From: Casimicrobium huifangae
GTDB lineage: Bacteria > Pseudomonadota > Gammaproteobacteria > Burkholderiales > Casimicrobiaceae
DNA: 64,000 bases
NCBI RefSeq assembly: GCF_009746125.1
Contig: NZ_CP041352.1
Coordinates: 248,001 to 312,000, forward strand
Direction: 5' to 3'
The notes under the pieces are model-generated. The model was not told where the DNA came from, made no database searches, and saw nothing but the letters and a program-made list of their open reading frames with translations. Of this stretch, positions 1-64,000 are shown one piece after another. Numbering within the stretch: position 1 is the first letter of the stretch; each line of letters starts with the position of its first letter. A program made the translations under genes and the position numbers.

Positions 1-510
1 GTGGTGGCGGGCAAGGACGCCGAGCAGGCGATCGACCCGCGTAACGCCTTCATCATGACCACCATGCTGCGCGACGTGGTGCGCGCCGGCACCGCCGCCA
101 AGGCGATGGCGCTAGGCCGTGGCGATCTGGCTGGCAAGACGGGCACCACCAACGACAGCGTGGACGCCTGGTTCGCCGGATTCAATCAGTCGCTGGTGGG
201 CGTCGCCTGGGTTGGCTTCGACCAGCCGAAGTCGCTTGGCGAACGCGAGACCGGTGGCGGCGTTGCGCTGCCGATCTGGATCAACTACATGAAGACGGCG
301 CTGAAAGGCGTGCCGGAAATCCCGCTCAAGCCGCCGGGCGGCGTGGTCAGCGCCACGGTCAGCGGCGACGGCGAGGGGCTGGTGGATACTGGTGCGGTGT
401 CGGACTGGTTCTACTCCGAGTTCCCACCGCGCCGCTTTGTCGATCCGCTCACCGGCAACGAAGGCGGTCGCAGCAAGCAGGACGAAGAGGTGCGGCAGCA
501 GCTGTTCTGA
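1..510 (+). CDS. mrcA: Penicillin-binding protein 1A, C-terminal part (5' end outside window)
   Basis: This is the last 169 residues of a class A penicillin-binding protein, the bifunctional peptidoglycan glycosyltransferase/transpeptidase of the inner membrane. The visible part is the end of the transpeptidase domain. The KTGTT box (third active-site motif of the penicillin-binding fold) is at visible residues 46-50, followed by the usual DAWFAGF segment and the GG(G)VALPIW region. The C-terminal stretch after about residue 110 is Gly/Pro/Val-rich and then acidic, as in PBP1A tails. The catalytic SxxK and the glycosyltransferase domain lie upstream of the window. The first codon shown is not the real start. 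The family call is secure; PBP1A rather than another class A PBP is inferred from the tail. Confidence 0.9.
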   Translation: MVAGKDAEQAIDPRNAFIMTTMLRDVVRAGTAAKAMALGRGDLAGKTGTTNDSVDAWFAGFNQSLVGVAWVGFDQPKSLGERETGGGVALPIWINYMKTALKGVPEIPLKPPGGVVSATVSGDGEGLVDTGAVSDWFYSEFPPRRFVDPLTGNEGGRSKQDEEVRQQLF

Positions 511-552
511 CAGGCGCCAAAGCCTCGTCCACGCGGCGCCTGCCCGATCCCT

Positions 553-1092
553 ATGGCCCACGAACGCGCTACGCTGGCGGCGACGGCCGCCCGCATCATT
601 GTCGAATCCGAGCTGACCGACTGGGCGCTGGCGCGCCGCAAGGCAGCGGCCGAACTCGGGCTCGCCGCACACGGCACGCCACAGCCCTCCGACGCCGAAA
701 TCATCGCCGAAATCCAGACTTGGCAAGCGCTTTACGGCGGCGCGGAGTGGGTGGCCCAACTGCGGGCGCAGCGCGAGTACGCGCTGGAGGCGATGCAGGC
801 CTTGCAGCGCTTCAATCCGGCACTGGTTGGCCCGGTGGCCGAGGGCTGGGCGCATGCCGGCAGCGAAATCCGCATCGAGCTGACACCCGACAACCCCAAA
901 GAAGTCGAGTACGCGTTGATCGACCTCGACGTCGAGTTCACGCCGCATCTCGGTCGCGATGGCGTGGCGCAGTACGAAATCGTCGATGGCGACTGGCCGA
1001 TGCGGCTGGTCGTGCGCGAAGGCGGGCGCGCGCCCGACCCACGCCACAAGCATCGTCTCAGCGGCTCGCAACTGCAGCAGCTTTTGCGCTAA
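553..1092 (+). CDS. Conserved protein of unknown function
   Basis: A 179-residue soluble protein with no signal peptide or membrane segment. The N-terminal third is helical and basic (RKAAAELG at about residues 29-36). The C-terminal half is acidic and looks like a beta-rich domain (IELTPDNPKEVEYALIDLD). It follows the PBP1A gene by 42 bp on the same strand and may be co-transcribed. From memory, similar short proteins sit next to PBP1A in other betaproteobacteria, sometimes named nucleotidyltransferase, but no nucleotidyltransferase motif is visible here. The stop codon lies inside the first copy of the palindromic repeat family, so the last four codons are encoded by the repeat. Confidence 0.75.
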   Translation: MAHERATLAATAARIIVESELTDWALARRKAAAELGLAAHGTPQPSDAEIIAEIQTWQALYGGAEWVAQLRAQREYALEAMQALQRFNPALVGPVAEGWAHAGSEIRIELTPDNPKEVEYALIDLDVEFTPHLGRDGVAQYEIVDGDWPMRLVVREGGRAPDPRHKHRLSGSQLQQLLR

Positions 1093-1190
1093 AGCCCTAT
1101 TTGAAAAGGGCTCAGGGCCTCAAACGGCAATAGTCGACTATTGCCGTTTCTTGCCCATACGCCATATGCCGCCGTAGCTCCGCTGAAAAG
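1081..1190 (+). repeat. Palindromic element copy A (110 bp, GTCGAC-centred)
   Basis: Imperfect palindrome centred at 1135.5. It begins CTTTTGCGC and ends GCTGAAAAG. The GGGC (1115-1118) and GCCC (1153-1156) arms are equidistant from the centre. The inner 28 bp (1122-1149) form a perfect palindrome around GTCGAC. The left end overlaps the last codons and stop of the preceding gene. A separate small hairpin, AGCCCT (1093-1098) with AGGGCT (1107-1112), lies in the left half. Confidence 0.85.
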
Positions 1191-1348
1191 CTGACTATCG
1201 TCCTGTGCTGACGAAGCCGCAGCCGAACAAATCGTTACAAACGATAAGGCGATGAAACCGCTTGTTTTGCGCTGCCGCGAGTCCATGTAGCGGTCAGGCG
1301 CTGAAGAGCGTTTCTTCCTCCTCATCACATTCAGCAAGGAATCAGGAC

Positions 1349-1798
1349 ATGAAAAAGATCGTGAAATCCGCCCTCATTGCATCCACGCTCATCGCGGCCG
1401 GCGCCAGCCTCGCCCACGACGGCCCGATGGGTGGCGACGGCATGCACAAGGGCATGGGGCCGATGGGCCAGGGCATGGGCATGCAGCGCCAGCCGGTCGA
1501 CATCGCCAAAATTTTGAACCTCGACGCCGCCCGCGCCGACAAGGTCAACGCCATCCTCGCCGACGAACGCAAGGAGCGTCAAGCGCTGTGGGAGTCGCGC
1601 AAGACCGCCGGCCATGACGACGCCAGCAAGCAGGCCTTCCGCGACAAGATGATCGCCCTGCGCGACAGTACCAAGACCAAATTGACCGCAGTGCTCACTG
1701 CCGATGAACTGCAGAAGCTGCGTGACGCTACCGCCGGGCACCGCATGCATCGTGGCCACGGGCCGCAGCCGCAGGGTGGCGAACACAAGCACGGCTAA
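1349..1798 (+). CDS. Spy/CpxP-like periplasmic protein
   Basis: A 149-residue exported protein. An N-terminal signal peptide (MKKIVKSALIASTLIAAGASLA) is followed by a Met/Gly/His-rich segment (about residues 25-50) and a helical region. The periodic charged helices and the LTADELQKL segment resemble the LTxxQ motifs of Spy/CpxP, periplasmic chaperones and stress sensors. The first ATG preceded by AAGGA and followed by a clean signal peptide was chosen. The Met/His-rich segment could bind metal (inference). It is one of two related genes in tandem; a terminator follows. Confidence 0.8.
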   Translation: MKKIVKSALIASTLIAAGASLAHDGPMGGDGMHKGMGPMGQGMGMQRQPVDIAKILNLDAARADKVNAILADERKERQALWESRKTAGHDDASKQAFRDKMIALRDSTKTKLTAVLTADELQKLRDATAGHRMHRGHGPQPQGGEHKHG

Positions 1799-1820
1799 CC
1801 GCGCACGACCCAGTCACCAA

Positions 1821-1852
1821 CCCCGGCCGCTTCACGGCGCCCGGGGTTTTTT
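1821..1852 (+). terminator. Rho-independent terminator after the first Spy-like gene
   Basis: CCCCGG (1821-1826) pairs with CCGGGG (1841-1846), followed immediately by TTTTTT. It begins 22 bp after the stop codon. Confidence 0.8.
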
Positions 1853-2057
1853 GTTGCCAGCAGCAACTGCGTGATCGTCCGCGAACACACTTTCTTACAA
1901 ACCAGCTGGTCCAATCGCGGCTTTTTTCCGTCGTCGAGCGTTCAAATAGTCACCAAGGCAATCAGCGCTACCCAACCCCCTTACTCTGACCGGCAGCGCT
2001 CCGTTTCATCAAGAACCGCGTGACGGAAGTCACCACGCCAACGAAAGAGAGACCGCA

Positions 2058-2426
2058 ATGAAACTGTTCAAGACCACCCTCATCGCAGCAGCATTGCTTG
2101 CTACCGGCGCCGCATTCGCAGGCCCTGGCGGCATGGGCATGCATCAGCCGGGCGAGCGCATCGTCAAGATTCTCAATCTCGATGCCAACCGCGCGGCACA
2201 GGTGACCGCCATCATGACCGACGCGCAGAACCAGCGCCGTACCGTGTTCGAGTCGATGAAAGGCAAGCGCGGCGATCCGGCCGCCCGCGAAGCCGCCCAC
2301 GCACAGATGAAAGCCATCGGCGACGGCACCAAGGCCAAGCTTGCGCAAGTGCTGACCCCGGACGAAATGGCCAAACTGAAGGAAGCACGCAAGGCGATGC
2401 GCGGCCACGGACCCGCCCGCGGCTAG
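2058..2426 (+). CDS. Spy/CpxP-like periplasmic protein, second copy
   Basis: A 122-residue exported protein with signal peptide MKLFKTTLIAAALLATGAAFA. It shares with the gene at 1349 the segment (I)VKILNLDANRAAQV, a helical charged middle and an LTPDEMAKLKEA motif near the end, so the two are paralogues. The Met/His-rich linker is much shorter here. A purine-rich RBS (GAAAGAGAG) precedes the ATG. Its own terminator follows, so it is probably a single-gene unit. By family it should be a periplasmic chaperone-like or stress-response protein; the specific role is unknown. Confidence 0.8.
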   Translation: MKLFKTTLIAAALLATGAAFAGPGGMGMHQPGERIVKILNLDANRAAQVTAIMTDAQNQRRTVFESMKGKRGDPAAREAAHAQMKAIGDGTKAKLAQVLTPDEMAKLKEARKAMRGHGPARG

Positions 2427-2448
2427 ACGACAACGCCAAAAGGAAAAA

Positions 2449-2475
2449 GGCAAGCCCGCAAGGCTTGCCTTTTTT
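2449..2475 (+). terminator. Rho-independent terminator between convergent genes
   Basis: AGGCAAGCC (2449-2457) pairs perfectly with GGCTTGCCT (2462-2470), followed by a run of T to 2475. It separates the second Spy-like gene from the convergent delta-60 gene that ends at 2492. Confidence 0.9.
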
Positions 2476-2491
2476 GCGCGCGGCGCGCGCG

Positions 2492-4036
2492 TTAGCGGTT
2501 GGTGCGCATGCCGCAGTGCAGGTTCAGATAATCGCGAATGCTGTCCCAATCCGCTCGCGTTGCGCTTGGGCTGAAGGTGATGCCGTTGGTGACCGCCGTG
2601 CCGGTGAGGCCCATCGCCGCGCGCGAGAACAGCAGGCCGTCGGTGGTCGCCAATATTGCACCATCGCCGTCAATGTCCATTGTGCAGCGGGCGCCAGTGT
2701 AGGCATCGCCCTGAAACCGGTTCACGCAAAAGTCGTAGTTGGCGCCCGTTGATGCCGAGCAAACGGATGCAACGATGATGCCGCCATCGGCCTCCAGCGC
2801 AACTGCGCTGCCCAGGCTCACTCCGCCACTTGGCGCGAAGATGAATTTGCCGTTGCCGCTGCCAGCGATGTCAAAACTCGCGTCAAGCTCGCCGTATGAA
2901 TCAAGGCGTGCCAGACAGAGCTTGGTTCGCGCCTCGGCGGCGACATAGCAGCCGCCGACCACAACGATTTTTCCATCCGGTGCGAGGGCACTGGCGTAGG
3001 CGCTGCTGCCATCGGCGGAGACAGCGAAGCTGAACTTGCCACTTCCCGCTGCACCTGGGCCGCGGAACGAGTTGTCGAGCCCGGGAATGTTGGGGTTTTT
3101 GCGCAGGAAGCAGAACTCACGGACGCTCGAGGCGTTGTCACACTCGCCAACGACCACCACCTTGCCGTCGGGTTGAAAGTGTGCAGACGACACCATGTCA
3201 GTGCTGGGACCAATAGCGGTGGTCGTTCCCAGCGCGTTATTGGTGCCGTTGTGATTGAAGCCTTCAAAGCAGAAGTCATCGCTGCATCCGCCGACAACAT
3301 AGAAGCTGTTGTCTGGCGTGAGCAAAATCGAATTTCCGTAATCCACTCCAGCCGTGCGGCTCTTGATGAACCGGCCGTTGCTGGACAAATTGGGGCCCAC
3401 CAGTGTGCTGTCCCACGCGCCGGTCGGCGTGAAGCGCGCCACACAAAACTCGGTGCTGGCACCTTCGACACAAGCCCCGGCCACGATGATGCGACCATCT
3501 GCCAGAAGCGCCATCGACCGCAGGATGTCGTTGCCGAGCCCTATCGCGATGTGGAAACGGCCAGCGCCGGTGCCATTCGGCCCGACAAACGTCGGGTCGA
3601 GCGCTCCTGCGCTGGAATATCGTGCGAGGCAAAAATTCCTTTTGCCGCCGCTGGCTGCACTGTCACACGTCCCGGCAACCACAATCTTGCCGTCCGGTTG
3701 AATGGCAATGGCCAGTATGTTGTCGTTCCCCGGACCGATGAACGTGAGCAGCTTGCCGGTGCTGTTGAAGCTGGTGTCGAGCGAGCCGTCTTTGTTGAGG
3801 CGAACGATGCAGACGTAATAGAACGAGGGGTTCTTGCAGGCGCCGGCGACCACGATTTTTCCATCGGGCTGAATGGCCACCGCCGACGGTTGATCGTCGG
3901 TGGTGTTCGACGGGGTGAAGTAGATCGCACCGTGCGCTGCGGCAAACGCCGCGTCGTGCCCCCCAGGCATGGCGTGAGTGCGTGTGAGCAGCGTGAGCGA
4001 AAGCAACAGCAACGAAACAAATCGAAGCAGCTTCAT
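2492..4036 (-). CDS. Secreted seven-repeat delta-60 propeller protein with dockerin-like tail (1)
   Basis: 514 residues. Signal peptide (about 1-22, ending THA) is followed by seven delta-60-type repeats. They are recognised by the QPDGKIVVAG-like strand (variants ADGRIIVAG, PDNSFYVVG, PDGKVVVVG, EADGGIIVAS) and the LDxSF(N/D/G) turn. Seven repeats fit a closed seven-bladed beta-propeller. Most repeats carry one Cys just after the VVAG strand and a second in the next strand (xFCLxR), suggesting one disulfide per blade. The last ~66 residues form a tail: Cys, an acidic loop DIDGDG...TTD, a GLLxxR helix, LGL-like turn, and a closing Cys (LHCGM). The loop resembles type I dockerin calcium loops. 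Function unknown; probably extracytoplasmic structural or binding. Confidence 0.8.
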   Translation of the reverse strand: MKLLRFVSLLLLSLTLLTRTHAMPGGHDAAFAAAHGAIYFTPSNTTDDQPSAVAIQPDGKIVVAGACKNPSFYYVCIVRLNKDGSLDTSFNSTGKLLTFIGPGNDNILAIAIQPDGKIVVAGTCDSAASGGKRNFCLARYSSAGALDPTFVGPNGTGAGRFHIAIGLGNDILRSMALLADGRIIVAGACVEGASTEFCVARFTPTGAWDSTLVGPNLSSNGRFIKSRTAGVDYGNSILLTPDNSFYVVGGCSDDFCFEGFNHNGTNNALGTTTAIGPSTDMVSSAHFQPDGKVVVVGECDNASSVREFCFLRKNPNIPGLDNSFRGPGAAGSGKFSFAVSADGSSAYASALAPDGKIVVVGGCYVAAEARTKLCLARLDSYGELDASFDIAGSGNGKFIFAPSGGVSLGSAVALEADGGIIVASVCSASTGANYDFCVNRFQGDAYTGARCTMDIDGDGAILATTDGLLFSRAAMGLTGTAVTNGITFSPSATRADWDSIRDYLNLHCGMRTNR

Positions 4037-4201
4037 CGTTTTGAACCCTCATTTATTTGGCGCCGCAGCGAGGCTGACGCCTTGATTTCTGGTCTATCCA
4101 GGCGGAAAGACGAAGTGCCTTGTCCGTTTGCGCCAGGCGCCGGCTCTTTAGTGAAGCCAGCAGCAAACCACCTCAGCGCCGCTGTTCTGCCCGCCACGTC
4201 G

Positions 4202-5721
4202 CTACGGGATCACCATCGCGCATTGCGTCACCAGATAGGTGCGGATCGCAGCCCAGTTTGAACGCAGCGCGTTGGGCGCAAACGTGATGCCGCTGGTCAC
4301 CGCGCTGCCCGTCATGCCCAGCGCGATGCGCGCATGCATGAGTGAATCGGTCGTTGCCGACACCACACCGTCGCCGTCGATATCAAGCGAACAGTTGCGC
4401 GCCTCCGACGGGAAACCGTGGTAGCGCGCCACCAGAAAATCGCCTTTGGTACTGTCTCCTGACTGCGCCTGTGGTGCCGCCAGCACTACCTTGCCATCGG
4501 GTTGCATGACGGCTGCGCTCCAGCCACGCGCTTGGCCGTCGATATACCAGCTACCGGCCAGCGGCGAAATCATAGCGGCAACAAGTGCGCCAGCAGGGGA
4601 GTAGTAGAACGCCCTGCGGCCATCAATACCAGCGCCTGGATTGGACCACCCGGCCAGAACAAAGCTGCCGTCAAAAGCCAGCGCGAGTCCACCGGAAAGG
4701 GTCTCGTACGACGTCGTTCCGCCGGGGCCAAAGACGCCCCGGTGGCGAACGACGCGTCCAGCGTGCCGTCCGGGTTGTAACGCGCACCGCAAGTCGCTGA
4801 ACCGCACTCCGCACCGACCAGAATCTTGCCGTTGTGCAGCAGCGCCAGGCTGTAGGCGCGATTGTGCATGCTGGCCACCGCCTGGGTCACGACACGGCCG
4901 CTTCCACCGCCGAAGGTTCCGTCGAGCGCAGTGCCATTGGCAAGAAAGCGGGCGACACAAATGTTGTCATACGTACCCGCGTCGCAATAGCCCGCCGCCA
5001 CGATTTTGCCGTCGGTCTGGATGGCAACCGCATTGGCGCCCTGATTGATGGCACCGCCGCCGAAGGAAGCCGTCACCATCCCTGTGGTGTTGAAAGTGGT
5101 GTCCAGTGTGCCGTTGGCATTGAGCCGGACAAGACAAAAGTCGGCCGCCGTCGGGCTCGCGAATCCCGTGCACACACCGGCCAGCACAATCTTGCCATCG
5201 GTTTGCAGTGCCACTGCTTTAGCAACATCGCCACCGCTGGTCACATTGGGCAAAGTCCAGCCCGCGCTGGTGCCGAATGCACTGTCGAGGCTGCCGTCGG
5301 CCATGAACCGGGCCGCGCACATGGTTGCGGTCAGGCCAACAATGCAGTTGCCCACCACCACAATCTTGCCATCCGGTTGCAACGCCGCACTGTAGGCTGT
5401 GAGAGTGGTGCTGGCCCGTGTCTCGTTGACTCGTCCGCCGATGCCGAAGCTGCTGTCGAGCGTCCCGTCCGTGTGATAACGCACCAGGCAGAAATTGTTG
5501 TCACAGGCGCCCACCACCACGATCTTGCCGTCGGGTTGCAGCATCATCGCGCGGGCACGGTCGTCACCGGCACCGGTACTCACCGCTGTCGAGACAAAGC
5601 CGACACCACCAAACGAGGTATCGAGGCTGCCCGGCGTTTGCGCCAGCGCGGCCGGCAATGGGCCGACCGTGAGCACGACCAGCATGAGACACCAGAAACT
5701 GCGGTTCGAGCGAATCAACAT
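4202..5721 (-). pseudogene. Frameshifted delta-60 propeller protein with dockerin-like tail (2)
   Basis: The reading frame opens at the ATG at 5721 with a signal peptide (MLIRSNRSFWCLMLVV...AALA) and encodes repeats 1-5. It then shifts frame in the CCCC run at 4737-4740. Repeats 6 and 7 (AFDGSFVLAG, QPDGKVVLAA) and the dockerin-like tail (CSLDIDGDG...TQCAM) continue in another frame to 4202. Restoring one base gives SFATG-GVFGPGG and joins the halves cleanly, giving seven repeats as in its paralogues. The coding quality on both sides suggests a recent mutation, programmed slippage or a sequencing error in the homopolymer. A GTG at 5769 would extend the N-terminus but places the signal peptide internally. 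Without the shift the gene would encode about 506 residues. Confidence 0.75.
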
Positions 5722-5790
5722 GATTGTCCGATCATCAAGAGCCTGTGCCGTGACACACGATAAGGCCACCTGCTCAGTTTGGTTGCAGCG

Positions 5791-5940
5791 TTACGGCAAA
5801 AGCATCCCGCAGTGTGTCACCAAAAAGTTGCGGATCGCCGTCCAGTTGCTTCGTGTTGCACCAGCAGCAAGATTACGCCGATGCCAATGAGCTTCCACCG
5901 AATTGGGCTGAAGCCAGTCCGTCGGAGGCGGCGCAGGACA
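5791..5940 (-). pseudogene. Decayed remnant of a dockerin-like tail
   Basis: The end of this stretch translates as ATRSNWTAIRNFLVTHCGM plus LLP, clearly homologous to the last residues of the two preceding family members (RSNWAAIRTYLVTQCAM; W..IRDYLNLHCGM). Upstream, fragments of the loop remain (PPPTDWL in place of ATTDGLL), but the acidic DxDxDG part is gone and the spacing is short by about six residues. No propeller is attached. The best reading is a deleted seventh delta-60 gene lying directly upstream of the frameshifted copy. The rest of the gap 5722-6141 shows no other gene. Confidence 0.6.
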
Positions 5941-6141
5941 CTCCGACACTCGGCCTGAGGACGCCCATTTGCTGAAAGGACGTCCAATCCGGCGAAAACG
6001 CGCCAACGAGCAATCGTCAATTAACCATTTGTAACGTGGCTCCACCGGCGCGGTGGCGGCAGCGCATCGCCGGCTGCCTATACTCAGCGAAGTACGTTGC
6101 ACCGTACAGTGTGCAGCGCAGCGCGGTAAGGAGCCTTGGAC

Positions 6142-7209
6142 ATGGCTGACATCTTCGCAGGTATCGACGGCACCACGCCAGACAAGTCGAAGGCGCGCCA
6201 CATCATGGACCCCTTCGACAACGCGATGACCTTCATCGGCAAGTTGTATGAAGGCAGCGTCGCCAATGGCGGCAGAGCGGGTGCGCGCTATGACCCGGCG
6301 CAGCCCAACTACGACAAGCACTGGTTCGCCGGCCCTGATCTTGGTGGCTTCATGGTGCCGCAATGCGTGAGCTGGCCGATCGAATTCATCCTCAAGCGCC
6401 GCCGTGCGCTCGGCGGCAACCCGCGCATTACGGTAGCGGGCTACAGCCGTGGCGCGTACTCTGCATTGCGCGTCTGTCAGGCCCTGGGCAAGGCCGGCGT
6501 AACGGTCGATCAGCTGATCCTGATTGATTGCGTCAAGGTAACGCTTGGTTTGACCGAGGCGTCGATCGGTCAGATCATTGATCAATACGACGACAGCTTT
6601 GATACGGCAACGGAAGCCAAACGGCTCGGCCCGCAGTACGTCATCAGCCGCGGCGAGAAGAACGACGTCCGCTCTGTCCGCGTCGCCGACGCCTATGGTC
6701 GTCGCATGGAAAACGAGATCTACCGCGAGAACAGTGCGGCACGGCAAAAGGGTTCGTGGAACGCGGTGGACAATCCTGGCAGCTTCGTGGTGCCCGGCAA
6801 CGTCAAGCACACCATCAGCATGCAACGCGATCCGGGAGTGTTGTCGCGCGACTGGACCATGGGCGTGTCTCCGGTGGAATCGGGTGGCTCGCTGTCGCGC
6901 AGATACTTCTTTCTTACTCACTCCGGCATGGGCGGCATGCCGTTCCGGGGTGATCTGCCGACCCGCGAAACGACCGCCGTGCGCGAATGGAAGGCTTGCC
7001 GTCTCGCAGCACAATGGCTGAAGAACCAGATTGCTGGCAGCGGCGCCTTCGGTTACTTCAAGCATCCGACACTTGAATCAGAGGAGCCACCGCAGTGGTG
7101 GCTCATGCATGATCGCATTCGCAGCCAGCAGGCGGACTATGACCGCATGTATCCGTCCGGCGGCTCAGCGACTGCCCCGATACCCGCATGGGAGCGCAAG
7201 GGCGGTTAG
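6142..7209 (+). CDS. Predicted alpha/beta-hydrolase, lipase-like
   Basis: 355 residues, no signal peptide. The N-terminus MADIFAGIDGTTPD resembles the opening strand of DUF2235/Tle-type hydrolases. The GYSRGAYSA segment at about residues 107-115 fits the GxSxG nucleophile elbow, and DQLILIDCVKV at about 126-136 fits the next core strand. The C-terminal part contains a conserved-looking HSGMGGMPFRGD segment that could supply the catalytic His. The ATG at 6142 is chosen because TAAGGAG lies 8 bp upstream. No immunity gene or type VI secretion gene is adjacent, so an effector role is not supported. It sits on the opposite strand inside the delta-60 cluster. The hydrolase fold is likely; the substrate is unknown. 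Confidence 0.65.
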   Translation: MADIFAGIDGTTPDKSKARHIMDPFDNAMTFIGKLYEGSVANGGRAGARYDPAQPNYDKHWFAGPDLGGFMVPQCVSWPIEFILKRRRALGGNPRITVAGYSRGAYSALRVCQALGKAGVTVDQLILIDCVKVTLGLTEASIGQIIDQYDDSFDTATEAKRLGPQYVISRGEKNDVRSVRVADAYGRRMENEIYRENSAARQKGSWNAVDNPGSFVVPGNVKHTISMQRDPGVLSRDWTMGVSPVESGGSLSRRYFFLTHSGMGGMPFRGDLPTRETTAVREWKACRLAAQWLKNQIAGSGAFGYFKHPTLESEEPPQWWLMHDRIRSQQADYDRMYPSGGSATAPIPAWERKGG

Positions 7210-7316
7210 CGCTGGTCGCGGTGCTGTTGCCCGGTGTTCGCTTGCGCTGGCTGACATTGCCGCCTAGCATTGCGGGCAACAAAATCTGCGACCACACCGT
7301 TCCGGGGGTATCCGTC

Positions 7317-7961
7317 ATGCGTAAACATCTGCTCGCGCTGGCACTGGCCAGCGTTTCCACGCTGGCACTGGCGGCTCCGTTTCAGAACGGCAGCTTCGAG
7401 ACCGGGACACTGAACAATACCGGGTCGTTTGACACCCTGGCAACCGGCTCCACCGCAATTACCGGCTGGACTGTGATCGGCGATGGCATCGACTACATGG
7501 GGGCGGCCTGGACCGCCGCTGCCGGATCGCGCTCGATCGACACACTGTCCTGCGGTGTCAGCGGCGGCGTAAGCCAGACCTTCGACACCGTTGCCGGCGG
7601 CACTTACGTGGTCAGTCTTGCCCTGGCCGGCAACCCGGACGGCGGCGTCAAGACGCTGGTGGCTTCAGCCGCCAGCGCCACTGCAAACTTCACGTTCAAC
7701 ACGGCGGGCCGCAGCGGCTCCAATATGGGCTGGACCACCGTCAGCTTTGCCTTCATCGCCACGGGCAGTACAACGACACTGTCACTGCTCGGTGGGGTAC
7801 AAGGTGGCGGCAACAGCTGTGCGGGCGCGGCGATTGACAACGTCAGCGTCACCCAGATTTCAGGCCCCGCAGCGGTGCAGTTGGGTGGCGGGTTGGGCGG
7901 AGCCGCTCTAATCGCAGCGGCAACCTGGCTGGGCCTGCGCCGCCGCCAGCGGCAAGGCTGA
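7317..7961 (+). CDS. Secreted choice-of-anchor C-type protein with C-terminal membrane anchor
   Basis: 214 residues. Signal peptide (MRKHLLALALASVSTLALA) is followed by a beta-sandwich-like domain starting APFQNGSFETGTL, with GWTVIGDGIDYMGAAW and an IDNVSVTQ ending. These are the hallmarks of choice-of-anchor C / DUF642-like secreted domains. The C-terminus has a hydrophobic stretch (about residues 187-206) followed by LRRRQR, the layout of a C-terminal sorting signal, although a PEP motif is not visible. GGGGG lies about 7 bp before the ATG. The anchor type is uncertain; PEP-CTERM-like processing by an exosortase is only a possibility, and no exosortase is in the window. Confidence 0.7.
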   Translation: MRKHLLALALASVSTLALAAPFQNGSFETGTLNNTGSFDTLATGSTAITGWTVIGDGIDYMGAAWTAAAGSRSIDTLSCGVSGGVSQTFDTVAGGTYVVSLALAGNPDGGVKTLVASAASATANFTFNTAGRSGSNMGWTTVSFAFIATGSTTTLSLLGGVQGGGNSCAGAAIDNVSVTQISGPAAVQLGGGLGGAALIAAATWLGLRRRQRQG

Positions 7962-8030
7962 CGGCAAGACGCACTGGTTGATGGCGACGGTGGCGCCGCC
8001 TGCGCCATCTTGCGCCGTGATCGCTCCTGC

Positions 8031-9875
8031 TCAGGGCAAGCAGGAGGCGCCGTGAGTTGCAGCAATCCATGCGAGGATCTGCTGCGCGTTGCGCGCATTC
8101 GGGTGCGCTGAATTTGCTGCGCCTGCTGTCAGCGCTGTGTCACTGAGCCCAATCAGGGCGCGCAGGATCAGCAATCCGTCGGTGGTGGCCAGCATCTGGC
8201 CATCGTTGTCAGCATCAAGGGCGACGGCCAGCAATAACCCCGCCAGATGGGCTTCGATCTGCGCGGTGTTGCGGGCCGGGTTGCTGCCGACCGCGCTGCC
8301 GGTCAGCGCTGCGCCGCGAAGCCCGAGCAGATAGCGCACGATCAGCAGGCCATCGGTGGCCGCGTCCACCGCCATGTTGCCATCGATGTTGAGCGTGCAG
8401 GCGGGCGGCGTGTAGGGGCCGCCTTCGAAGCGGGCCAGGCAGAAGGCGTCGGACGAGCCGCGATAGCAGTTGCCGGCCAGCAGCAGATAACCGTTGGTTT
8501 GTAGCGCTGCCGCGTAGGTGAGGTCACGTTCGTTGGCAATGCTCGGCTGAATGGCCTTGCCGCCCGAGCCCCAGGTGCCGTCAAGGCTGCCATCAGCAAG
8601 CAGCCGTGCGCTGCAGAACACGCCGGTGCCGGCCACCGATCCTGCCCGGCAGCGTCCGCCAAGCAATACCTTGCCGTCGGGCTGCACGAACACGGCATAC
8701 GCGCCATCAAAATCGGAGTCGAACGCGAACAGCAGCTTGCCGCGATCCGCCAGCACCGGTGCAGCGGCGTTGAAGCCAGTGGCGTCGAGTGTGCCGTTGC
8801 TGTTGTAGCGGGCAACGCAATACCGGGTGATCGCGCCGGTGCTGAACGCGCCGCCCGTTGAGCATGCACCCGCGAGCACGATCTTGCCGTCCTGCTGGAT
8901 CGCCACGGCCTTGGCGGCATCCTCATCGGTACTGATCGGGGTGATCACCTTGCCGACGCTGCCGAATGCGCTGTCCAGCGCGCCCGCTGTGGTGAGTCGC
9001 AACAGGCAGAACTCGGTGTTGGCGTTGTTCAGGCAGGAGCCCGCCACCACCAGTTTGCCGTCGCTTTGCTGCGCGGCGGCCATTGCGTAGGAGCTGTTGC
9101 CAATCGCTTCGATGCGGGTGCCGGGCAGCGTGCCGCCAGCGTTGAAGCTGGTGTCGAGGGTGCCGTCGCTGTTGTGGCGCGACAGGCACATCGCATTGGC
9201 AACCAGTGAAGCGCCACAGGAGCCAACGATCACAATCTTGTCATCCGCCTGCAGCATCAAGCCGGACGCCACGTTGTAGAACGGGCCGGGTGCGACGGTC
9301 GCCACGCCCGGCGTTGTGCCGCCGGCATTGAAACTGGTGTCGAGGCTGGCATCCGGCAGCAGGCGGACCACGCAAAAGTCGTAATAGCCCGACGTGAGAT
9401 TGCTGCAGGTGCCGGCGACGATGATCTTCTGGTCGGGCTGCACCGCGACCATGCCAAACAGGCTCTGGCCCGGCGTCTCCTCAATGATCAGCTCACCCGC
9501 TTGCAGATCGGGTTGCAGGCCGCCTTGCGTTGCGTTCGGGTTGAACGTGAGATCCGGCGTGCCGTTCGGGTGGTAGCGCACCACGCAGAGTTTGCTGGTG
9601 CTGAGGCCGCTGCAACTGCCGGCCACGAGCACCTTGCCATCGGCCTGCACCGCCACCCCGCGCGCGTTGTCGGGGGCGGCAGATGAGCGACCGGGTTTCG
9701 CCAGCGCCTTGCCGCGATCACTGATGATGGGGTTGGCGGCGTTGAAGCCGCCGCTATCGAGATCGCCAGGGGCCGCGAGCAGGCTAGCGGCGTGTGCCGC
9801 CAGCAGCAACGCAACAAGTGCAAACGGCCAGCGACGGGCGGAGCGGCCAGCGCGACGAGCGCAAAAGGCTTGCAT
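8031..9875 (-). CDS. Secreted seven-repeat delta-60 propeller protein with double dockerin-like tail (3)
   Basis: 614 residues. An Arg-rich n-region and hydrophobic core form the signal peptide, ending ASLLAAPGDLD. Seven repeats are visible (QADGKVLVAG, QPDQKIIVAG, QADDKIVIVG, QSDGKLVVAG, QQDGKIVLAG, QPDGKVLLGG, QTNGYLLLAG), nearly all followed within two residues by Cys and then by xFCxxR. The tail (about 493-614) holds two acidic loops, NIDGNMAVDAATD and DADNDGQMLATTD. Each is followed by GLLI(V/L)R and an LGL/IGL turn, and the whole is bracketed by an opening Cys and the final SCLP. GAGGAC lies about 8 bp before the ATG. It is closest in sequence to the next gene upstream (ending 9954). 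Confidence 0.8.
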   Translation of the reverse strand: MQAFCARRAGRSARRWPFALVALLLAAHAASLLAAPGDLDSGGFNAANPIISDRGKALAKPGRSSAAPDNARGVAVQADGKVLVAGSCSGLSTSKLCVVRYHPNGTPDLTFNPNATQGGLQPDLQAGELIIEETPGQSLFGMVAVQPDQKIIVAGTCSNLTSGYYDFCVVRLLPDASLDTSFNAGGTTPGVATVAPGPFYNVASGLMLQADDKIVIVGSCGASLVANAMCLSRHNSDGTLDTSFNAGGTLPGTRIEAIGNSSYAMAAAQQSDGKLVVAGSCLNNANTEFCLLRLTTAGALDSAFGSVGKVITPISTDEDAAKAVAIQQDGKIVLAGACSTGGAFSTGAITRYCVARYNSNGTLDATGFNAAAPVLADRGKLLFAFDSDFDGAYAVFVQPDGKVLLGGRCRAGSVAGTGVFCSARLLADGSLDGTWGSGGKAIQPSIANERDLTYAAALQTNGYLLLAGNCYRGSSDAFCLARFEGGPYTPPACTLNIDGNMAVDAATDGLLIVRYLLGLRGAALTGSAVGSNPARNTAQIEAHLAGLLLAVALDADNDGQMLATTDGLLILRALIGLSDTALTAGAANSAHPNARNAQQILAWIAATHGASCLP

Positions 9876-9953
9876 GTTTCATGTCCTCAGCGCCCCCGCG
9901 TTGGTACAAGCCAATAGTATCGCTGCTTTGCGGCGGTTTGCCACAGCTGCCCA

Positions 9954-11867
9954 TCAGGGCAGGCAATCGGTGCCGTGCGTCGTGCGGATCCAGTCCAGCA
10001 CTTGTGTCGCGTTGCGTACGTTCGGGTGCTGTGCGTTGCTCGCGCCTGCCGTCAGCGCGGTGCCGCTCAACCCCAGCAAGGCCCGCACGACCAGCAAGCC
10101 GTCGGTGATGGCGCGTGGCTGGCCGTCGTTGTCGGCATCGAGCGCTCCGCCAGTCAACAAACCGGCGAGATGAGTCTCGATCTGCGCCGCATTGCGTCCG
10201 GGGCTGACGCCAGTCGCGCCGGTCACCAGCGCCGTGCCGCGCAGCCCGAGCAGATAGCGCGTCACCAGCAGGCCGTCGGTGGCTGCGTCCACCACCGGGT
10301 TGGCGTCAATGTTCAGCGTGCACGCGGGCACCGGCACCGGGCCACCCTTGAAGCGGGCGAGGCAGAACTGTTCCGGTGCACCGCGAAAGCAGTTCCCCGC
10401 CACTACGATGTCACCGTCCGGCTGCAACAGTGCAGCCACGGAAATGTCGCGCTGGTTGGCGACAGCGGCCACCGTCGCCTGGCCGCCGCTGCCGAACGTT
10501 GCGTCCAGACTGCCATCGGTGCTCAGGCGCAACAGGCAGAACACGCCGGTGCCCTGTGCCGGGTCGGCGTTGCAGCGGCCCACCAGCACCAGCTTGCCAT
10601 CGCTTTGCACCAGCAGTGCATCGGCGCCATCGTAGGTGCTGGCGAAGGCCAGCAGCCGCTTGCCACGGTCGGCCGGTGCGGCGCTGGCGTTAAAGCCCGT
10701 GGTGTCGAGCGCGCCAGTGCTGAGGTAGCGGGCGACGCAGAACTTGGTCACGCCCGCGTTGGAGTAGGCCCAGTGCGTGCTGCAGGCGCCGGCCACCACG
10801 ATCTTACCGTCCGCCTGCACCACCACGCCGGTGGCGGCGTCTTCGTCGCTGGCGATGGGGGTGATCACCTTGCCGCCGCTGCCGAACGACGCGCTGTCGA
10901 GCGCGCCTACGGTGGTCAGGCGAAACAGGCAGAAGTCGGACGTGCCGGCGTCATCGCAGCTGCCTGCCACCACCAGCTTGCCGTCGCTCTGCCGCGCCAC
11001 GTCCGTTGCGTATGACGAATTGCCATCGCCGATGGTCTCGACGCGGGTGCCGGGCCGGGTGCCACTGGCGTTGAACGTGATGTCGAGCGTGCCATCGCTG
11101 TTGTGCCGGGAGATGCACATCGCGGTGGCCACGATGGTCACGCCGCAGGAGCCAACCAACACGATCTTGCCATCAGGCTGCAACAGCATCGCCCGAGCCG
11201 TGTTGTAGAAATTGCCCGGCGCCACCGTGGCCACACCCGGTGTGCTGCCGGCGGCGTTGAAGCTGGTGTCGAGCGTGGCATCGGCCAGCAGCCGCGCCAC
11301 GCAGAAATCGTTGTAGCCGGTCGTTGCGTTGCCACAGGTACCGCCGACGATGATGCGGCCGTCAGGCTGCACTGCCAGCAAGGCCCCGTAGCCGGTGTTG
11401 GGCGCGGCCTCCAGGATCAGCTCGCCCGGCTGCAGATCAGGCTGGGTGCCGCCCTGCGTGGCATCGGGGTTGAAGGTGGTGTCGGCGCTGCCGTTGCTGT
11501 TGAAGCGCGCAATACAGAGCTTGCGCACAAATACGCCACGGCAATCACCCGCGATCAGCAGTTTGCCGTCGGTCTGTCGCGCCACACTCATCGCATGGTC
11601 CGCCTCGAACTGCGATCGGCCGATCTTTTCCACCACCTTGCCGCGGTTGCTCGGCACCGGGTCGCTGCTGTTGAAGCCGGTGACGTCAAGATCACCGGGC
11701 GCAGCAAAAGCGGTGCGGGTCAGTGCGAGCAACAGCACGCAGGCGAACCGTGCGACGAATGCGGGCGTCCGCGAACGCATCGCACGCGGCGCGCATTCCC
11801 GCTCATACACGCGCGCGCTTGCTGGCGATGCCTCGTCAGTGGTCAGGCCTGATGTTCGTTGTCTCAT
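9954..11867 (-). CDS. Secreted seven-repeat delta-60 propeller protein with double dockerin-like tail (4)
   Basis: 637 residues from the ATG at 11867, which has GGAGCC about 8 bp upstream. A shorter start at 11780 (MRSRTPAFVARFACVLLLALTRTAFA is the signal peptide proper) is also possible. Seven repeats (QTDGKLLIAG to QPDGDIVVAG) carry the family cysteine pairs. The tail has two loops (NIDANPVVDAATD and DADNDGQPRAITD), each followed by GLLV(T/V)R, and closes with TDCLP. The N-terminal segment APGDLDVTGFN and the block DATQGGTQPDLQPGELI closely match the gene ending at 8031, showing tandem duplication. Function unknown; predicted secreted. Confidence 0.8.
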   Translation of the reverse strand: MRQRTSGLTTDEASPASARVYERECAPRAMRSRTPAFVARFACVLLLALTRTAFAAPGDLDVTGFNSSDPVPSNRGKVVEKIGRSQFEADHAMSVARQTDGKLLIAGDCRGVFVRKLCIARFNSNGSADTTFNPDATQGGTQPDLQPGELILEAAPNTGYGALLAVQPDGRIIVGGTCGNATTGYNDFCVARLLADATLDTSFNAAGSTPGVATVAPGNFYNTARAMLLQPDGKIVLVGSCGVTIVATAMCISRHNSDGTLDITFNASGTRPGTRVETIGDGNSSYATDVARQSDGKLVVAGSCDDAGTSDFCLFRLTTVGALDSASFGSGGKVITPIASDEDAATGVVVQADGKIVVAGACSTHWAYSNAGVTKFCVARYLSTGALDTTGFNASAAPADRGKRLLAFASTYDGADALLVQSDGKLVLVGRCNADPAQGTGVFCLLRLSTDGSLDATFGSGGQATVAAVANQRDISVAALLQPDGDIVVAGNCFRGAPEQFCLARFKGGPVPVPACTLNIDANPVVDAATDGLLVTRYLLGLRGTALVTGATGVSPGRNAAQIETHLAGLLTGGALDADNDGQPRAITDGLLVVRALLGLSGTALTAGASNAQHPNVRNATQVLDWIRTTHGTDCLP

Positions 11868-12045
11868 CTCCGTGGCTCCGGTTGCGGCGGCGTGTGCTCT
11901 GGCGCAATTGTCAACGGCGAACGCCGTCGCGATCACAGCCCACTGCCTGCCAGAAGCAATTACGGATTTCCGTGCGATGACGCGACATCCGTGCGAGACG
12001 GGCACGATATCGCAGCGTCGAAAGTCTCCTCAAGTGAGGCAGTGG

Positions 12046-12157
12046 CTCAACAGTGGAACCCGCATGCGCTATGGGCTTAAATGCCGAAAAGCCTGAAAGT
12101 CGACTTCAGCCGATTTCGATAGCCGAGCCCAATGTCGATGAGCATTTCAATTGAAAG
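12046..12157 (+). repeat. Palindromic element copy B (112 bp)
   Basis: Centred at 12101.5 on GTCGAC (12099-12104). GGGCTT (12073-12078) and GAGCCC (12125-12130) are equidistant from the centre. It ends TTGAAAG. Right of the core is CTTCAGCCGATTT, matching the family consensus CTTnnGCCaaTTT. It fills most of the gap 11868-12177, in which no gene is seen. Confidence 0.85.
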
Positions 12158-12177
12158 CCAATGCGCGCAACGGCACG

Positions 12178-13920
12178 CTACGGTAAGCAGGCCACGCCGT
12201 GCGTGGATTCGATCCAGGTGAGGATTTGCTGCGCGTTGCGCGCATTCGGATGCGCCGTGTTCACCGCACCCGCGGTCAGCGCATCACCGGTGAGCCCGAG
12301 CATCGCGCGCAGGATCAGCAAGCCATCAGTCATCGCCAGCGACTGGCCGTCGCCGTCGGCGTCGAGGTTGAGTGAGGCAAGGTGGCTTTCTAACGCCTGG
12401 CCAGTGCGGGTTGGGTTTTGGCCGAGTGCGCCGGTCGTGAGCGCGTCACCGCGCAGGCCGAGGAGATAGCGGGTGAGCAGGAGGGAGTCGGTCGCAGTGT
12501 CAATCGCCTGATTCGCATCGGCGTTAAGAGCGCACGTTAGCGGGTTGTAGGGGCCGCCTTTCAGGCGGGAGGCACAAAACTCCAACCCGAGATAGATGCT
12601 AAAGCCCGGAATGAGTGTCTGATAGTTGTCGCAATATCCGACCACGACGACCTTCCCGTCTGGAGCCGCAGCTAACGCCGTTGCATAATCCAGCCCCTGA
12701 CCAACGCGATAACTGGCGAGTCCGCCAAGGCCGAATGCCGCATCTGGCGTTCCGTCAGACGAAAATCGGGCAACACAGAATTGGAGACTGAGAGTCGCGC
12801 CTTCGCATTGCCAAAACACCAGATAGTTGTTTCCGTCAGTTGTTGCACCGGCGAACGGCGGATTCGCTGCGCGACCGACAAATGAGCGTACAACGCCACC
12901 CTGACCAAACGACGCGTCCGGCGTTCCGTCTGGCAGCACACGATAGAGACACAAACCCGTCAACGAATCACTGTTGCGCGCACAGTGCGTCGCGAAGACG
13001 AGCTTGTGGTCGGGTTGCTCAGTTGCGAAAACTGCATCGAGTGTCTGCCCGGCTAACGCGACGATTAGTCCACCGTTCGCGCCGAAAGTCGGGTCCGGTT
13101 GACCGTCCCCGAGCAGGCGAACAGCACAGAGGTCACCACCATAAACCGATCCGCCGCAGTAGCCCGAAATCACCAATTTTCCGTCTGCTTGAACGAGCCC
13201 GTGCCGCGCATAGTCAATGCCGCTCGAGACGCCCAAGGCAACGGGCACGCCAGATCCATATGTCGCATCCAGCGATCCATCGTTCATCAGCCGCGCGGGA
13301 CAAAGGCGGTTGCCTGTCGCGCTGGAAAAACAAGTGCCAATGACCAACCACTTGTGATCGGCGGTTTCGATCAATTGAGTGATCGATATGTTTGGTGCGT
13401 TTGCGATAGGCCCGACCTTGCCGCCAACTCCGAACGTAGGATCCAACGCGCCGGAGGAATCGTAGCGCGCCAAACATGATGACCAGACCGACCACAACGC
13501 GATGAGGCACGGGCCGGCAATGACTATCTTGCCGTCTGATGCCACGACGATGGCATTGCCAGATGCGTCGCCGTCTAGAGTTGTCCGCACCGTGCCCGCG
13601 CTACCAAACGCAGGATCAGGTGTGCCGTCGGTACGCAAACGCGCCAGACATAGCTCCCGCCTGGTGTTTTGAGTCGTCTGGCAATTTCCGGCCAACACGA
13701 GTTTTCCGTCAGACTGAACAGCGACGGCCCCCGCGACGTCCGCTCGCGGCGTCACCGGAATAATCGATGCTCCGCCGATCCCAAACGTCGGATCAAGCTG
13801 GCCCGGCGCGGCAACGGATGTGCCGCTCAACAGCAGACACGCAAACGCGGCCCAAACGCTCGCAATGAAGCGACTGCGGCAAAGCGCAGGGCGTCGAAAA
13901 TGCAGGGAGTTGAAGGGCAT
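12178..13920 (-). CDS. Secreted seven-repeat delta-60 propeller protein with double dockerin-like tail (5)
   Basis: 580 residues with a signal peptide ending LLLSGTSVAAPGQLD. Seven repeat strands are recognisable (QSDGKLVLAG, ASDGKIVIAG, TADHKWLVIG, QADGKLVISG, QPDHKLVFAT, TTDGNNYLVF, APDGKVVVVG), with Cys one to two residues later in each. The propeller part has diverged from its neighbours and the DNA is less GC-rich there. The tail has two loops (NADANQAIDTATD and DADGDGQSLAMTD) and closes VACLP. The final ~180 bp are almost identical to the end of the gene at 14128. No strong RBS is seen before the ATG. Confidence 0.8.
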   Translation of the reverse strand: MPFNSLHFRRPALCRSRFIASVWAAFACLLLSGTSVAAPGQLDPTFGIGGASIIPVTPRADVAGAVAVQSDGKLVLAGNCQTTQNTRRELCLARLRTDGTPDPAFGSAGTVRTTLDGDASGNAIVVASDGKIVIAGPCLIALWSVWSSCLARYDSSGALDPTFGVGGKVGPIANAPNISITQLIETADHKWLVIGTCFSSATGNRLCPARLMNDGSLDATYGSGVPVALGVSSGIDYARHGLVQADGKLVISGYCGGSVYGGDLCAVRLLGDGQPDPTFGANGGLIVALAGQTLDAVFATEQPDHKLVFATHCARNSDSLTGLCLYRVLPDGTPDASFGQGGVVRSFVGRAANPPFAGATTDGNNYLVFWQCEGATLSLQFCVARFSSDGTPDAAFGLGGLASYRVGQGLDYATALAAAPDGKVVVVGYCDNYQTLIPGFSIYLGLEFCASRLKGGPYNPLTCALNADANQAIDTATDSLLLTRYLLGLRGDALTTGALGQNPTRTGQALESHLASLNLDADGDGQSLAMTDGLLILRAMLGLTGDALTAGAVNTAHPNARNAQQILTWIESTHGVACLP

Positions 13921-13987
13921 GCTTGGTGCGCCAGGGCGGAGTCAGGGGCTCAATCAGTGTATCCAAGCCTTGGCGATGACGAAGCGG

Positions 13988-14098
13988 CTTTTCGTCGAAA
14001 GCGTCATTCGGTTGGGGTGCGCAGTCGCTTCTGGCGAAAGTCGCTCTGAATCGTCTTGTCCCACCCCTCAACGTAGCGCAGGTGCGTCCCTCTTTTCT
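13988..14098 (-). repeat. Degenerate palindromic element, inverted orientation (copy H)
   Basis: Read on the minus strand, the half from the core outwards is CGACTTTCGCCAG... and ends CGACGAAAAG, 55 nt from the core, as in the other copies. The core is degenerate (GTCGCT, centre 14042.5). The arms survive as TTGGGGTG and CACCCCTCAA, slightly out of register. The other end has lost the AAAAG terminus. It lies between two delta-60 genes. Confidence 0.5.
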
Positions 14099-14127
14099 GC
14101 AGAGGCGCGGACGTCAGACAGCCGTGG

Positions 14128-15828
14128 TCAGGGCAAGCAGGCCACGCCGTGCGTGGATTCAATCCAGGTGAGGATTTGTTGCGCGTTGCGCGCATTCGGA
14201 TGCGCCGTGTTCACCGCACCCGCGATGAGCGCATCACCCGTGAGCCCGAGCATTGCGCGCAGGATCAGCAGGCCATCAGTCATCGCCAGCGACTGGCCGT
14301 CGCCGTCGGCGTCCAGCTTGCCCTGCGCCAGCAGGTCAGCGAGGTAGCTCTCAATCTCGGCGTTGCTGCGACCGGGGTTGGGGCCGACAGCGCCGTTGGT
14401 GAGGGCGGTGCCGCGCAGGCCGAGGAGGTAGCGTGCAATCATTTGCCCGTCGCTTACGGCGGCGAGCGCACCGTTCGCATCGCCGTTCAGGGAACAGGTC
14501 ATCGGATCGTAAGGACCACCACGCAACCGCGCCATACACGCATTCCACTGCGTCGTTTGCGCGCTGTCCAGGCACTGACCAAACAGACTGGGGCGATCGA
14601 ATTGATCGAGCCTCATGGCCCCGGCACGTTGATGGTTTGAGTCGACACTACCGTTCACCCAAACCGGGAATGCAAGGGAAAATCCATTGGCACCGAAATC
14701 CACGTCCGTTGCGCCGTTGGACATCCAGCGTCGTAGGCACCACTTCGCAAAATACGAGTTTCCAGTAATTCCCTCGCATGTCGCGAAGGCCAGTATGCGC
14801 CCAGACCTGTCAACGTCCAGGGAACGAACATGACCGGCGCCTCCAGCACCACCCGTAGCAACACCATTGACGCCGAACGCTGTAATTGGAATGCCTGCGT
14901 TGTCCAGTTTCACAACGCTGATCACACTGGCATCTCCCACGCCGAAGAGCGTTGAACCATCCAGCAATCGCTTGGCACTCGTCGTGGCAAGACCGTTGCC
15001 GTAGACCTTCGTGTATTGAAAGCCATTCACGCCAAATCCAAGATCAAGACTGGCCGACGAAAGACTGAATCGTCCGATGCAAAGCTCGAACGAGTAGCCG
15101 ACAGATGACTGCGGGTGACACCAGCCAGCTTGTAGATAGTGGGTTGGAGTGGCTCTCGCAAGGGCGCCACCAAGCAACACCGTATTTGCGAACGATGCAT
15201 CGAATTGGCCCGGTGCGTTCCATTTGCGGACCGCTCCCTGCGTACAGCTGAAACACTGGACATTGACGAGAATGTCGTTGCTTGCCATCTCGGCGGAGCC
15301 ACCTGCGAAGAAGGTGCCGGCAAGCGATGCGTCGAACGGTGATGTACCTCCGACACCGAAGGTAGTGTCAACATTGCCACTCATCGGGTCAAATCGCGTG
15401 AGGCAAATGAACATTTGGCCAGTGCCAGTCTCGCACGAAGTCACCAGGACAATGCCGGCCGTTGTCACGAGCGCTTCCGAGCCGCCATACTGCCCACGAA
15501 TCAGAGGTGCGAGCGCAACGCCGTTGTCGCCAAACGTAGTATCACGCGTCCTCGGGTCGATCCAGCGCTCAATGCAAATTCGGCGCACCCCACCTACTTC
15601 ACACGAACTAAACGCATAGTTCCAACCCCCGGCATTGGCTATCGCCAGCACACCGGACGAAGACGTTCCAAGGTTCCACTCAAAAAATCCATTGGGTGCG
15701 AAGGCTTTGTCCAAATCGCCGGGTGTAGCCCATCCGGAGCACACCTGAAGTTCTGCTAACACCAAAACGAACGCACGTAACCAACAGCGCAGTTTCGGTG
15801 ACCATCCCACTCGGTGAGACATTTTCAT
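14128..15828 (-). CDS. Secreted seven-repeat delta-60-like propeller protein with double dockerin-like tail (6)
   Basis: 566 residues; signal peptide ends QVCSGWATPGDLD. This is the most divergent propeller of the set. Canonical PDGKIVVAG strands are eroded (NAGGWNYAFS, TTAGIVLVTS, DRSGRILAFA), yet seven positions and most cysteine pairs (SSCEV...RICIERW; TSCET...MFICLTRF) remain. The tail is well conserved, with loops NGDANGALAAVSD and DADGDGQSLAMTD and the ending VACLP. The contrast between a divergent propeller and a near-identical tail suggests gene conversion of the 3' end. Function unknown. Confidence 0.75.
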   Translation of the reverse strand: MKMSHRVGWSPKLRCWLRAFVLVLAELQVCSGWATPGDLDKAFAPNGFFEWNLGTSSSGVLAIANAGGWNYAFSSCEVGGVRRICIERWIDPRTRDTTFGDNGVALAPLIRGQYGGSEALVTTAGIVLVTSCETGTGQMFICLTRFDPMSGNVDTTFGVGGTSPFDASLAGTFFAGGSAEMASNDILVNVQCFSCTQGAVRKWNAPGQFDASFANTVLLGGALARATPTHYLQAGWCHPQSSVGYSFELCIGRFSLSSASLDLGFGVNGFQYTKVYGNGLATTSAKRLLDGSTLFGVGDASVISVVKLDNAGIPITAFGVNGVATGGAGGAGHVRSLDVDRSGRILAFATCEGITGNSYFAKWCLRRWMSNGATDVDFGANGFSLAFPVWVNGSVDSNHQRAGAMRLDQFDRPSLFGQCLDSAQTTQWNACMARLRGGPYDPMTCSLNGDANGALAAVSDGQMIARYLLGLRGTALTNGAVGPNPGRSNAEIESYLADLLAQGKLDADGDGQSLAMTDGLLILRAMLGLTGDALIAGAVNTAHPNARNAQQILTWIESTHGVACLP

Positions 15829-15836
15829 TTGCGTGT

Positions 15837-15849
15837 GGTGAGACTCACC
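15837..15849. promoter_or_regulatory. Short palindrome upstream of the delta-60 gene (possible operator)
   Basis: GGTGAGACTCACC is a perfect 13-bp palindrome. The sequence GGTGAGAC recurs at 15813-15820, inside the start of the gene. It lies just upstream of the ATG at 15828. Role as an operator is inferred only. Confidence 0.3.
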
Positions 15850-15918
15850 GAGCGGAGTTGTTTGTCAGCGAAAGCATAGCGCGGTCAAGTAGTAGCGGCC
15901 AGTATCGAGCACGAGGAG

Positions 15919-15956
15919 CCCGCAAAAAAGGCCGCAACGCGGCCCTTTTCTGCGGG
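15919..15956 (-). terminator. Terminator of sucCD
   Basis: CCCGCA and TGCGGG enclose GGCCGC-AAC-GCGGCC and runs of A and T. Read on the minus strand, the stem is followed by TTTTTT. It lies 12 bp after the sucD stop codon. Confidence 0.85.
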
Positions 15957-15968
15957 TAACTTAATCCG

Positions 15969-16847
15969 CTACTTCAACAACGACTTCAACAACTTCCCCA
16001 TCTCCGCCGGATTGCGGGTGATCTTGAAGCCGCACTCTTCCATGATGGCGAGTTTGGCGTCTGCGGTGTCAGCGCCGCCGCTGATCAGCGCCCCGGCGTG
16101 GCCCATGCGCTTGCCGGCGGGCGCGGTGACGCCGGCGATGAAGCCGACGACCGGTTTCTTCATGTTGGCTTTCACCCAACGCGCGGCGTCCGCCTCGTCC
16201 GGTCCGCCGATTTCGCCGATCATGATGACGGCGTCGGTTTCGGGATCGTCGTTGAACATGCGCATCACGTCGATGTGCTTGAGTCCGTTGATCGGGTCAC
16301 CGCCGATGCCGACGGCGCTCGATTGGCCCAGGCCCAGCTCGGTGAGTTGACCGACGGCTTCATACGTGAGCGTGCCCGAGCGCGAGACGACACCGATGCG
16401 GCCCTTCTTGTGGATGTGGCCGGGCATGATGCCGATCTTGATTTCTTCCGGCGTGATCAGGCCGGGGCAGTTCGGTCCGAGCAGCAGCGTCTTTTTGCCC
16501 TGCATCTTGTAGCGCGTCTTCAGCATGTCGAGCACCGGGATGCCCTCGGTGATGCAGACGACCAGATCGAGTTCGGCGTCAACGGCCTCGTCGATTGCGG
16601 CAGCAGCGCCTGACGGCGGCACATAGATCACGCTGACGGTGGCGCCGGTTTGCGCTTTGGCTTCCTTGACGCTGGAGTAAATCGGGATGCCTTCGAAATT
16701 CTCGCCGGCCTTCTTCGGGTTCACGCCTGCGACGAAGCAGTTCTTGCCGTTGGCGTAGGCCGCGCAACCGTGGGTGTGGAACTGGCCGGTCTTGCCGGTG
16801 ATGCCCTGGGTGATGACTTTGGTGTCTTTATTGATGAGGATGCTCAT
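15969..16847 (-). CDS. sucD: Succinyl-CoA synthetase, alpha subunit
   Basis: 292 residues, the normal length. It catalyses, with SucC, the interconversion of succinyl-CoA and succinate with nucleotide phosphorylation in the TCA cycle. Visible features: the N-terminal CoA-binding Rossmann segment ([13 protein letters not shown]), the GPNCPG motif, the SRSGTLTYE segment and the [10 protein letters not shown] segment carrying the phosphohistidine near residue 248. It lies 18 bp downstream of sucC on the same strand and is followed by a strong terminator, so sucCD is a complete operon. Confidence 0.97.
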
Positions 16848-16865
16848 TGCTGTTTCTCCAGGGGA

Positions 16866-18521
16866 CTAGGCGGCAACTTCGGCGTCGGCAACACCGGCGC
16901 TGGACTTCTTCTGCTCGGCTTTCGGCGCGTCAGCTTTTGGGGCTTCGGCGGGTTTGGCCGCGTCGGTCTTGGCTGGCTCGGGTGCAGCAGCGGGAGCTGC
17001 CGTCGTTGCCGGTGCAGCGCCAGGAGCGGCCGCAGGGGCGACTGCAGGGGTAGCAGGCGCCGTGGCCGGTGCAGCAGCATCAGCCTTGGGCGGCTCCGCC
17101 GGTTTGGCGGCGTCAGCCTTCGGCGCTTCTGCGGCAGGCTTGGCGGCCTCTGGTGCCTTGGGCGCGTCTTTTGGCGCGTTCAGCGTGCGCAACAACACCG
17201 CGCCAACAATCACGGCCACGATGATGGCCAGCCAGCGCATCCAGCCAGCGGCGGGTGCGGACGGCTCCAGCGGTGCGGTGCCAGCGGCGGCGGGCGCAGC
17301 GGTGGCCGCGGGCGCGGCAGGTGCCGCAGCAGCCGGCGCTTTGGCCGCGTCAGGCTTGTAACCCTTGGCGGCAGCGACCACCTTCTCGGCCGCTTCACCC
17401 ATGTTGTTGGCGGTGATGATCGGCAGGCCCGATTTGGCGAGGATTTCCTTGCCGAGGTCTTCGTTGGTGCCCTTCATGCGCACCACCAGCGGCACTTTCA
17501 GGCCCACCGCTTTCGATGCAGCAACCACGCCTTCGGCGATGGTGTCGCACTTCATGATGCCACCGAAGATGTTCACCAGAATCGCTTTCAGATTCGGGTT
17601 CTTCAGCATGATCTTGAACGCTTCGGTCACTTTCTCGGTGGTGGCACCGCCGCCCACGTCGAGGAAGTTGGCCGGCTCGCCGCCGTAGAGCTTGATGGTG
17701 TCCATCGTGCTCATCGCGAGGCCGGCGCCGTTGACCAGGCAGCCAATGTCGCCATCGAGCGAGATGTAGGCGAGGTCAAACTTGCTGGCTTCGATTTCGG
17801 CCGGATCTTCTTCGTCCAGGTCGCGCATGGCGACGATGTCCGGGTGACGGAACAGCGCGTTGCTGTCAAAGTTGAATTTGGCGTCGAGCGCGATTACCTT
17901 GCCGTCGCCAGTGACGATCAGCGGGTTGATCTCGGCCAGCGACGCGTCCTTGTCCATGAACGCGTTGTAGAGGCCCTTGAGCGCCTTGCGTGCTTCGCCG
18001 AACGAGGTGGCCGGAATGCCGATGCCACCGGCGACTTCATCGCTCTGCGCGTCGGTCAGACCAGCGGCCGGGTCGATGAACACCTTCTTGATGGCGTCGG
18101 GGTTCTTGTGCGCCACTTCCTCGATGTCCATGCCGCCTTCGCTGGAGGCGAGCAGGGCGACACGTTGCGTCGCGCGGTCCACCACCATCGAGACGTACAG
18201 TTCCTTCTTGATGTCGGCACCGTCCTCGATGAACAGGCGGCGCACCTTCTGGCCCTCGGGGCCGGTCTGGTGCGTCTTCAATTGCATGCCGAGGATGGCC
18301 GAGGCCTTCTCGCGCACTTCCTCGATCGACTTGGCCACCTTGACGCCGCCGCCCTTGCCGCGGCCACCGGCGTGGATCTGCGCCTTGACCACCCACACCG
18401 GGCCGCCCAGCTCCTGTGCCGCTTTCACAGCCTCTTCAACGGTGAACGCCGGAATGCCGCGCGGCACGGGCACGCCGAACTCACGCAGAATCTGTTTTCC
18501 CTGGTACTCGTGAATCTTCAC
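16866..18521 (-). CDS. sucC: Succinyl-CoA synthetase, beta subunit, with a membrane-spanning C-terminal extension
   Basis: Residues 1 to about 388 are a full-length SucC: ATP-grasp domain ([16 protein letters not shown] at 47-62), the MDIEEVA segment, SLAEINPL, the GGGATTEKV loop and the [10 protein letters not shown] segment of the CoA-ligase domain. The gene then continues in frame for about 163 residues. These comprise an Ala/Pro-rich linker (392-425), a clear transmembrane helix ([21 protein letters not shown], 427-447), and a long Ala/Pro/Lys repeat tail ([11 protein letters not shown]-type units). Typical SucC is about 388 residues and soluble. The start is GTG with AAGAAGGGG upstream. 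The tail could tether the enzyme to the inner membrane (inference). It could be a later fusion with a tail-type gene; no frameshift is needed to read it. Confidence 0.93.
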
Positions 18522-18616
18522 GCTAACCCCTTCTTGTTTTCAAAGTCAAAAAAGTCTGTGCTGCAAGCCTGCGTGGCATCGCCACGCCGCCAATTTCAAG
18601 TCGCGAGGCCGCTCCG

Positions 18617-19174
18617 CTAGGTCGCCTCGACCGTTTCACCCGCGTACCACTTCGGGTAATAAATGCGCACCGTTTCCGTGTCGGTCGCCAGCGCATGGCA
18701 GGAGTCGAGCTGGAACGGCTTCTTGCCGGCGGGCGCATCGGTCTCCCGACGCTCCCCGGCAAAGGTCTGCACCGCCGCCGTTGGCAGATAGCCCAACAGC
18801 TCCGACAAATGGGTGCAACCCTTGACCCCGCCCATTTTTTCAGCAATCACCTTGCGGAAACCTTTCAGCAGGTTGCTGCCGATCAATTTTTTGTAGTCCG
18901 GGCCAATCTTGTTGCATTGGCCGGGGTAGGGCATCTCTTCGGTGGTGGCTTCGATGTCGATCACCTCGAAGCGGCGGTCGATGGTCACCCGCACCAGCAT
19001 GTCGTGCACGGGGATGTCCTTGCTGCGGGTGCCGCCGGCGAGCGGATAGTCGCGATCCTTGCTGTCGGTGAGGCGCGCTTCGATGTCATACAAGCCATCG
19101 GCGCGACGGTAGCCTTCGTAACTCACGCGGCGCAGATGCAGGCGCTCGCGGGCGGCAGGGGAAGACAGCGGCAT
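18617..19174 (-). CDS. DUF2889 family protein
   Basis: 185 residues, soluble. The pattern RRVSYEGYRRADGLYDIEARLTDSKD, then MLVRVTIDRRFEVIDIEATTEEMPYPGQC, and GCTHLSELL is typical of the DUF2889 family, whose function is unknown. The ATG at 19174 is chosen because conservation begins right after it (ERLHLRRVSYEGYRR); the open frame further upstream lies antisense to glpK. It is 95 bp upstream of sucC on the same strand and divergent from glpK. Confidence 0.85.
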   Translation of the reverse strand: MPLSSPAARERLHLRRVSYEGYRRADGLYDIEARLTDSKDRDYPLAGGTRSKDIPVHDMLVRVTIDRRFEVIDIEATTEEMPYPGQCNKIGPDYKKLIGSNLLKGFRKVIAEKMGGVKGCTHLSELLGYLPTAAVQTFAGERRETDAPAGKKPFQLDSCHALATDTETVRIYYPKWYAGETVEAT

Positions 19175-19297
19175 GGGAAGCAAGTCGCCAGCGGAAAGAG
19201 GTCGTGGCGACGCTGTAGACTGTGTTGGGACAATGATTCTAGCGCGCCGCCGCCGCTTCGGTTGTGCGGTGCAGCGAGGCTGTGGGAGGACTTCTGA

Positions 19298-20812
19298 ATG
19301 ACCAAAGACTCGTCGCCGATCGGGTCGGCGCGGTTTGTACTGGCGCTCGATCAAGGTACGACAAGTTCGCGCGCCATCCTGTTTGACCACGCCGGCACGC
19401 CGGTCGCCTCGGCGCAGCAGGAGTTCCGCCAGCATTTCCCGCAGCCGGGCTGGGTGGAGCATGACGCCAGCGAAATCTGGGCGACCCAGCGCGCGGTCAT
19501 GACCGAGGCGATGCACCGTGCTGGTGCGCGCCCGCAGGACGTTGCCGCCATCGGCATCACCAACCAGCGCGAAACTACGGTGCTGTGGGACCGCGCGACC
19601 GGCAAACCTGTCGCCAACGCAATCGTCTGGCAGGACCGGCGGACCGCCGCACTCTGCGACCGCCTGAAAGCGGAAGGCAAGGCGGCGCTGATCCAGCAGA
19701 AGACCGGGCTCGTGCTCGACGCCTATTTCTCTGGCACCAAGCTGAAATGGCTGCTCGACAACGTGCCCGGCGCCCGCGAGCGGGCGCAGAAGGGCGAGCT
19801 GGCCTTCGGCACCATCGACGCCTGGCTGATCTGGAATCTCACTGGCGGCAAGACTCACGCGACTGACCCGTCCAACGCCAGCCGCACGCTGCTGTTCAAC
19901 ATCCACCGCAACGCGTGGGATGACGAGCTGCTGCAACTGCTCGATATTCCACGTTCGGTACTGCCCGAGGTGCGGCCGTCATCCGGCGCCTTTGGTGACG
20001 CCGTGCTCGATGGTGCGGCCATCCCCATCTCCGGTAACGCGGGCGACCAGCAGGCCGCGCTGTTTGGCCAGGCCTGCCACGCGCCGGGCATGGCCAAGAA
20101 CACCTACGGCACCGGCTGCTTCCTGCTGCTCAATACTGGCGCCGAGGCGGTGACGTCCAACAACAACCTGCTGACGACGACGGCGTGGCAACTGGTCGGG
20201 GCGAAGCCGCAGTACGCCCTCGAAGGCTCCGTGTTCATCGGCGGCGCCGTCGTGCAATGGCTGCGCGACGGCCTTCGCGCCATCAAGACAGCCGCTGACG
20301 TGGAAGCGCTGGCCGCGGAAGTGCCCGATTCCGGCGGCGTTTACCTGGTGCCCGCCTTTGCCGGCCTTGGCGCGCCGCACTGGGACCAGTACGCCCGTGG
20401 CGCCATGTTCGGCCTCACGCGGGGCAGCGGCATCACCCACATCGCCCGCGCCGCGCTGGAATCCATCGCCTTCCAGTCGGCCGAAGTGCTGGCCGCGATG
20501 GAAAAGGACGCAGGCATCAAGCTCACCGAATTGCGCGTTGACGGCGGCGCCACCGCCAACAACCTGCTGATGCAGATTCAGGCGGATCTGCTCGGCGTGC
20601 CGGTGGTGCGACCGAAAGTGCTGGAAACCACGGCGCTGGGCGCCGCCTATCTGGCGGGTCTCGCGGTCGGCTTCTGGCACGACGCCGGCGACATCAAGGC
20701 GAACTGGCAGGTGGATCGTGTCTTCGAGCCAACGCTGTCGCGCGACCGTGCGGCCGAGATGATGGCGGGCTGGGCGCAGGCGGTGGAACGAAGCAAGGGT
20801 TGGGCACACTGA
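19298..20812 (+). CDS. glpK: Glycerol kinase
   Basis: 504 residues, standard for the FGGY kinase GlpK, which makes sn-glycerol 3-phosphate from glycerol and ATP in the cytoplasm. Visible motifs: N-terminal phosphate loop [55 protein letters not shown], and the ATPase-domain block [14 protein letters not shown]-like (AGLGAPHWD) and [22 protein letters not shown] precedes the ATG. It fits with the Ugp importer, UgpQ and PlsY elsewhere in the window, which produce or consume glycerol 3-phosphate. No glpF or glpD is adjacent. Confidence 0.97.
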
Positions 20813-20829
20813 CGCCAGCGATCGATCAA

Positions 20830-20939
20830 CTTTCTCCTGAAACGACCATTGCATAGGGCCTGAGCCAATAAATCGCCAGAAATCGACTTATGCCAATTTC
20901 AACTTCTAGCCCGCATTAAATGGGGCTTGCAGCGAAAAG
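20830..20939 (+). repeat. Palindromic element copy C (110 bp)
   Basis: Centred at 20884.5 on ATCGAC. It begins CTTTCTCC and ends GCGAAAAG. Arms GGGC (20856) and GCCC (ending 20912) are offset from symmetry by one base. Right of the core is TTATGCCAATTTC, and the right arm reads TAGCCCGCATTAAATGGGG. It lies between glpK and rpiB. Confidence 0.8.
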
Positions 20940-21062
20940 ATGATGTCTCACCAACTGGCTGGCGCGACGTTCTGACATCTAATCACGAGGGTCTGATCGT
21001 CAATAGCGCGTTCCGCCGCTTGACCCAGACCGCCGCCCCTGACGAAACCGGATAACTCTTCA

Positions 21063-21512
21063 ATGACAAGCAACAACCGCATCGTCCTTTCCAGCGACCA
21101 CGCCGCCATCGCGTTGCGGCAGGCCATCGCCGCTCACGTCGCCGCCAAGGGCTGGGACGTGGTGGACATCGGCCCGACCACGCCCGAGAGCACGCCTTAC
21201 CCGAAGCACGGCGAGGCGGCGGCGCGGCTGGTGGCCTCCGGTGATTGCCGTCTTGGCATCATCCTCTGCGGCACCGGGCAGGGCATCATGATGGCGGCGA
21301 ACAAGGTGCGCGGCATCCGCTGCGGTGTCTGCGCCGACACCTTTTCTGCGCGCATGATCCGCCAGCACAACGACGCCAACATGCTCTCGCTCGGCGCCCG
21401 CGTGATTGGCGAAGGGCTGGCGCTCGACATCGTCGACGCCTTCCTTTCCGCGCAGTTCGAAGGTGGCCGCCACGCCACGCGGGTGGACATGATCATTGCG
21501 CTGGAGCAGTAG
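21063..21512 (+). CDS. rpiB: Ribose-5-phosphate isomerase B (RpiB/LacAB family)
   Basis: 149 residues, the usual length. It interconverts ribose 5-phosphate and ribulose 5-phosphate in the non-oxidative pentose phosphate pathway. Visible: SSDHAAIALR near the N-terminus, the active-site loop GIILCGTGQGIMMAANKVRG with the catalytic Cys, the CADTFSARMIRQHNDANMLSLG segment, and the C-terminal helix. The protein could also act on related sugar phosphates, as some members of the family do. It is apparently transcribed alone. Confidence 0.93.
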   Translation: MTSNNRIVLSSDHAAIALRQAIAAHVAAKGWDVVDIGPTTPESTPYPKHGEAAARLVASGDCRLGIILCGTGQGIMMAANKVRGIRCGVCADTFSARMIRQHNDANMLSLGARVIGEGLALDIVDAFLSAQFEGGRHATRVDMIIALEQ

Positions 21513-21552
21513 TCCGCTGCGCCGGGTCGCGAATTTGACGAGAGGTTTATCA

Positions 21553-21700
21553 ATGCGCGATTTGTCGAAACCGAACATGTTGTTGGCGCTGTGCGCAGCA
21601 CCGCTGCTGGCAACAAGTGCGCACTCCGTCGAGCCGTTGCGTGTGTTTGACGCCCACTTGCCCTAGTGCCACATCGAAGCGCAAGCGCCTTATCCCTCGC
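21553..21700 (+). pseudogene. Truncated amidohydrolase remnant
   Basis: From the ATG at 21553 (GAGAGG upstream) a signal peptide (LLALCAAPLLATSAHS) runs into EPLRVFDAHLP and a TAG stop at 21664. Reading through the stop gives CHIEAQAPYPSHK, which aligns with FDAHMHYNIEARDPYPPAK of the intact secreted amidohydrolase at 25019. The metal-binding DAHxH motif is destroyed at the stop, and homology fades after about 21700. It is a broken paralogue of the gene 3.5 kb downstream. Apart from this remnant and the next terminator, the gap 21513-21909 holds nothing recognisable. Confidence 0.65.
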
Positions 21701-21854
21701 ACAAAAAATGCCGTCCGCGACTGCGGACCTGGCCAGATTGTTCGCAGGCTTTTCTCACGTCGTCGGCGACACCAAGGCCTACCGCAGGGCGTTCGCACGT
21801 TCGAACTGATCGCCGGGTGGATCAGGACGGTGGCTTGGGATGGAGTTTGGGTCG

Positions 21855-21888
21855 GTCAAAAAACAAAAAGCCCACCAAGGCGGGCTTA
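21855..21888 (-). terminator. Terminator of the minus-strand repeat-protein gene
   Basis: On the minus strand AAGCCCGCC pairs with GGTGGGCTT (one G-T pair), followed by TTTTTG and TTTTTT. It lies downstream of the gene ending at 21910. Confidence 0.8.
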
Positions 21889-21909
21889 TTTGCTGCCATC
21901 AGGGTAGCG

Positions 21910-23574
21910 TCAGGGTTGAACTGGAATCCAGTTCGCACCACTGACGGTGGACACGAACAGCATTGCTACCGCGCGGCCAGGGTTGATATTGAACGCGCCT
22001 GCCGTAGTGTTGGTCACCGTGACGACGGCGCCAGCATTGTTCACCACGTAAATCCGCGCGCCGTCAACAAGCGGGGGACCAGTGGGGATGGTGACGTTGC
22101 CTGCCGTGGTTACAACCAGCGTTGAATCATCAATGACGGTATTGGATGCATAGGGGTGTTGGTACGAGTAGGCAACGGTACCGTTGGCAACGGTAAGCGC
22201 ATTGCCGCCCTGCCCAGCGGTAGTGGAAATTCGCACGCCGCGCGTTGCGCTGGAGTTGTTGGCGTTGCTGAAGTTTCCAGCCCAACCAGTACCGTTGGTT
22301 GCGGCCTGAAGGGCGTCATTGCCATTGGCGGCGTTCACGTTCTCGAAGCGACCACCAACGCCGGTACCGCCCGAAATGCCCGCCTGCCCAAGAACACCGA
22401 TACCGTTTTTGGTGTTGAAGCCACGCACACCGTATCCGGCGTCGTCGTTGCGACCAACCACCGCACCAACTCCGTTGCCGCCGCGGTTACGACCAACAAC
22501 GGCCTCACCAAATGTGTTATCACCGATGACACCCGCAGCGCTGATCGACGAAGTGATGCCCCACACCGCGTTGCCGCCCGCACTGGTGGCGAAGACGCCC
22601 GGCCCGACGCCAGCCTGAAGGACATCAACACCGCGCGCGCCATTGCTGACGTTGGTCAGCTGCACCGTCACGCCGGAGCCGATGCCGTTCGTCGTGACGT
22701 TCACTGTGCTCGATGTACTTGCGGCATTGCTGATCTGGAAGAAGCCGGCATTGCCATTGCCAGTGGCCTGGCCGAACACGCCGTAGCCACCGCCATTGGT
22801 CTCACCGCGAACAGCAGCCACAATGTTGGATGCATTATTGATAGCGCCGTAAACACCACGACCCAGGCCTGCCTGAGTGGCGCGAACCGCGTCCCCCGTG
22901 CTGGCTGCATTGGTGACGTCAAACTGGCCGGCATTGCCAGTCTGGCTAAAACCGAATACCCCAACTCCCCCGCCAAGGCTCTGGCCTTGCACACCATAAC
23001 CGCCGGCGACGTCGTTGCGGCCTGTCACGCCGCCGAATCCCGACACAACACCGACACCCCACACACCATGGCTTGCGGTCGAAGTTCCGTAAACACCGGC
23101 AACTCCGCCTGACGTTCCTGCGACGCCAACCCCTGTACTACTGTCGCCGAGAATGGCGCTGCCTGAGCCCAAAACGATGCCGCTCGATCCACGCCGTCCA
23201 ACGATCGCCGCCGACGTGCTGGACGAACCATTTTGTGTGATGTCGAAAAGTGCAGCGGAAGTATTGCCCGACCCGGCGAACGGCAACGAGAACCCCGCAT
23301 TGGCCACGCACGGCCCGAGCACACCGACTGCATCTGCGCAAAGCGCAATCGACTGGACGGTCGCGGAAGGGACGGCGGGCATCGCCACTGCGCCCGCCTC
23401 ATTGACCCGCAGGCGGTCAGCTGAGCCAGCGGAGTTTTTGACGACGAAATTGCTTCCGGCGCTCGGCGTCACTACGACATCAGCCGCTAGTGCCGTGTCG
23501 ACAGACAATGAGTTGATCGAGAGCACGACGATCGAAGCAATCGCAGTGCGTTTGGCAAGGTGATGTAGTTTCAT
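21910..23574 (-). CDS. Large secreted glycine-rich repeat protein
   Basis: 554 residues. The ATG at 23574 (GGGGGA upstream) begins a signal peptide that ends NSLSVDTALA. The mature part is Gly/Ala/Asn/Val-rich and built from imperfect repeats with the pattern GxxGVxGxS/T...GNAGxF...NAASTxxxVxxTxxGxGxGV, for example GGYGVFGQATGNGNAGFFQISNAAST-type segments. The C-terminal ~70 residues (DSTLVVTTAGNVTIPTGPP...ANWIPVQP) look like a distinct beta domain. No anchor motif is seen at the C-terminus. Such repeats often form beta-solenoids or fibre-like shafts; that is an inference. No function is assigned. It appears to be the last gene of a minus-strand group with the next two. Confidence 0.75.
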   Translation of the reverse strand: MKLHHLAKRTAIASIVVLSINSLSVDTALAADVVVTPSAGSNFVVKNSAGSADRLRVNEAGAVAMPAVPSATVQSIALCADAVGVLGPCVANAGFSLPFAGSGNTSAALFDITQNGSSSTSAAIVGRRGSSGIVLGSGSAILGDSSTGVGVAGTSGGVAGVYGTSTASHGVWGVGVVSGFGGVTGRNDVAGGYGVQGQSLGGGVGVFGFSQTGNAGQFDVTNAASTGDAVRATQAGLGRGVYGAINNASNIVAAVRGETNGGGYGVFGQATGNGNAGFFQISNAASTSSTVNVTTNGIGSGVTVQLTNVSNGARGVDVLQAGVGPGVFATSAGGNAVWGITSSISAAGVIGDNTFGEAVVGRNRGGNGVGAVVGRNDDAGYGVRGFNTKNGIGVLGQAGISGGTGVGGRFENVNAANGNDALQAATNGTGWAGNFSNANNSSATRGVRISTTAGQGGNALTVANGTVAYSYQHPYASNTVIDDSTLVVTTAGNVTIPTGPPLVDGARIYVVNNAGAVVTVTNTTAGAFNINPGRAVAMLFVSTVSGANWIPVQP

Positions 23575-23655
23575 GGATCCCCCTGGAACAAAAACGAAGA
23601 ATGCTGAACCGAGCATGCGATGCGGCAGCGAGCGGGCATTGGCACCGAGTTGGCG

Positions 23656-23994
23656 TTACTTTGTTGCAGCAGCTTGAGGAGCGGCGGCTTGTGGCGCCGC
23701 AACCGAACGCCCACCGGACGCCGTTGCGGTCGGTCCGACAGAGGCCGCTGCGCGCTTCGGTGCGGTCGACGCTGGTTGACTGGATGCCAAAACGGCCGAC
23801 GAGTCGCCTGCAGCCGCCGGAGCGGCTACCCCAGCCGAAACGGGCTGAGCGGAAGGCAACGCAGAGGTGCCTTGGGTCTGCGCCACGTTGGCTGGCGTCT
23901 GTGGCGCCGGTGCTGGCTGATCAGAGGCTAGTTGTGCGAAAGCAGCCCCACTGGCCATGCTGGCAACAATCACAGTGGTGAGAAAGGTCTTCAT
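23656..23994 (-). CDS. Small secreted Ala/Pro/Ser-rich protein
   Basis: 112 residues: signal peptide MKTFLTTVIVASMASGAAFA, then a low-complexity Ala/Pro/Ser/Gln region with no Cys and no recognisable domain, ending in APQAAAPQAAATK. It probably is disordered after export. It lies between two other secreted proteins on the same strand. Coding status is supported by the clean signal peptide and its position; homology is not recognised. Confidence 0.6.
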   Translation of the reverse strand: MKTFLTTVIVASMASGAAFAQLASDQPAPAPQTPANVAQTQGTSALPSAQPVSAGVAAPAAAGDSSAVLASSQPASTAPKRAAASVGPTATASGGRSVAAPQAAAPQAAATK

Positions 23995-24013
23995 GATTTC
24001 AGCTTCTTGAGAT

Positions 24014-24787
24014 TTAGCGATGGGCGCGATTGCCGCTGGCGGTTAGCTGCGCCGATCGACGCCCATGCAATCCGTACCCCACCACCAGCAGGCTCAACAA
24101 CATCAGGCCCACAGCGGATAGCGCAGGGATGATCGGCAACACATCAAACCAGTTAAATACGTTGCCGCTGTTAACCGAATTCGAAGCAGACGGGAGTCCA
24201 GGTGCCAGCGTGAGGCCGGTGCCATGATTGTCGGCAACGTCCACATAGCGAATATTCTGGGTGCCCAGCAGATTGAGCTTCGCAGGTGTGCCCGGCACGG
24301 TTGACCGCACTTTCAGCAAGTTACCAGGCGCGCCTTGCAATGTCAAAAGACCGGGGCTTACCGAGGTTGTAGCGCCCGCCGTGAAGAGCAGGGTCTTGCC
24401 GGTAGTTGTGGTCACCGAAAGCGCCGAAAAAGACTGGCTGCCGGCGATGGTGGACGTTGTATTGCCGCAACCATCGGCAATACTCACCGTACCGGTTCCT
24501 TTCGAAAACGTTCCAGCGTTGGAAAAGTCGCCCGTCAATCCCAGCGTTCCCGTGCCACCGTTGACAGTGCCACCAGCATTGATCTGCACGGAATCCGTAT
24601 TGCGGACGTTGGCGGACGACACATCCAGCGTGCCGTTGACGGCCAAATCGGCACAACCAAAATCAACAGCCGCGTCGCCCAATGACCAAGTGGATCCTGC
24701 GCCAACGCTGACCTGCGCAGCCGCAAAGCCGCTGATTCCCGTTGATAGCAAACACACCGCAAAAGCACGTAAAGCACTTGCTCGCAT
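24014..24787 (-). CDS. Secreted beta-rich protein with IPTL-CTERM-like sorting signal
   Basis: 257 residues from the ATG at 24787, preceded by GGGGGG. Signal peptide ends SGFAAAQ. The mature region has short repeated beta strands with the pattern of filamentous or right-handed beta-helix surface proteins (LAVNGTLDVSSANV, LGLTGDFSNAGTFSKGTGTVSIADGC). The C-terminus reads LPIIPALSAVGLMLLSLLVVGYGLHGRR. The IPxLS motif, hydrophobic helix and basic end match the IPTL-CTERM type of sorting signal known from proteobacteria. Two Cys pairs are possible. It is expected at the cell surface or outer membrane. No sortase-like gene is nearby. Confidence 0.75.
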   Translation of the reverse strand: MRASALRAFAVCLLSTGISGFAAAQVSVGAGSTWSLGDAAVDFGCADLAVNGTLDVSSANVRNTDSVQINAGGTVNGGTGTLGLTGDFSNAGTFSKGTGTVSIADGCGNTTSTIAGSQSFSALSVTTTTGKTLLFTAGATTSVSPGLLTLQGAPGNLLKVRSTVPGTPAKLNLLGTQNIRYVDVADNHGTGLTLAPGLPSASNSVNSGNVFNWFDVLPIIPALSAVGLMLLSLLVVGYGLHGRRSAQLTASGNRAHR

Positions 24788-25018
24788 ATCCCCCCCGCAG
24801 TAGCTATTTGACGCAAACGTTATACCAAGCACAGCAATTGCGCAAGAATGTTCTGATGCAAGATTCCAGTAATTCGGCGCGTAGCGTCGCCGTCACCCGA
24901 TCCGCGGCTACCGTGCGTTCCGCAAGCAATCTCCGAATGCCGCTCTCGCAGCCTCCTGCCCCATTGATGCGCACTTGGCGTAGAGTTTGGCCTCGCCATC
25001 ATGTCAAGGGGCAATGCG

Positions 25019-25882
25019 ATGTTTGCCGCCGTTCGCCTTAGTATCCGCCGCAAGGTAGCGATGTCCCTTGTCGCGACGACCGCATCAACGGTGTTGGCGG
25101 CCCAACCGGCCCCGATCTTCGACGCCCACATGCACTACAACATTGAGGCGCGTGACCCCTATCCGCCCGCCAAGGTGCTGGAGATTTTCCGCAAGAACAA
25201 TGTGCGCGGAATCCTCGGTAACTCGCGGCCGAACGAAGGCACCGAGCTGCTGATGAAGGCCGCGCCGGCGTCGCTGACTGTCGTGCCGTTTATCCGCGTC
25301 TATCGCGACCGCGCCGACTACGGCACCTGGCATCGCAACCCGGAAATCGTCGCCATGATCGAGCGCGAGTTCACGCAGGGCAACATGGCCGGCAAGGTGC
25401 GCGGCATCGGCGAGTTTCATCTTTATGGCGACGAGGCGAAATCCAAGGAATTCGCGCAGATCGTCGCCTTCGCGCAGAAGCACGACCTGTGGCTTCACGC
25501 GCACAGCGACGAAGCCGCGCTGGCGCACATCTTTGCGCTGGCGCCGAAAGCGAAGGTCATCTGGGCGCACACCGGCTTCAGCGTCGCCACTGAACGCGTC
25601 GCGGCACTCATGAGGCAGCACCCAGGGCTGATGGGCGAGCTCAGCTATCGCAACGACATCACCGATGGCGGCAAGCTGTCGAAGCAGTGGCGCACACTGT
25701 TCACCGCCTACCCCGACCGCTTTGTTCTCGGCTCCGATTGCTGGGTCACCGAGCGCTGGGCTCAGTACGGCGAGATCATGGATTACTACCAGCGATGGCT
25801 CGCCGAGCTGCCGCGCGATGTCGCGGTGAAGATTGCGCATGGCAACGGCGAGCGCATCTTCGGCATCAAGCTAAGCCCCTAA
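25019..25882 (+). CDS. Exported amidohydrolase (metal-dependent hydrolase, TIM barrel)
   Basis: 287 residues. A signal peptide (RRKVAMSLVATTASTVLAAQ) precedes PIFDAHMHYN, the DAHxH metal site that opens the amidohydrolase barrel. Further expected motifs follow: GEFHLYGDEA, HAHSDEAAL (about residue 160), IWAHTGFS and LGSDCW near the C-terminus, where Asp is a likely catalytic base. AAGGGG lies 7 bp before the ATG at 25019; an ATG at 25001 is less well placed. Export of this fold is uncommon but seen in proteobacteria. The substrate is unknown. A broken paralogue lies at 21553. Confidence 0.8.
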   Translation: MFAAVRLSIRRKVAMSLVATTASTVLAAQPAPIFDAHMHYNIEARDPYPPAKVLEIFRKNNVRGILGNSRPNEGTELLMKAAPASLTVVPFIRVYRDRADYGTWHRNPEIVAMIEREFTQGNMAGKVRGIGEFHLYGDEAKSKEFAQIVAFAQKHDLWLHAHSDEAALAHIFALAPKAKVIWAHTGFSVATERVAALMRQHPGLMGELSYRNDITDGGKLSKQWRTLFTAYPDRFVLGSDCWVTERWAQYGEIMDYYQRWLAELPRDVAVKIAHGNGERIFGIKLSP

Positions 25883-25901
25883 AGTTGGCACACGACCAAC
25901 C

Positions 25902-25925
25902 CTCCTGACACAATGCTGTCAGGAG
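25902..25925. other. Perfect hairpin upstream of the VOC gene
   Basis: CTCCTGACA (25902-25910) and TGTCAGGAG (25917-25925) form a perfect 9-bp stem with a 6-nt loop. There is no T-run, so it is not a classical terminator. It lies 20 bp after the amidohydrolase stop and could be an operator or an mRNA end structure. Confidence 0.45.
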
Positions 25926-25978
25926 CAGGTGACAACAATCCTTTCTGTCAGTCACGACAGCCAAACAAAGGAATCATC

Positions 25979-26344
25979 ATGGTCGGCAATGCAGTGTGGT
26001 TTGAAATCCCGTCGAGCAACTTCGAACGGGCGGTGAAGTTTTACGAAGCGGTGTTTCAGGTGACGTTGCGTCGCGAGAACATTGGCGGCGATCTCGCGGT
26101 CTTTCCCGGTGGCGAAGATTCGGTCAACGGTGCAGTGGTCAGTCAGGAGGGCTACGTCCCGGCGGCGAATGGCGCCGTGGTGTATCTCAACACCGGCGAC
26201 AACCTGCAACCGTATCTGGATCGCGTCGTCTCCAATGGCGGCACGGTCATCGTGCCGAAGACGGCACTGCCGCCGGGCATGGGTCACTATGCGCACTTCG
26301 GTGACACCGAAGGCAATCGCGTCGGCCTGTTCTCGCAGAACTGA
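25979..26344 (+). CDS. VOC family protein (glyoxalase-like)
   Basis: 121 residues, one vicinal-oxygen-chelate module set (two beta-alpha-beta-beta-beta units). Visible: AVWFEIPSSNFERAVKFYEAVF at the N-terminus, VYLNTGDNLQPYLDRVVSNGGTVIVPKT in the middle and GHYAHFGDTEGNRVGLFSQN at the end. This is the layout of the small VOC proteins annotated as glyoxalase/bleomycin-resistance-like. The substrate is unknown. AAAGGA precedes the ATG. The next gene starts two bases after its stop, so VOC and EVE genes are very likely co-transcribed. Confidence 0.88.
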   Translation: MVGNAVWFEIPSSNFERAVKFYEAVFQVTLRRENIGGDLAVFPGGEDSVNGAVVSQEGYVPAANGAVVYLNTGDNLQPYLDRVVSNGGTVIVPKTALPPGMGHYAHFGDTEGNRVGLFSQN

Positions 26345-26346
26345 TC

Positions 26347-26871
26347 ATGGCCCCGCGCGAACCGGCGGCGAACGAATCGCAAACCGCCACGCGTTACTGG
26401 GTCGGCGTCGCTTCGCAGGATCACGTCGCCCGTGGTGTGGCGGGTGGGTTCTGTCAGCTCTGCCACGGCAAGGCCGCGCCACTGCGCCGCATGCGGCGCG
26501 GTGACTGGATCGTCTATTACTCGCCGAAGGAGCGTCTTGATGGCGAAGCGCTGTGTCAGCAGTTCACCGCCATTGGCCAGGTGTTAGGTGACTGTGTATA
26601 TGTGTTTGAAATGGCGCCGCGCTTTGCGCCGTTCCGTCGCAACATCCGCTTTCTCGAAGCGCAGGCTACGCCGATCCGTCCGCTGGTGGAAAAGCTCTCG
26701 TTCATCCGCGATCCCAAGCGCTGGGGTTATGTGTTTCGCTTTGGGCATTTCGAAATGTCGCGTGCAGACTTCGTGCTGATCGCGCAGCAGATGTTGGGAC
26801 AGGTGCCGGATCACGCCGCTACCAGCGCACCGCCGCCGCTGGAGCCCATGCAACTGGCGCTGGCGGCATGA
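26347..26871 (+). CDS. EVE domain protein
   Basis: 174 residues. The segment YWVGVASQDHVARGVAGGFCQLCHGKAAPLRRMRRGD-WIVYYSP is the start of an EVE domain (PUA-like fold), which in known members recognises modified bases in RNA or DNA. F..IGQVLGD and FRRNIRFLEA continue the fold. The last ~25 residues are low complexity. It is in a tight unit with the VOC gene before and the WYL regulator 20 bp after. EVE proteins often occur near modification or restriction genes; a type ISP restriction enzyme lies 2.5 kb away, but a link is not shown. Confidence 0.85.
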   Translation: MAPREPAANESQTATRYWVGVASQDHVARGVAGGFCQLCHGKAAPLRRMRRGDWIVYYSPKERLDGEALCQQFTAIGQVLGDCVYVFEMAPRFAPFRRNIRFLEAQATPIRPLVEKLSFIRDPKRWGYVFRFGHFEMSRADFVLIAQQMLGQVPDHAATSAPPPLEPMQLALAA

Positions 26872-26890
26872 CCGGCATGCTCCGCTGACC

Positions 26891-27610
26891 ATGCGCCGCG
26901 CAGACCGACTGTTCCGTATCGTCCAGTTTCTGCGCGGCCGTCGTCTCACCACGGCACAGCAACTCGCCAAATGGCTGCAGGTCAGTGAACGCACGGTCTA
27001 TCGTGACATTCGCGATCTCTCACTCACTGGCACACCGATCGAGGGCGAGGCCGGCGTTGGCTATCGGCTGCGCGGCGGTTTCGAGCTGCCGCCGCTGATG
27101 TTCGAGCTTGAGGAAATCGAAGCCCTCACGCTGGGCGCACGCATGGTCGAGGCGTGGAGCAGCCCGCAGCTTGGCGCAGCGGCGCTCTCCGCCATCGCAA
27201 AGATTGCCACCGCGCTGCCCGTTGAACGAAGGCAGTGGCTGGAGGCCAGCCGCACCTACGTGCCGCAGTTTCACATTCCCAAGCAACTGGGTGAACGCTT
27301 CGAATTGCTGCGCGGTGCGATTCGTGATCGACGCAAAGTGCATTTTGTTTACGCCGATGTCGAGAAAAAACTCAGCGAGCGCCGCGTACGTCCGCTGTCG
27401 CTCTATTTCTGGGGCGAGCACTGGACTCTGGCCGCCTGGTGCGAAGCGCGCGACGACTTTCGCAGCTTCCGCATTGATCGGGTGATCCGCCTGCAGGTGA
27501 CGGATGACGTGTTCGATGACGAAGCAGGCAAGCGGATTGCGGACTATGTGCGGGCACAGCAAGTTGCAGCGGCGGCGTGGGAAACGTCCGAGCGGAAAGC
27601 AAATCACTAG
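26891..27610 (+). CDS. YafY-type transcriptional regulator (HTH + WYL)
   Basis: 239 residues. N-terminal winged HTH of the DeoR/HTH_11 type (RRADRLFRIVQFLRGRRLTTAQQLAKWLQVSERTVYRDIRDL, residues 2-43), then a WYL domain (about 125-200) with the RKVHFVYADVEKKLSERRVRPLSLYFWGEHWTLAAWCEARDDFRSFRIDRV pattern. WYL domains bind ligands or nucleic acid and control the HTH output. It is the last gene of the VOC-EVE unit and may regulate it (inference). Confidence 0.92.
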   Translation: MRRADRLFRIVQFLRGRRLTTAQQLAKWLQVSERTVYRDIRDLSLTGTPIEGEAGVGYRLRGGFELPPLMFELEEIEALTLGARMVEAWSSPQLGAAALSAIAKIATALPVERRQWLEASRTYVPQFHIPKQLGERFELLRGAIRDRRKVHFVYADVEKKLSERRVRPLSLYFWGEHWTLAAWCEARDDFRSFRIDRVIRLQVTDDVFDDEAGKRIADYVRAQQVAAAAWETSERKANH

Positions 27611-27728
27611 CGAGTGGCGTTAGTCGCTATACGATCTCACGCTGGTTGACGCGTTTCGTTCTCTCAAGATCGCCATCACGAAACATCATCGCAACCGCTA
27701 GACTGCATCCAAAGTCTGGAGAGCCGCG

Positions 27729-29273
27729 ATGAATGGTGCAAAAAGTCTCGTCGAAACCCTGCTGAAGTCCGGCATCGACACCTGCTTCGCAAACCCCGGC
27801 ACCAGCGAGATGCACTTCGTCGCCGCGCTGGACCAGAGCGCCGGCATGCGCTGCGTGCTGGGCTTGCAGGAGAACGTGGTCACCGGCATGGCCGATGGTC
27901 ACTACCGCATCAAAGGCAAGCCTGCGGCCACGCTGCTGCATTGCGGGCCGGGCCTTGCGAACGGGCTCGCGAACCTGCACAACGCGCGGCGCGCGCGAAG
28001 CGGCATTGTCAACATCGTCGGCGATCAGGCCACCTATCACCGCCCGCTTGATGCGCCGCTCACGGCTGATACCGACGGCCTTGCGCGCAGCGTGTCGGCA
28101 TGGGTACGCACCAGCGAGCACGCCGCGAATGTGGGGCGCGATGCCGCCGATGCCGTTCAGGCGGCGCGCACCTCGCCGGGACAAATCGCCACGCTGATCC
28201 TGCCGTCCGACACGTCGTGGGACGAAGGCGGTGTGGTTGCTGATGCATTGCCCGCACTTGCTGCGCCGGTGATTGATCCGCATGCCGTGCAAAACGCCGC
28301 GCGGATTCTGCGCTCGCAAAAGAATGTGCTGATCCTGCTGGCGGGCCGCGCGGTGCTGGCAGATGCCCAGCGCGATGCCTGGCGTATCGCGCACGCCACT
28401 GGCGCGGCGCTGATGGTGGACTATGTGGCTGGCCGTGTTGCGCGCGGCCAGGGCCGGCTGCCGCTACCGCGTGTGCCTTACAACACCGACATGGCGGTGC
28501 AAACGCTGAGCCGTTTTGAGCACATCATTCTGGTGGGCGCCAAGCCGCCAGTCGGCTTTTTCGCTTACCCCGGCAAGCCGTCGAAGCAGTATCCGCCTCA
28601 GGCGCAACTGCATGTGCTCGCGCGCGTGGAGCATGACGGCGAGGCCGCATTGCGTGCGCTGGCGGACGAACTGGGCGCCCCCGAGGTGGCGCTGCCCGAC
28701 GTCGGGCCACGCCCGCAGGTGATAACTGGAGCGCCCACGCCCGAAGGCCTGGCGCAAACGCTCGCCGCCGTGATGCCGGAGCAGGCAATCATCGTGGACG
28801 AAAGTGTCTCTTACGGGCGCGGCTTTTACCCGCACACATTCGCCGCGCCGGCGCACGACTGGCTGCATCTGGTCGGCGGCGCGATCGGTGCAGGCCTGCC
28901 TATGGCCACCGGTGCCGCCATTGCTGCGGGTGACAGCGGGCGCCGCGTAATCAGCCTGCAGGCAGATGGCTCGGCGATGTACTCGTTGCAAGCGCTGTGG
29001 ACGCAGGCGCGGGAGCGGTTGCCGGTGACGACCATCCTGCTCAACAACCGCAAATACAGCATCCTGATCGGCGAGTACAAAGCGGTCGGCGCAACACCCG
29101 GCCCCACCGCCATGAGCATGCTCGACCTCGGTAACCCGAACCTCGACTGGGTCAAACTCGCCAACGGCATGGGCGTAGAAGCTGCGCAGGCCACCACACT
29201 CGAAGCCTGTGCCGATCTGATGCGGCAAAGCTTTAGACGCGAAGCACCGTTCTTGATTGAGCTGCTGGTGTAG
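27729..29273 (+). CDS. Thiamine diphosphate-dependent enzyme, acetolactate synthase large subunit-like
   Basis: 514 residues with the three domains of the ThDP decarboxylase/AHAS superfamily: N-terminal PYR domain (FANPGTSEMHFVAAL; catalytic-type Glu in GLQENV), central domain with PVGFFAYPG, and C-terminal PP domain with the ThDP/Mg motif ADGSAMYSLQALW...LLNNRKY. It lacks an FAD-site signature I can identify and has no small-subunit gene nearby. Genuine acetolactate synthase is therefore less likely than a benzoylformate-decarboxylase-like or other ThDP lyase. GGAGA precedes the ATG. Confidence 0.85.
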   Translation: MNGAKSLVETLLKSGIDTCFANPGTSEMHFVAALDQSAGMRCVLGLQENVVTGMADGHYRIKGKPAATLLHCGPGLANGLANLHNARRARSGIVNIVGDQATYHRPLDAPLTADTDGLARSVSAWVRTSEHAANVGRDAADAVQAARTSPGQIATLILPSDTSWDEGGVVADALPALAAPVIDPHAVQNAARILRSQKNVLILLAGRAVLADAQRDAWRIAHATGAALMVDYVAGRVARGQGRLPLPRVPYNTDMAVQTLSRFEHIILVGAKPPVGFFAYPGKPSKQYPPQAQLHVLARVEHDGEAALRALADELGAPEVALPDVGPRPQVITGAPTPEGLAQTLAAVMPEQAIIVDESVSYGRGFYPHTFAAPAHDWLHLVGGAIGAGLPMATGAAIAAGDSGRRVISLQADGSAMYSLQALWTQARERLPVTTILLNNRKYSILIGEYKAVGATPGPTAMSMLDLGNPNLDWVKLANGMGVEAAQATTLEACADLMRQSFRREAPFLIELLV

Positions 29274-29280
29274 CTACTGT

Positions 29281-29391
29281 TTTCTGTAGGAGGGGCTCTG
29301 CCCCGACCTTTGCTTGTGGGCACGCCGGTCGCGGCGGAGCCGCTGCTACAGAAACCTCCCGCAGTCATTCCCGCAAAGGCGGTAATCCAGA
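29281..29391. repeat. REP-like inverted repeat plus a second short dispersed repeat
   Basis: TTTCTGTAG at 29281 and CTACAGAAA ending at 29354 are inverted ends of a hairpin-forming repeat of the GTAGGAGCGGCTTTGCCGCGAC type; a second copy is at 35837. At about 29364-29391 follows a sequence of the type TCATTCCCGCAAAGGCGG. Similar short repeats are common in proteobacterial intergenic DNA. It separates convergent genes and may also help terminate transcription. Confidence 0.6.
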
Positions 29392-29407
29392 CCGCGCAAC
29401 GGCGGCG

Positions 29408-32400
29408 TCAGTTCGGCAGGATGGCCAGCGCTGGTAGCGAACGCACAATCGCCATCGTCTCCAGGCTCACGGTAGTCACGCGCAGGAACAGTTCCAGCGG
29501 ATAGCGCGGGTTGTTCATCGTCTCGATGGCCCAGTCGTTGGCGTCGTTGACGATGCCGGAATCCTTGTCGGTTTTCACGCACTGGCGCTCCACCACCCAG
29601 TCCAGCGCGGGCTTGCCGTTCACCACGTAGTCGTAGGCCGCGAGCGGAATGCCGGCGACGGTGATCTTCGCGTTGTAGATCAGCGTGGTCAGGTCTTTGT
29701 CTTTGCCGCGCTTGCCGTACTTCATTTTCTCGACGCGATAGTCAGCGTCCGTCAGCGTCTTGCCACCGCTGTCGATCTTCGCGTCGGCGTACATCGGCAC
29801 GGTCTCGTAGTTCAGATGCAGGTCCGCCAGATCGCGCCCGGCCTTGCTGAACGCCCAGAAATCCACCGCCGACTTCACGCGCGGAATGCGCGGCAACTCC
29901 TTGCTCAGATTGTCGGCATAGCGCTCGCGATAGTCCGGCGAATGCAGCAGTCCGTAGACGTAGTAGAAGAGGTCTTCCTTGCTGATGGCTTCGCCGGGAT
30001 AGGCGGATTGAAAGTGAGCGAGGCCGGCGTCGGTGATGGCGTCGCGGCGATCCGGATGAACGCTTGCTTGATCTGCAATCAGGTCAAGAGCCGATGCATC
30101 AGGGAGAGTTTCGTAGAGGTAAAGTGGGAAGCATTGAGCGTCGCCGTTGCTATGCAAGTCGGGTGAGGAGTTCGCCATCAGCGCAATATTGCCCGTCTCT
30201 TTCCAGTTCTCGTTGATGATGATGACTACGTTGTCAGTTGTCGCGTCAGGGAACAGTCGCGGCATTTGATACAGGCGAAGATTGATGTTCTTTTCAGAGT
30301 AGTACCACTGCTTGTTAAAGGGACGGTAGAGAGCAATCTGCATCTTGTCGGCATCGAACATAAGGCTCTTACCTTTTGCGCAGGCGAGTAACAGCTCACC
30401 ATCCCAGGCAATCCGCGTTGGGTCTCTGTCGAAAAAATCGCTTGGCGACGGAAGTTCGAGCTTGCTACCAGTGAAAACACTCTGATATCGCTCCTGTTCG
30501 CTGGCATAGAAATCAATCATTGCTTGCGCGTTTTGCGTTAGCTTATTGCGAGAAAAATTGAAAAGCCAGGAGTCTTTCGATGTCATCACGCCACGCGAGT
30601 GATTTGCGAAGATCGTAAGTTCTGAGCCTTTCTTCTTATCACCTAATGCGACTAACCGTTCGAAGTTATCGTTGCGTTGATTCAACCAATCGCCGTGCTT
30701 ATCGGGGCTAATCGACAACCAGTTGGCGATGTTGGCCACACTGGCGTAGTTCGCTACCTTGTTGAGCTTTTCCTCTCGCGTCAAGTAGTCTCCAACGTCG
30801 TGAAAGAAAATCTCCCCGCGCCTGTCAGAGTCAGGGCTTTTTACAAGCAATGAAATTGCAATCGGAGCACGGCTGCCACTTCCAAAAATCTTGCCGCCTT
30901 CCTTGCGTGATCGCTCTCCGGATGTGCGTTGATTCCCGCGCAAGTGGAAAACATAGATGCTGCTGAAATCCTCCGCCAGACATTTGCGCAGACCGCTTGC
31001 GGCGTTGGCTTCGAGAAATCCAGCGTTGGTTGTGAAGCCGATTACTCCCGACTTGCCGATGCGATCGCTTGCCCAGCGGATGGCACGTATGTAGCTATCG
31101 TAGAGTGAGTTTTTCAGCGTGGCGTCTGAACGAGCAGCGTACGTATCGCGGATACGGGCATCCAGTGCGACGTATTCGACGTTCTCGTTGTTGTCGTTGG
31201 CATCGCCCTGACCAACGGAATATGGTGGATTCCCAACAATCACGCGAATGTCGAGTTTTTTCTGCCGTCTACGCCGCGTGCTGTTGTCAACCAGCAGGTT
31301 GTCGATCAAATCCTCCTTCTCATACATCTGGAACGTATCAGTCAAACAGATACCGTCAAACGGCACGTAGTCACCGCCCACAATCTCGTGATAGGTCGAT
31401 TCGATGTTGATCGCGGCGATGTAATAGGCGAGCAGCACCAGCTCGTTAGCGTGAATCTCGTGCTTGTACTTGTGCTTCAACTCGTCAACGGTGAGCAGGC
31501 CGCTCTGCATCAGGCGCGTGACAAAGGTGCCCGTGCCGGTGAACGGGTCGAGATAGTGCACATTCCTGCTGCCGAGCGTTTCGCCGAACTCGGTCTTCAA
31601 GATGTGATTGACGCTGTGGATGATGAAGTCCACCACTTCGACGGGGGTGTAGACGATGCCGAGGCGTTCGGCCATTTTCGGGAAGGCGTTGCGGAAGAAT
31701 TTGTCGTAAAGCTCGACGACGATCTTCTGTTTTCCCTGTGCGCTGTCGATGCCTGCGGCCCGCATCTTCACGCTGTCGTAGAAGGATTGCAGCGTGTCAG
31801 CCTCCTTGTCGATGCGGTGCGCGTGCAGCAGATCGAGGATGCCCTGCATCGCCTTGGACATTGGGTTGTGCGAGGCGAAGCTGTATTTCTCGAACAGCGC
31901 ATCGAAGACCGGCTTGGTGATGAGATGCTGCGCCAGCATTTCCACGATGTCGGCGTCGGTGACGCTGTCGTTCAGGTCATCACGCAGCTCGGCGGCGAAC
32001 TGCTGGAACGCCTGTTTCTCCTGCGTGTTGGCCGGGTCTTCGAGGATCGCTGTGATGCGCGCAATGTGCGTCTGCGCGATCTTGGCGATGTCGTTGGCCC
32101 AGTCTTCCCAGTGGTGGCGGTTGCCCACCTTCTGCACCAGCTTGGCATAGATCGCGCGCTCGATTTCGCCGATTTCGAATTGCAGGGCCGTCTGCTCGGG
32201 GACGTAAGGCTTGGGCGCCGGTTCTCCGATGCTGTGCCCAGTCTTTGCAGCGTGCCGCGTCTTTTGTTCAGGCGTCGCTTTGGTTGGCTTCTTCGCGATC
32301 TTGTCGGTGACCGCGATGATCTCCATCTTGCTCGTGTCTTTGCCGATCAGGTCGAGCTTGTTGACCATCGCGTCGAAGCGGTCGTCGTGTGAGCGCAGCG

Positions 32401-34318
32401 CCTGCAACACTTGCCACACTACTTTGTACGTTTTGTTGTCGTTCAGCGCTTCGTGTGGCTCGACGCCTGCGGGGATGACCACCGGCAGCACGATGTAGCC
32501 GCGCTTCTTGCCCGGCGCATTGCGCATCACGCGGCCGACCGACTGCACCACATCCACCTGCGAGTTGCGCGGCGTGAGGAATAGCACCGCGTCGAGCGCG
32601 GGTACGTCCACGCCTTCCGACAGGCAGCGCACGTTGCTGAGAATGCGGCAAGTGTCTGCCGCCGTCGGCGCTTTGAGCCAGTCGAGCTTGGCTTCCTTTT
32701 CACTGGCGTTCATGCCGCCGTCAACGTGTTCCGCCTCACAGGTGAGCGTGGCTGCGACTTCATCGTCGTCCGGGTCGCGGCTCTCCTGGTACGCCTCGAC
32801 CACGGCCTGGAACATATTGGCGATGTTCTTTGAGCTGACCTTGTGTGTCTTCGCGCCCTTTTGCAACTCAATCACCTGGCAGAAGGCCACGGCGCGCTGC
32901 ATCGCCTGCTGGTCGTCGGCGACGTCGTCGGTCAAGCCCTGTTTCGACAGCGCTTTCCAGCAGCCGATGATCTTGGCGGCGTCGTCGACCTTGAGCTGGT
33001 TGTTCTCGTCCTTGAGCAGATTCTGGATGCGGCGGCTGACGTGCGTTTCTTCAATCGACAGCACGATCACCTTGTAGTCCACCAGCAGCCCGCGCTTCAC
33101 CGCCTCGGAGAAAGTGATGACGTACAGCTCGCGACCGAACTGCACCACATCGTCCATCGAGTAGAGCGCCACGTTGTCACGCTCGGCCGTGGCCTTGGCG
33201 CTGTCGCCGTAGATGCGCGGCGTGGCCGTCATGTACAGGCGCTTCGCCGCGCGGATGAAGTCGGCGTCGTGCACCTTGACGAAGTGGCTTTCGTCCTCGC
33301 CATCGAACGTGGCGCCGGTGGTGCGGTGCGCTTCGTCGCAGATGATGAGGTCGAAGTCGGCGAGCCCGTACGTTTGCTGCGCTTCGCTGACAACGTCAAT
33401 GGACTGATAGGTGCCGTAGACGACGCTCAGGTGCCCGCTGTCGTGGCGTTTGCCAATCTCCTCGGCGAGGCGCGAAGCGCTGGTGGTGGCGGGGTAGCGC
33501 AGTTCGTGCACGAGCGTCTGCACGCGGTCGTCGTCGCTGTCTGCCTTGCTCTTCTTCTTGCCAACGTCGCTATCGGAGCAGACAGCGAAGTTGTGCAGCG
33601 GCGTTTCGCTCTCCTGCGTCCACTCGGTCAACGCCTGTGAGAGCAGTGCGAGGCTCGGGACGAGGAAGAGCACGCGGCCACCGCGACCGGCGAGCGTTTC
33701 GGCAATCTTCAGGCTGGTGAAGGTTTTGCCGGTGCCGCAGGCCATGATGAGTTTGCCGCGGTCGGCCTGCGCGAGGCCCGCGAGCACGGCCTCATGCGCG
33801 GTGCGCTGGTGCGGGCGAAGGGACTTTTGCGCCTTCAGGCTCGGCTGCGCTGCCGGCTGGTAGCGTGACCAGTCGATCTGGCTGTTTTCGAGATCGTGCA
33901 GGTCGATCTTGCTGACCGGCGTCTGCTGGTCGCGCAGCGCCTCCTCGGCGTGCTCGCTCCAGTGATTGGTCGTGGCGACGATGATGCGGTGCTTGAAGGC
34001 CTGCTTGCCGGACGCAGTGAAGAAGCTGTCGATGTCTTTCTTCTGGATGCGGTAGTCCGGCGCGTAGTTTTTGCACTGGATGGCGTGCAGTTCGTTGGTG
34101 CCCTGGGTACGGGCGACCAGATCAATGCCAGTGTCGCGCGCGTCCAGTCCGTGCGATTTGGCCCATTCGCCGTAAGTCCAGACCTCGGAATAGAGATCGC
34201 GGTAGCTCGCCTCGTTACGCAGATAAGTGCGGATGAGGTCTTCGAAGTAGGTGCCCTTTTCGCGCTCGGAGGCGGCGGCGTGGCGATAGCTGGCGAGGAC
34301 GTCCTGGAGCGGGCTCAT
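29408..34318 (-). CDS. Type ISP single-polypeptide restriction-modification enzyme
   Basis: 1636 residues from the ATG at 34318 (a TTG at 34384 is the alternative). Domain order matches LlaGI/LlaBIII-type enzymes. An Mrr-like nuclease has D65 and the QCK motif (Q81, K83; the acidic E/Q-x-K site). An SF2 translocase follows with Walker A GTGKT (195-199), DEAH (328-331) and motif VI QSVGRVMR (592-599), then a helical coupler. The N6-adenine methyltransferase has motif I DPFTGTGTF (924-932) and motif IV NPPY (1030-1033). The target recognition region lies C-terminal. The enzyme should methylate one DNA strand and cut unmethylated DNA after ATP-driven translocation. The stretch about 30,100-31,300 is visibly AT-richer than the rest, consistent with an exchanged recognition domain. 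No frameshift seen. Confidence 0.93.
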   Translation of the reverse strand: MSPLQDVLASYRHAAASEREKGTYFEDLIRTYLRNEASYRDLYSEVWTYGEWAKSHGLDARDTGIDLVARTQGTNELHAIQCKNYAPDYRIQKKDIDSFFTASGKQAFKHRIIVATTNHWSEHAEEALRDQQTPVSKIDLHDLENSQIDWSRYQPAAQPSLKAQKSLRPHQRTAHEAVLAGLAQADRGKLIMACGTGKTFTSLKIAETLAGRGGRVLFLVPSLALLSQALTEWTQESETPLHNFAVCSDSDVGKKKSKADSDDDRVQTLVHELRYPATTSASRLAEEIGKRHDSGHLSVVYGTYQSIDVVSEAQQTYGLADFDLIICDEAHRTTGATFDGEDESHFVKVHDADFIRAAKRLYMTATPRIYGDSAKATAERDNVALYSMDDVVQFGRELYVITFSEAVKRGLLVDYKVIVLSIEETHVSRRIQNLLKDENNQLKVDDAAKIIGCWKALSKQGLTDDVADDQQAMQRAVAFCQVIELQKGAKTHKVSSKNIANMFQAVVEAYQESRDPDDDEVAATLTCEAEHVDGGMNASEKEAKLDWLKAPTAADTCRILSNVRCLSEGVDVPALDAVLFLTPRNSQVDVVQSVGRVMRNAPGKKRGYIVLPVVIPAGVEPHEALNDNKTYKVVWQVLQALRSHDDRFDAMVNKLDLIGKDTSKMEIIAVTDKIAKKPTKATPEQKTRHAAKTGHSIGEPAPKPYVPEQTALQFEIGEIERAIYAKLVQKVGNRHHWEDWANDIAKIAQTHIARITAILEDPANTQEKQAFQQFAAELRDDLNDSVTDADIVEMLAQHLITKPVFDALFEKYSFASHNPMSKAMQGILDLLHAHRIDKEADTLQSFYDSVKMRAAGIDSAQGKQKIVVELYDKFFRNAFPKMAERLGIVYTPVEVVDFIIHSVNHILKTEFGETLGSRNVHYLDPFTGTGTFVTRLMQSGLLTVDELKHKYKHEIHANELVLLAYYIAAINIESTYHEIVGGDYVPFDGICLTDTFQMYEKEDLIDNLLVDNSTRRRRQKKLDIRVIVGNPPYSVGQGDANDNNENVEYVALDARIRDTYAARSDATLKNSLYDSYIRAIRWASDRIGKSGVIGFTTNAGFLEANAASGLRKCLAEDFSSIYVFHLRGNQRTSGERSRKEGGKIFGSGSRAPIAISLLVKSPDSDRRGEIFFHDVGDYLTREEKLNKVANYASVANIANWLSISPDKHGDWLNQRNDNFERLVALGDKKKGSELTIFANHSRGVMTSKDSWLFNFSRNKLTQNAQAMIDFYASEQERYQSVFTGSKLELPSPSDFFDRDPTRIAWDGELLLACAKGKSLMFDADKMQIALYRPFNKQWYYSEKNINLRLYQMPRLFPDATTDNVVIIINENWKETGNIALMANSSPDLHSNGDAQCFPLYLYETLPDASALDLIADQASVHPDRRDAITDAGLAHFQSAYPGEAISKEDLFYYVYGLLHSPDYRERYADNLSKELPRIPRVKSAVDFWAFSKAGRDLADLHLNYETVPMYADAKIDSGGKTLTDADYRVEKMKYGKRGKDKDLTTLIYNAKITVAGIPLAAYDYVVNGKPALDWVVERQCVKTDKDSGIVNDANDWAIETMNNPRYPLELFLRVTTVSLETMAIVRSLPALAILPN

Positions 34319-34408
34319 GGCGGGCCGGATTGCTAGTGGCCTGCCCAGGGCCGTTGTTGCGAACGGCGGCCGAGTGGTTGTCAACGGCCGCCAGGGGCGG
34401 TCAGTGAG

Positions 34409-34438
34409 CGTAACTGATCCGCACGTTACGAATGTAAC
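34409..34438. promoter_or_regulatory. Putative operator between the restriction enzyme and its divergent regulator
   Basis: Three half-sites are present: GTAAC (34410-34414), GTTAC (34425-34429) and GTAAC (34434-34438). The last two form the palindrome GTTAC-GAAT-GTAAC. They lie in the 169-bp divergent region, the place expected for a controller-protein operator. No experiment supports this. Confidence 0.45.
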
Positions 34439-34487
34439 TATTGGTGGTCCGTACTCTGTGGTGCGCGGCGAAGGCTAGCTTCGTCAC

Positions 34488-34892
34488 ATGGACAAAGATG
34501 CCAAGGCGGACAAGGCGCTGTTTGCGGAACGGTTACGTCGCGCGATGATCGGCGCCGGGCTGGAACCGAAGGCGGCGGTGCTTGAGCGTGGCTTCAACCA
34601 GAACTTCTACGGCGAGCCGATGACGCTGCATGGCGTGGCGCGCTGGCTGAAGGGCGAGACCGTGCCGCCGTACGCCAAGGTGGTAGCGCTGGCCAAGTGG
34701 CTCAAAGTCCCGGTGGAGAACCTTTACGGCGCCGGTGGCCGGCACGCGGCGGAGGAGGCGCGCCCGAAGTTCGGCCCCGAAATCGGTTATCAGGAGCGTG
34801 AGCTGTTCGAGGCATTCCTCAAGCTGCCGGCCCCGCAGCGGCGCATTGTGCGCGAGATCATCGTGGCTTTCTCGAAGTCAGTGGGCCAGTAA
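34488..34892 (+). CDS. Small XRE/CI-like DNA-binding regulator
   Basis: 134 residues, no signal peptide. Residues about 10-75 (FAERLRRAMIGAGLEPKAAVLERGFNQNFYGEPMTLHGVARWLKGETVPPYAKVVALAKWLKVPVENLYG) match a CI/Cro-type HTH as found in phage-type repressors. The C-terminal helical part (REIIVAFSKSVGQ) may dimerise. It is divergent from the type ISP gene with a palindromic site between them, so it may time expression of the restriction enzyme like a C protein, although it is longer than classical C proteins. Host-gene regulation is the alternative. Confidence 0.75.
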   Translation: MDKDAKADKALFAERLRRAMIGAGLEPKAAVLERGFNQNFYGEPMTLHGVARWLKGETVPPYAKVVALAKWLKVPVENLYGAGGRHAAEEARPKFGPEIGYQERELFEAFLKLPAPQRRIVREIIVAFSKSVGQ

Positions 34893-34904
34893 TCAGGCTA
34901 GTGG

Positions 34905-35016
34905 CTTTTTGGTGAATCCCGCATCTGATCTGGGCTTGAGCCGCTAAAGTGCAGTAGGTCGACTTTCGCCAATTGTGGCGTTCAAGCCCTTATCGGGCGG
35001 CCATTTCGCCAAAAAG
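34905..35016 (+). repeat. Palindromic element copy D (112 bp)
   Basis: Centred at 34960.5 on GTCGAC (34958-34963). The ends CTTTTTGG (34905) and CCAAAAAG (35016), and the arms GGGCTTGA (34932-34939) and TCAAGCCC (34982-34989), are all exactly equidistant from the centre. This is the best-preserved copy and can serve as the reference. Confidence 0.92.
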
Positions 35017-35058
35017 ATGTTGGGTCCGCAACGCCAGACAAAGCGGCTAGGTTGAGCC

Positions 35059-35814
35059 TCAAGACTTGAACGCGATTTTGTCCACCGCGTCAGTAATCAC
35101 GCTGTCCACGCCCCAGCTCCAGAGCCGCTCCGCGTCGGCCGGGTCGTTGCAGGTGTAGCAGGCGACGCGCAGGCCGTTGGCGTGGGCTTCGTTGACGATG
35201 TCCGGGGTGAGCGTGCGCCAGTTGGCGTCGAGCGCGATGGCGCCGACGGCTTTGCAGCGCGCCAGCCAGTCTGTCGGTAGCGGGTTTTCGAACAGATGGG
35301 CGCGGTCGAGCTCGGGCGCGGCGTCGCGGGCGGCGATCAGCGCTTCGGTGGAGAACGAGGACAGCAGCGGCTTCAGGTGCGCGTGTTCAGGCGCGCTGAA
35401 CAGGGCCTGCGTCTCCAGCGCAACGGCGGCGCCGGTCTCGCGTTCACGGCCGATGCAGGGCTTGATCTCGGTGTTGAGCATCACGCCGTTGGCGATGCAG
35501 TATTTGGCCACGCGCCAGTAGGTCGGGATCGGCTCGCCCGCGTAATCCTTCGAGTGCCACGACCCGGCGTCGAGCAGGGCGAGCTGGTGCCAGGTCTTGG
35601 CGGCGACGCGCCCACGCCCGTCCGAGCAGCGGTTGGTGGTGTCGTCGTGCATCAGGAGCAGCGTGCCGTCGCCGGAGAGCTTGACGTCAATCTCGGTGGC
35701 GCGATAGCCGAACGAAACGCCGTGGCGGATCGCGGCCAGCGTGTTCTCGGGCGCCAGTTTGCCGGCGCCACGGTGGGCGATGGTTTTGGGGTAGGGCCAG
35801 GCGGGGAGAGTCAT
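35059..35814 (-). CDS. ugpQ: Glycerophosphodiester phosphodiesterase
   Basis: 251 residues, no signal peptide, the length of cytoplasmic UgpQ. It hydrolyses glycerophosphodiesters to sn-glycerol 3-phosphate and an alcohol. GDPD motifs are present: AHRGAGKLAPENT (His14, Arg15, Glu), TEIDVKLSGDG (Glu41, Asp43) and MHDDTTNR (His56). Further downstream are LNTEIKPC and YTCNDPADAERLWSWGVDSVITD. It works with the UgpBAEC importer encoded 3.5 kb away, not in the same operon. It is 104 bp after the lysine-catabolism gene amaB. Confidence 0.94.
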   Translation of the reverse strand: MTLPAWPYPKTIAHRGAGKLAPENTLAAIRHGVSFGYRATEIDVKLSGDGTLLLMHDDTTNRCSDGRGRVAAKTWHQLALLDAGSWHSKDYAGEPIPTYWRVAKYCIANGVMLNTEIKPCIGRERETGAAVALETQALFSAPEHAHLKPLLSSFSTEALIAARDAAPELDRAHLFENPLPTDWLARCKAVGAIALDANWRTLTPDIVNEAHANGLRVACYTCNDPADAERLWSWGVDSVITDAVDKIAFKS

Positions 35815-35836
35815 GGCCGAAGTTTAGTCCGGCCTT

Positions 35837-35908
35837 GCACTGTAGGAGTGGCTTTGCCGCGACCCGCTACCGACCACCGGGGCGGTCGCGGCAGAGCCGC
35901 TCCTGCAT
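35837..35908. repeat. REP-like inverted repeat, second copy of the TAGGAG...CTCCT type
   Basis: TGTAGGAGTGGCTTTGCCG and CGGCAGAGCCGCTCCTGCA form the two arms of a large hairpin in the gap between ugpQ and amaB. The same class occurs at 29281. Confidence 0.65.
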
Positions 35909-35918
35909 TAGCGAGCCG

Positions 35919-37442
35919 CTAAAGGTCGAAGCGAATGCCCTGCGCCAGCGGCAGTTTGCTGCCGTAGTTGATGGTGTTGGTGGCGCGGCGCATGTAGGCC
36001 TTCCAGCTGTCCGAGCCTGACTCACGGCCGCCGCCGGTTTCTTTCTCGCCGCCAAACGCGCCGCCAATCTCGGCGCCGCTGGTGCCGATGTTGACGTTGG
36101 CAATGCCACAGTCACTGCCGGCCGCGCTGAGAAAGCGCTCCATCTCGCACAGGTCGTTAGTGAAGATGCACGACGACAGGCCGTGCGACACTGCGTTGTT
36201 GAGCGCGATGGCCTGTTCGACATCGCCTTCATATTTGACGACGTAGAGAATCGGCGCGAAGGTTTCGCGGCACATGGCGTCGGACTGCGCCGGCATCTCA
36301 ACCATTGCGGGCTGCACATAGTACGCATCGGCACCGAGCGACTGCATCACTCGCTCGCCACCGGTCACGTGGCCGCCCGCAGCACGCGCGTCCGCCAGCG
36401 CGGACTGCATCGCATTGAACGCGGCGGCATCAATCAGCGGGCCCACCAGCGTTCCTTCGTCAAGCGGCGTGCCGATGCGCAACTTGCCGTAGATCGCTTG
36501 CAGTCGGGGCACCAGCGCGTCATACACGCTCGCGTGCACCAGCAGGCGGCGCAACGTTGTGCAACGCTGGCCTGCGGTGCCCACTGCGGCGAAGGTGACT
36601 GCGCGTTCCACCATTTCCAGCGTCGCCGTGGGCGCGATGATGGCGGCGTTGTTGCCGCCGAGTTCGAGGATGCTGCGGGCAAACCGCTTGGCGCAGGCTT
36701 CGCCCACGGCGCGGCCCATGCGTGTGGAGCCGGTGGCCGAGACCAGTGCGACGCGGCTGTCGGCCACCAGCGTGGCGCCAACGTCCGCGCGCCCCAGCAG
36801 CACGGCGGAGAGGCCATCCGGCGCTGTGTGCCCGGCATCGCGGTAGCGCTTCACGGCACGCTCGAACACGGCCTGCGTGGCGAGCGCGGTCAGCGGCGTT
36901 TTCTCGGAAGGCTTCCAGATCACGCTATTGCCGCAGACCAGCGCCAGCGCGGCGTTCCACGCCCACACCGCCACCGGAAAGTTGAACGCGCTGATCACCA
37001 GTGTCGGCCCCAGCGGATGCCAGGTTTCCATCATGCGGTGCTCGGGCCGCTCGGACGCGATGGTGAGGCCGTAGAGCTGACGCGAAAGACCGACCGCAAA
37101 GTCGCAGATGTCGATCATCTCCTGCACTTCGCCCAACCCCTCCTGCAGGATCTTGCCGGCCTCGATGGTGACCAGTTGGCCGAGTGCCTGCTTGCTGGCA
37201 CGCAGCTCTTCGCCGAACAGCCGCACCAGCTCGCCGCGGGCTGGCGCCGGCACGTTGCGCCACGCGAGGAATGCGTCGCGGCTCTGCGTCAGCGCGTTCT
37301 CGATGCTGGCCATCGACGCACAGCGCAGGGTAGCGATGACATCACCCGTGATCGGTGTGCGTGCCACGAGGCTGTCGGCGCCTTCGGCCGTGGGCAAAGT
37401 CACACCAAGTTGTTGGCAGAGATCAAGGGTGGTTTGTTTCAT
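35919..37442 (-). CDS. amaB: L-piperidine-6-carboxylate (2-aminoadipate semialdehyde) dehydrogenase
   Basis: 507 residues of the ALDH superfamily, ALDH7A1/AmaB type. It oxidises 2-aminoadipate 6-semialdehyde, in equilibrium with piperideine-6-carboxylate, to 2-aminoadipate. Visible: NAD fold FNFPVAVWAWNAALALVCGN and WKPSEKTPL, catalytic base Glu260 in ELGGNN, nucleophile Cys294 in GTAGQRCTTLRRL. The C-terminal SGSDSWKAYMRR motif is diagnostic of the antiquitin/AmaB branch. It lies 77 bp downstream of the lysine dehydrogenase-like gene on the same strand, which makes its substrate. Confidence 0.92.
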   Translation of the reverse strand: MKQTTLDLCQQLGVTLPTAEGADSLVARTPITGDVIATLRCASMASIENALTQSRDAFLAWRNVPAPARGELVRLFGEELRASKQALGQLVTIEAGKILQEGLGEVQEMIDICDFAVGLSRQLYGLTIASERPEHRMMETWHPLGPTLVISAFNFPVAVWAWNAALALVCGNSVIWKPSEKTPLTALATQAVFERAVKRYRDAGHTAPDGLSAVLLGRADVGATLVADSRVALVSATGSTRMGRAVGEACAKRFARSILELGGNNAAIIAPTATLEMVERAVTFAAVGTAGQRCTTLRRLLVHASVYDALVPRLQAIYGKLRIGTPLDEGTLVGPLIDAAAFNAMQSALADARAAGGHVTGGERVMQSLGADAYYVQPAMVEMPAQSDAMCRETFAPILYVVKYEGDVEQAIALNNAVSHGLSSCIFTNDLCEMERFLSAAGSDCGIANVNIGTSGAEIGGAFGGEKETGGGRESGSDSWKAYMRRATNTINYGSKLPLAQGIRFDL

Positions 37443-37519
37443 GCTGAGGGCCCGGAAGAAGAAATCTCCTGTCGCACGGAGGAGAGATCGTGCGCCAGGA
37501 GCAAACAGTATCAGGAGGA

Positions 37520-38620
37520 CTAAGAAATGGATTCGATGCGCCGCGACTGCTCGTAAGCGATGCCAAAGCGGTTGGCCAGAAAGTCGGGCAGCGCTACCTG
37601 TTCCTGGCGAATGAAGCCACGCTGCGGCAGCTTGCCGGTGCGGAACAGGTCAACCGCAGCGCAGATGCCAGCGGCGGTGGTGATCTGTATGGCCGAGACT
37701 GCCTCGGCCTGACCGCTGGCGCGCTGGGCAAAAATCTTGCGCGCAAACACTTCCTGCACGTAGGCGCCGCCGCGCATGCCGCTCACCGTGACGAACACCA
37801 GCACCACGTCCTGCATGGTGGTCGGCACCGACTTGCGCATGATGTCCTTGAGCGCTTCCTGATCGCTCGCCAGGCGCAGCTCGGACAGCAAAAACTGCAT
37901 CAGCGCGCGATGGCCGGGGTAACGCACGCTCTTGTAGTCGAGATTGCGCACTTTGCCGGAGAGGGTTTCGCACAGCGTGCCGAGACCGCCGGAGGTGTTG
38001 AATGCTTCGTACTCAACGCCGTCGAGCGAGAAGTGCTCCAGCCCTTCCAGCGGCAACATCGCGGTCATCGCACCTTCGTGAATCGCTTCGCAGGGATGGC
38101 AATACTCGTTGATGAGGCCGTCCACGCTCCAGGTCAGGTTGTACTTGAGGGCGTTGGTCGGAAAGGCCGGCAGTGCGCCGACGCGCATCTTGATCTCGTC
38201 GAGCGAATCAAAGCCCTGCGCCAGGTGATGCGCCACGATGCCGATGAAGCCGGGCGCGAGTCCGCACTGCGGCATGAAGGCAGTGCCGGCGCCTTCTGCC
38301 ATCGCCATGATGGCCTTGGTGGCAGCGACGTCCTCGGTGAGGTCGAAGTAGTGGCAGCCCACGTTCTTCGCCGCCGTCGCGATGCGGATGGCGAGGTGAT
38401 AGGGCAGCGCGTTGATCACTGCGTCGTGCCCCTTGATGGCGGCTTCCAGTGCGCTGGCGTTGCTGGTGTCAACCACGGCGGTGTTGACATCGAGCTTGGC
38501 CAGCTTGTCCAGCGAGGTTTTTGACTGATCGACGACGGTGAGCTGGTAGTCGCCAGATTCAACCAGCAGGCGGGCAATGGTGTGGCCGATATGACCGGCG
38601 CCGAGGAGTGCGATTTTCAT
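37520..38620 (-). CDS. Saccharopine dehydrogenase-family protein, probable lysine 6-dehydrogenase
   Basis: 366 residues. N-terminal Rossmann fold MKIALLGAGHIGHTIARLL, then VVDTSNASALEAAIKGHDAVINALPYHLAIRIATAAKNVGCHYFDLTED, typical of the saccharopine dehydrogenase / LysDH family. PQCGLAPGFIGI marks the catalytic domain. The partner AmaB downstream and the Lrp regulator upstream indicate lysine oxidation at the 6-amino group to 2-aminoadipate semialdehyde. Saccharopine dehydrogenase activity is the alternative, but no lysine-ketoglutarate reductase is nearby. The ATG at 38620 begins exactly at the conserved fold. Confidence 0.85.
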   Translation of the reverse strand: MKIALLGAGHIGHTIARLLVESGDYQLTVVDQSKTSLDKLAKLDVNTAVVDTSNASALEAAIKGHDAVINALPYHLAIRIATAAKNVGCHYFDLTEDVAATKAIMAMAEGAGTAFMPQCGLAPGFIGIVAHHLAQGFDSLDEIKMRVGALPAFPTNALKYNLTWSVDGLINEYCHPCEAIHEGAMTAMLPLEGLEHFSLDGVEYEAFNTSGGLGTLCETLSGKVRNLDYKSVRYPGHRALMQFLLSELRLASDQEALKDIMRKSVPTTMQDVVLVFVTVSGMRGGAYVQEVFARKIFAQRASGQAEAVSAIQITTAAGICAAVDLFRTGKLPQRGFIRQEQVALPDFLANRFGIAYEQSRRIESIS

Positions 38621-38689
38621 GCGGTGAGCGAATTGCAATGAGCGAATCCAGAAATTCTAGGAAGCGGCATTGACGATTGATAGGCACAA

Positions 38690-38741
38690 AATGACGTAAT
38701 GCAAATAACATTGAGACAATTTGTAGTCAGCCAATGACGTA
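38690..38741. promoter_or_regulatory. Direct repeats in the lysine-gene/Lrp divergent promoter region
   Basis: AATGACGTA occurs at 38690-38698 and 38733-38741, 43 bp apart (about four helical turns). Between them the DNA is AT-rich and contains the short palindrome ACAATTTGT. This is a plausible binding region for the adjacent Lrp-type regulator. Confidence 0.4.
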
Positions 38742-38759
38742 TTGACGGATTTGTCACCG

Positions 38760-39242
38760 ATGGCCACCACCACCCGCAAGATCGCGCCACGTTCTGCCGC
38801 CGAAGCGCCGTCACTCGACACCACCGACCGCGAGCTGCTCGCACTGCTGCAAGCCAACGCACGGGAGAGTGTGACGACGCTGGGCAAGAAGCTCGGCATC
38901 GCGCGCACAACGGTGATCGCACGCATGGAGCGGTTGCAGAAAGGCGGCGTCATCACCGGCTACAGCGTGCGCCTCAACCAGGCCACGCTGGAGAAGTCTC
39001 TGCAGGCCTACGTCGGGCTGGCGGTCGCGCCCCGCGCCGGGCGCGATGTGCTCAAGCGGCTGGCGAAGATGCCGGAGATCAAGCTGGTGTGCAGCGTCAG
39101 TGGCGAATTCGACTACGTGGCGTGGATCCGCGCCGACTCACCCAACGCGCTGGACCGATTGCTCGACGAGATTGGCGAGACCGAAGGCGTGAGCAAGACC
39201 ACCACCTCGGTGGTGCTGGCGGAGCGGATCAATCGGGGGTAG
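38760..39242 (+). CDS. Lrp/AsnC family transcriptional regulator
   Basis: 160 residues from the ATG at 38760; a TTG at 38742 is possible. N-terminal HTH (LDTTDRELLALLQANARESVTTLGKKLGIARTTVIARMERLQKGGVITGYSVRL) is followed by a RAM ligand-binding/oligomerisation domain (LQAYVGLAVAPRAGRDVLKRLAKMPEIKLVCSVSGEFDYVAWIRADSPNALDRLLDEIGETEGVSKTTTSVVL). It is divergent from the lysine catabolic pair and is the likely lysine-responsive regulator of it. Confidence 0.92.
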   Translation: MATTTRKIAPRSAAEAPSLDTTDRELLALLQANARESVTTLGKKLGIARTTVIARMERLQKGGVITGYSVRLNQATLEKSLQAYVGLAVAPRAGRDVLKRLAKMPEIKLVCSVSGEFDYVAWIRADSPNALDRLLDEIGETEGVSKTTTSVVLAERINRG

Positions 39243-39246
39243 TGGC

Positions 39247-39319
39247 CCGTTCGTGGTGAGCTTGTCGAACCATGAACTCTTCCGCGTGACTTGTGGTTCG
39301 ACAAGCTCACCACGAACGG
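39247..39319. repeat. Large inverted repeat (26-bp perfect arms) between convergent genes
   Basis: Arms 39247-39272 and 39294-39319 are perfect reverse complements; the arm starts CCGTTCGTGGTGAGC. A shorter version recurs at 47940-47968. It lies between the convergent Lrp and ugpC genes and would form a strong hairpin in both transcripts. Repeats of this type are widespread in proteobacteria. Confidence 0.75.
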
Positions 39320-39343
39320 TGATGCACTACAAGCGAGTTACCA

Positions 39344-40408
<1,065 letters not shown>

Positions 40409-40426
40409 AGCGGCACACTATATCAA

Positions 40427-40589
40427 GGGAAACGCTGAACAAGTCCCTCACGAGCCGCGCATCGCCGGACTCTGGCGGCTGGCTTCGTTGCATAGCCTCA
40501 TCGTAGCCCCGCTACGACTGCGTTTTGCGCCTCACCATCCATCCCGATCCGCCGCGCGCAGCTTCGCGGGGACTTGTTCAGCGTTTCCC
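40427..40589. mobile_element. MITE-like element with 21-bp perfect terminal inverted repeats
   Basis: Terminal repeats 40427-40447 (GGGAAACGCTGAAC...) and 40569-40589 are perfect reverse complements. The 163-bp element has no coding capacity. Inside is a CGTAGC-CCC-GCTACG hairpin (40502-40516). The flanks both show AA, too short to prove a target-site duplication. It fills half of the ugpC-ugpB gap. A related autonomous transposon is not in the window. The remaining 40590-40735 shows no gene. Confidence 0.75.
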
Positions 40590-40735
40590 AACCGTCGGAC
40601 AGGCCATCCATGCGGCGGTGCAGCATGAGCAAGGGAAACCCGCGTTTGCACGGTCATGCGAAAAGTGTCACATTAGTTGACTACGCTATCGCGTTGACCA
40701 AAACAACACACAATCAGCACGACTGAGGAGACAAG

Positions 40736-42076
40736 ATGAAAATGATTCGCAAAGCGCTGGCCGTGGCCATCGCCGGGACTGCGCTGCTGGCCGGCACCGC
40801 CTCGGCACAGAACAAGCCGATCGAGATCCAGATGTGGATGGGCCTGACCGGGCTCGGCGGCGAAACGCTGACCAAGTACGGCGAAGAATTCAACAAGATG
40901 CAGAACGAGTACAAGGTAGTCGTCTCGTTCAAGGGCCAATACCCCGAGCAGCGCGCCGCGGCCGTGGCCGCGTTCCGTGCCGGCAACCCGCCGCACATCA
41001 TGCAGATGTTTGATGCCGGCTCGGGCGACATGATGGGCGCCAGCAAGGCCATCGTCCCGGTGTCGGAAGTGTTCAAGCGCGCCGGCATGCAGTTCAACCC
41101 CGGTGACTTCATCGCGCCGGCCCGTGGCTATTACGGCCTGAAGGATGGCAGCCTGCTGTCGATGCCGTTCAACGTGTCCACCTCGGTGCTGTTCTACAAC
41201 AAGGACGTGTTCAAGAAGGCGGGGCTCGACGCCAACAAACCGCCAGCCACCTGGCCTGACCTGATTGCGGCGGCGAAGAAGATTCGCAGCACCAACGCGG
41301 CCAACTGCGGCTTTACCACCACCTGGCTGGCGTGGATCCAGCTTGAGCAGCTGGGCGCCCGCCACAACCTGCCGATCGGCACCCAGGCCAATGGTCGCGG
41401 TGGTCTCAACGCCGAGCTGAACTTCAGCAATCCGCTGTTCGTCAAGCAGGTGCAGACGCTGGTCGACATGCAGAAGGACAAGAGCTTCGACTACAAGGGC
41501 CGCAGCAACGATGCCTCGGCCTCGTTCCAGTCCGGCGAATGCGCGATGATCACGCAGAGCTCGGGCGCCTACGGCGGCTACGTGCGTGATGCCAAATTCG
41601 ACTGGGGCGTGGCGCCGGTGCCGTACTGGCCGGAGGTCAAGGGCGCGCCCTACGCGACCACCGTGGGCGGCGCCTCGCTCTGGGTGTTCAATGCGCCAAA
41701 CCGCAGCGCCGCCGAGTTCAAGGGCGTTGCCAAGTTCCTCGACTACCTGAAGTCGACGCCGGTGATGACTGACTGGGCGAAGACGACTGGCTTCCTGCCA
41801 GCCACCAACGCCGCGTTCAAATATCTGACCGACGAAGGCTACTACGCGCAAAACCCGAAGACAGCCGTCGCCATTGGCACGCTGGCCAACGGCAAGCAGG
41901 GTGAGCACACCGGTGGCTATCGCTTTGGCCGCTGGACCGAGATTCGTGACTACTACCACGAGGAAGTCGAGAAGGCGCTGCAGGGCAAACAGTCGGCCAA
42001 AGAGGCAATCGACAACAGCATCAAGCGCGGCAATGCTGCGCTGCGTGCGTTCGAGAAAACTGCCGCGACCAACTAA
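40736..42076 (+). CDS. ugpB: sn-Glycerol-3-phosphate-binding periplasmic protein
   Basis: 446 residues: signal peptide (MKMIRKALAVAIAGTALLAGTASAQ) and a family 1 extracellular solute-binding fold. The pattern EFNKMQNEYKVVVSFKGQYPEQRAAAVAAFRAGNPPHIMQMFDAGSGDMM and SMPFNVSTSVLFYNKDVFKKAGLD matches UgpB, which captures glycerol 3-phosphate and glycerophosphodiesters. GAGGAG precedes the ATG. A terminator-like hairpin follows before ugpA, a usual way to make more binding protein than permease. Confidence 0.94.
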   Translation: MKMIRKALAVAIAGTALLAGTASAQNKPIEIQMWMGLTGLGGETLTKYGEEFNKMQNEYKVVVSFKGQYPEQRAAAVAAFRAGNPPHIMQMFDAGSGDMMGASKAIVPVSEVFKRAGMQFNPGDFIAPARGYYGLKDGSLLSMPFNVSTSVLFYNKDVFKKAGLDANKPPATWPDLIAAAKKIRSTNAANCGFTTTWLAWIQLEQLGARHNLPIGTQANGRGGLNAELNFSNPLFVKQVQTLVDMQKDKSFDYKGRSNDASASFQSGECAMITQSSGAYGGYVRDAKFDWGVAPVPYWPEVKGAPYATTVGGASLWVFNAPNRSAAEFKGVAKFLDYLKSTPVMTDWAKTTGFLPATNAAFKYLTDEGYYAQNPKTAVAIGTLANGKQGEHTGGYRFGRWTEIRDYYHEEVEKALQGKQSAKEAIDNSIKRGNAALRAFEKTAATN

Positions 42077-42093
42077 GACCGCCGGCACAACGG

Positions 42094-42124
42094 AAAAAGG
42101 GGCGCTCAACACGCCCCTTTTTTG
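42094..42124 (+). terminator. Intercistronic terminator/attenuator between ugpB and ugpA
   Basis: AAAAAGGGGCG (42094-42104) pairs with CGCCCCTTTTT (42112-42122). It is a perfect stem with a T-run, only 14 bp before the ugpA start. Confidence 0.85.
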
Positions 42125-42137
42125 TTAGATTCGATTC

Positions 42138-43019
42138 ATGCAACGCCGCGTCATCTTCAACGAAAAGCTGCTGCCCTATCTGCTGCTGGCGCCGCAGCTG
42201 GCGGTGACGCTGATTTTTTTCTTCTGGCCCGCCGGACAGGCGATCCACATGTCGGTGCTGTCGCAGGACGCGTTCGGCCAGTCAGTCACCTTCGTCGGCC
42301 TCGACAACTTCAAGGAAGTGCTGGGCGACGCCGAGTATGTGAAGACGCTGTGGCGCACGGTGCTTTTCTCGTCAGCGGTGGCGGTGACTGCGCTGTTCCC
42401 GGCGCTGCTGTTCGCGGTGATGGCGGAGCGGGTGATTCGCGGCGCGACGTTCTACCGCACGGTGCTGGTGCTGCCCTACGCCATCGCGCCGGCGGTGGCG
42501 GGCGTGTTGTGGCTGTTCATGTTCTCGCCGTCGATTGGTGTCGTCGCCTACGGGCTCAAGAAGCTCGGCATCGACTGGAACCCCAAGCTTGACGGCAGTG
42601 ACGCGATGATTCTGGTGATCATGGCGGCGGCGTGGAAGCAGATCAGCTACAACTTCCTGTTCTTCCTCGCCGGGTTGCAGTCGATCCCGAAGGCGCTGCT
42701 GGAGGCCGCGTCAATTGACGGCGCCAGCGAATGGAAGAAGTTCTGGACGATCACTTTCCCGCTGCTGTCGCCGACGACATTCTTCCTGCTGGTCGTCAAC
42801 ATCGTCTACGCCTTCTTCGATACCTTCGGCATCATCGACGCAGTCACCAACGGCGGCCCTGCCAAGGCGACCGAGGTGCTGGTCTACAAGGTTTACTACG
42901 ACGGCGTGCATTCGCTGAACCTCGGCTCATCATCGGCGCAAAGCGTGATCCTGATGGCGATCGTGATCGTGCTCACCGCCGTGCAATTCCGCTACGTCGA
43001 GCGCAAGGTGCACTACTGA
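42138..43019 (+). CDS. ugpA: sn-Glycerol-3-phosphate ABC transporter permease
   Basis: 293 residues with six predicted membrane helices. The EAA-type loop [28 protein letters not shown] (about 188-215) contacts the UgpC ATPase. It forms the inner-membrane channel with UgpE. It is in operon ugpBAE; its TGA overlaps the ugpE ATG by one base. Confidence 0.94.
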
Positions 43020-43888
43020 TGCTGGACAGCCCGATCACCGCCGCCGTTGGCCGTCGCAGCAACTGGGTGCCGCATGCCGTGCTCTGGATTGGCGTGTTCA
43101 TCACGGCGTTCCCGCTCTACGTCACCTTCGTTGCCTCAACGCTGCTGCCGCAGGACATCGCGCAGGTGCCGATGCAGCTGTTCCCCGGCACGCATGGCTG
43201 GGACAACTATCGCGAGGCCTGGAGCAAGGGCTCGGCGGGCACCTATCTGTCGCCGCCGGCGGCGACGCTGCTGCTCAACTCGCTGATCGTGGCGCTGGTG
43301 GTGACCTTCGGCAAGATCAGCGTGAGCCTGCTGTCGGCCTATGCCGTGGTGTTCTTCAAGTTCCCCGGCCGCATGATCTTCTTCTGGATGATCTTCATCA
43401 CGCTGATGCTGCCGGTGGAAGTGCGCATCCTGCCGACCTATCAGGTGGTGACCGATCTCAAACTGATCAACAGCTACGCCGGGCTCACCCTGCCGATCAT
43501 CGCCTCGGCAACGGCAACACTGCTGTTCCGGCAGTTCTTCCTGACCATCCCCGACGAGCTGGTCGAAGCCGCCAAAATTGATGGTGCTGGCCCGCTACGC
43601 TTTTTCAAGGATGTGGTGATTCCGCTGTCGCGCACCAACATCGCGGCGCTGTTCGTGATCCTCTTCATCTACGGCTGGAACCAGTATCTGTGGCCGCTGC
43701 TCATCACCACCTCGAACTCGCTGGACGTGATCGTGGTGGCGATCAAGAAGATGATTGGCACCGGCGCCGAGCCTACCGACTGGCACATCGTGATGTCCAC
43801 CACCATCCTGGCGCTGATCCCGCCGGTGCTGGTAATCATCCTGATGCAGAAGAGCTTTGTGAAGGGCCTCACCGATACCGAGAAGTAA
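43019..43888 (+). CDS. ugpE: sn-Glycerol-3-phosphate ABC transporter permease
   Basis: 289 residues, six predicted helices; the coupling loop is [31 protein letters not shown]. The start ATG overlaps the ugpA stop (TGATG at 43017-43021), showing translational coupling. It ends KGLTDTEK, as usual for UgpE. The palindromic element copy E follows 17 bp after the stop. Confidence 0.94.
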
Positions 43889-43905
43889 GGGCCCGGGCGC
43901 AACGA

Positions 43906-44017
43906 CTTTTTCACGAAAGCCTTGTCCGATATGGGCTCAATGCTGGATTCGGTTAGAAGTCGATATTTGCTTTTTTCACGCTCCGAGCCCACATTAAATG
44001 GGCATTTTGGCAAAAAG
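43906..44017 (+). repeat. Palindromic element copy E (112 bp)
   Basis: Centred at 43961.5 on GTCGAT. CTTTTT (43906) and AAAAAG (ending 44017), and GGGCTC (43933-43938) and GAGCCC (43985-43990), are exactly symmetric. The right arm continues GAGCCCACATTAAATGGGC, as in copy C. It lies between ugpE and the terC gene. Confidence 0.9.
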
Positions 44018-44090
44018 CCGCTTCATCCAAAGCAGCGAACTGACAGTCTCCATTTCTAGAATTTCCGCAAGCAAACAAGGGGGACGCGCT

Positions 44091-44801
44091 TTGGATCTCG
44101 TACTTTTCACTGGCGCCTGGTGGGCGGCGCTGGGCTCCATCATTCTGGCCAACATCGTGCTCTCCGGCGACAACGCCGTGGTGATCGCGATGGCCGCGCG
44201 CAAACTGCCCGACGGGCAGCGGCAGAAGGCCGTGTTCTGGGGGTCCGCCGCTGCCATCGTGATGCGGATCATCCTGACGCTGATCGCAGTGCAGTTGCTG
44301 CAGCTGCCCTACCTGAAGATCGTCGGCGCCTTCCTGCTCGTCTACATCGGCGTGCAACTGATGGCGGAAGGCGATGAAGACGATGCCGGCGATGGCCACG
44401 ATGGCGGCAAGGAAGGCATGATGGCCGCCGTGCGCACCATCCTGATCGCTGACTTGGTGATGAGCCTCGACAACGTGATCGCGGTGGCTGCCGCCGCCAA
44501 GGACAACAACACGCTGCTGATCATCGGCCTGGCGGTGAGCATTCCGCTGATCGTTTTTGGCTCCACGCTGCTGATGAAGGTGATGGACCGCTTCCCGATC
44601 ATCATCACCGCCGGCGCGGCGCTGCTGGGTTTCCTCGCGGGCGAAATGTTTGTCACCGACCCGGCCGACAAGGATTTCTTCGACAAGCTGACCGATTCCC
44701 ACATGTGGGCTGGTGCGCTGGGGGCCATCACCGTGGTCGCGATCGGACTCTACGCCCGCCGTCACCTCGCCGCAAAGATGGCGGCCAAAAACAACAAGTA
44801 G
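44091..44801 (+). CDS. TerC family integral membrane protein
   Basis: 236 residues, about seven membrane helices. Two conserved acidic motifs lie within membrane segments: LANIVLSGDNAVVIA near the start and IADLVMSLDNVIAVAAA in the second half. These are typical of the TerC/YjbE family, implicated in metal-ion (often manganese) export. The loop EGDEDDAGDGHDGGKEG is acidic and His-containing. The TTG at 44091 is chosen because AAGGGGG lies 7 bp upstream and the conserved protein begins there. Confidence 0.9.
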   Translation: MDLVLFTGAWWAALGSIILANIVLSGDNAVVIAMAARKLPDGQRQKAVFWGSAAAIVMRIILTLIAVQLLQLPYLKIVGAFLLVYIGVQLMAEGDEDDAGDGHDGGKEGMMAAVRTILIADLVMSLDNVIAVAAAAKDNNTLLIIGLAVSIPLIVFGSTLLMKVMDRFPIIITAGAALLGFLAGEMFVTDPADKDFFDKLTDSHMWAGALGAITVVAIGLYARRHLAAKMAAKNNK

Positions 44802-44826
44802 CCCGATCAGGCGGGCGCCCGCGAGC

Positions 44827-45180
44827 CTATTTCGCGGTGCGCTCGATGGTGACGCCAACCAGCGCCGCATTGCGTACGGCGCCTGGCTTGCCAATTGTCA
44901 CCTTCACCCAGGGCGCGTGAAATTCGCTGAGCACGGTCTGCGCGACGTGCTCGGCCAGCCGTTCCACCGTACGGTAGGTCAGCGCGGGCAAAGTCTCGCT
45001 GAGCCGGCGCGAAATGCTGTCGTAGTTCATCAGGCCCTTCGCGCTGTCATGTTCAAAGGCCTCGTGCGAAGCCGCGCCGATTTCGAGGTCAATGACCACC
45101 GGCCGCCGCGATACGCGCTCCCAGTCGTACACGCCGAGAACCGTCTCGCATTTGAGGCCGCGAATGAAGATGATGTCCAC
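44827..45180 (-). CDS. folB: Dihydroneopterin aldolase
   Basis: 117 residues, the normal size. It cleaves 7,8-dihydroneopterin to 6-hydroxymethyl-dihydropterin in folate synthesis. Visible: IRGLKCETVLGVYDWER, the NYDSISRRLSE segment, RTVERLAEHVAQTVL with the active-site Glu, and VKVTIGKPGAVRNAALVGVTIER with the catalytic Lys. The start is GTG. It is divergent from plsY, an arrangement often seen in proteobacteria. Confidence 0.94.
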   Translation of the reverse strand: MDIIFIRGLKCETVLGVYDWERVSRRPVVIDLEIGAASHEAFEHDSAKGLMNYDSISRRLSETLPALTYRTVERLAEHVAQTVLSEFHAPWVKVTIGKPGAVRNAALVGVTIERTAK

Positions 45181-45258
45181 GTCAGAGCTTTCTGGCGCCT
45201 GTCATTTCGCGGCGCTACACTGGCAAGCATTCTAGATACGGTACCGGGGAGCTGGCGC

Positions 45259-45867
45259 ATGTTCACAACCGCAGACATCGCGGCCGCGGTGCTCGCTTAT
45301 CTGATCGGCTCGCTGTCGTTCGCGGTCATCGTCAGCCGCGCGCTTGGCCTGCCCGATCCGCACAGCTACGGCAGTGGCAACCCCGGCGCCACCAATGTAC
45401 TGCGCAGTGGCAGCAAGAAGGCGGCACTGCTCACGCTCGTGGGCGACACGCTGAAAGGCGTGCTGGCAGTGCTGCTCGCGAAGGCGTTCGCGGCGCATTT
45501 CGGCATCACCGTCAATGGCATTGCGCTGGTCGCCGTCACCGTCTTTCTTGGCCATTTGTTCCCGCTGTTCTTCGGCTTCAAGGGTGGCAAAGGCGTGGCG
45601 ACGGCAGCAGGCGTGCTATGGGCGCTCGACTGGCGCGTCGGCCTTGGGCTGACGGCCATCTGGGCGCTGGTGTTTGCGGTGACGCGGGTGTCGTCGCTGT
45701 CGGCGCTGATCGGTAGCGCCGCCGCGCCGGTGCTGGGCTACGTGTTCTTCGGTAACGGCGCCGTGTTCTACGCCACGCTGGTGATGGCGGCGCTGCTGTT
45801 CTGGCGGCACAAGGAGAACATCCGCCGCCTTGCTTCGGGCGAAGAGGCGGCGTTCAAGAAGCGCTGA
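45259..45867 (+). CDS. plsY: Acyl-phosphate:glycerol-3-phosphate acyltransferase
   Basis: 202 residues, about five membrane helices. It acylates glycerol 3-phosphate in the first step of phospholipid synthesis. The three PlsY motifs are seen: GSGNPGATNVLRSGSKK, the GHLFPLFFGFKGGKGVATAAG block and KENIRRLASGEE at the end. GGGGAG lies upstream of the ATG. It uses the product of GlpK and UgpQ. Confidence 0.95.
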   Translation: MFTTADIAAAVLAYLIGSLSFAVIVSRALGLPDPHSYGSGNPGATNVLRSGSKKAALLTLVGDTLKGVLAVLLAKAFAAHFGITVNGIALVAVTVFLGHLFPLFFGFKGGKGVATAAGVLWALDWRVGLGLTAIWALVFAVTRVSSLSALIGSAAAPVLGYVFFGNGAVFYATLVMAALLFWRHKENIRRLASGEEAAFKKR

Positions 45868-45894
45868 CTGAGGCGGCCGTAGCTCCGCTGCGGC

Positions 45895-46428
45895 CTACTT
45901 CTTCGGCGGTCCGTCGAAGATCTCGCGGGTGACGATGGTCAGCAACTTGTTGGCGGGCGAAGTGGCATCGTCGACGTACCACTGCAAAGCGCCGTCAGCC
46001 GCACGCGCCATGCGATAGCACTCCCAGCGATGCGGATTCGGCGGCCCCTTGATGCAGAGCTGGTCGCCGTCCACCCGCCAGCGATCCTCAATGTTGGGCG
46101 GTCGTACGTAATGGGTCGGCGCTTCAACCAGAATGAACTGGCCATCCGGTGCGAAATGGCGCTGCACGACGTACGGCCCCTGCAGACCCGGTGGCGCCTT
46201 GTCGTAGCGGTTGACCAGCGTCTTGCCAGCGATTGCCGCAGTCAGCGTCGCGGTGGTCAGCGCCGTGCCGCGCGCCGTTTGCTGGGTCGAAAGCTTCATC
46301 GACTCCGCCGCCCGCTCATTCGCCCGCCGGCTCTGGTCGGCAGAGTACTGGGCATCGCTCTTCAGCGTGCAGCCCGCGATCAGCGTTGCGGCGAAAACGA
46401 GGGCGGCGATCAGCAAGGGCTTGTTCAT
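45895..46428 (-). CDS. Putative lipoprotein
   Basis: 177 residues: MNKPLLIAALVFAATLIAGC has a lipobox LIAGC with Cys20. A helical charged stretch (about 25-50) is followed by a C-terminal domain with VEAPTHYVRPPNIEDRWRVDGDQLCIKGPPNPHRWECYRM, including two Cys that could pair. No family recognised. It is 10 bp downstream of tsaD on the same strand and may be co-transcribed. Confidence 0.75.
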   Translation of the reverse strand: MNKPLLIAALVFAATLIAGCTLKSDAQYSADQSRRANERAAESMKLSTQQTARGTALTTATLTAAIAGKTLVNRYDKAPPGLQGPYVVQRHFAPDGQFILVEAPTHYVRPPNIEDRWRVDGDQLCIKGPPNPHRWECYRMARAADGALQWYVDDATSPANKLLTIVTREIFDGPPKK

Positions 46429-46438
46429 ATCGGCTCAC

Positions 46439-47554
46439 TCAACGGGCAAGGGGCGGAGACAGTTCCATCAGCGGCCAGCGCGGTCGCACATTGATCGCGT
46501 AGTCGGCTTTCGCCTCGGTGAGCCGCAGCGCGCCGACGTGCGCGATCATCGCGCCGTTGTCGGTGCAGAGCGCGACGGGCGGATAAAAAACTCTTGCGCC
46601 AATTCGGGCGGCCCCGGCCGTCAGCGCTTCACGCAGCCGCGCGTTGGCGCCCACGCCACCGGCCACCACGATCTGCTTGAGTCCTGTCTGTCGTAGCGCA
46701 GCCAGCGACTTGCTCACGAGAGAGTCCACGATCGCGGCCTGCACGCTCGCGGCGAGATCCGCGCGCCGCAGATGGTCGGCTGGCAGCAGCGGTTGCGGCG
46801 CCGACACTGCACCACGGACCGGCAATTCGGTGCCGGTCAGGCGTCGCACCTCGTTGGCTACGGCTGTCTTGAGCCCGGCAAAGCTGAAATTGAGGTCGCC
46901 CGAGTGCAGCAGCGGGCGCGGGATGGCGAACGCTGCAGTGTCGCCGCTTTCGGCCAGTTTGGCCAGCAGCGGCCCACCGGGATAGGCCAGGCCAAGCAGT
47001 TTGGCCGATTTGTCGAAGGCTTCGCCCGCAGCGTCATCAATGGTGTCACCGAGAAGCGTGTACTGACCGACGCCATTGACCCGCATCAACTGCGTGTGCC
47101 CGCCGGAGACCAGCAGTGCAATGAACGGAAACGCCGGCGCCGGATCGGCCAGCAGCGGCGACAGCAGATGCCCCTCCATGTGGTGCACCGGGATCACCGG
47201 CTTGCCCCAGGCAAAGGCAAGGCTGGCAGCCAGCTGCGCGCCCACCAGCAACGCGCCGGCCAGTCCGGGGCCTTGTGTGTAAGCGATTGCTTGCACGTCC
47301 TGCCCCGCCACACCAGCCTGCCGGAGTGCCTGATCGGTCAGGCGCAGCCCGTAGCGGATGTGGTCGCGGCTGGCCAGTTCAGGCACCACACCGCCGTAGG
47401 GCGCATGCAGCGCGATCTGCGAATGCAGCGCTTCGGCCACGACGCGTCCGGTCGCGCAGTCAAACAGTGCCACGCCGGTTTCGTCGCAGGAGGATTCGAT
47501 GCCGAGCACCAGTCCGGTTTGGCCAGCAGGCGTCGGTGTTGAAAGTTCAGCCAT
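46439..47554 (-). CDS. tsaD: tRNA N6-adenosine threonylcarbamoyltransferase
   Basis: 371 residues from the ATG at 47554. It transfers the threonylcarbamoyl group to A37 of ANN-decoding tRNAs. Features: [15 protein letters not shown] at the start, the metal-binding HMEGH motif, [26 protein letters not shown] and [14 protein letters not shown], then a C-terminal [11 protein letters not shown]. It is divergent from rpsU, the common tsaD-rpsU arrangement; the rpsU promoter overlaps its first codons. Confidence 0.95.
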
Positions 47555-47567
47555 TTCGGGGTATATT
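47539..47567 (+). promoter_or_regulatory. Predicted sigma-70 promoter of rpsU
   Basis: TTGAAA (47539-47544) and TATATT (47562-47567) are separated by 17 bp. They lie 44 bp upstream of the rpsU start and overlap the first codons of the divergent tsaD gene. Confidence 0.65.
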
Positions 47568-47610
47568 ATCGGGCTACTCAGCGAAAACACCGCCTCCGGC
47601 AACTATCAGC

Positions 47611-47820
47611 ATGATCATCAAAGTCCGCGAAAACGAACCCTTTGAAGTGGCAATGCGCCGCTTCAAGCGCTCCATCGAAAAAACCGGCCTCCTGACCGAA
47701 CTGCGCGCCCGCGAGTTCTACGAGAAGCCGACGACCGAGCGCAAGCGTAAACACGCTGCTGCCTGCAAGCGCCATTTCAAGCGCATCCGCAGCATGCAAC
47801 TGCCTCCGAAGCTCTACTAA
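47611..47820 (+). CDS. rpsU: 30S ribosomal protein S21
   Basis: 69 residues. [53 protein letters not shown] is S21, a small-subunit protein needed for initiation. The C-terminus is basic. No good Shine-Dalgarno sequence precedes the ATG (CCGGCAACTATCAGC), which fits the known tendency of S21 mRNAs in some lineages to lack one. A terminator follows, and yqeY is next. Confidence 0.96.
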
Positions 47821-47846
47821 GAAGCTTTGTTCGCTGAGTCTTGATG

Positions 47847-47867
47847 CGGCCCTTCGGGGCCGTTTTC
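47847..47867 (+). terminator. Terminator after rpsU
   Basis: CGGCCC (47847-47852) pairs with GGGCCG (47857-47862), followed by TTTTC. It lies 26 bp after the stop. Confidence 0.75.
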
Positions 47868-47879
47868 GTTTCTATTTTC

Positions 47880-47968
47880 CGTTCGTGGTGGCCCTTCGGT
47901 TCCGTTCAGGACTAAAGGTCACGCTCAGCACTCACTTCCGTTCGTGGTGAGCTTGTCGAACCACGAAC
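47880..47968. repeat. REP-like repeat, GTTCGTGGTGAGC type
   Basis: GTTCGTGGT (47940-47948) and ACCACGAAC (47960-47968) form a hairpin of the same class as 39247-39319. A partial copy of the arm lies at about 47880. It is between rpsU and yqeY. Confidence 0.6.
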
Positions 47969-47986
47969 CCTGACCAAGGATTCATC

Positions 47987-48439
47987 ATGTCCCTGAAAGA
48001 AACCATCACCAACGACATGAAAGCCGCCATGAAGGCGGGCGACAGCCAGAAGCTTGGCACCATCCGCATGCTGCTGGCGGCGATGAAGCAGCGCGAGGTC
48101 GACGAGCGCATCACGCTGACCGATGGTGACATCGTGGCGCTGGTCGAGAAGGCGATCAAGCAGCGCAAGGAAGCCATCGCGCAGTTCAGCGCCGGCGGTC
48201 GCAACGATCTGGTCAACAAGGAAACCGCCGAAATCGCGGTGCTCACACCCTATCTGCCGGCACAGATGAGCGACGCCGAAGTGGACGCCGTGCTTGCCGC
48301 CGCCGTCGCTGAAGTCGCCGCTACCGGCGTCACTGGCAACGCAGCCATGGGCAAGGTGATGGCCATCGTCAAACCCAAACTCGCCGGCAAGGCCGACATG
48401 AGCGCGGTGTCGGGCAAGGTGAAGGCGAAGCTGGGCTAG
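47987..48439 (+). CDS. GatB/YqeY domain protein
   Basis: 150 residues. LKETITNDMKAAMKAGDSQKLGTIRMLLAAMKQREVDER and KQRKEAIAQFSAGGRNDLVNKETAEIAVLTPYLPAQMSDAEV match the YqeY family, related to the tail of the GatB amidotransferase subunit; a role in tRNA-dependent amidation is possible but unproven. The usual neighbours dnaG and rpoD are not next; a convergent gene overlaps its stop by three bases. Confidence 0.92.
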   Translation: MSLKETITNDMKAAMKAGDSQKLGTIRMLLAAMKQREVDERITLTDGDIVALVEKAIKQRKEAIAQFSAGGRNDLVNKETAEIAVLTPYLPAQMSDAEVDAVLAAAVAEVAATGVTGNAAMGKVMAIVKPKLAGKADMSAVSGKVKAKLG

Positions 48440-48753
48440 TCGCCCTTTGCGATTTCCCGCGCTTCGCGCAGCATCGCAATCTTCGTCAACAGCACTTTTG
48501 CTTTGGCGACGCGTTCGTTGTCGGGCAAGCTGGCGAGCTCCTTTTCGAGATCAGCGATGGCCTTCATGGCGGCGATTTCCGGCGGTGAGTAGCCGGCGTT
48601 TTTGAGCACCCGGTGAATGGCACGCAGTTCGGGCGGTACCAGCGGGTCCTCACTCAGGTCGAGCGGTACACCTTCGCCATCGAGCCCGCTCAATTCGCCC
48701 TTGCGCGCCGCCTCGTTCACACGCTGTTCGGCAATGATGTCGGCCCAGTGCAT
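48436..48753 (-). CDS. DUF1992 (DnaJ-subfamily C28-like) protein
   Basis: 105 residues from the ATG at 48753, with AGGA 9 bp upstream. MHWADIIAEQRVNEAARKGELSGLDGEGVPLDLSEDPLVPPELRAIHRVLKNAGYSPPEI is the DUF1992 pattern. Function unknown. The C-terminal half is a charged helix. Its stop codon overlaps that of yqeY tail to tail, and its start is divergent from the MBL gene. Confidence 0.85.
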   Translation of the reverse strand: MHWADIIAEQRVNEAARKGELSGLDGEGVPLDLSEDPLVPPELRAIHRVLKNAGYSPPEIAAMKAIADLEKELASLPDNERVAKAKVLLTKIAMLREAREIAKGD

Positions 48754-48802
48754 CGGGTTGTTCCTGCATTGATTCCGTGGTGATGGACTGTATCTTAGGC
48801 AG

Positions 48803-49924
48803 ATGAAGGCAATCGTCAAATGGCTGCTCGGTGCGGCTGTCGCTGCCGGCGCGGTGGGCTGCGCCACGTTGCTGTCGCACGGCGGCAATCCCTACTTTGA
48901 TGGCAGCAAGCAACATCACACCTCAACTGGGTTTCGCAACAACTATCCGCACGCGACCGACCAGAACTTCTGGAAATGGCAGTACGAGCGCTTCATGGCG
49001 AATGTGCCACCAACGGCACCGCCCGGTGGTTGGGGCAGTGTACTGCCCAGTGTGCGGCCGGACGCCGCCTTTCTGCGCGAGAACCGCAGTGTGCGTACGC
49101 TGACCTGGCTGGGCCATGCCACGGTGCTGCTGCAGACCAGCGGCGTCAACATCATCACCGACCCCATCTTTTCTGAGCGGGCGTCACCCGTGCAGTTCGC
49201 CGGGCCGAAGCGGCAGGTGCCACTGATGCTCGCGATTGATGAGTTGCCAGTGATCGACGTGGTCTTTGTTTCGCACAACCACTATGACCATCTTGACGCC
49301 GCCACCATCCGTGCGTTCAGCGCGCGCTTTCCGTCGGCGGTGTACCTGGTGCCGCTCGGCTTCAAGCCGTGGTTGCTTGAACATGGGGTGCCCGAGGCGC
49401 AGGTGCGCGAGCTTGACTGGTGGGATCGCGTCCGCGTCCGCGGCCTTGACTTCACGCTGGTGCCGGTGCAGCACTGGAGCAAGCGCACGCTGACCGATAC
49501 CAACCGCATGCTGTGGGGCGGCATTGCGGTGGAGGACCGTCTGGTACCGGGCGCGGGCGAGCCGCGCAGTGATGCGCCACCCTGGCGCTTTCTCTACACC
49601 GGTGACACCGGCTACTCACAGGATTTCCGCGATATTGGCGCACGGTTCGCGGGCGGCTTCGACTGGCTGGCGGTGCCAATTGGCGCCTACGAGCCGCGCT
49701 GGTTCATGAAAGCGCAGCACGTCAACCCGGATGAGTCAGTGCAGATCATGAAGGACGTCGGCGCGCGGCAGGCAATCGGCGTGCATTGGGGCACCTTTGT
49801 GCTGACCGATGAGCCACTCGACCAGCCGCCAAAGGATCTGGCGACGGCACTTGCCCGCCACGGCGTAGCGCCGGAGCGCTTTCACGTGTTCAAGAACGGT
49901 GAAACGCGGCGTTTGTCCGACTGA
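48803..49924 (+). CDS. MBL-fold metallo-hydrolase, probable lipoprotein (NAPE-PLD-like)
   Basis: 373 residues. The N-terminus [15 protein letters not shown] is a lipobox-like signal with Cys20. The beta-lactamase fold is marked by WLGHATVLLQTSGVNIITDPIFSERASP, HNHYDHLD (metal site), YTGDTGYSQDF and VHWGTF. This arrangement is that of the NAPE-PLD/RomA/UlaG-like branch, which includes phospholipid-cleaving enzymes; the true substrate is unknown. Confidence 0.88.
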   Translation: MKAIVKWLLGAAVAAGAVGCATLLSHGGNPYFDGSKQHHTSTGFRNNYPHATDQNFWKWQYERFMANVPPTAPPGGWGSVLPSVRPDAAFLRENRSVRTLTWLGHATVLLQTSGVNIITDPIFSERASPVQFAGPKRQVPLMLAIDELPVIDVVFVSHNHYDHLDAATIRAFSARFPSAVYLVPLGFKPWLLEHGVPEAQVRELDWWDRVRVRGLDFTLVPVQHWSKRTLTDTNRMLWGGIAVEDRLVPGAGEPRSDAPPWRFLYTGDTGYSQDFRDIGARFAGGFDWLAVPIGAYEPRWFMKAQHVNPDESVQIMKDVGARQAIGVHWGTFVLTDEPLDQPPKDLATALARHGVAPERFHVFKNGETRRLSD

Positions 49925-49977
49925 GCGCCGGCAATCAATGCTTGAGCAGAAGGAAAGCGGGTGCTGAACTGGCGCCG

Positions 49978-50556
49978 CTACGCCGCGCGCATCAGCTTCT
50001 TGTGCGTTCTTGCCAATGCCTGCAAATATTCCATCTGGTCGGCGAGGATGTGACGGTTGGCGAGGATCAACTTCTCGCTCTTGACCGGGCGATATGGCAC
50101 GTAGAGCAACCGCAAGCCGGCCTGCTCCGGCGTGCGGCCCGCCTTGTCGAGATTGCATTCGCGGCAGGCGGTGACGCAGTTCTCCCATGTATCGCGCCCG
50201 CCCTGTGAGCGCGGCACGATGTGGTCGCGCGTGAGTTCGGTTTCGCTGAATTCGTCGCCGCAGTAGGCGCAGATGTGACGGTCACGTGAGAACAGCAGGC
50301 GGTTATCACGGCCGGGCAGCGCCGACACCGGGCTCCAGGTGCTGTGCTTGTGTTCGCCTTCGCAGGCGATGATGGACGCCACCTCAATGACGCTGCGTTC
50401 ACCGTTGCAACGCTGGATGCCGCCACGAAAAGTGAAGATGACTTGTCCCAGAGACCAGACAACGGTGCCACGTGCGTACTGACAGACGGCGGTTTCCGGC
50501 GTCATCCAGCCCTTGGGCTGGCCACCGGAATCAAGTGCCAAGATCGCTAACGACAT
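49978..50556 (-). CDS. HNH endonuclease family protein
   Basis: 192 residues from the ATG at 50556 (GGGAG upstream). The HNH module spans about residues 105-155: CAYCGDEF, RDHIVPRSQGGRDTWENCVTACRECN, with the two zinc-binding CxxC pairs and the catalytic His. The N-terminal half has no known domain. Chromosomal HNH proteins of this size are common in beta- and gammaproteobacteria and need not be restriction enzymes. It lies 154 bp downstream of the ABC exporter gene on the same strand. Confidence 0.88.
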   Translation of the reverse strand: MSLAILALDSGGQPKGWMTPETAVCQYARGTVVWSLGQVIFTFRGGIQRCNGERSVIEVASIIACEGEHKHSTWSPVSALPGRDNRLLFSRDRHICAYCGDEFSETELTRDHIVPRSQGGRDTWENCVTACRECNLDKAGRTPEQAGLRLLYVPYRPVKSEKLILANRHILADQMEYLQALARTHKKLMRAA

Positions 50557-50709
50557 CGATTCGCTGCTCCCCCTGCGCCGGGTTGGCGCAGTCAACGGTC
50601 ACTTCTTGCGCAACGCGGTCGCGTCACTAGGACGAAACTTACCACGTTTCGGGGAACGGCGTATGACGATGGGTTGTGCCGCGCCGCAGCCACCGCAGCG
50701 TGCGCGATC

Positions 50710-52467
50710 TTAGCCCTGCAACTGCAACGACGCCAGCCGGCTGTAGAGCGGCGAGTTATTCATCAGCTCGACATGCGTGCCCTGCGCCATCACGCGGCCT
50801 TCGTCGATGACGACGATCCGGTCAGCGTTCTGCACTGTGGAGAGGCGGTGGGCGATGATGAGGGTGGTGCGCACCCGCTCGCCGCCGCTTGGGCGGGCGA
50901 GCTTTTCGATGGCGTCGGTGACCAGCGCTTCGCTCTCGGCGTCGAGTGCGCTGGTGGCTTCGTCGAGCAGCAGGATCGGGCGGTTGGCCAGGATGGCGCG
51001 GGCGATGGCGACGCGCTGGCGCTGGCCCCCGGAGAGCCGCACGCCGCGCTCGCCGAGCTCGGTGTCGAAGCCATTCGGCAGCGCACCAGCGAACTCAGTG
51101 ACGTGGGCAGCGTCGCAAGCAGCGCGCACGTCGGCGTCGCTCGCATCCGGATTGCCGTAGCGCACATTGTCGGTGACGCTGCCGGAGAAGATCACCGGCT
51201 CCTGCGAGACGAGTGCAAAACGTTCGCGCAGCGCGTTGAGATCAGCGGCCTTGACGTCAACGCCGTCCACCGACACCACGCCCGCCCTCGGATCATAAAA
51301 GCGCAGCAGCAGCTGAAACACCGTGCTCTTGCCGGCGCCACTCGGCCCGACCAGCGCGACAACTTCGCCGGGCTTGACCGCAAGCGAAAAGTCTTTCAAT
51401 GCCTCGACTTGCGGTCGCGTCGGGTAGCTGAATGTCACGTTGTCGAAAGTGACCTCGCCGCGCGGTGCAGGCAACGCCAGCGGAGTTGCGGGCGCGGCAA
51501 TTTCGGTGGGCGTGGCGAGCAGTTCACGGATGCGTTCGCTGGCACCTGCTGCGCGCTTGAGTTGCCCGAACACCTCCGAGATGGCGCCCACTGCCGTCGC
51601 CACCATCACGGCATAGAAGATGAATGCAGAGAGCTGCCCGGCTGTCATGCGGCCAGCGAGCACGTCGTGACCACCGATCCAGAGGATCACCGACACGCCA
51701 GTGAAGGCCAGCACCACGACGATGGCCGAGAGCATGGCGCTGGTGCGTTCGCGAGCCGCCGCGTTGGAAAAAACGGCGTTGATGCGCTCGGAGAAGCGCT
51801 GCCGCTCGAAGCCCTCGCGGGCGTATGCCTGCACCGTGCGCACCGCGTGAATCGTCTCGTCGCCGCGCGCCATCGCGTCAGCGAGCCGATCCTGGCTCTG
51901 CTTGGCGAGGTTACGCACCCGGCGGCCAAGCAGCACGACCGGCGCGATCACCAGCGGGGTGCCGACCAGCACGTAGACCAGCAACTTGGGTGAGGTCAGC
52001 GCCAGCATGATCAGCGCGCCCAGCATCATCACCAGATTGCGCAGCGCCCACGAGAACGCGTTGGAGACCACGCCTTCGAGCACCTGCGTGTCGTTGGTCA
52101 GGCGCGACAACACATCGCCGACCCGCTCGCGCTCGAAGAACGCGGGTGACAGCGTCAGCAGGTGGGCATAGATACGCTGCCGAATGTCATTGACGACACG
52201 GTTGTTGACCCAGGCGATATTGGAGAACCGCACGTAAATGCCGATGCCCTGCGCCAGCGCGAGGGCCACCATCACCACCAGAATCTTGTCGATCTCGGCG
52301 CTGCTGCCAGCGGCGAAGCCCTGATCGATGACCCGCTTGAGGCCTTCGCCAATGGCCAGCACGGCCGCAGCGGCGACCGCCAGCCCAAGCATGGCCACGG
52401 CGATGCGCCGCCAGTACGGCCGCACAAACGGCCACATGAATTGCAGGACGGCGGAGCGATCGTTCAT
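50710..52467 (-). CDS. ABC exporter, fused permease/ATPase (MsbA-related)
   Basis: 585 residues: an N-terminal exporter membrane domain with six helices (about 20-310), then a nucleotide-binding domain with Walker A GPSGAGKST, signature [14 protein letters not shown] and Walker B ILLLDEATSALD. The linker GEVTFDNVTFSYPTRPQVEALKDFSLAVKPGE is typical of lipid or drug half-transporters that act as homodimers. It resembles the MsbA-related family of proteobacteria. Substrate not determined. Confidence 0.9.
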   Translation of the reverse strand: MNDRSAVLQFMWPFVRPYWRRIAVAMLGLAVAAAAVLAIGEGLKRVIDQGFAAGSSAEIDKILVVMVALALAQGIGIYVRFSNIAWVNNRVVNDIRQRIYAHLLTLSPAFFERERVGDVLSRLTNDTQVLEGVVSNAFSWALRNLVMMLGALIMLALTSPKLLVYVLVGTPLVIAPVVLLGRRVRNLAKQSQDRLADAMARGDETIHAVRTVQAYAREGFERQRFSERINAVFSNAAARERTSAMLSAIVVVLAFTGVSVILWIGGHDVLAGRMTAGQLSAFIFYAVMVATAVGAISEVFGQLKRAAGASERIRELLATPTEIAAPATPLALPAPRGEVTFDNVTFSYPTRPQVEALKDFSLAVKPGEVVALVGPSGAGKSTVFQLLLRFYDPRAGVVSVDGVDVKAADLNALRERFALVSQEPVIFSGSVTDNVRYGNPDASDADVRAACDAAHVTEFAGALPNGFDTELGERGVRLSGGQRQRVAIARAILANRPILLLDEATSALDAESEALVTDAIEKLARPSGGERVRTTLIIAHRLSTVQNADRIVVIDEGRVMAQGTHVELMNNSPLYSRLASLQLQG

Positions 52468-52531
52468 CGAGGGGACTTATGGGCGATTGCTGGCATTGAA
52501 AGAGGCACCGGCAAACAATCGGCGGCAGCAA

Positions 52532-52643
52532 CTTTGGTATGAAACACCCATTTGATCTGGGCTCATCGACTGTTTTGCCATGAAGTCGACTGTCGTCATT
52601 TTTGCCCATTGAGCCCAGTTGGAATAAGGATCATGAGCGAAAG
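52532..52643 (+). repeat. Palindromic element copy F (112 bp)
   Basis: Centred at 52587.5 on GTCGAC (52585-52590). CTTTGG (52532) and GCGAAAG (ending 52643), and CTGGGCTCA (52557-52565) and TGAGCCCAG (52610-52618), are exactly symmetric. It fills the start of the gap 52468-52767, where no convincing gene is found; the 3' part of the gap carries only the AAGGAGG RBS of the next gene. Confidence 0.92.
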
Positions 52644-52767
52644 ATGCATCGTCGCAACCGTGCGACGGATGCACGCAAGCAGTGCGTGGTCAAGCAAAAC
52701 GACAGCCAACGCACCAATAATCGCCGCCGGTGAATACGGATACGCGTCCGTGAAGGAGGTTTAGCTG

Positions 52768-53739
52768 ATGAAACGACGTACTTTCCTGCAGGCAACTGCA
52801 GGCGCTGCACTGTTGCCGGGCGCGCTGTTCGCGCAGGACAAATATCCGAGCAAGCCGATCACCTGGATCAGCCCCTATGGTGCTGGCGGCAGCGCCGACA
52901 GCCGGGCCCGCCAGGTTGGCAAGCTGATGAGCCAGATCCTCGGGCAACCGATCATCATCGACAACAAGGTCGGCGCCGGCGGCAACATCGGCACCGAGGC
53001 CATTGCCCGAGCCAAACCGGACGGCTACACCATCGGCATGGGCAACTTCGCGCCGCTGGCCGTCAACCACGCGCTGTTCAAGAAAATCAACTTCGACCCG
53101 CTCAACGATATCGTACCGATCATGCTGATCGAGAAGGGGCCGCTGATCCTGACCGTTCGCGCTGATTCGCCGTTCAAGACGGTGGCGGACATCGTGAAGG
53201 CGGCCAAGGCCTCGCCGGGCAAGCTCTCCTACGGCTCGGGCGGTATCGGTGGCACCCATCACCTGAGCGGCGCGCTGTTTGAGCACGTGGCCGGTATCGA
53301 CATGATCCACGCGCCGTACAAGAGCGGCTCTGCTGCTGCAACCGACTTGCTCGGTGGCCAGGTGCAGATGATGTTCGAGCAGATGTACGTTGCCGTGCCC
53401 GGTGTGCAATCGGGCAAGACCCGCGCCATCGCCGTCACCAGCAAGACACGCTCGCCGATTCTGCCGAACGTGCCGACGATGGCCGAGTCCGGCTTCCCCA
53501 CCTTTGAAGTGCTCAACTGGCAGGGCATTGTGGGCCCCAAAGGGCTGCCGGCCGACATCGTGAAGATGCTCAATGCCGCAGGCAACAAGGCCTTGCAGGA
53601 CAAGGATCTGCGCCAGAAGATGCTCGATCAGGGCAACGAAATTGCAGGCGGCACGCCGGAGCAGTTCGCGGCGCTGATCAAGGCAGAAATGCCGAAGTGG
53701 GGCAAGGTCGTCAAGGACGCCAAGATCGAGCCGGAATGA
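52768..53739 (+). CDS. Bug-family solute-binding protein (tripartite tricarboxylate transporter type)
   Basis: 323 residues. The signal MKRRTFLQATAGAALLPGALFAQ has a twin-arginine-like RRTFL. The mature part has the Bug/TctC pattern: YPSKPITWISPYGAGGSADSRARQVG, DNKVGAGGNIGTEAIARAKPDGYT, YGSGGIGGTHHLSGALF, ILPNVPTMAESGF. Such proteins capture carboxylates and are greatly expanded in Burkholderiales. Membrane components are not adjacent. A strong AAGGAGG lies upstream. A porin gene follows 101 bp later. Confidence 0.94.
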   Translation: MKRRTFLQATAGAALLPGALFAQDKYPSKPITWISPYGAGGSADSRARQVGKLMSQILGQPIIIDNKVGAGGNIGTEAIARAKPDGYTIGMGNFAPLAVNHALFKKINFDPLNDIVPIMLIEKGPLILTVRADSPFKTVADIVKAAKASPGKLSYGSGGIGGTHHLSGALFEHVAGIDMIHAPYKSGSAAATDLLGGQVQMMFEQMYVAVPGVQSGKTRAIAVTSKTRSPILPNVPTMAESGFPTFEVLNWQGIVGPKGLPADIVKMLNAAGNKALQDKDLRQKMLDQGNEIAGGTPEQFAALIKAEMPKWGKVVKDAKIEPE

Positions 53740-53840
53740 TCCCGGCTACCGCCGTCTGCTGCATCGCCAGCAACGGCGGTTAACCGTTTCGGCGCACCAC
53801 TGCGCCGGATATCCAGAGTCCAACCAAGGGGAAATATGTG

Positions 53841-54890
53841 ATGAAACTTCACAGACATTGTTATGCGCTTTCGGCGGTGGCAGCAGCGCTGCTTGCGACT
53901 ACCGCTGGGGCACAGACGTCGAACGTGTCGCTGTTCGGCTTGATCGATACCGGCTTGCAACGCTACAGCGCGTCGGGCGCGGCATCGCTGACCCGCATGG
54001 GCACCGACGGGCTCAGCTCGACCCGTTGGGGCATGCGTGGCACCGAGTCGCTCGGTGACGGCCTGTCCGCCAGCTTCTGGCTCGAAGGCGCATTCAGCGG
54101 CGACAGCGGCAGTATCGGCTCGACCAACACCAACAACCAGTCAACCGGCTCCGCCACCGGGCTCTTTGGCCGTCGTGCCACCGTGAGCCTGTCGGGCAAT
54201 TTTGGTGAAGTTCGTCTCGGTCGCGATCTCACGCCGGCGTTCTTGAACCTGTCCGACTTCAATCTGTACGGCACCAACGGCACCGGCAACGCTGGCGCCA
54301 TGTTCTACCCGATCTTCTCGAGCCAGACGCACGTTCGCGCATCGAATGGCATCAGCTACTTCACGCCGGGCGGGCTTGGTGGTGTGTACGCGCACGTCAC
54401 CTATGCGTTTGGCGAAAATTCGACCAACTCGGATGGTCGCTACGCATCGGGCCGCATCGGCTACAAACAGGGGCCGTTGCATGTCGCCGTTGGCACCGCG
54501 CGTACCAACTATCTGGCCGGTAACCAGACGCAAACCACCGCAGGTGCCAGCTATGACTTCGGCGTGGCGCGTCTCAATGCGCTCTACGGCGTGAACAAAA
54601 AGGCCACCGTGGAAAACTCGGCGTTCCACGTCGGTGTTGCGGTGCCGCTGGGTGCATTTGAGGTGCGTGCTGGCTACACCGACGCCCGCGTGAAAGGCGG
54701 CGACGGCGCCCGGCAGATCATGGGCGGCGTGCTTTACAGCCTGTCCAAGCGCACCACGCTTTACGTCGATGCGTCACAAGTGGACAACAAGGGCGTTGGC
54801 AAAAACTTCGCAGTGGGCGACGGCCTGAAACCCGTCACGGCAGGTGGCAATTCGACCGGCTTCGAAGCCGGCATCCGCCACACGTTCTAG
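53841..54890 (+). CDS. Gram-negative porin (Neisseria/Burkholderia type)
   Basis: 349 residues. Signal peptide MKLHRHCYALSAVAAALLATTAGAQ, then TSNVSLFGLIDTGLQRY, SSTRWGMRGTESLGDGLSASFWLEGAF, GLFGRRATVSLSGNFGEVRLGRDLTPAF (the L3-loop region) and the C-terminal strand GFEAGIRHTF ending in Phe, the outer-membrane insertion signal. It forms a 16-strand trimeric porin by family. A GTG directly before the ATG is an alternative start. Confidence 0.93.
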   Translation: MKLHRHCYALSAVAAALLATTAGAQTSNVSLFGLIDTGLQRYSASGAASLTRMGTDGLSSTRWGMRGTESLGDGLSASFWLEGAFSGDSGSIGSTNTNNQSTGSATGLFGRRATVSLSGNFGEVRLGRDLTPAFLNLSDFNLYGTNGTGNAGAMFYPIFSSQTHVRASNGISYFTPGGLGGVYAHVTYAFGENSTNSDGRYASGRIGYKQGPLHVAVGTARTNYLAGNQTQTTAGASYDFGVARLNALYGVNKKATVENSAFHVGVAVPLGAFEVRAGYTDARVKGGDGARQIMGGVLYSLSKRTTLYVDASQVDNKGVGKNFAVGDGLKPVTAGGNSTGFEAGIRHTF

Positions 54891-54900
54891 GTCAATCCAT

Positions 54901-54930
54901 GCCATTCGCTGCATGAATGCGGCGAATGGC
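54901..54930. other. Near-perfect 14-bp hairpin after the porin gene
   Basis: GCCATTCGCTGCAT (54901-54914) and ATGCGGCGAATGGC (54917-54930) pair with one mismatch around a 2-nt loop, starting 11 bp after the stop. No T-run follows; it may protect the mRNA end. Confidence 0.5.
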
Positions 54931-54959
54931 ACGTTTACCGAACCAGCAGCTCATTCAGG

Positions 54960-54990
54960 GCCGCCGCGGCAACCGCCGGGCGGCTTTTTT
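54960..54990 (+). terminator. Terminator of the porin gene
   Basis: GCCGCC (54960-54965) pairs with GGCGGC (54979-54984), followed by TTTTTT. The T-run runs into the stop of the convergent gene. Confidence 0.7.
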
Positions 54991-55822
54991 ATTTGCTGCC
55001 TACCGGCTCCAGCCCGGTTTTGGCGATGACTGGCGCGGCCTTGGCTGAGGTGAAGAACTTGATGAGTGCACGAGCCGCCTCCGGCTCCTTCGCGCCGGTC
55101 ACAATGCCGGCGGAAAAGAACGTTGCCTGCTGCACTTCGTCGGGCAGCGGGCCGATGTAATCGATACCGGGGATCGGTACCAGTTCGCTCACCTGCTGCA
55201 GCCCCAGCTCGGCGTCGCCACGCGCGACCACGGTGCCTACCCGTTCGCTCAGGATGCGCTTGCTCTTCGGCAGCACCTGCTCGGCGATACCCAGCTTCTG
55301 CACCAGTTGCGTCGAGAAGTAGGTGCCGCTGGCACTCGCTGAGTAGGCGATGGATTTGGCGTCGAGCAGCGCCTGCTTGAGTTTCGGCACCGTGCTGATG
55401 TCGGGCTTTGGTGCGCCGCCCTTGACTGCGAAACCGATGGTCGAGCGCACCAGATCCACGCGGCTGCCGGCCACGGCCTTGCCTTCCTTGATGAAGCCGT
55501 CGAGCGCCGGACCGGCGAGGATGATGACGTCGAACTGCTCGCCGCGCGCCAGCCGCGTCGGGATGGCGTCGGGCGCGTTGCCCATCGAGGCGCCAAACGA
55601 CGAGATGACCTTGTGCCCGCTTTCTCTCTCGAACAGCGGCACGAGTTGTTTGTAGGCTTCGGTGAAAGCGCCTGAGGTGATGACGCGGATTTCCGCACTG
55701 CGGGGCGCTGGCGTGGGTGTCGGCGCGATGGCGCACGCCGCCAGCAATGTTGCGGCGCCCAGCCCCAGCAGGGCGAGTGCGCCACGAAGTGTTTTGCGGC
55801 GGAGGGGCAATATCGGTTGCAT
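54989..55822 (-). CDS. Periplasmic substrate-binding lipoprotein (ModA-like fold)
   Basis: 277 residues. The N-terminus ends in the lipobox LLAAC (Cys30). Binding-protein type 2 fold is visible: IRVITSGAFTEAYKQLVPLFERESGHKVISSFGASMGNAPDAIPTRLARGEQFDVIILAG, SIAYSASASGTYFSTQLVQKLGI, VARGDAELGLQQVSELVPIPGIDYIGPLPDE. This matches ModA-like proteins often annotated as molybdate-binding, but no transport genes are adjacent, so the ligand is open. Confidence 0.88.
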   Translation of the reverse strand: MQPILPLRRKTLRGALALLGLGAATLLAACAIAPTPTPAPRSAEIRVITSGAFTEAYKQLVPLFERESGHKVISSFGASMGNAPDAIPTRLARGEQFDVIILAGPALDGFIKEGKAVAGSRVDLVRSTIGFAVKGGAPKPDISTVPKLKQALLDAKSIAYSASASGTYFSTQLVQKLGIAEQVLPKSKRILSERVGTVVARGDAELGLQQVSELVPIPGIDYIGPLPDEVQQATFFSAGIVTGAKEPEAARALIKFFTSAKAAPVIAKTGLEPVGSK

Positions 55823-56033
55823 ACGGGTTCCTGTCGCCGGTAGGCGGAAGTGTGGGGTCGGCTGACGCGGTGGCTGCGCCGTCGTCTGTCAGGGATCAGT
55901 CTAAGCCAGCGTCCTGTCATGGTGACCACGTCGTCCCGCCGTCACCTTCTCCAACCTGGGCCTCATGTCCGACATCCGGCACGAATTCCGTATCAAGCCG
56001 CATCGGCAGCCAATTCGACAGGAGGTTTACGTC

Positions 56034-57236
56034 ATGGCACACGGTATCAGCGAGCGGATTCAGGGGCTGCTGACGCGGGCGTTCGTCACGCTTGCGTGCG
56101 TCACGGTGGCAGCGACTTCGCTGGCCGCAACTACGTTTCCCGGGACTGGCACCGGGCTAATTCCAGATGGCCCCAGCAGCACACCATCGGCGCCCACGAC
56201 GCCGCTGACCATCAGTTTCGCGGTCAGCGGCGTCACTGCTCCGTTGACCGATATTCGGGTCAGCATGACGCTGACGCATACTTTTGTGGGAGATGTGGAA
56301 GCGCGACTGATTTCACCGGGCGGCATGGTCTCGTTCCCGCTGTTCGGGCGGGTAGGCGTGACAACCGCAACCGCATTTGGCAAGAGCAATGACCTTAACG
56401 GCACTTACGAATTCGTGGACCCGGCGGTCACGCTCGAGAACCTATGGAGCGTCGCGGCGGCATTGACCAGTAGCGCGGATCCAATCCCTGCAGGCACCTA
56501 TGCCACCACTCCGGTGGGAGGCGCTGGCGTGACCGACCCGCCAGCCTTGACCAACCTTGTCGCCGCGTTTGCTGCCTTGCCGACCGCACAGGTAAATGGC
56601 ACCTGGCAATTGCGGATTGGGGACTGGACCTCCTTTGATACCGGCACGGTGACAGCCGCGAGCCTCACGCTGGAGTCCGCGCCGCCGCCGGTTCGGCTGG
56701 CAACGGCCCCCTCGACATTGCGCTTCGGTGCCAATCCCGCCGTGGGTTTCGGCCCCGCGCTGCCGGTGTTGCTGAGTGCGCCGACCGCAAACGGCGCGAC
56801 CGCCGTCAATGTCAACACCGCCGCGAACTGTTCCATCACCGGTGCCAACGCGGCGCAATTTGCCGTAGTGTCGGACGCGGTGACCGTCGCGGGCGGTCAA
56901 ACGCGGCAGTTGCTGGTGCAGTTCCGGCCGGTGGGCTCCGGTGTACGCACGGCGTCGCTGAATTGCCCGCTGACATCAACCCCAGTGACGACGGTCTCAC
57001 CGGCCACCGTGCAGGTGGCATTGGTCGGGTATGCCGGCGAGGAACCGAAGCCAAACTGTTACGACCTCGACGGTAACGGCACGGCTGCCGCAACCGTGGA
57101 TGGCTTGCTGATCGTGCGCCAGATGCTCGGCATCACGGGCGCGGCAATCGGCCAAGGCATCACGCTGTCGGCACCACGCAACAGCCCGAAAAAGGCGCTT
57201 GCGTTTGCGAGAACGCAGTGCGGGCTGCCTGACTGA
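56034..57236 (+). CDS. Secreted P-domain protein with the dockerin-like tail
   Basis: 400 residues from the ATG at 56034, preceded by AGGAGG. A signal peptide ends TSLAATTFPG. Residues about 30-215 look like a P/proprotein-convertase B domain (SFAVSGVTAPLTDIRVSMTLTHTFVGDVEARLISPGG, NGTWQLRIGDWTSFDTGTVTAASLTL). A second beta-sandwich follows (LRFGANPAVGFGPALPVLLS...). The last ~60 residues are the Cys-bracketed tail seen in the delta-60 proteins: CYDLDGNGTAAATVDGLLIVRQMLGITG, ending TQCGLPD. This shows the tail is a portable module. No protease domain is present. Confidence 0.82.
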   Translation: MAHGISERIQGLLTRAFVTLACVTVAATSLAATTFPGTGTGLIPDGPSSTPSAPTTPLTISFAVSGVTAPLTDIRVSMTLTHTFVGDVEARLISPGGMVSFPLFGRVGVTTATAFGKSNDLNGTYEFVDPAVTLENLWSVAAALTSSADPIPAGTYATTPVGGAGVTDPPALTNLVAAFAALPTAQVNGTWQLRIGDWTSFDTGTVTAASLTLESAPPPVRLATAPSTLRFGANPAVGFGPALPVLLSAPTANGATAVNVNTAANCSITGANAAQFAVVSDAVTVAGGQTRQLLVQFRPVGSGVRTASLNCPLTSTPVTTVSPATVQVALVGYAGEEPKPNCYDLDGNGTAAATVDGLLIVRQMLGITGAAIGQGITLSAPRNSPKKALAFARTQCGLPD

Positions 57237-57259
57237 GGCCCGGCGTTGTCAGCAGCGGG

Positions 57260-58027
57260 TCATCCGATGCCTTCGGCACGGAAGGCCCAACCCGTGAAGC
57301 GCCGCTCAACAAGTGCAGTGATCGCATAGAGCGCAATGCCAAGCACGGCGAGCGCCGCCACACCGGCGAACACCAGCTCCACATTGAAGCCCGCCTGCGC
57401 GTCGAGCATCATCTTGCCAAGCCCCGAGTTGGCGCCGATGGTTTCTGACACCACCGAGCCGACGAAGGCGAGGGTGATGGCAACTTTCAGCGAGCCGAAA
57501 AAATACGGCATCGAGCGCGGAATGCCGACTTTGCGCACGACATCGAGCTTGCTGGCGCCGAGGGCGCGCAGTACATCTTGCAGCTCCGGCTCGGTGGTCG
57601 CCAGCCCCGTGGCGACGTTGACCACGATCGGGAAGAACGAGATCAGGAACGCCGTGAAGATGGCCGGAATGGTGCCGATGCCGAACCAGATGATGAGGAT
57701 GGGCACCACCGCCACCTTCGGCACCGCGTTGAAGGCAATCATCACCGGGTAAAGCGCGCCGTAGATCAGTTTTGACCAGCCGATCGCGACGCCGAGCACG
57801 AGACCGAACACGATCGCGAGCCCAAACCCGAGCAGCGTAGTCATCAGTGTCTGCAGGCTGTTGTCCCGGATCGCAGGCCAGTACTGCACCAGCGCCTTCG
57901 CGACTGCGGAGGGCGTGGGCAACACCGTCGCTGGCAGGCTGAACAGCACGCAGGCGAGCTCCCACAGCAAAATCAGCGCAGCGGTGAAGGCGAGCGGGGC
58001 GAGGAGGTTTTCTTTCCAGTGTTTCAT
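57260..58027 (-). CDS. ABC transporter permease (NitT/TauT type)
   Basis: 255 residues, about six membrane helices. The loop LRALGASKLDVVRKVGIPRSMPYFFGSLKVAITLAFVGSVVSETIGANSGLG is the ATPase-coupling EAA region of SsuC/TauC-type permeases. It forms an importer with the ATPase gene 9 bp upstream on the same strand and the divergent binding protein at 58917. Confidence 0.92.
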   Translation of the reverse strand: MKHWKENLLAPLAFTAALILLWELACVLFSLPATVLPTPSAVAKALVQYWPAIRDNSLQTLMTTLLGFGLAIVFGLVLGVAIGWSKLIYGALYPVMIAFNAVPKVAVVPILIIWFGIGTIPAIFTAFLISFFPIVVNVATGLATTEPELQDVLRALGASKLDVVRKVGIPRSMPYFFGSLKVAITLAFVGSVVSETIGANSGLGKMMLDAQAGFNVELVFAGVAALAVLGIALYAITALVERRFTGWAFRAEGIG

Positions 58028-58036
58028 CGCTGACTC

Positions 58037-58828
58037 CTAGTGCTTGCCGATGTGTGAGCGCAGCTCATGCACCAGGTCCTGAAACGGCTTCTCGTAAGTG
58101 ATCTCGAGATCACGCGGACGTGGTAGATCAATCGTCTGCACCTTCACAATCTTGCCCGGCCGGTCGCTCATCACGTACACGGTGTCGGCGAGGAACACGG
58201 CCTCGCGCAGGTCATGGGTGACCAGCATCGCGGTGACGCCGCGTGACTGGTGGATGTCACGCATCATGCACCACAGTTCCTCGCGAGTGAAGGCGTCAAG
58301 CGCGCCGAATGGTTCGTCAAGCATCAGGATTTCCGGCTCGTGGATCAGTGCGCGGCAGATGCTGGTGCGTTGCTGCATGCCACCGGAAAGTTGCCAGGGA
58401 AATTTTTCGGTGAAACCGCCGAGACCGACGGACGCGAGCAGCGCGCGCGCCTTGTCGCGATAGGCCGCTTTCTCGCGACCGATGCGCGAGCGGTGGGGCT
58501 CGACGATTTCCAGTGGCAGCAGCACGTTGTCTACCGCCGTGCGCCACGGCAGCAGATTGGCCGCCTGAAATGCCATGCCGACCTTGTTGATCGGCCCGGT
58601 CACCGCTTTGCCCTCGATGGTGAGCCGGCCTTCGGACGTTGGCTTGAGCCCGCTGATCAGCTTCATCATCGAGCTCTTGCCGCAACCCGAAGGCCCCACC
58701 ACCGCGATGAATTCGCCCTTGTGAATGGTCAGCGTCAAATCGTCAACCGCTTTCACTGCCTGCTGGCCGTGGCCATACGTCATGCTCACGTGGTCGAGCA
58801 CTACCAGCGGATCGCCCGCGTTCACCAT
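58037..58828 (-). CDS. ABC transporter ATP-binding protein (NitT/TauT type)
   Basis: 263 residues from the ATG at 58828 (GGAG upstream). Walker [11 protein letters not shown]-loop AFQAANLLPWRT, signature LSGGMQQRTSICRAL, Walker B ILMLDEPFGALD and THDLREAVFLAD are those of SsuB/TauB/ThiZ ATPases. It is the first gene of the permease operon, divergent from the binding-protein gene across 88 bp. Confidence 0.93.
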   Translation of the reverse strand: MVNAGDPLVVLDHVSMTYGHGQQAVKAVDDLTLTIHKGEFIAVVGPSGCGKSSMMKLISGLKPTSEGRLTIEGKAVTGPINKVGMAFQAANLLPWRTAVDNVLLPLEIVEPHRSRIGREKAAYRDKARALLASVGLGGFTEKFPWQLSGGMQQRTSICRALIHEPEILMLDEPFGALDAFTREELWCMMRDIHQSRGVTAMLVTHDLREAVFLADTVYVMSDRPGKIVKVQTIDLPRPRDLEITYEKPFQDLVHELRSHIGKH

Positions 58829-58916
58829 CACACACTCCGCAATGTCTGTTTGGCCACGGCACGCAATTTGCGTACCGGAGCCATCGATCAACAAGACCTG
58901 ACAAGACGGAGATTTC

Positions 58917-59945
58917 ATGAAACGTCGCGCCCTGTTCGCAACGCTCACCCTCGGTGCGCTGTCGTCATTCGCCACGCTCGCGCCCACTGCGTTTGCCCAG
59001 ACACCGATCAAGTTCGCCCTCGATTGGCGCTTCGAGGGGCCGGCGGCGCCCTATTTTGTGGCGCTCGACAAGGGCTACTACAAGGCCGAAGGGCTGGACG
59101 TGACTATCGACACTGGCAACGGTTCCACCGAGGCCATCAATCGTGCTGCATCGGGCGCGTATCAGTTCGTGTTTGGCGACATCAACACGCTGGTGCGCTT
59201 TCGTGACAAGCCCGAGAGCAAGAAACTCAAGGTTGTGGCGATGATTTACGACGCGCCGCCGTTCGCGATCGTGTCATTGAAGAAGGCTGGCATCAGCAAA
59301 CCGAAAGACCTGGAAGGGAAGACGCTCGGCGCGCCCGCCGCCGACGGTGCCTACGCGCAGTGGCCGGCCTTCGTGAAGAAGAACGGCATCGACGCCAGCA
59401 AAGTGAAGATCGAAAACGTCGGCTTCCCGGTGCGTGAGCCGATGCTTGTTGAAGGCAAGGTGGACGCCATCACCGGCTTCTCGTTCTCGTCGTACATGAA
59501 TCTGCGCGGTCGCGGTATCGCTCAGGACGATATCCACGTGATGTTGATGCGCAACCTCGGACTGGAGCTTTACGGCAACGGCATCATCGTTGACAGCGAA
59601 TACGCGGCGAAGAACCCGAAGATCGTGCAGGGCTTTGTCAGGGCCACCCTCAAGGGCTGGCAGGACGCGATTGCCGACCCGAAGGGCGCGATTGCCTCGC
59701 TGATGAAGCGGAACTCGATCCTGAACGACGGCCAGGAATTCGTGCGCTTCAAGATGGCGATTGACCAGAACGTGCTGACACCCGAAGTGCGCGCCAACGG
59801 CATCGGCGGCGTCGACATGAAGCGCCTGGCGCGTTCAATCGAGCAGATCGGCGAGGGCTTCAAGTTCAGCAACAAACCGAAGGCGGAAGACATCTTCGAC
59901 GCAAGCTATCTGCCGGCGAAACCGGAGCGTACAATCAAGCAATAG
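58917..59945 (+). CDS. ABC transporter substrate-binding protein (NMT1/THI5-like)
   Basis: 342 residues. Signal peptide ends PTAFAQ; the N-terminus KRR does not clearly make a Tat motif. IKFALDWRFEGPAAPYFVALDKGYYKAEGLDVTIDTGNGSTEAINRAASGAYQFVFGDINTLV is the NMT1/SsuA-like fold. Proteins of this branch bind pyrimidines related to thiamine precursors, sulfonates or nitrate; the ligand here is not clear. Stop codon touches palindromic copy G. Confidence 0.9.
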   Translation: MKRRALFATLTLGALSSFATLAPTAFAQTPIKFALDWRFEGPAAPYFVALDKGYYKAEGLDVTIDTGNGSTEAINRAASGAYQFVFGDINTLVRFRDKPESKKLKVVAMIYDAPPFAIVSLKKAGISKPKDLEGKTLGAPAADGAYAQWPAFVKKNGIDASKVKIENVGFPVREPMLVEGKVDAITGFSFSSYMNLRGRGIAQDDIHVMLMRNLGLELYGNGIIVDSEYAAKNPKIVQGFVRATLKGWQDAIADPKGAIASLMKRNSILNDGQEFVRFKMAIDQNVLTPEVRANGIGGVDMKRLARSIEQIGEGFKFSNKPKAEDIFDASYLPAKPERTIKQ

Positions 59946-60056
59946 CTTTTCGGAAGATTGGCGTCCGAATGCGGCATGGCCGCCGAAATTGCAGAAAGTT
60001 GACTTTAGCCATTAATAGGTGTCAAGCCCGCATCAAATAAGCGCTTTCTGAAAAAG
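59946..60056 (+). repeat. Palindromic element copy G (111 bp)
   Basis: Centred near 60000.5 on GTTGAC. It starts CTTTTCGG directly after the preceding stop codon and ends CTGAAAAAG. The right arm is TCAAGCCCGCATC; the left arm ATGCGGCATGG has a 1-bp deletion. Right of the core is TTTAGCCATTAAT, fitting the consensus. Confidence 0.82.
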
Positions 60057-60100
60057 CCAATGACGATTCATGCCTTCGTCATGGCCGGTAGAATGACGTC

Positions 60101-61375
60101 ATGAACAAGCTTCTTGATGTCGCCGAATACATGCACTTGGTCGGGCGCTCCGCCCGCTCGGCCGCGCGGGTGATCGCCCGCGCCAGCACCGCCAGCAAAA
60201 ACGCCGCCCTGCTGGAGATCGCCGCCACCATCGAGAAGCGCGAAGCCCACATCCTGGAAGAAAACGCTGCCGACGTGCGTGACGCCAAGAAGGCCGATCT
60301 CACCCCGGCGCTGATCGACCGATTGACGCTGACCCCGAAGTCCGTTGCTGCCATGGCCGAGGGCCTGCGCCAGATCGCGCAATTGCCCGACCCGGTGGGC
60401 GCCATCGACGGAATGCGTACGCGGCCATCGGGCATTCAGGTCGGCAAGATGCGGGTGCCGCTCGGCGTCATCGGCATCATCTACGAATCGCGCCCGAACG
60501 TGACGGCCGATGCCGCTGGACTTTGCCTGAAAAGCGGCAACGCGGTCATCCTGCGTGGCGGTAGCGAGGCTGCGCGATCCAATCAGGCGATCGCCGGCTG
60601 CATCGACGCCGGCCTCAAGGCCGCCAAATTGCCGGAGACGGCGGTGCAAGTGATCGAAACCACCGACCGTGCGGCGGTGGGGGAAATGATCACCCGCCCG
60701 GAATACATCGACGTCATCATTCCGCGCGGTGGCAAAGGCCTGATTGAACGCATCGCGGCCGACGCCAAGGTGCCGGTGATCAAGCACCTCGACGGCAATT
60801 GCCATGTGTATGTGGACGAGCATGCCGACCTCGACAAGTCGGTGCGCATCGCGGACAACGCGAAAACCCGTCGCTACGGTGTCTGTGGCGCGATGGAGTC
60901 ACTGCTGGTGCACGAGGCGCGCATTCATGACGTGCTGCCGCGCATTGCCAAGGTTTTTGCCGACAAGGGCGTGGAGATGCGCGGCTGTGAACGTACCCGC
61001 AGCGCGCTTGCCGCGTTCGATGTAAAGGCAGCCAGCGAGGAAGACTGGTCAACTGAATATCTCGCGCCAATCGTCTCGATCAAGGTCGTGGCCGATCTCG
61101 ATGCGGCCATCTCGCACATCGAGCAATATGGCTCGCACCACACCGACAGCATCGTCACCGAGCATTGGAGCCACGCCCAGCGCTTCCTGCGCGAGGTGGA
61201 TTCGGCGAGCGTCATGGTCAATGCCAGCACGCAATTCGCCGATGGCTTTGAATACGGCCTCGGCGCCGAGATCGGCATCTCGACCGACAAGCTGCACGCG
61301 CGCGGGCCCGTCGGGCTCGAGGGGCTCACTACGCAGAAGTATGTGGTGCTGGGTGATGGTAGTGTGAGGGCCTGA
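60101..61375 (+). CDS. proA: Gamma-glutamyl phosphate reductase
   Basis: 424 residues, the usual length. It reduces gamma-glutamyl phosphate to glutamate 5-semialdehyde in proline synthesis (NADPH). Visible: [86 protein letters not shown] with the catalytic Cys, and [33 protein letters not shown] at the end. proB is not adjacent. Confidence 0.96.
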
Positions 61376-61386
61376 ACGGCACGCCA

Positions 61387-63108
61387 ATGTTGACCTGGAG
61401 CCTGCAGAACGTGCCAACCAGTGCTGGCACCTGCCACGGCTGCGGTGCCGCTGGCACCCTGCACGCCCACGTAAAGACGGCGCACCAGGCGGACGCTGGT
61501 ACCGACTGCATTTTCGACCGCTGCAGCAATTGCGGTAGCCTCTCGCTACGTGGGCAAATGATTGCCTTCGAACATCTCTACGACACGGACGAGGCATTGT
61601 TCGTGCGCAGCTATGTGGAGAGCAGTGGTGGCCTGTGGGAGATGCTGTGGCCGGTTGCGTTGCTGGCCGATGCTCGCGATCGGTCATTTCTGGAGGTGGG
61701 CTGCGGCTTCGGTTTCACCGTCGACTGGTGGCACCGGTGCATGAATGCAGACGCCATCGGCTGCGATCCGGCGATCTACTCAGCCGTGGGGCGCAAGCTG
61801 CTCGGATCGCACATCCATAACGCCCTGCTTGCTGATGTCCCGGAAGCGCGTGGTCGCCAGTTTGACCTGATTTATGCCAGCGAGGTGATCGAACACGTCG
61901 ACAATCCGGTGGCGTTTGTACATGAGCTGGCCGCGCGCCTGACGCCGCGTGGCGTGTTGGTGCTGACGACTCCGGCGGCTGAATTTGTCGCACCCGAAAA
62001 CTCGGATCACACAGTGACGGCTGCTTTGGCGCCGGGCTTCCATGGCGTGCTTTTCTCGGAAAAGCAGCTCGGTGCCCTGATGCGGCAGAGCGGTTTCGCC
62101 TGCGTTGAAACCCGGCGGTACAACGAGCGTCTGGTGTGCTGGTGCAGTGCCGAACCGGTCAGGTTCCTCGGCGGCGCCGACGCGGCGCTGCCGGTTTATT
62201 TTGGTTATCTCGCCGATATCGTCAACCGGTTGCAGGTGCTGCAAAGTACCGACAAAGACATCGACTCACAGCGAATCAGTCTGCGCGCCGGAGCGGCCTA
62301 TCGTCTGTACAAGGAACTGGTGCTGCGTGGGCAAGTAGCGGAAGCGCGTAAGTGGCGGCACGCAGCCCACCGTGACCTGCTGCTGGAGCATCGAACGGGA
62401 TCGTCGACCGAAGCTGCTGTCGACGCGTTCCTGGCAACCGCCGACGGCTCCTTTGAGACATTCGTGGCTGGCGCCCGTCTTTACCTGCCGCAACTCTGCT
62501 TTGTCGAGGGGCAGGTTGCGGAACGCGAAGGCGATGTCGCGTCTGCGGCACGCTGGTACCGTCGCTGCGAAGCAGCCACACGCTGGATTGTTGCCGGCAG
62601 CCGGCTGGGCAACATTGAGGCATCGGCCTTCGTGTGGTCGGCGATAGCGGGACTGGTGAGAACTTTCGCCGCTGGCAAGCAACTGCAGGAACTTCAAGGC
62701 GCAGCCATGGCAATAGCATTTGCCGTGATCCGGCGCGACTCGCCATATGCATCGGTACCCGATCCGGTGACTGCGGCCAACGGCTTGCTGCAGGCGTTCG
62801 CGGCGATGCAGGAAAGTGGCGGTAATCACTTTTCGGGGTTGATCGAAGCAATGCAGCAGCAGAATGTTCCGCCGCATCCGCTGCTGTCCGCCGCTATTGC
62901 ACTCGCGCGAGCTCGCCATGCGCAGGACATACTTGCTGACCAGGCACTCGCAGGTCGTATCGCGGATGACGCTCGCAAGGCGCTCGACCTGCAGGCGGAA
63001 ACTCCGGCCGGACGCTGGCTTGGCGCGGACGTCACTGCCAGCCTGCGGCAGGCGCTGACACGCTATGTTCCGACACCAGCGAGCTTCTCCTCGTTGTTCG
63101 CACGTTGA
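61387..63108 (+). CDS. Class I SAM-dependent methyltransferase with zinc ribbon and C-terminal extension
   Basis: 573 residues. An N-terminal CxxC pair (CHGCGAAG, about 16-23) and a second (CSNCGSLS, about 46-53) suggest a zinc ribbon. Then the methyltransferase: FLEVGCGFGFTVDWW (motif I, about 100), DLIYASEVIEHVDNP and LTPRGVLVLTTP. The region after ~270 is helical, possibly TPR-like, and has no named domain. It is 11 bp after proA. The stop is overlapped by the start of the glycosyltransferase gene, so the two are coupled. A role in modifying surface or protein glycans is likely but unproven. Confidence 0.82.
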   Translation: MLTWSLQNVPTSAGTCHGCGAAGTLHAHVKTAHQADAGTDCIFDRCSNCGSLSLRGQMIAFEHLYDTDEALFVRSYVESSGGLWEMLWPVALLADARDRSFLEVGCGFGFTVDWWHRCMNADAIGCDPAIYSAVGRKLLGSHIHNALLADVPEARGRQFDLIYASEVIEHVDNPVAFVHELAARLTPRGVLVLTTPAAEFVAPENSDHTVTAALAPGFHGVLFSEKQLGALMRQSGFACVETRRYNERLVCWCSAEPVRFLGGADAALPVYFGYLADIVNRLQVLQSTDKDIDSQRISLRAGAAYRLYKELVLRGQVAEARKWRHAAHRDLLLEHRTGSSTEAAVDAFLATADGSFETFVAGARLYLPQLCFVEGQVAEREGDVASAARWYRRCEAATRWIVAGSRLGNIEASAFVWSAIAGLVRTFAAGKQLQELQGAAMAIAFAVIRRDSPYASVPDPVTAANGLLQAFAAMQESGGNHFSGLIEAMQQQNVPPHPLLSAAIALARARHAQDILADQALAGRIADDARKALDLQAETPAGRWLGADVTASLRQALTRYVPTPASFSSLFAR

Positions 63109-64000
63109 GCGACCCGGTGGAGCTGGACAGTACTGCCTTCCGGGGCGCGCGCCGCGTGATGCTGCTGGCGGACGGCCTGATCGCCACGACGGAAATTGTG
63201 CGGCGAATGCTGGTACGAGCTGGATTCGAACCAGTCGTGGTGACGCCAGAGACACTCGCGTCGAATCGCCCCTTTTCCCCGCTGGTCATCTCTCGGCTGG
63301 CATTGCCCCGTTGCGGCTGGCTCCCCCAATACCTGCGTACTCATGGCGTCGGATACGCGTACTTCCTGGATGACAACTTGTTCGAGATTGATAGCAGGCA
63401 GGATCCATACAACGCCGCGTATTTCCGGCGAGCGGGCGTGCGCGACACCCTGTCAACATTTCTGTTGAATGCGCAGGTCGTGTGGGTACAGTCGCCGCCG
63501 CTGGCCACCTACTTGCGCGAACAGTTTTCGTCTACTGCGGTGAGCCAGATCAATGCGGGGGTGGACACCGACCTTTTCGAGGCAGCCAGGCAGCGCGCGA
63601 CGACCGCCGACAAAGAAGGGGATGCATCCACACTGCGTGTTGGCTATCCGACAACGCCCCGCTATCACCTGGCGACACTGATTGCCGGGATTGTCCGCGC
63701 GGCCGAAGCTCGATTCGGGAATCGGGTGATATTCGAGTTCGTAGGTTGGTGGCCTGACGAGGTGGCCACGGCAGCCAATGTCCGTACCTTCCCTGCGATT
63801 GCCGGATATGACGACTTTGTCAACTTCGCTGCGTCTCGACAGTGGGATGTTGGTCTGGCACCGCTTGGGGACAGCCTGTTCGAAAACTGCAAGACCAACC
63901 TCAAGTTTCGCGAGTATGCTGCACTGGGTGTACCCGGTATTTATAGCGATGTGGCGCTTTACAGAAGCTGCGTGGAAGACGGGATCACCGGCCTGCTTTG
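63105..64000 (+). CDS. Glycosyltransferase (partial, continues beyond window)
   Basis: At least 298 residues, open to the edge. The TTG at 63105 overlaps the TGA of the methyltransferase gene; GTG at 63117 or ATG at 63159 are alternatives, and no strong RBS is visible. The sequence resembles GT-B family glycosyltransferases: MLLADGLIATTEIVRRML, YAYFLDDNLFEID, VVWVQSPPLATYLRE, INAGVDTDLFE, then LRVGYPTTPRYHLATL, VIFEFVGWWPDE and the C-terminal donor-site block APLGDSLFENCKTNLKFREYAALGVPGIYSDVALY. It probably belongs to a glycan or O-antigen-like locus continuing to the right. Confidence 0.82.
   Translation, partial: MSDPVELDSTAFRGARRVMLLADGLIATTEIVRRMLVRAGFEPVVVTPETLASNRPFSPLVISRLALPRCGWLPQYLRTHGVGYAYFLDDNLFEIDSRQDPYNAAYFRRAGVRDTLSTFLLNAQVVWVQSPPLATYLREQFSSTAVSQINAGVDTDLFEAARQRATTADKEGDASTLRVGYPTTPRYHLATLIAGIVRAAEARFGNRVIFEFVGWWPDEVATAANVRTFPAIAGYDDFVNFAASRQWDVGLAPLGDSLFENCKTNLKFREYAALGVPGIYSDVALYRSCVEDGITGLL

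Follow-up and report, generated by a model that had tools for sequence, protein, structure and literature searches.

A five-module, dyad-symmetric intergenic site spaced at about 10 kb in an uncultured Burkholderiales genus: possible anchors of chromosome architecture

The matS, parS, KOPS, SlmA and Noc sites are about 8-20 bp long and are regional or oriented, and uptake and Chi-like marks measure about 8-12 bp. ERIC elements fall in the same size class as the 112-bp site described here, and REPs are biased towards gene 3' ends. In PMC3733652, REP/BIME elements are palindromes of 20-40 bp with a GTAG or CGTC tag. The DNA gyrase motif is described in PMC6379681 and PMC12324340 as 120-130 bp long with 10-11 bp phasing, and the cleavage rules given in the latter are -2A/+6T and -4G/+8C, of which -4G/+8C was consistent across the enzymes studied (PMC12324340). 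Whether bacterial chromosomes contain fixed, sequence-encoded domain boundaries is an open question. In the present study, we analysed a family of long palindromes, no description of which was found in the accessible text of the open-access literature searched. Like the matS, parS, KOPS, SlmA and Noc sites, the family is sequence-specific and scattered in the chromosome, but its sites are 112 bp long, evenly spaced and free of regional or strand bias. It shares with REP/BIME elements the character of high-copy intergenic dyads lying mostly near gene 3' ends, whereas its sites span 112-122 bp and consist of five modules, its arms show no covariation, and its places are common to sister species. 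The REP length was not matched, and no GTAG or CGTC tag was present at the ends of the family consensus.

Seven copies were located in the window, which is the whole 64-kb stretch of DNA that was analysed, and they were scored with R2, a model built from 110 genome copies. Element A (1081-1190, 110 bp, 44.9 bits) has a weakly conserved right arm, and element B (12046-12157, 112 bp, 62.8 bits) is flanked by tandem minus-strand DUF5122 genes. They are followed by element C (20830-20939, 110 bp, 63.2 bits), element D (34905-35016, 112 bp, 71.2 bits) in a convergent gene gap with a GDPD family gene on its right, element E (43906-44017, 112 bp, 75.3 bits), element F (52532-52643, 112 bp, 61.5 bits) in a divergent gene gap, and element G (59946-60056, 111 bp, 51 bits). 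These coordinates agreed with a preliminary description of the window, as did the copy lengths of 110-112 bp, the distance of 58 bp across GGGC..GCCC in elements B, D, E and F, and the central T(C/T)GA; the family is real and is larger than was reported there. Conservation reached about 5 bp beyond each side (ANCAG|CTTTT), giving a total of about 122 bp. A degenerate eighth copy had been proposed at 13988-14098. It scored 10.2 bits (E = 4.8) with a covariance model from the seven copies, which scored those same seven, its own training set, at 76-102 bits. It gave no match at E <= 1 with R2, and its full-length self-dyad identity was 0.27, compared with 0.41-0.63 in elements A-G and about 0.25 by chance; it was rejected as a family member. 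The copies had also been described as all reading in the same direction. The other 103 aligned copies comprised 58 on the plus strand and 45 on the minus strand, and strand bias was rejected; the common direction carries no meaning because the family is nearly symmetric and the seven window copies are plus by model construction.

The host belongs to an uncultured Burkholderiales genus, and its genome is one contig of 4.47 Mb. Profile searches recovered at least 119 copies in this genome, a lower bound because the best 150 of 1016 and of 1111 candidates were scored, and extrapolation from a contiguous 464 kb with 43 copies gave an estimate of about 414 copies genome-wide. The density of one copy per about 9 kb reported for the window is therefore similar in the rest of the genome. 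The preliminary description would have been refuted if a genome-wide search had found no further copies or if dyad conservation had vanished upon alignment; neither occurred, and the aligned copies kept the dyad. The 119 copies showed no regional bias (chi-square P 0.36). The spacing of the 43 copies, a set that omits one partial match of 36-37 bp (1939809, E 0.009), had a mean of 10.6 kb and a minimum of 3180 bp. Its coefficient of variation was 0.54, compared with 0.90 for random use of intergenic gaps (P = 0.00015), and a minimum gap of 3180 bp was attained in 0 of 20,000 simulations. In a second species (G011), 34-35 copies in 400 kb gave a coefficient of variation of 0.66-0.69 (P 0.01-0.016), with partial matches counted and random position rather than intergenic gaps as the null; one copy in that species spans 132 bp. 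A gap of 37.5 kb occurred in this genome, and G011 had gaps of about 29-33 kb. According to gene calls from a purpose-made hexamer caller, 42 of the 43 copies lay outside confident genes. The median distance was 22.5 bp to gene 3' ends (n 44) and 123 bp to 5' ends (n 41; P 7e-7).

The alignment of 110 copies contained 112 columns and zero inserted columns; 109 copies were 110-112 bp long and one was 106 bp. The profile of the 63 gapless copies revealed near-invariant blocks alternating with nearly random linkers. The outer module was ANCAGCTTTT..GAAA, with ANCAGCTTTT as the consensus ends, and was followed by an inner palindrome, CCnCATTnGAwwTGGGC, centred 34 bp from the dyad. The central module was www..AAAGTCGACTTT..www, after which mirror images of the inner and outer modules followed. 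The modules carried 12.3 + 15.5 + 21.6 (2 x 10.8) + 15.5 + 12.3 bits, and Rsequence was 79.5 bits against an Rfrequency of 13.4, an information content that is inflated to some degree because every copy was model-detected. The identity of the two arms was 0.546 within one copy and 0.550 between different copies, and at none of the 56 positions did within-copy arm pairing depart from expectation (z from -1.8 to 1.5). The strongest column dependencies joined neighbouring columns, and strong long-range dependence was not found in the copy alignment; inner hairpins inside each arm were rejected for lack of it. The maximum pairwise identity among the 63 gapless copies was 0.679, while column shuffles gave a mean maximum of 0.696, and 97% of 300 shuffles reached 0.679. 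These copies form no lineages and are not related by recent copying.

Six sister species, picked for richness in R1 matches from a search that scored 126 candidates per genome, were compared at orthologous places, with part of the contigs covered in G001, G004, G005, G013 and G015. A copy was present at 26 of the 29 testable places, and the place of element E was occupied in 5/5 testable match-rich genomes. Three places had no match; two of these, 4121060 in G015 and in G004, may be missed copies because copies there score low. The 26/29 count excludes an ambiguous case in G001 at a distance of about 740 bp, as well as eight genomes inspected by eye at site E (G002, G006, G007, G008, G009, G010, G012 and G014), where the gaps were short or contained possible relics; at this site R2 gave at best a partial match among the eight (G012, E 0.0027). 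Using a profile-anchored alignment with unrelated places as the control, we found that free columns in G011, the nearest species, were identical at 82/205 (0.400) versus 350/1230 (0.285) between unrelated places, and conserved columns at 278/349 (0.797) versus 0.754. An earlier comparison, which took 20 pairs from the 26 occupied places and used free pairwise alignment without a control, had put the identity with G011 at 0.82 in conserved columns and 0.47 in free ones. Free-column identity above that of unrelated places shows common descent of the G011 copies at shared places, and since 278/349 conserved but 82/205 free columns were identical, the conserved columns evolve far more slowly. In the five more distant species, no excess was observed in free columns (112/372 orthologous, 668/2255 unrelated) or in conserved columns (473/644 and 2828/3864). 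The places in these five of the six species are still occupied after free-column saturation; since orthologous copies there are no more alike than unrelated ones, retention amounts to position alone, and loss followed by re-gain in the same gaps is conceivable. The consensus drifts between species and the architecture stays constant.

Elsewhere in the genus, R2 gave strand matches of only 11-35 in G002, G003, G007, G008, G009, G010, G012 and G014, 108 matches in G006 and one in G016 (E 0.006); the low counts may reflect drift or loss. Outside the genus, none of the 294 genomes searched in the order gave a copy, with 12 candidates scored per genome under stricter filters, and the family is restricted to the genus within the genomes searched. 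No viral contig contained the site pattern, which fits 36 of the 110 copies of the family itself, and a comparison of element D with plasmids gave no match.

The reading that we favour, with a probability of roughly 0.48, is that the dyad site, which has five modules, spans 112-122 bp and carries about 80 bits, is a chromosome anchor bound by a multi-subunit protein. Each copy would serve in double-stranded form as a two-fold symmetric docking site, the five modules of which would be bound together by a genus-specific, multi-subunit, sequence-specific protein complex. With about 400 of these complexes at intervals of about 10 kb, mostly just behind gene 3' ends, the chromosome would be split into fairly regular segments, and the complexes would act as anchors of topological or looping domains or mark their boundaries. 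The sequence data establish that the site is symmetric and modular, that its arms are independent, that its copies are evenly spaced in intergenic gaps and keep their places between sister species, and that it is confined to the genus within the genomes searched; protein binding, the multi-subunit nature and the chromosome-architecture function are inferred. Like a chromosome-organising site, the site is sequence-specific and kept at many fixed places, with common descent and slow conserved columns seen in G011 only. Among the initial suggestions, binding by a nucleoid or segregation protein is the one left standing, with a putative binder and function. Among H-NS and HU/IHF-type genes, no candidate binding protein was found: H-NS was rejected because its genes do not follow the distribution of the sites, and HU/IHF because 3 or 4 genes per genome occurred in 15/15 genomes with or without sites. 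A tentative extension, which we consider plausible without leaning towards it, is that the sites of 112-122 bp at about 10-kb spacing form a sequence-encoded, regular nucleoid scaffold in which one multi-subunit protein and its sites co-evolve within the genus. A consensus drifting at hundreds of places simultaneously is unusual for one protein, and it amounts to a natural experiment of an uncommon kind on how protein and DNA co-evolve. Because the estimated 400 long sites are fairly regular, keep their places and have positions that the sequence gives exactly, a direct test is possible.

Several other explanations were weighed against the docking-site reading. Palindromic, sequence-specific modules that always have genes nearby could be operators of a single global transcription regulator. 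However, the element-bearing gaps were convergent in 10/41 cases and divergent in 8/41, the elements hug gene 3' ends rather than starts, and even spacing is not expected for a regulon. The 81 neighbour proteins, counted without those cut by tile edges, were spread over 170 Pfam families, each with three members at most; the neighbours lack a common function, and the regulon reading, rejected on this diversity, is unlikely. A strong DNA gyrase site in each topological domain, with a BIME-2-like role, was the reading favoured first, when the spacing of the conserved AT blocks looked close to 10 bp. The family resembles the Mu SGS and the E. coli gyrase motif in its length, close to the 120-130 bp given for that motif, in its dyad centre and in a possible domain role; the 10-kb spacing is even, and the -2A/+6T rule about a central 4-bp cut was satisfied (column 53 A 56/63, column 60 T 46/63). 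In contrast, the -4G/+8C rule failed (column 51 A 38/63 and G 13/63; column 62 T 39/63 and C 12/63), AT-content power peaked at 9.5 and 7.5 bp (1.27 at 9.5 bp, 0.31 at 11 bp and 0.04 at 10.5 bp), and some 80 bits of specific sequence far exceed the degenerate gyrase motif. Gyrase-like wrapping was dropped on the periodogram and the cleavage rule, and we regard it as improbable. There is a similarly small chance that the copies are self-recognition marks, linked to uptake, defence or replication, rather than structural anchors: the family is genus-specific, genome-wide and evenly distributed, but 112 bp far exceeds the length needed for such a mark, and strand bias is absent. Transcribed hairpins had also been proposed. 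For an RNA element, terminator or cruciform with a functional hairpin speak the folding of the seven copies at -20.5 to -54.3 kcal/mol (without a shuffle control) and the location of the elements behind stop codons. Against it, arm pairing at 56/56 positions was as expected from independent columns, compensatory change in the seven copies showed no excess over shuffles, strong long-range column dependence was absent, and Rfam gave 0 matches at gathering score within the window, with one sub-threshold match in 40300-44100 that was not at an element. The arms do not covary, and an RNA function is very improbable.

The preliminary description also compared the copies with MITEs and ERIC elements. 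An old family of this type, in which target immunity or insertion hot-spots led to even spacing and shared places, would agree with imperfect palindromes of this size class that are intergenic, dyad-symmetric and hundreds in number. In five sister species, moreover, the shared places are backed by position only, without residual copy similarity, and under the outer end definition a 2-bp flank was shared in 13/110 copies versus 8.2 expected. However, no target duplication of 3-10 bp was found in the 110 copies, and, for k = 2-10 under either of two end definitions, flank identity departed from that of permuted flanks by no more than about 2 sd. Pairwise identity did not exceed the column-shuffle level, near-random linkers lie beside invariant blocks, centre included, and indels are few. 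The common descent at the same places in G011 and the 26/29 occupied places in the match-rich species argue in the same direction; the other genus members show few matches. Unlike ERIC elements and other MITEs, the family is evenly spaced, is conserved at its centre and not only at its ends, and has a consensus that drifts species by species without copy lineages, so a mobile origin fits poorly and is unlikely. The window does contain a true MITE-like repeat at 40427-40589, which has perfect terminal repeats of 21 bp, whose copies in this genome are 81-96% identical, and which is unlike the palindromic site family.

The genome holding the window is a single contig of 4,465,898 bases. All seven clear copies of the palindrome proposed in the preliminary description (1081-1190, 12046-12157, 20830-20939, 34905-35016, 43906-44017, 52532-52643 and 59946-60056) were present, and its proposed eighth copy (13988-14098) proved to be a non-member, with a self-dyad identity of 0.27, a score of 10.2 bits under the seven-copy model and no match under the 110-copy model at E <= 1. 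A covariance model built from the seven copies found at least 110 distinct places genome-wide (at least 150 strand matches), and a sequence-only model built from these 110 places found nine more, giving at least 119 copies. In 464 kb of contiguous sequence, comprising the window and two 200-kb blocks, the sequence-only model detected 43 copies, or one per 10.8 kb, and extrapolation gave about 414 copies for the whole genome.

The 110 copies were aligned in exactly 112 columns with zero insertions, and their lengths were 112 bp (63 copies), 111 bp (38), 110 bp (8) and 106 bp (1). The conserved blocks were CTTTT, GAAA, CC-CATT, GA-ww-TGGGC, www and AAAGTCGACTTT, together with their mirror images, and the linkers between them were near-random sequence. 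Conservation ran 5 bp past the reported ends, where ANCAG preceded CTTTT (220 pooled ends). The copies were GC-poor relative to the genome (0.38-0.56 for the sequence-only matches in the 464 kb, compared with 0.6255 in the window). The 43 contiguous-region copies carried 79.5 bits of information, whereas 13.4 bits would suffice to specify 414 sites; each arm contributed 12.3 bits in the outer module, 15.5 in the inner palindrome, 1.0 in the linker and 10.8 in the half-core. The information theory of binding sites allows the bits needed by one site-specific protein to be judged, and each module alone holds about that amount, which suggests that several DNA contacts would be made by one assembly.

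The covariance model matched 14 of 30 genomes, C. huifangae included, every one in its own genus. The sequence-only model matched 10 of 11 genomes searched, all in the genus, with 11-108 strand matches each except G016, which gave one weak match; no match was found in G017, from another genus of the family. The inner modules of one genus member, G006, had turned into near-perfect GCCCAATTnAATTGGGC palindromes, and one copy there adjoined the orthologue of the gene flanking the C. huifangae copy at 4028561. When a genus-wide model was run with stricter filters on 300 genomes of the order, five of the six genus members listed were matched and none of the remaining 294. An exact pattern, which recovers 14 of the 110 C. 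huifangae copies, hit 21 loci among the genomes of 84,980 species, in five series of MAG records whose labels read Burkholderiales, Betaproteobacteria or Proteobacteria, and a looser pattern gave 0 matches against viral contigs.

Seven sites were traced into six sister species picked for their many covariance-model matches, in which the DNA aligned around the sites was about 67-91% identical. The place of the copy at window 43906-44017 was occupied in all five testable species (G001, G004, G005, G011 and G015), with the downstream flank alone conserved in G011 and G015. Elsewhere in the genome, the place at 4121060 was occupied in two of four (G011 and G013, the latter copy cut by the stretch end; G015 and G004 had no match), and 4129637 in five of six (weakly in G004, at 16.7 bits; the empty G013 gap measured 68 bp versus 197 in C. 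huifangae). The places at 4136010 (4/4), 4022080 (1/1), 4028561 (6/6) and 4037700 (3/3) were all occupied, so that 26 of 29 testable orthologous places held a copy. At places shared with G011, 82 of 205 free columns were identical, compared with 350 of 1230 between unrelated places, and 278 of 349 conserved columns were identical, indicating that conserved columns change far slower than free ones. As judged from these alignments, the copies shared with G011 are descended from a common ancestor. In the other five species the free columns were saturated (112/372 versus 668/2255 at unrelated places), and the conserved columns showed no excess (473/644 versus 2828/3864); a family-fitting copy was still in place though the shared free sequence was fully erased. 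Copies could alternatively have been lost and then re-gained in the same gaps; we read the retained places as long maintenance under selection.

A recent transposon was ruled out, since neither flank duplications nor close copy pairs were found. Across the 110 copies the flanks showed no duplication of 3-10 bp, and the 2-bp flanks at the outer ends were identical in 13 cases versus 8.2 expected. The closest pair among the 63 gapless copies was 0.679 identical, no nearer than in column shuffles (mean maximum 0.696); thus, no copy looks like another's recent offspring. The same window shows a contrasting case at 40427-40589, a MITE-like repeat of 163 bp bounded by perfect terminal inverted repeats of 21 bp (GGGAAACGCTGAACAAGTCCC). 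Its copies in the C. huifangae genome are 81-96% identical, and G012 and G002 carry more distant copies. Pairing arms were likewise ruled out, by the independence of the arm columns: in a hairpin, substitutions in one arm would be accompanied by matching substitutions in the other. Within-copy arm pairing equalled the expectation from independent columns at 56 of 56 positions, shuffles scored as well as the data for compensatory change in the seven window copies, and arm identity was 0.546 within one copy versus 0.550 between arms of different copies. Among all column pairs, no arm-to-arm dependence exceeded z 2.8, and the strongest dependencies joined neighbouring columns. The dyad symmetry is predicted to reflect a protein that docks onto double-stranded DNA. 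Of three features of gyrase sites that were tested, one was found. The palindromes failed defining tests of each known class considered: REP/BIME and ERIC/MITE repeats, gyrase sites, and RNA families already described. As possible binders, H-NS was encoded in 5 of 15 genomes, in a pattern unrelated to the sites, and HU/IHF-type proteins by three or four genes in each of the 15, among them genera that lack the sites.

The 43 copies had a mean spacing of 10.6 kb, a minimum of 3180 bp and a CV of 0.54, compared with a CV of 0.90 when intergenic gaps of 100 bp or more are occupied at random (P = 0.00015); a minimum this large occurred in 0 of 20,000 random-gap trials. Among the at least 119 genome-wide copies, no pair lay <3 kb apart versus 9 expected (P 0.0001), and no regional bias was found. 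G011 showed the same even tendency more weakly, with 34-35 copies in 400 kb (partial matches included), a CV of 0.66-0.69 (P 0.01-0.016) and gaps reaching about 33 kb. Confident gene calls excluded 42 of the 43 copies, the exception overlapping a low-scoring ORF, and three further copies touched a gene end by 11-14 bp. The median distance was 22.5 bp to gene 3' ends versus 123 bp to 5' ends (P 7e-7). Of the 108 tandem gaps 23 carried an element, as did 10 of the 28 convergent and 8 of the 46 divergent ones; the excess in convergent gaps was not significant (P 0.085). The neighbouring proteins were diverse: a scan of 81 gave 170 Pfam families, each with 3 members or fewer.

Binding of some protein to the element is likely. 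Our preferred reading is that it serves as a protein-bound chromosome-architecture site, a putative anchor or boundary, with a probability slightly under one half. An anchor or boundary is preferred over an operator because of the regular spacing, the indifference to gene orientation and function, the distance from gene starts, the symmetry and the retention of places. In function, the elements may resemble distributed chromosome-organising sites; to our knowledge, those are several times shorter, and none is evenly spaced over a whole chromosome. We rate the palindrome family as categorically new, with a putative function.

Several local features were also observed. In the sister species G001, two elements lay only about 70 bp apart (stretch L137, 38-324), contrary to the spacing rule, next to an ORF resembling a sensor histidine kinase by eye. 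In G011, an element was split close to its midpoint by about 170 bp of inserted GC-rich sequence containing inverted repeats (stretch L295, 6050-6395). Within the window, a run of three minus-strand genes encoding DUF5122 beta-propeller repeats (8031-13920) has the element at 12046-12157 between two of its members. A CTGACAG..CTAGAAT motif at about 44040-44062, between the element at 43906-44017 and the next gene downstream, was spotted by eye in several of the sister species and looks like a candidate promoter with unusually short spacing. A single-chain Type ISP restriction-modification enzyme of 1658 aa, with endonuclease, helicase, methylase and specificity domains, was encoded at 29408-34384.
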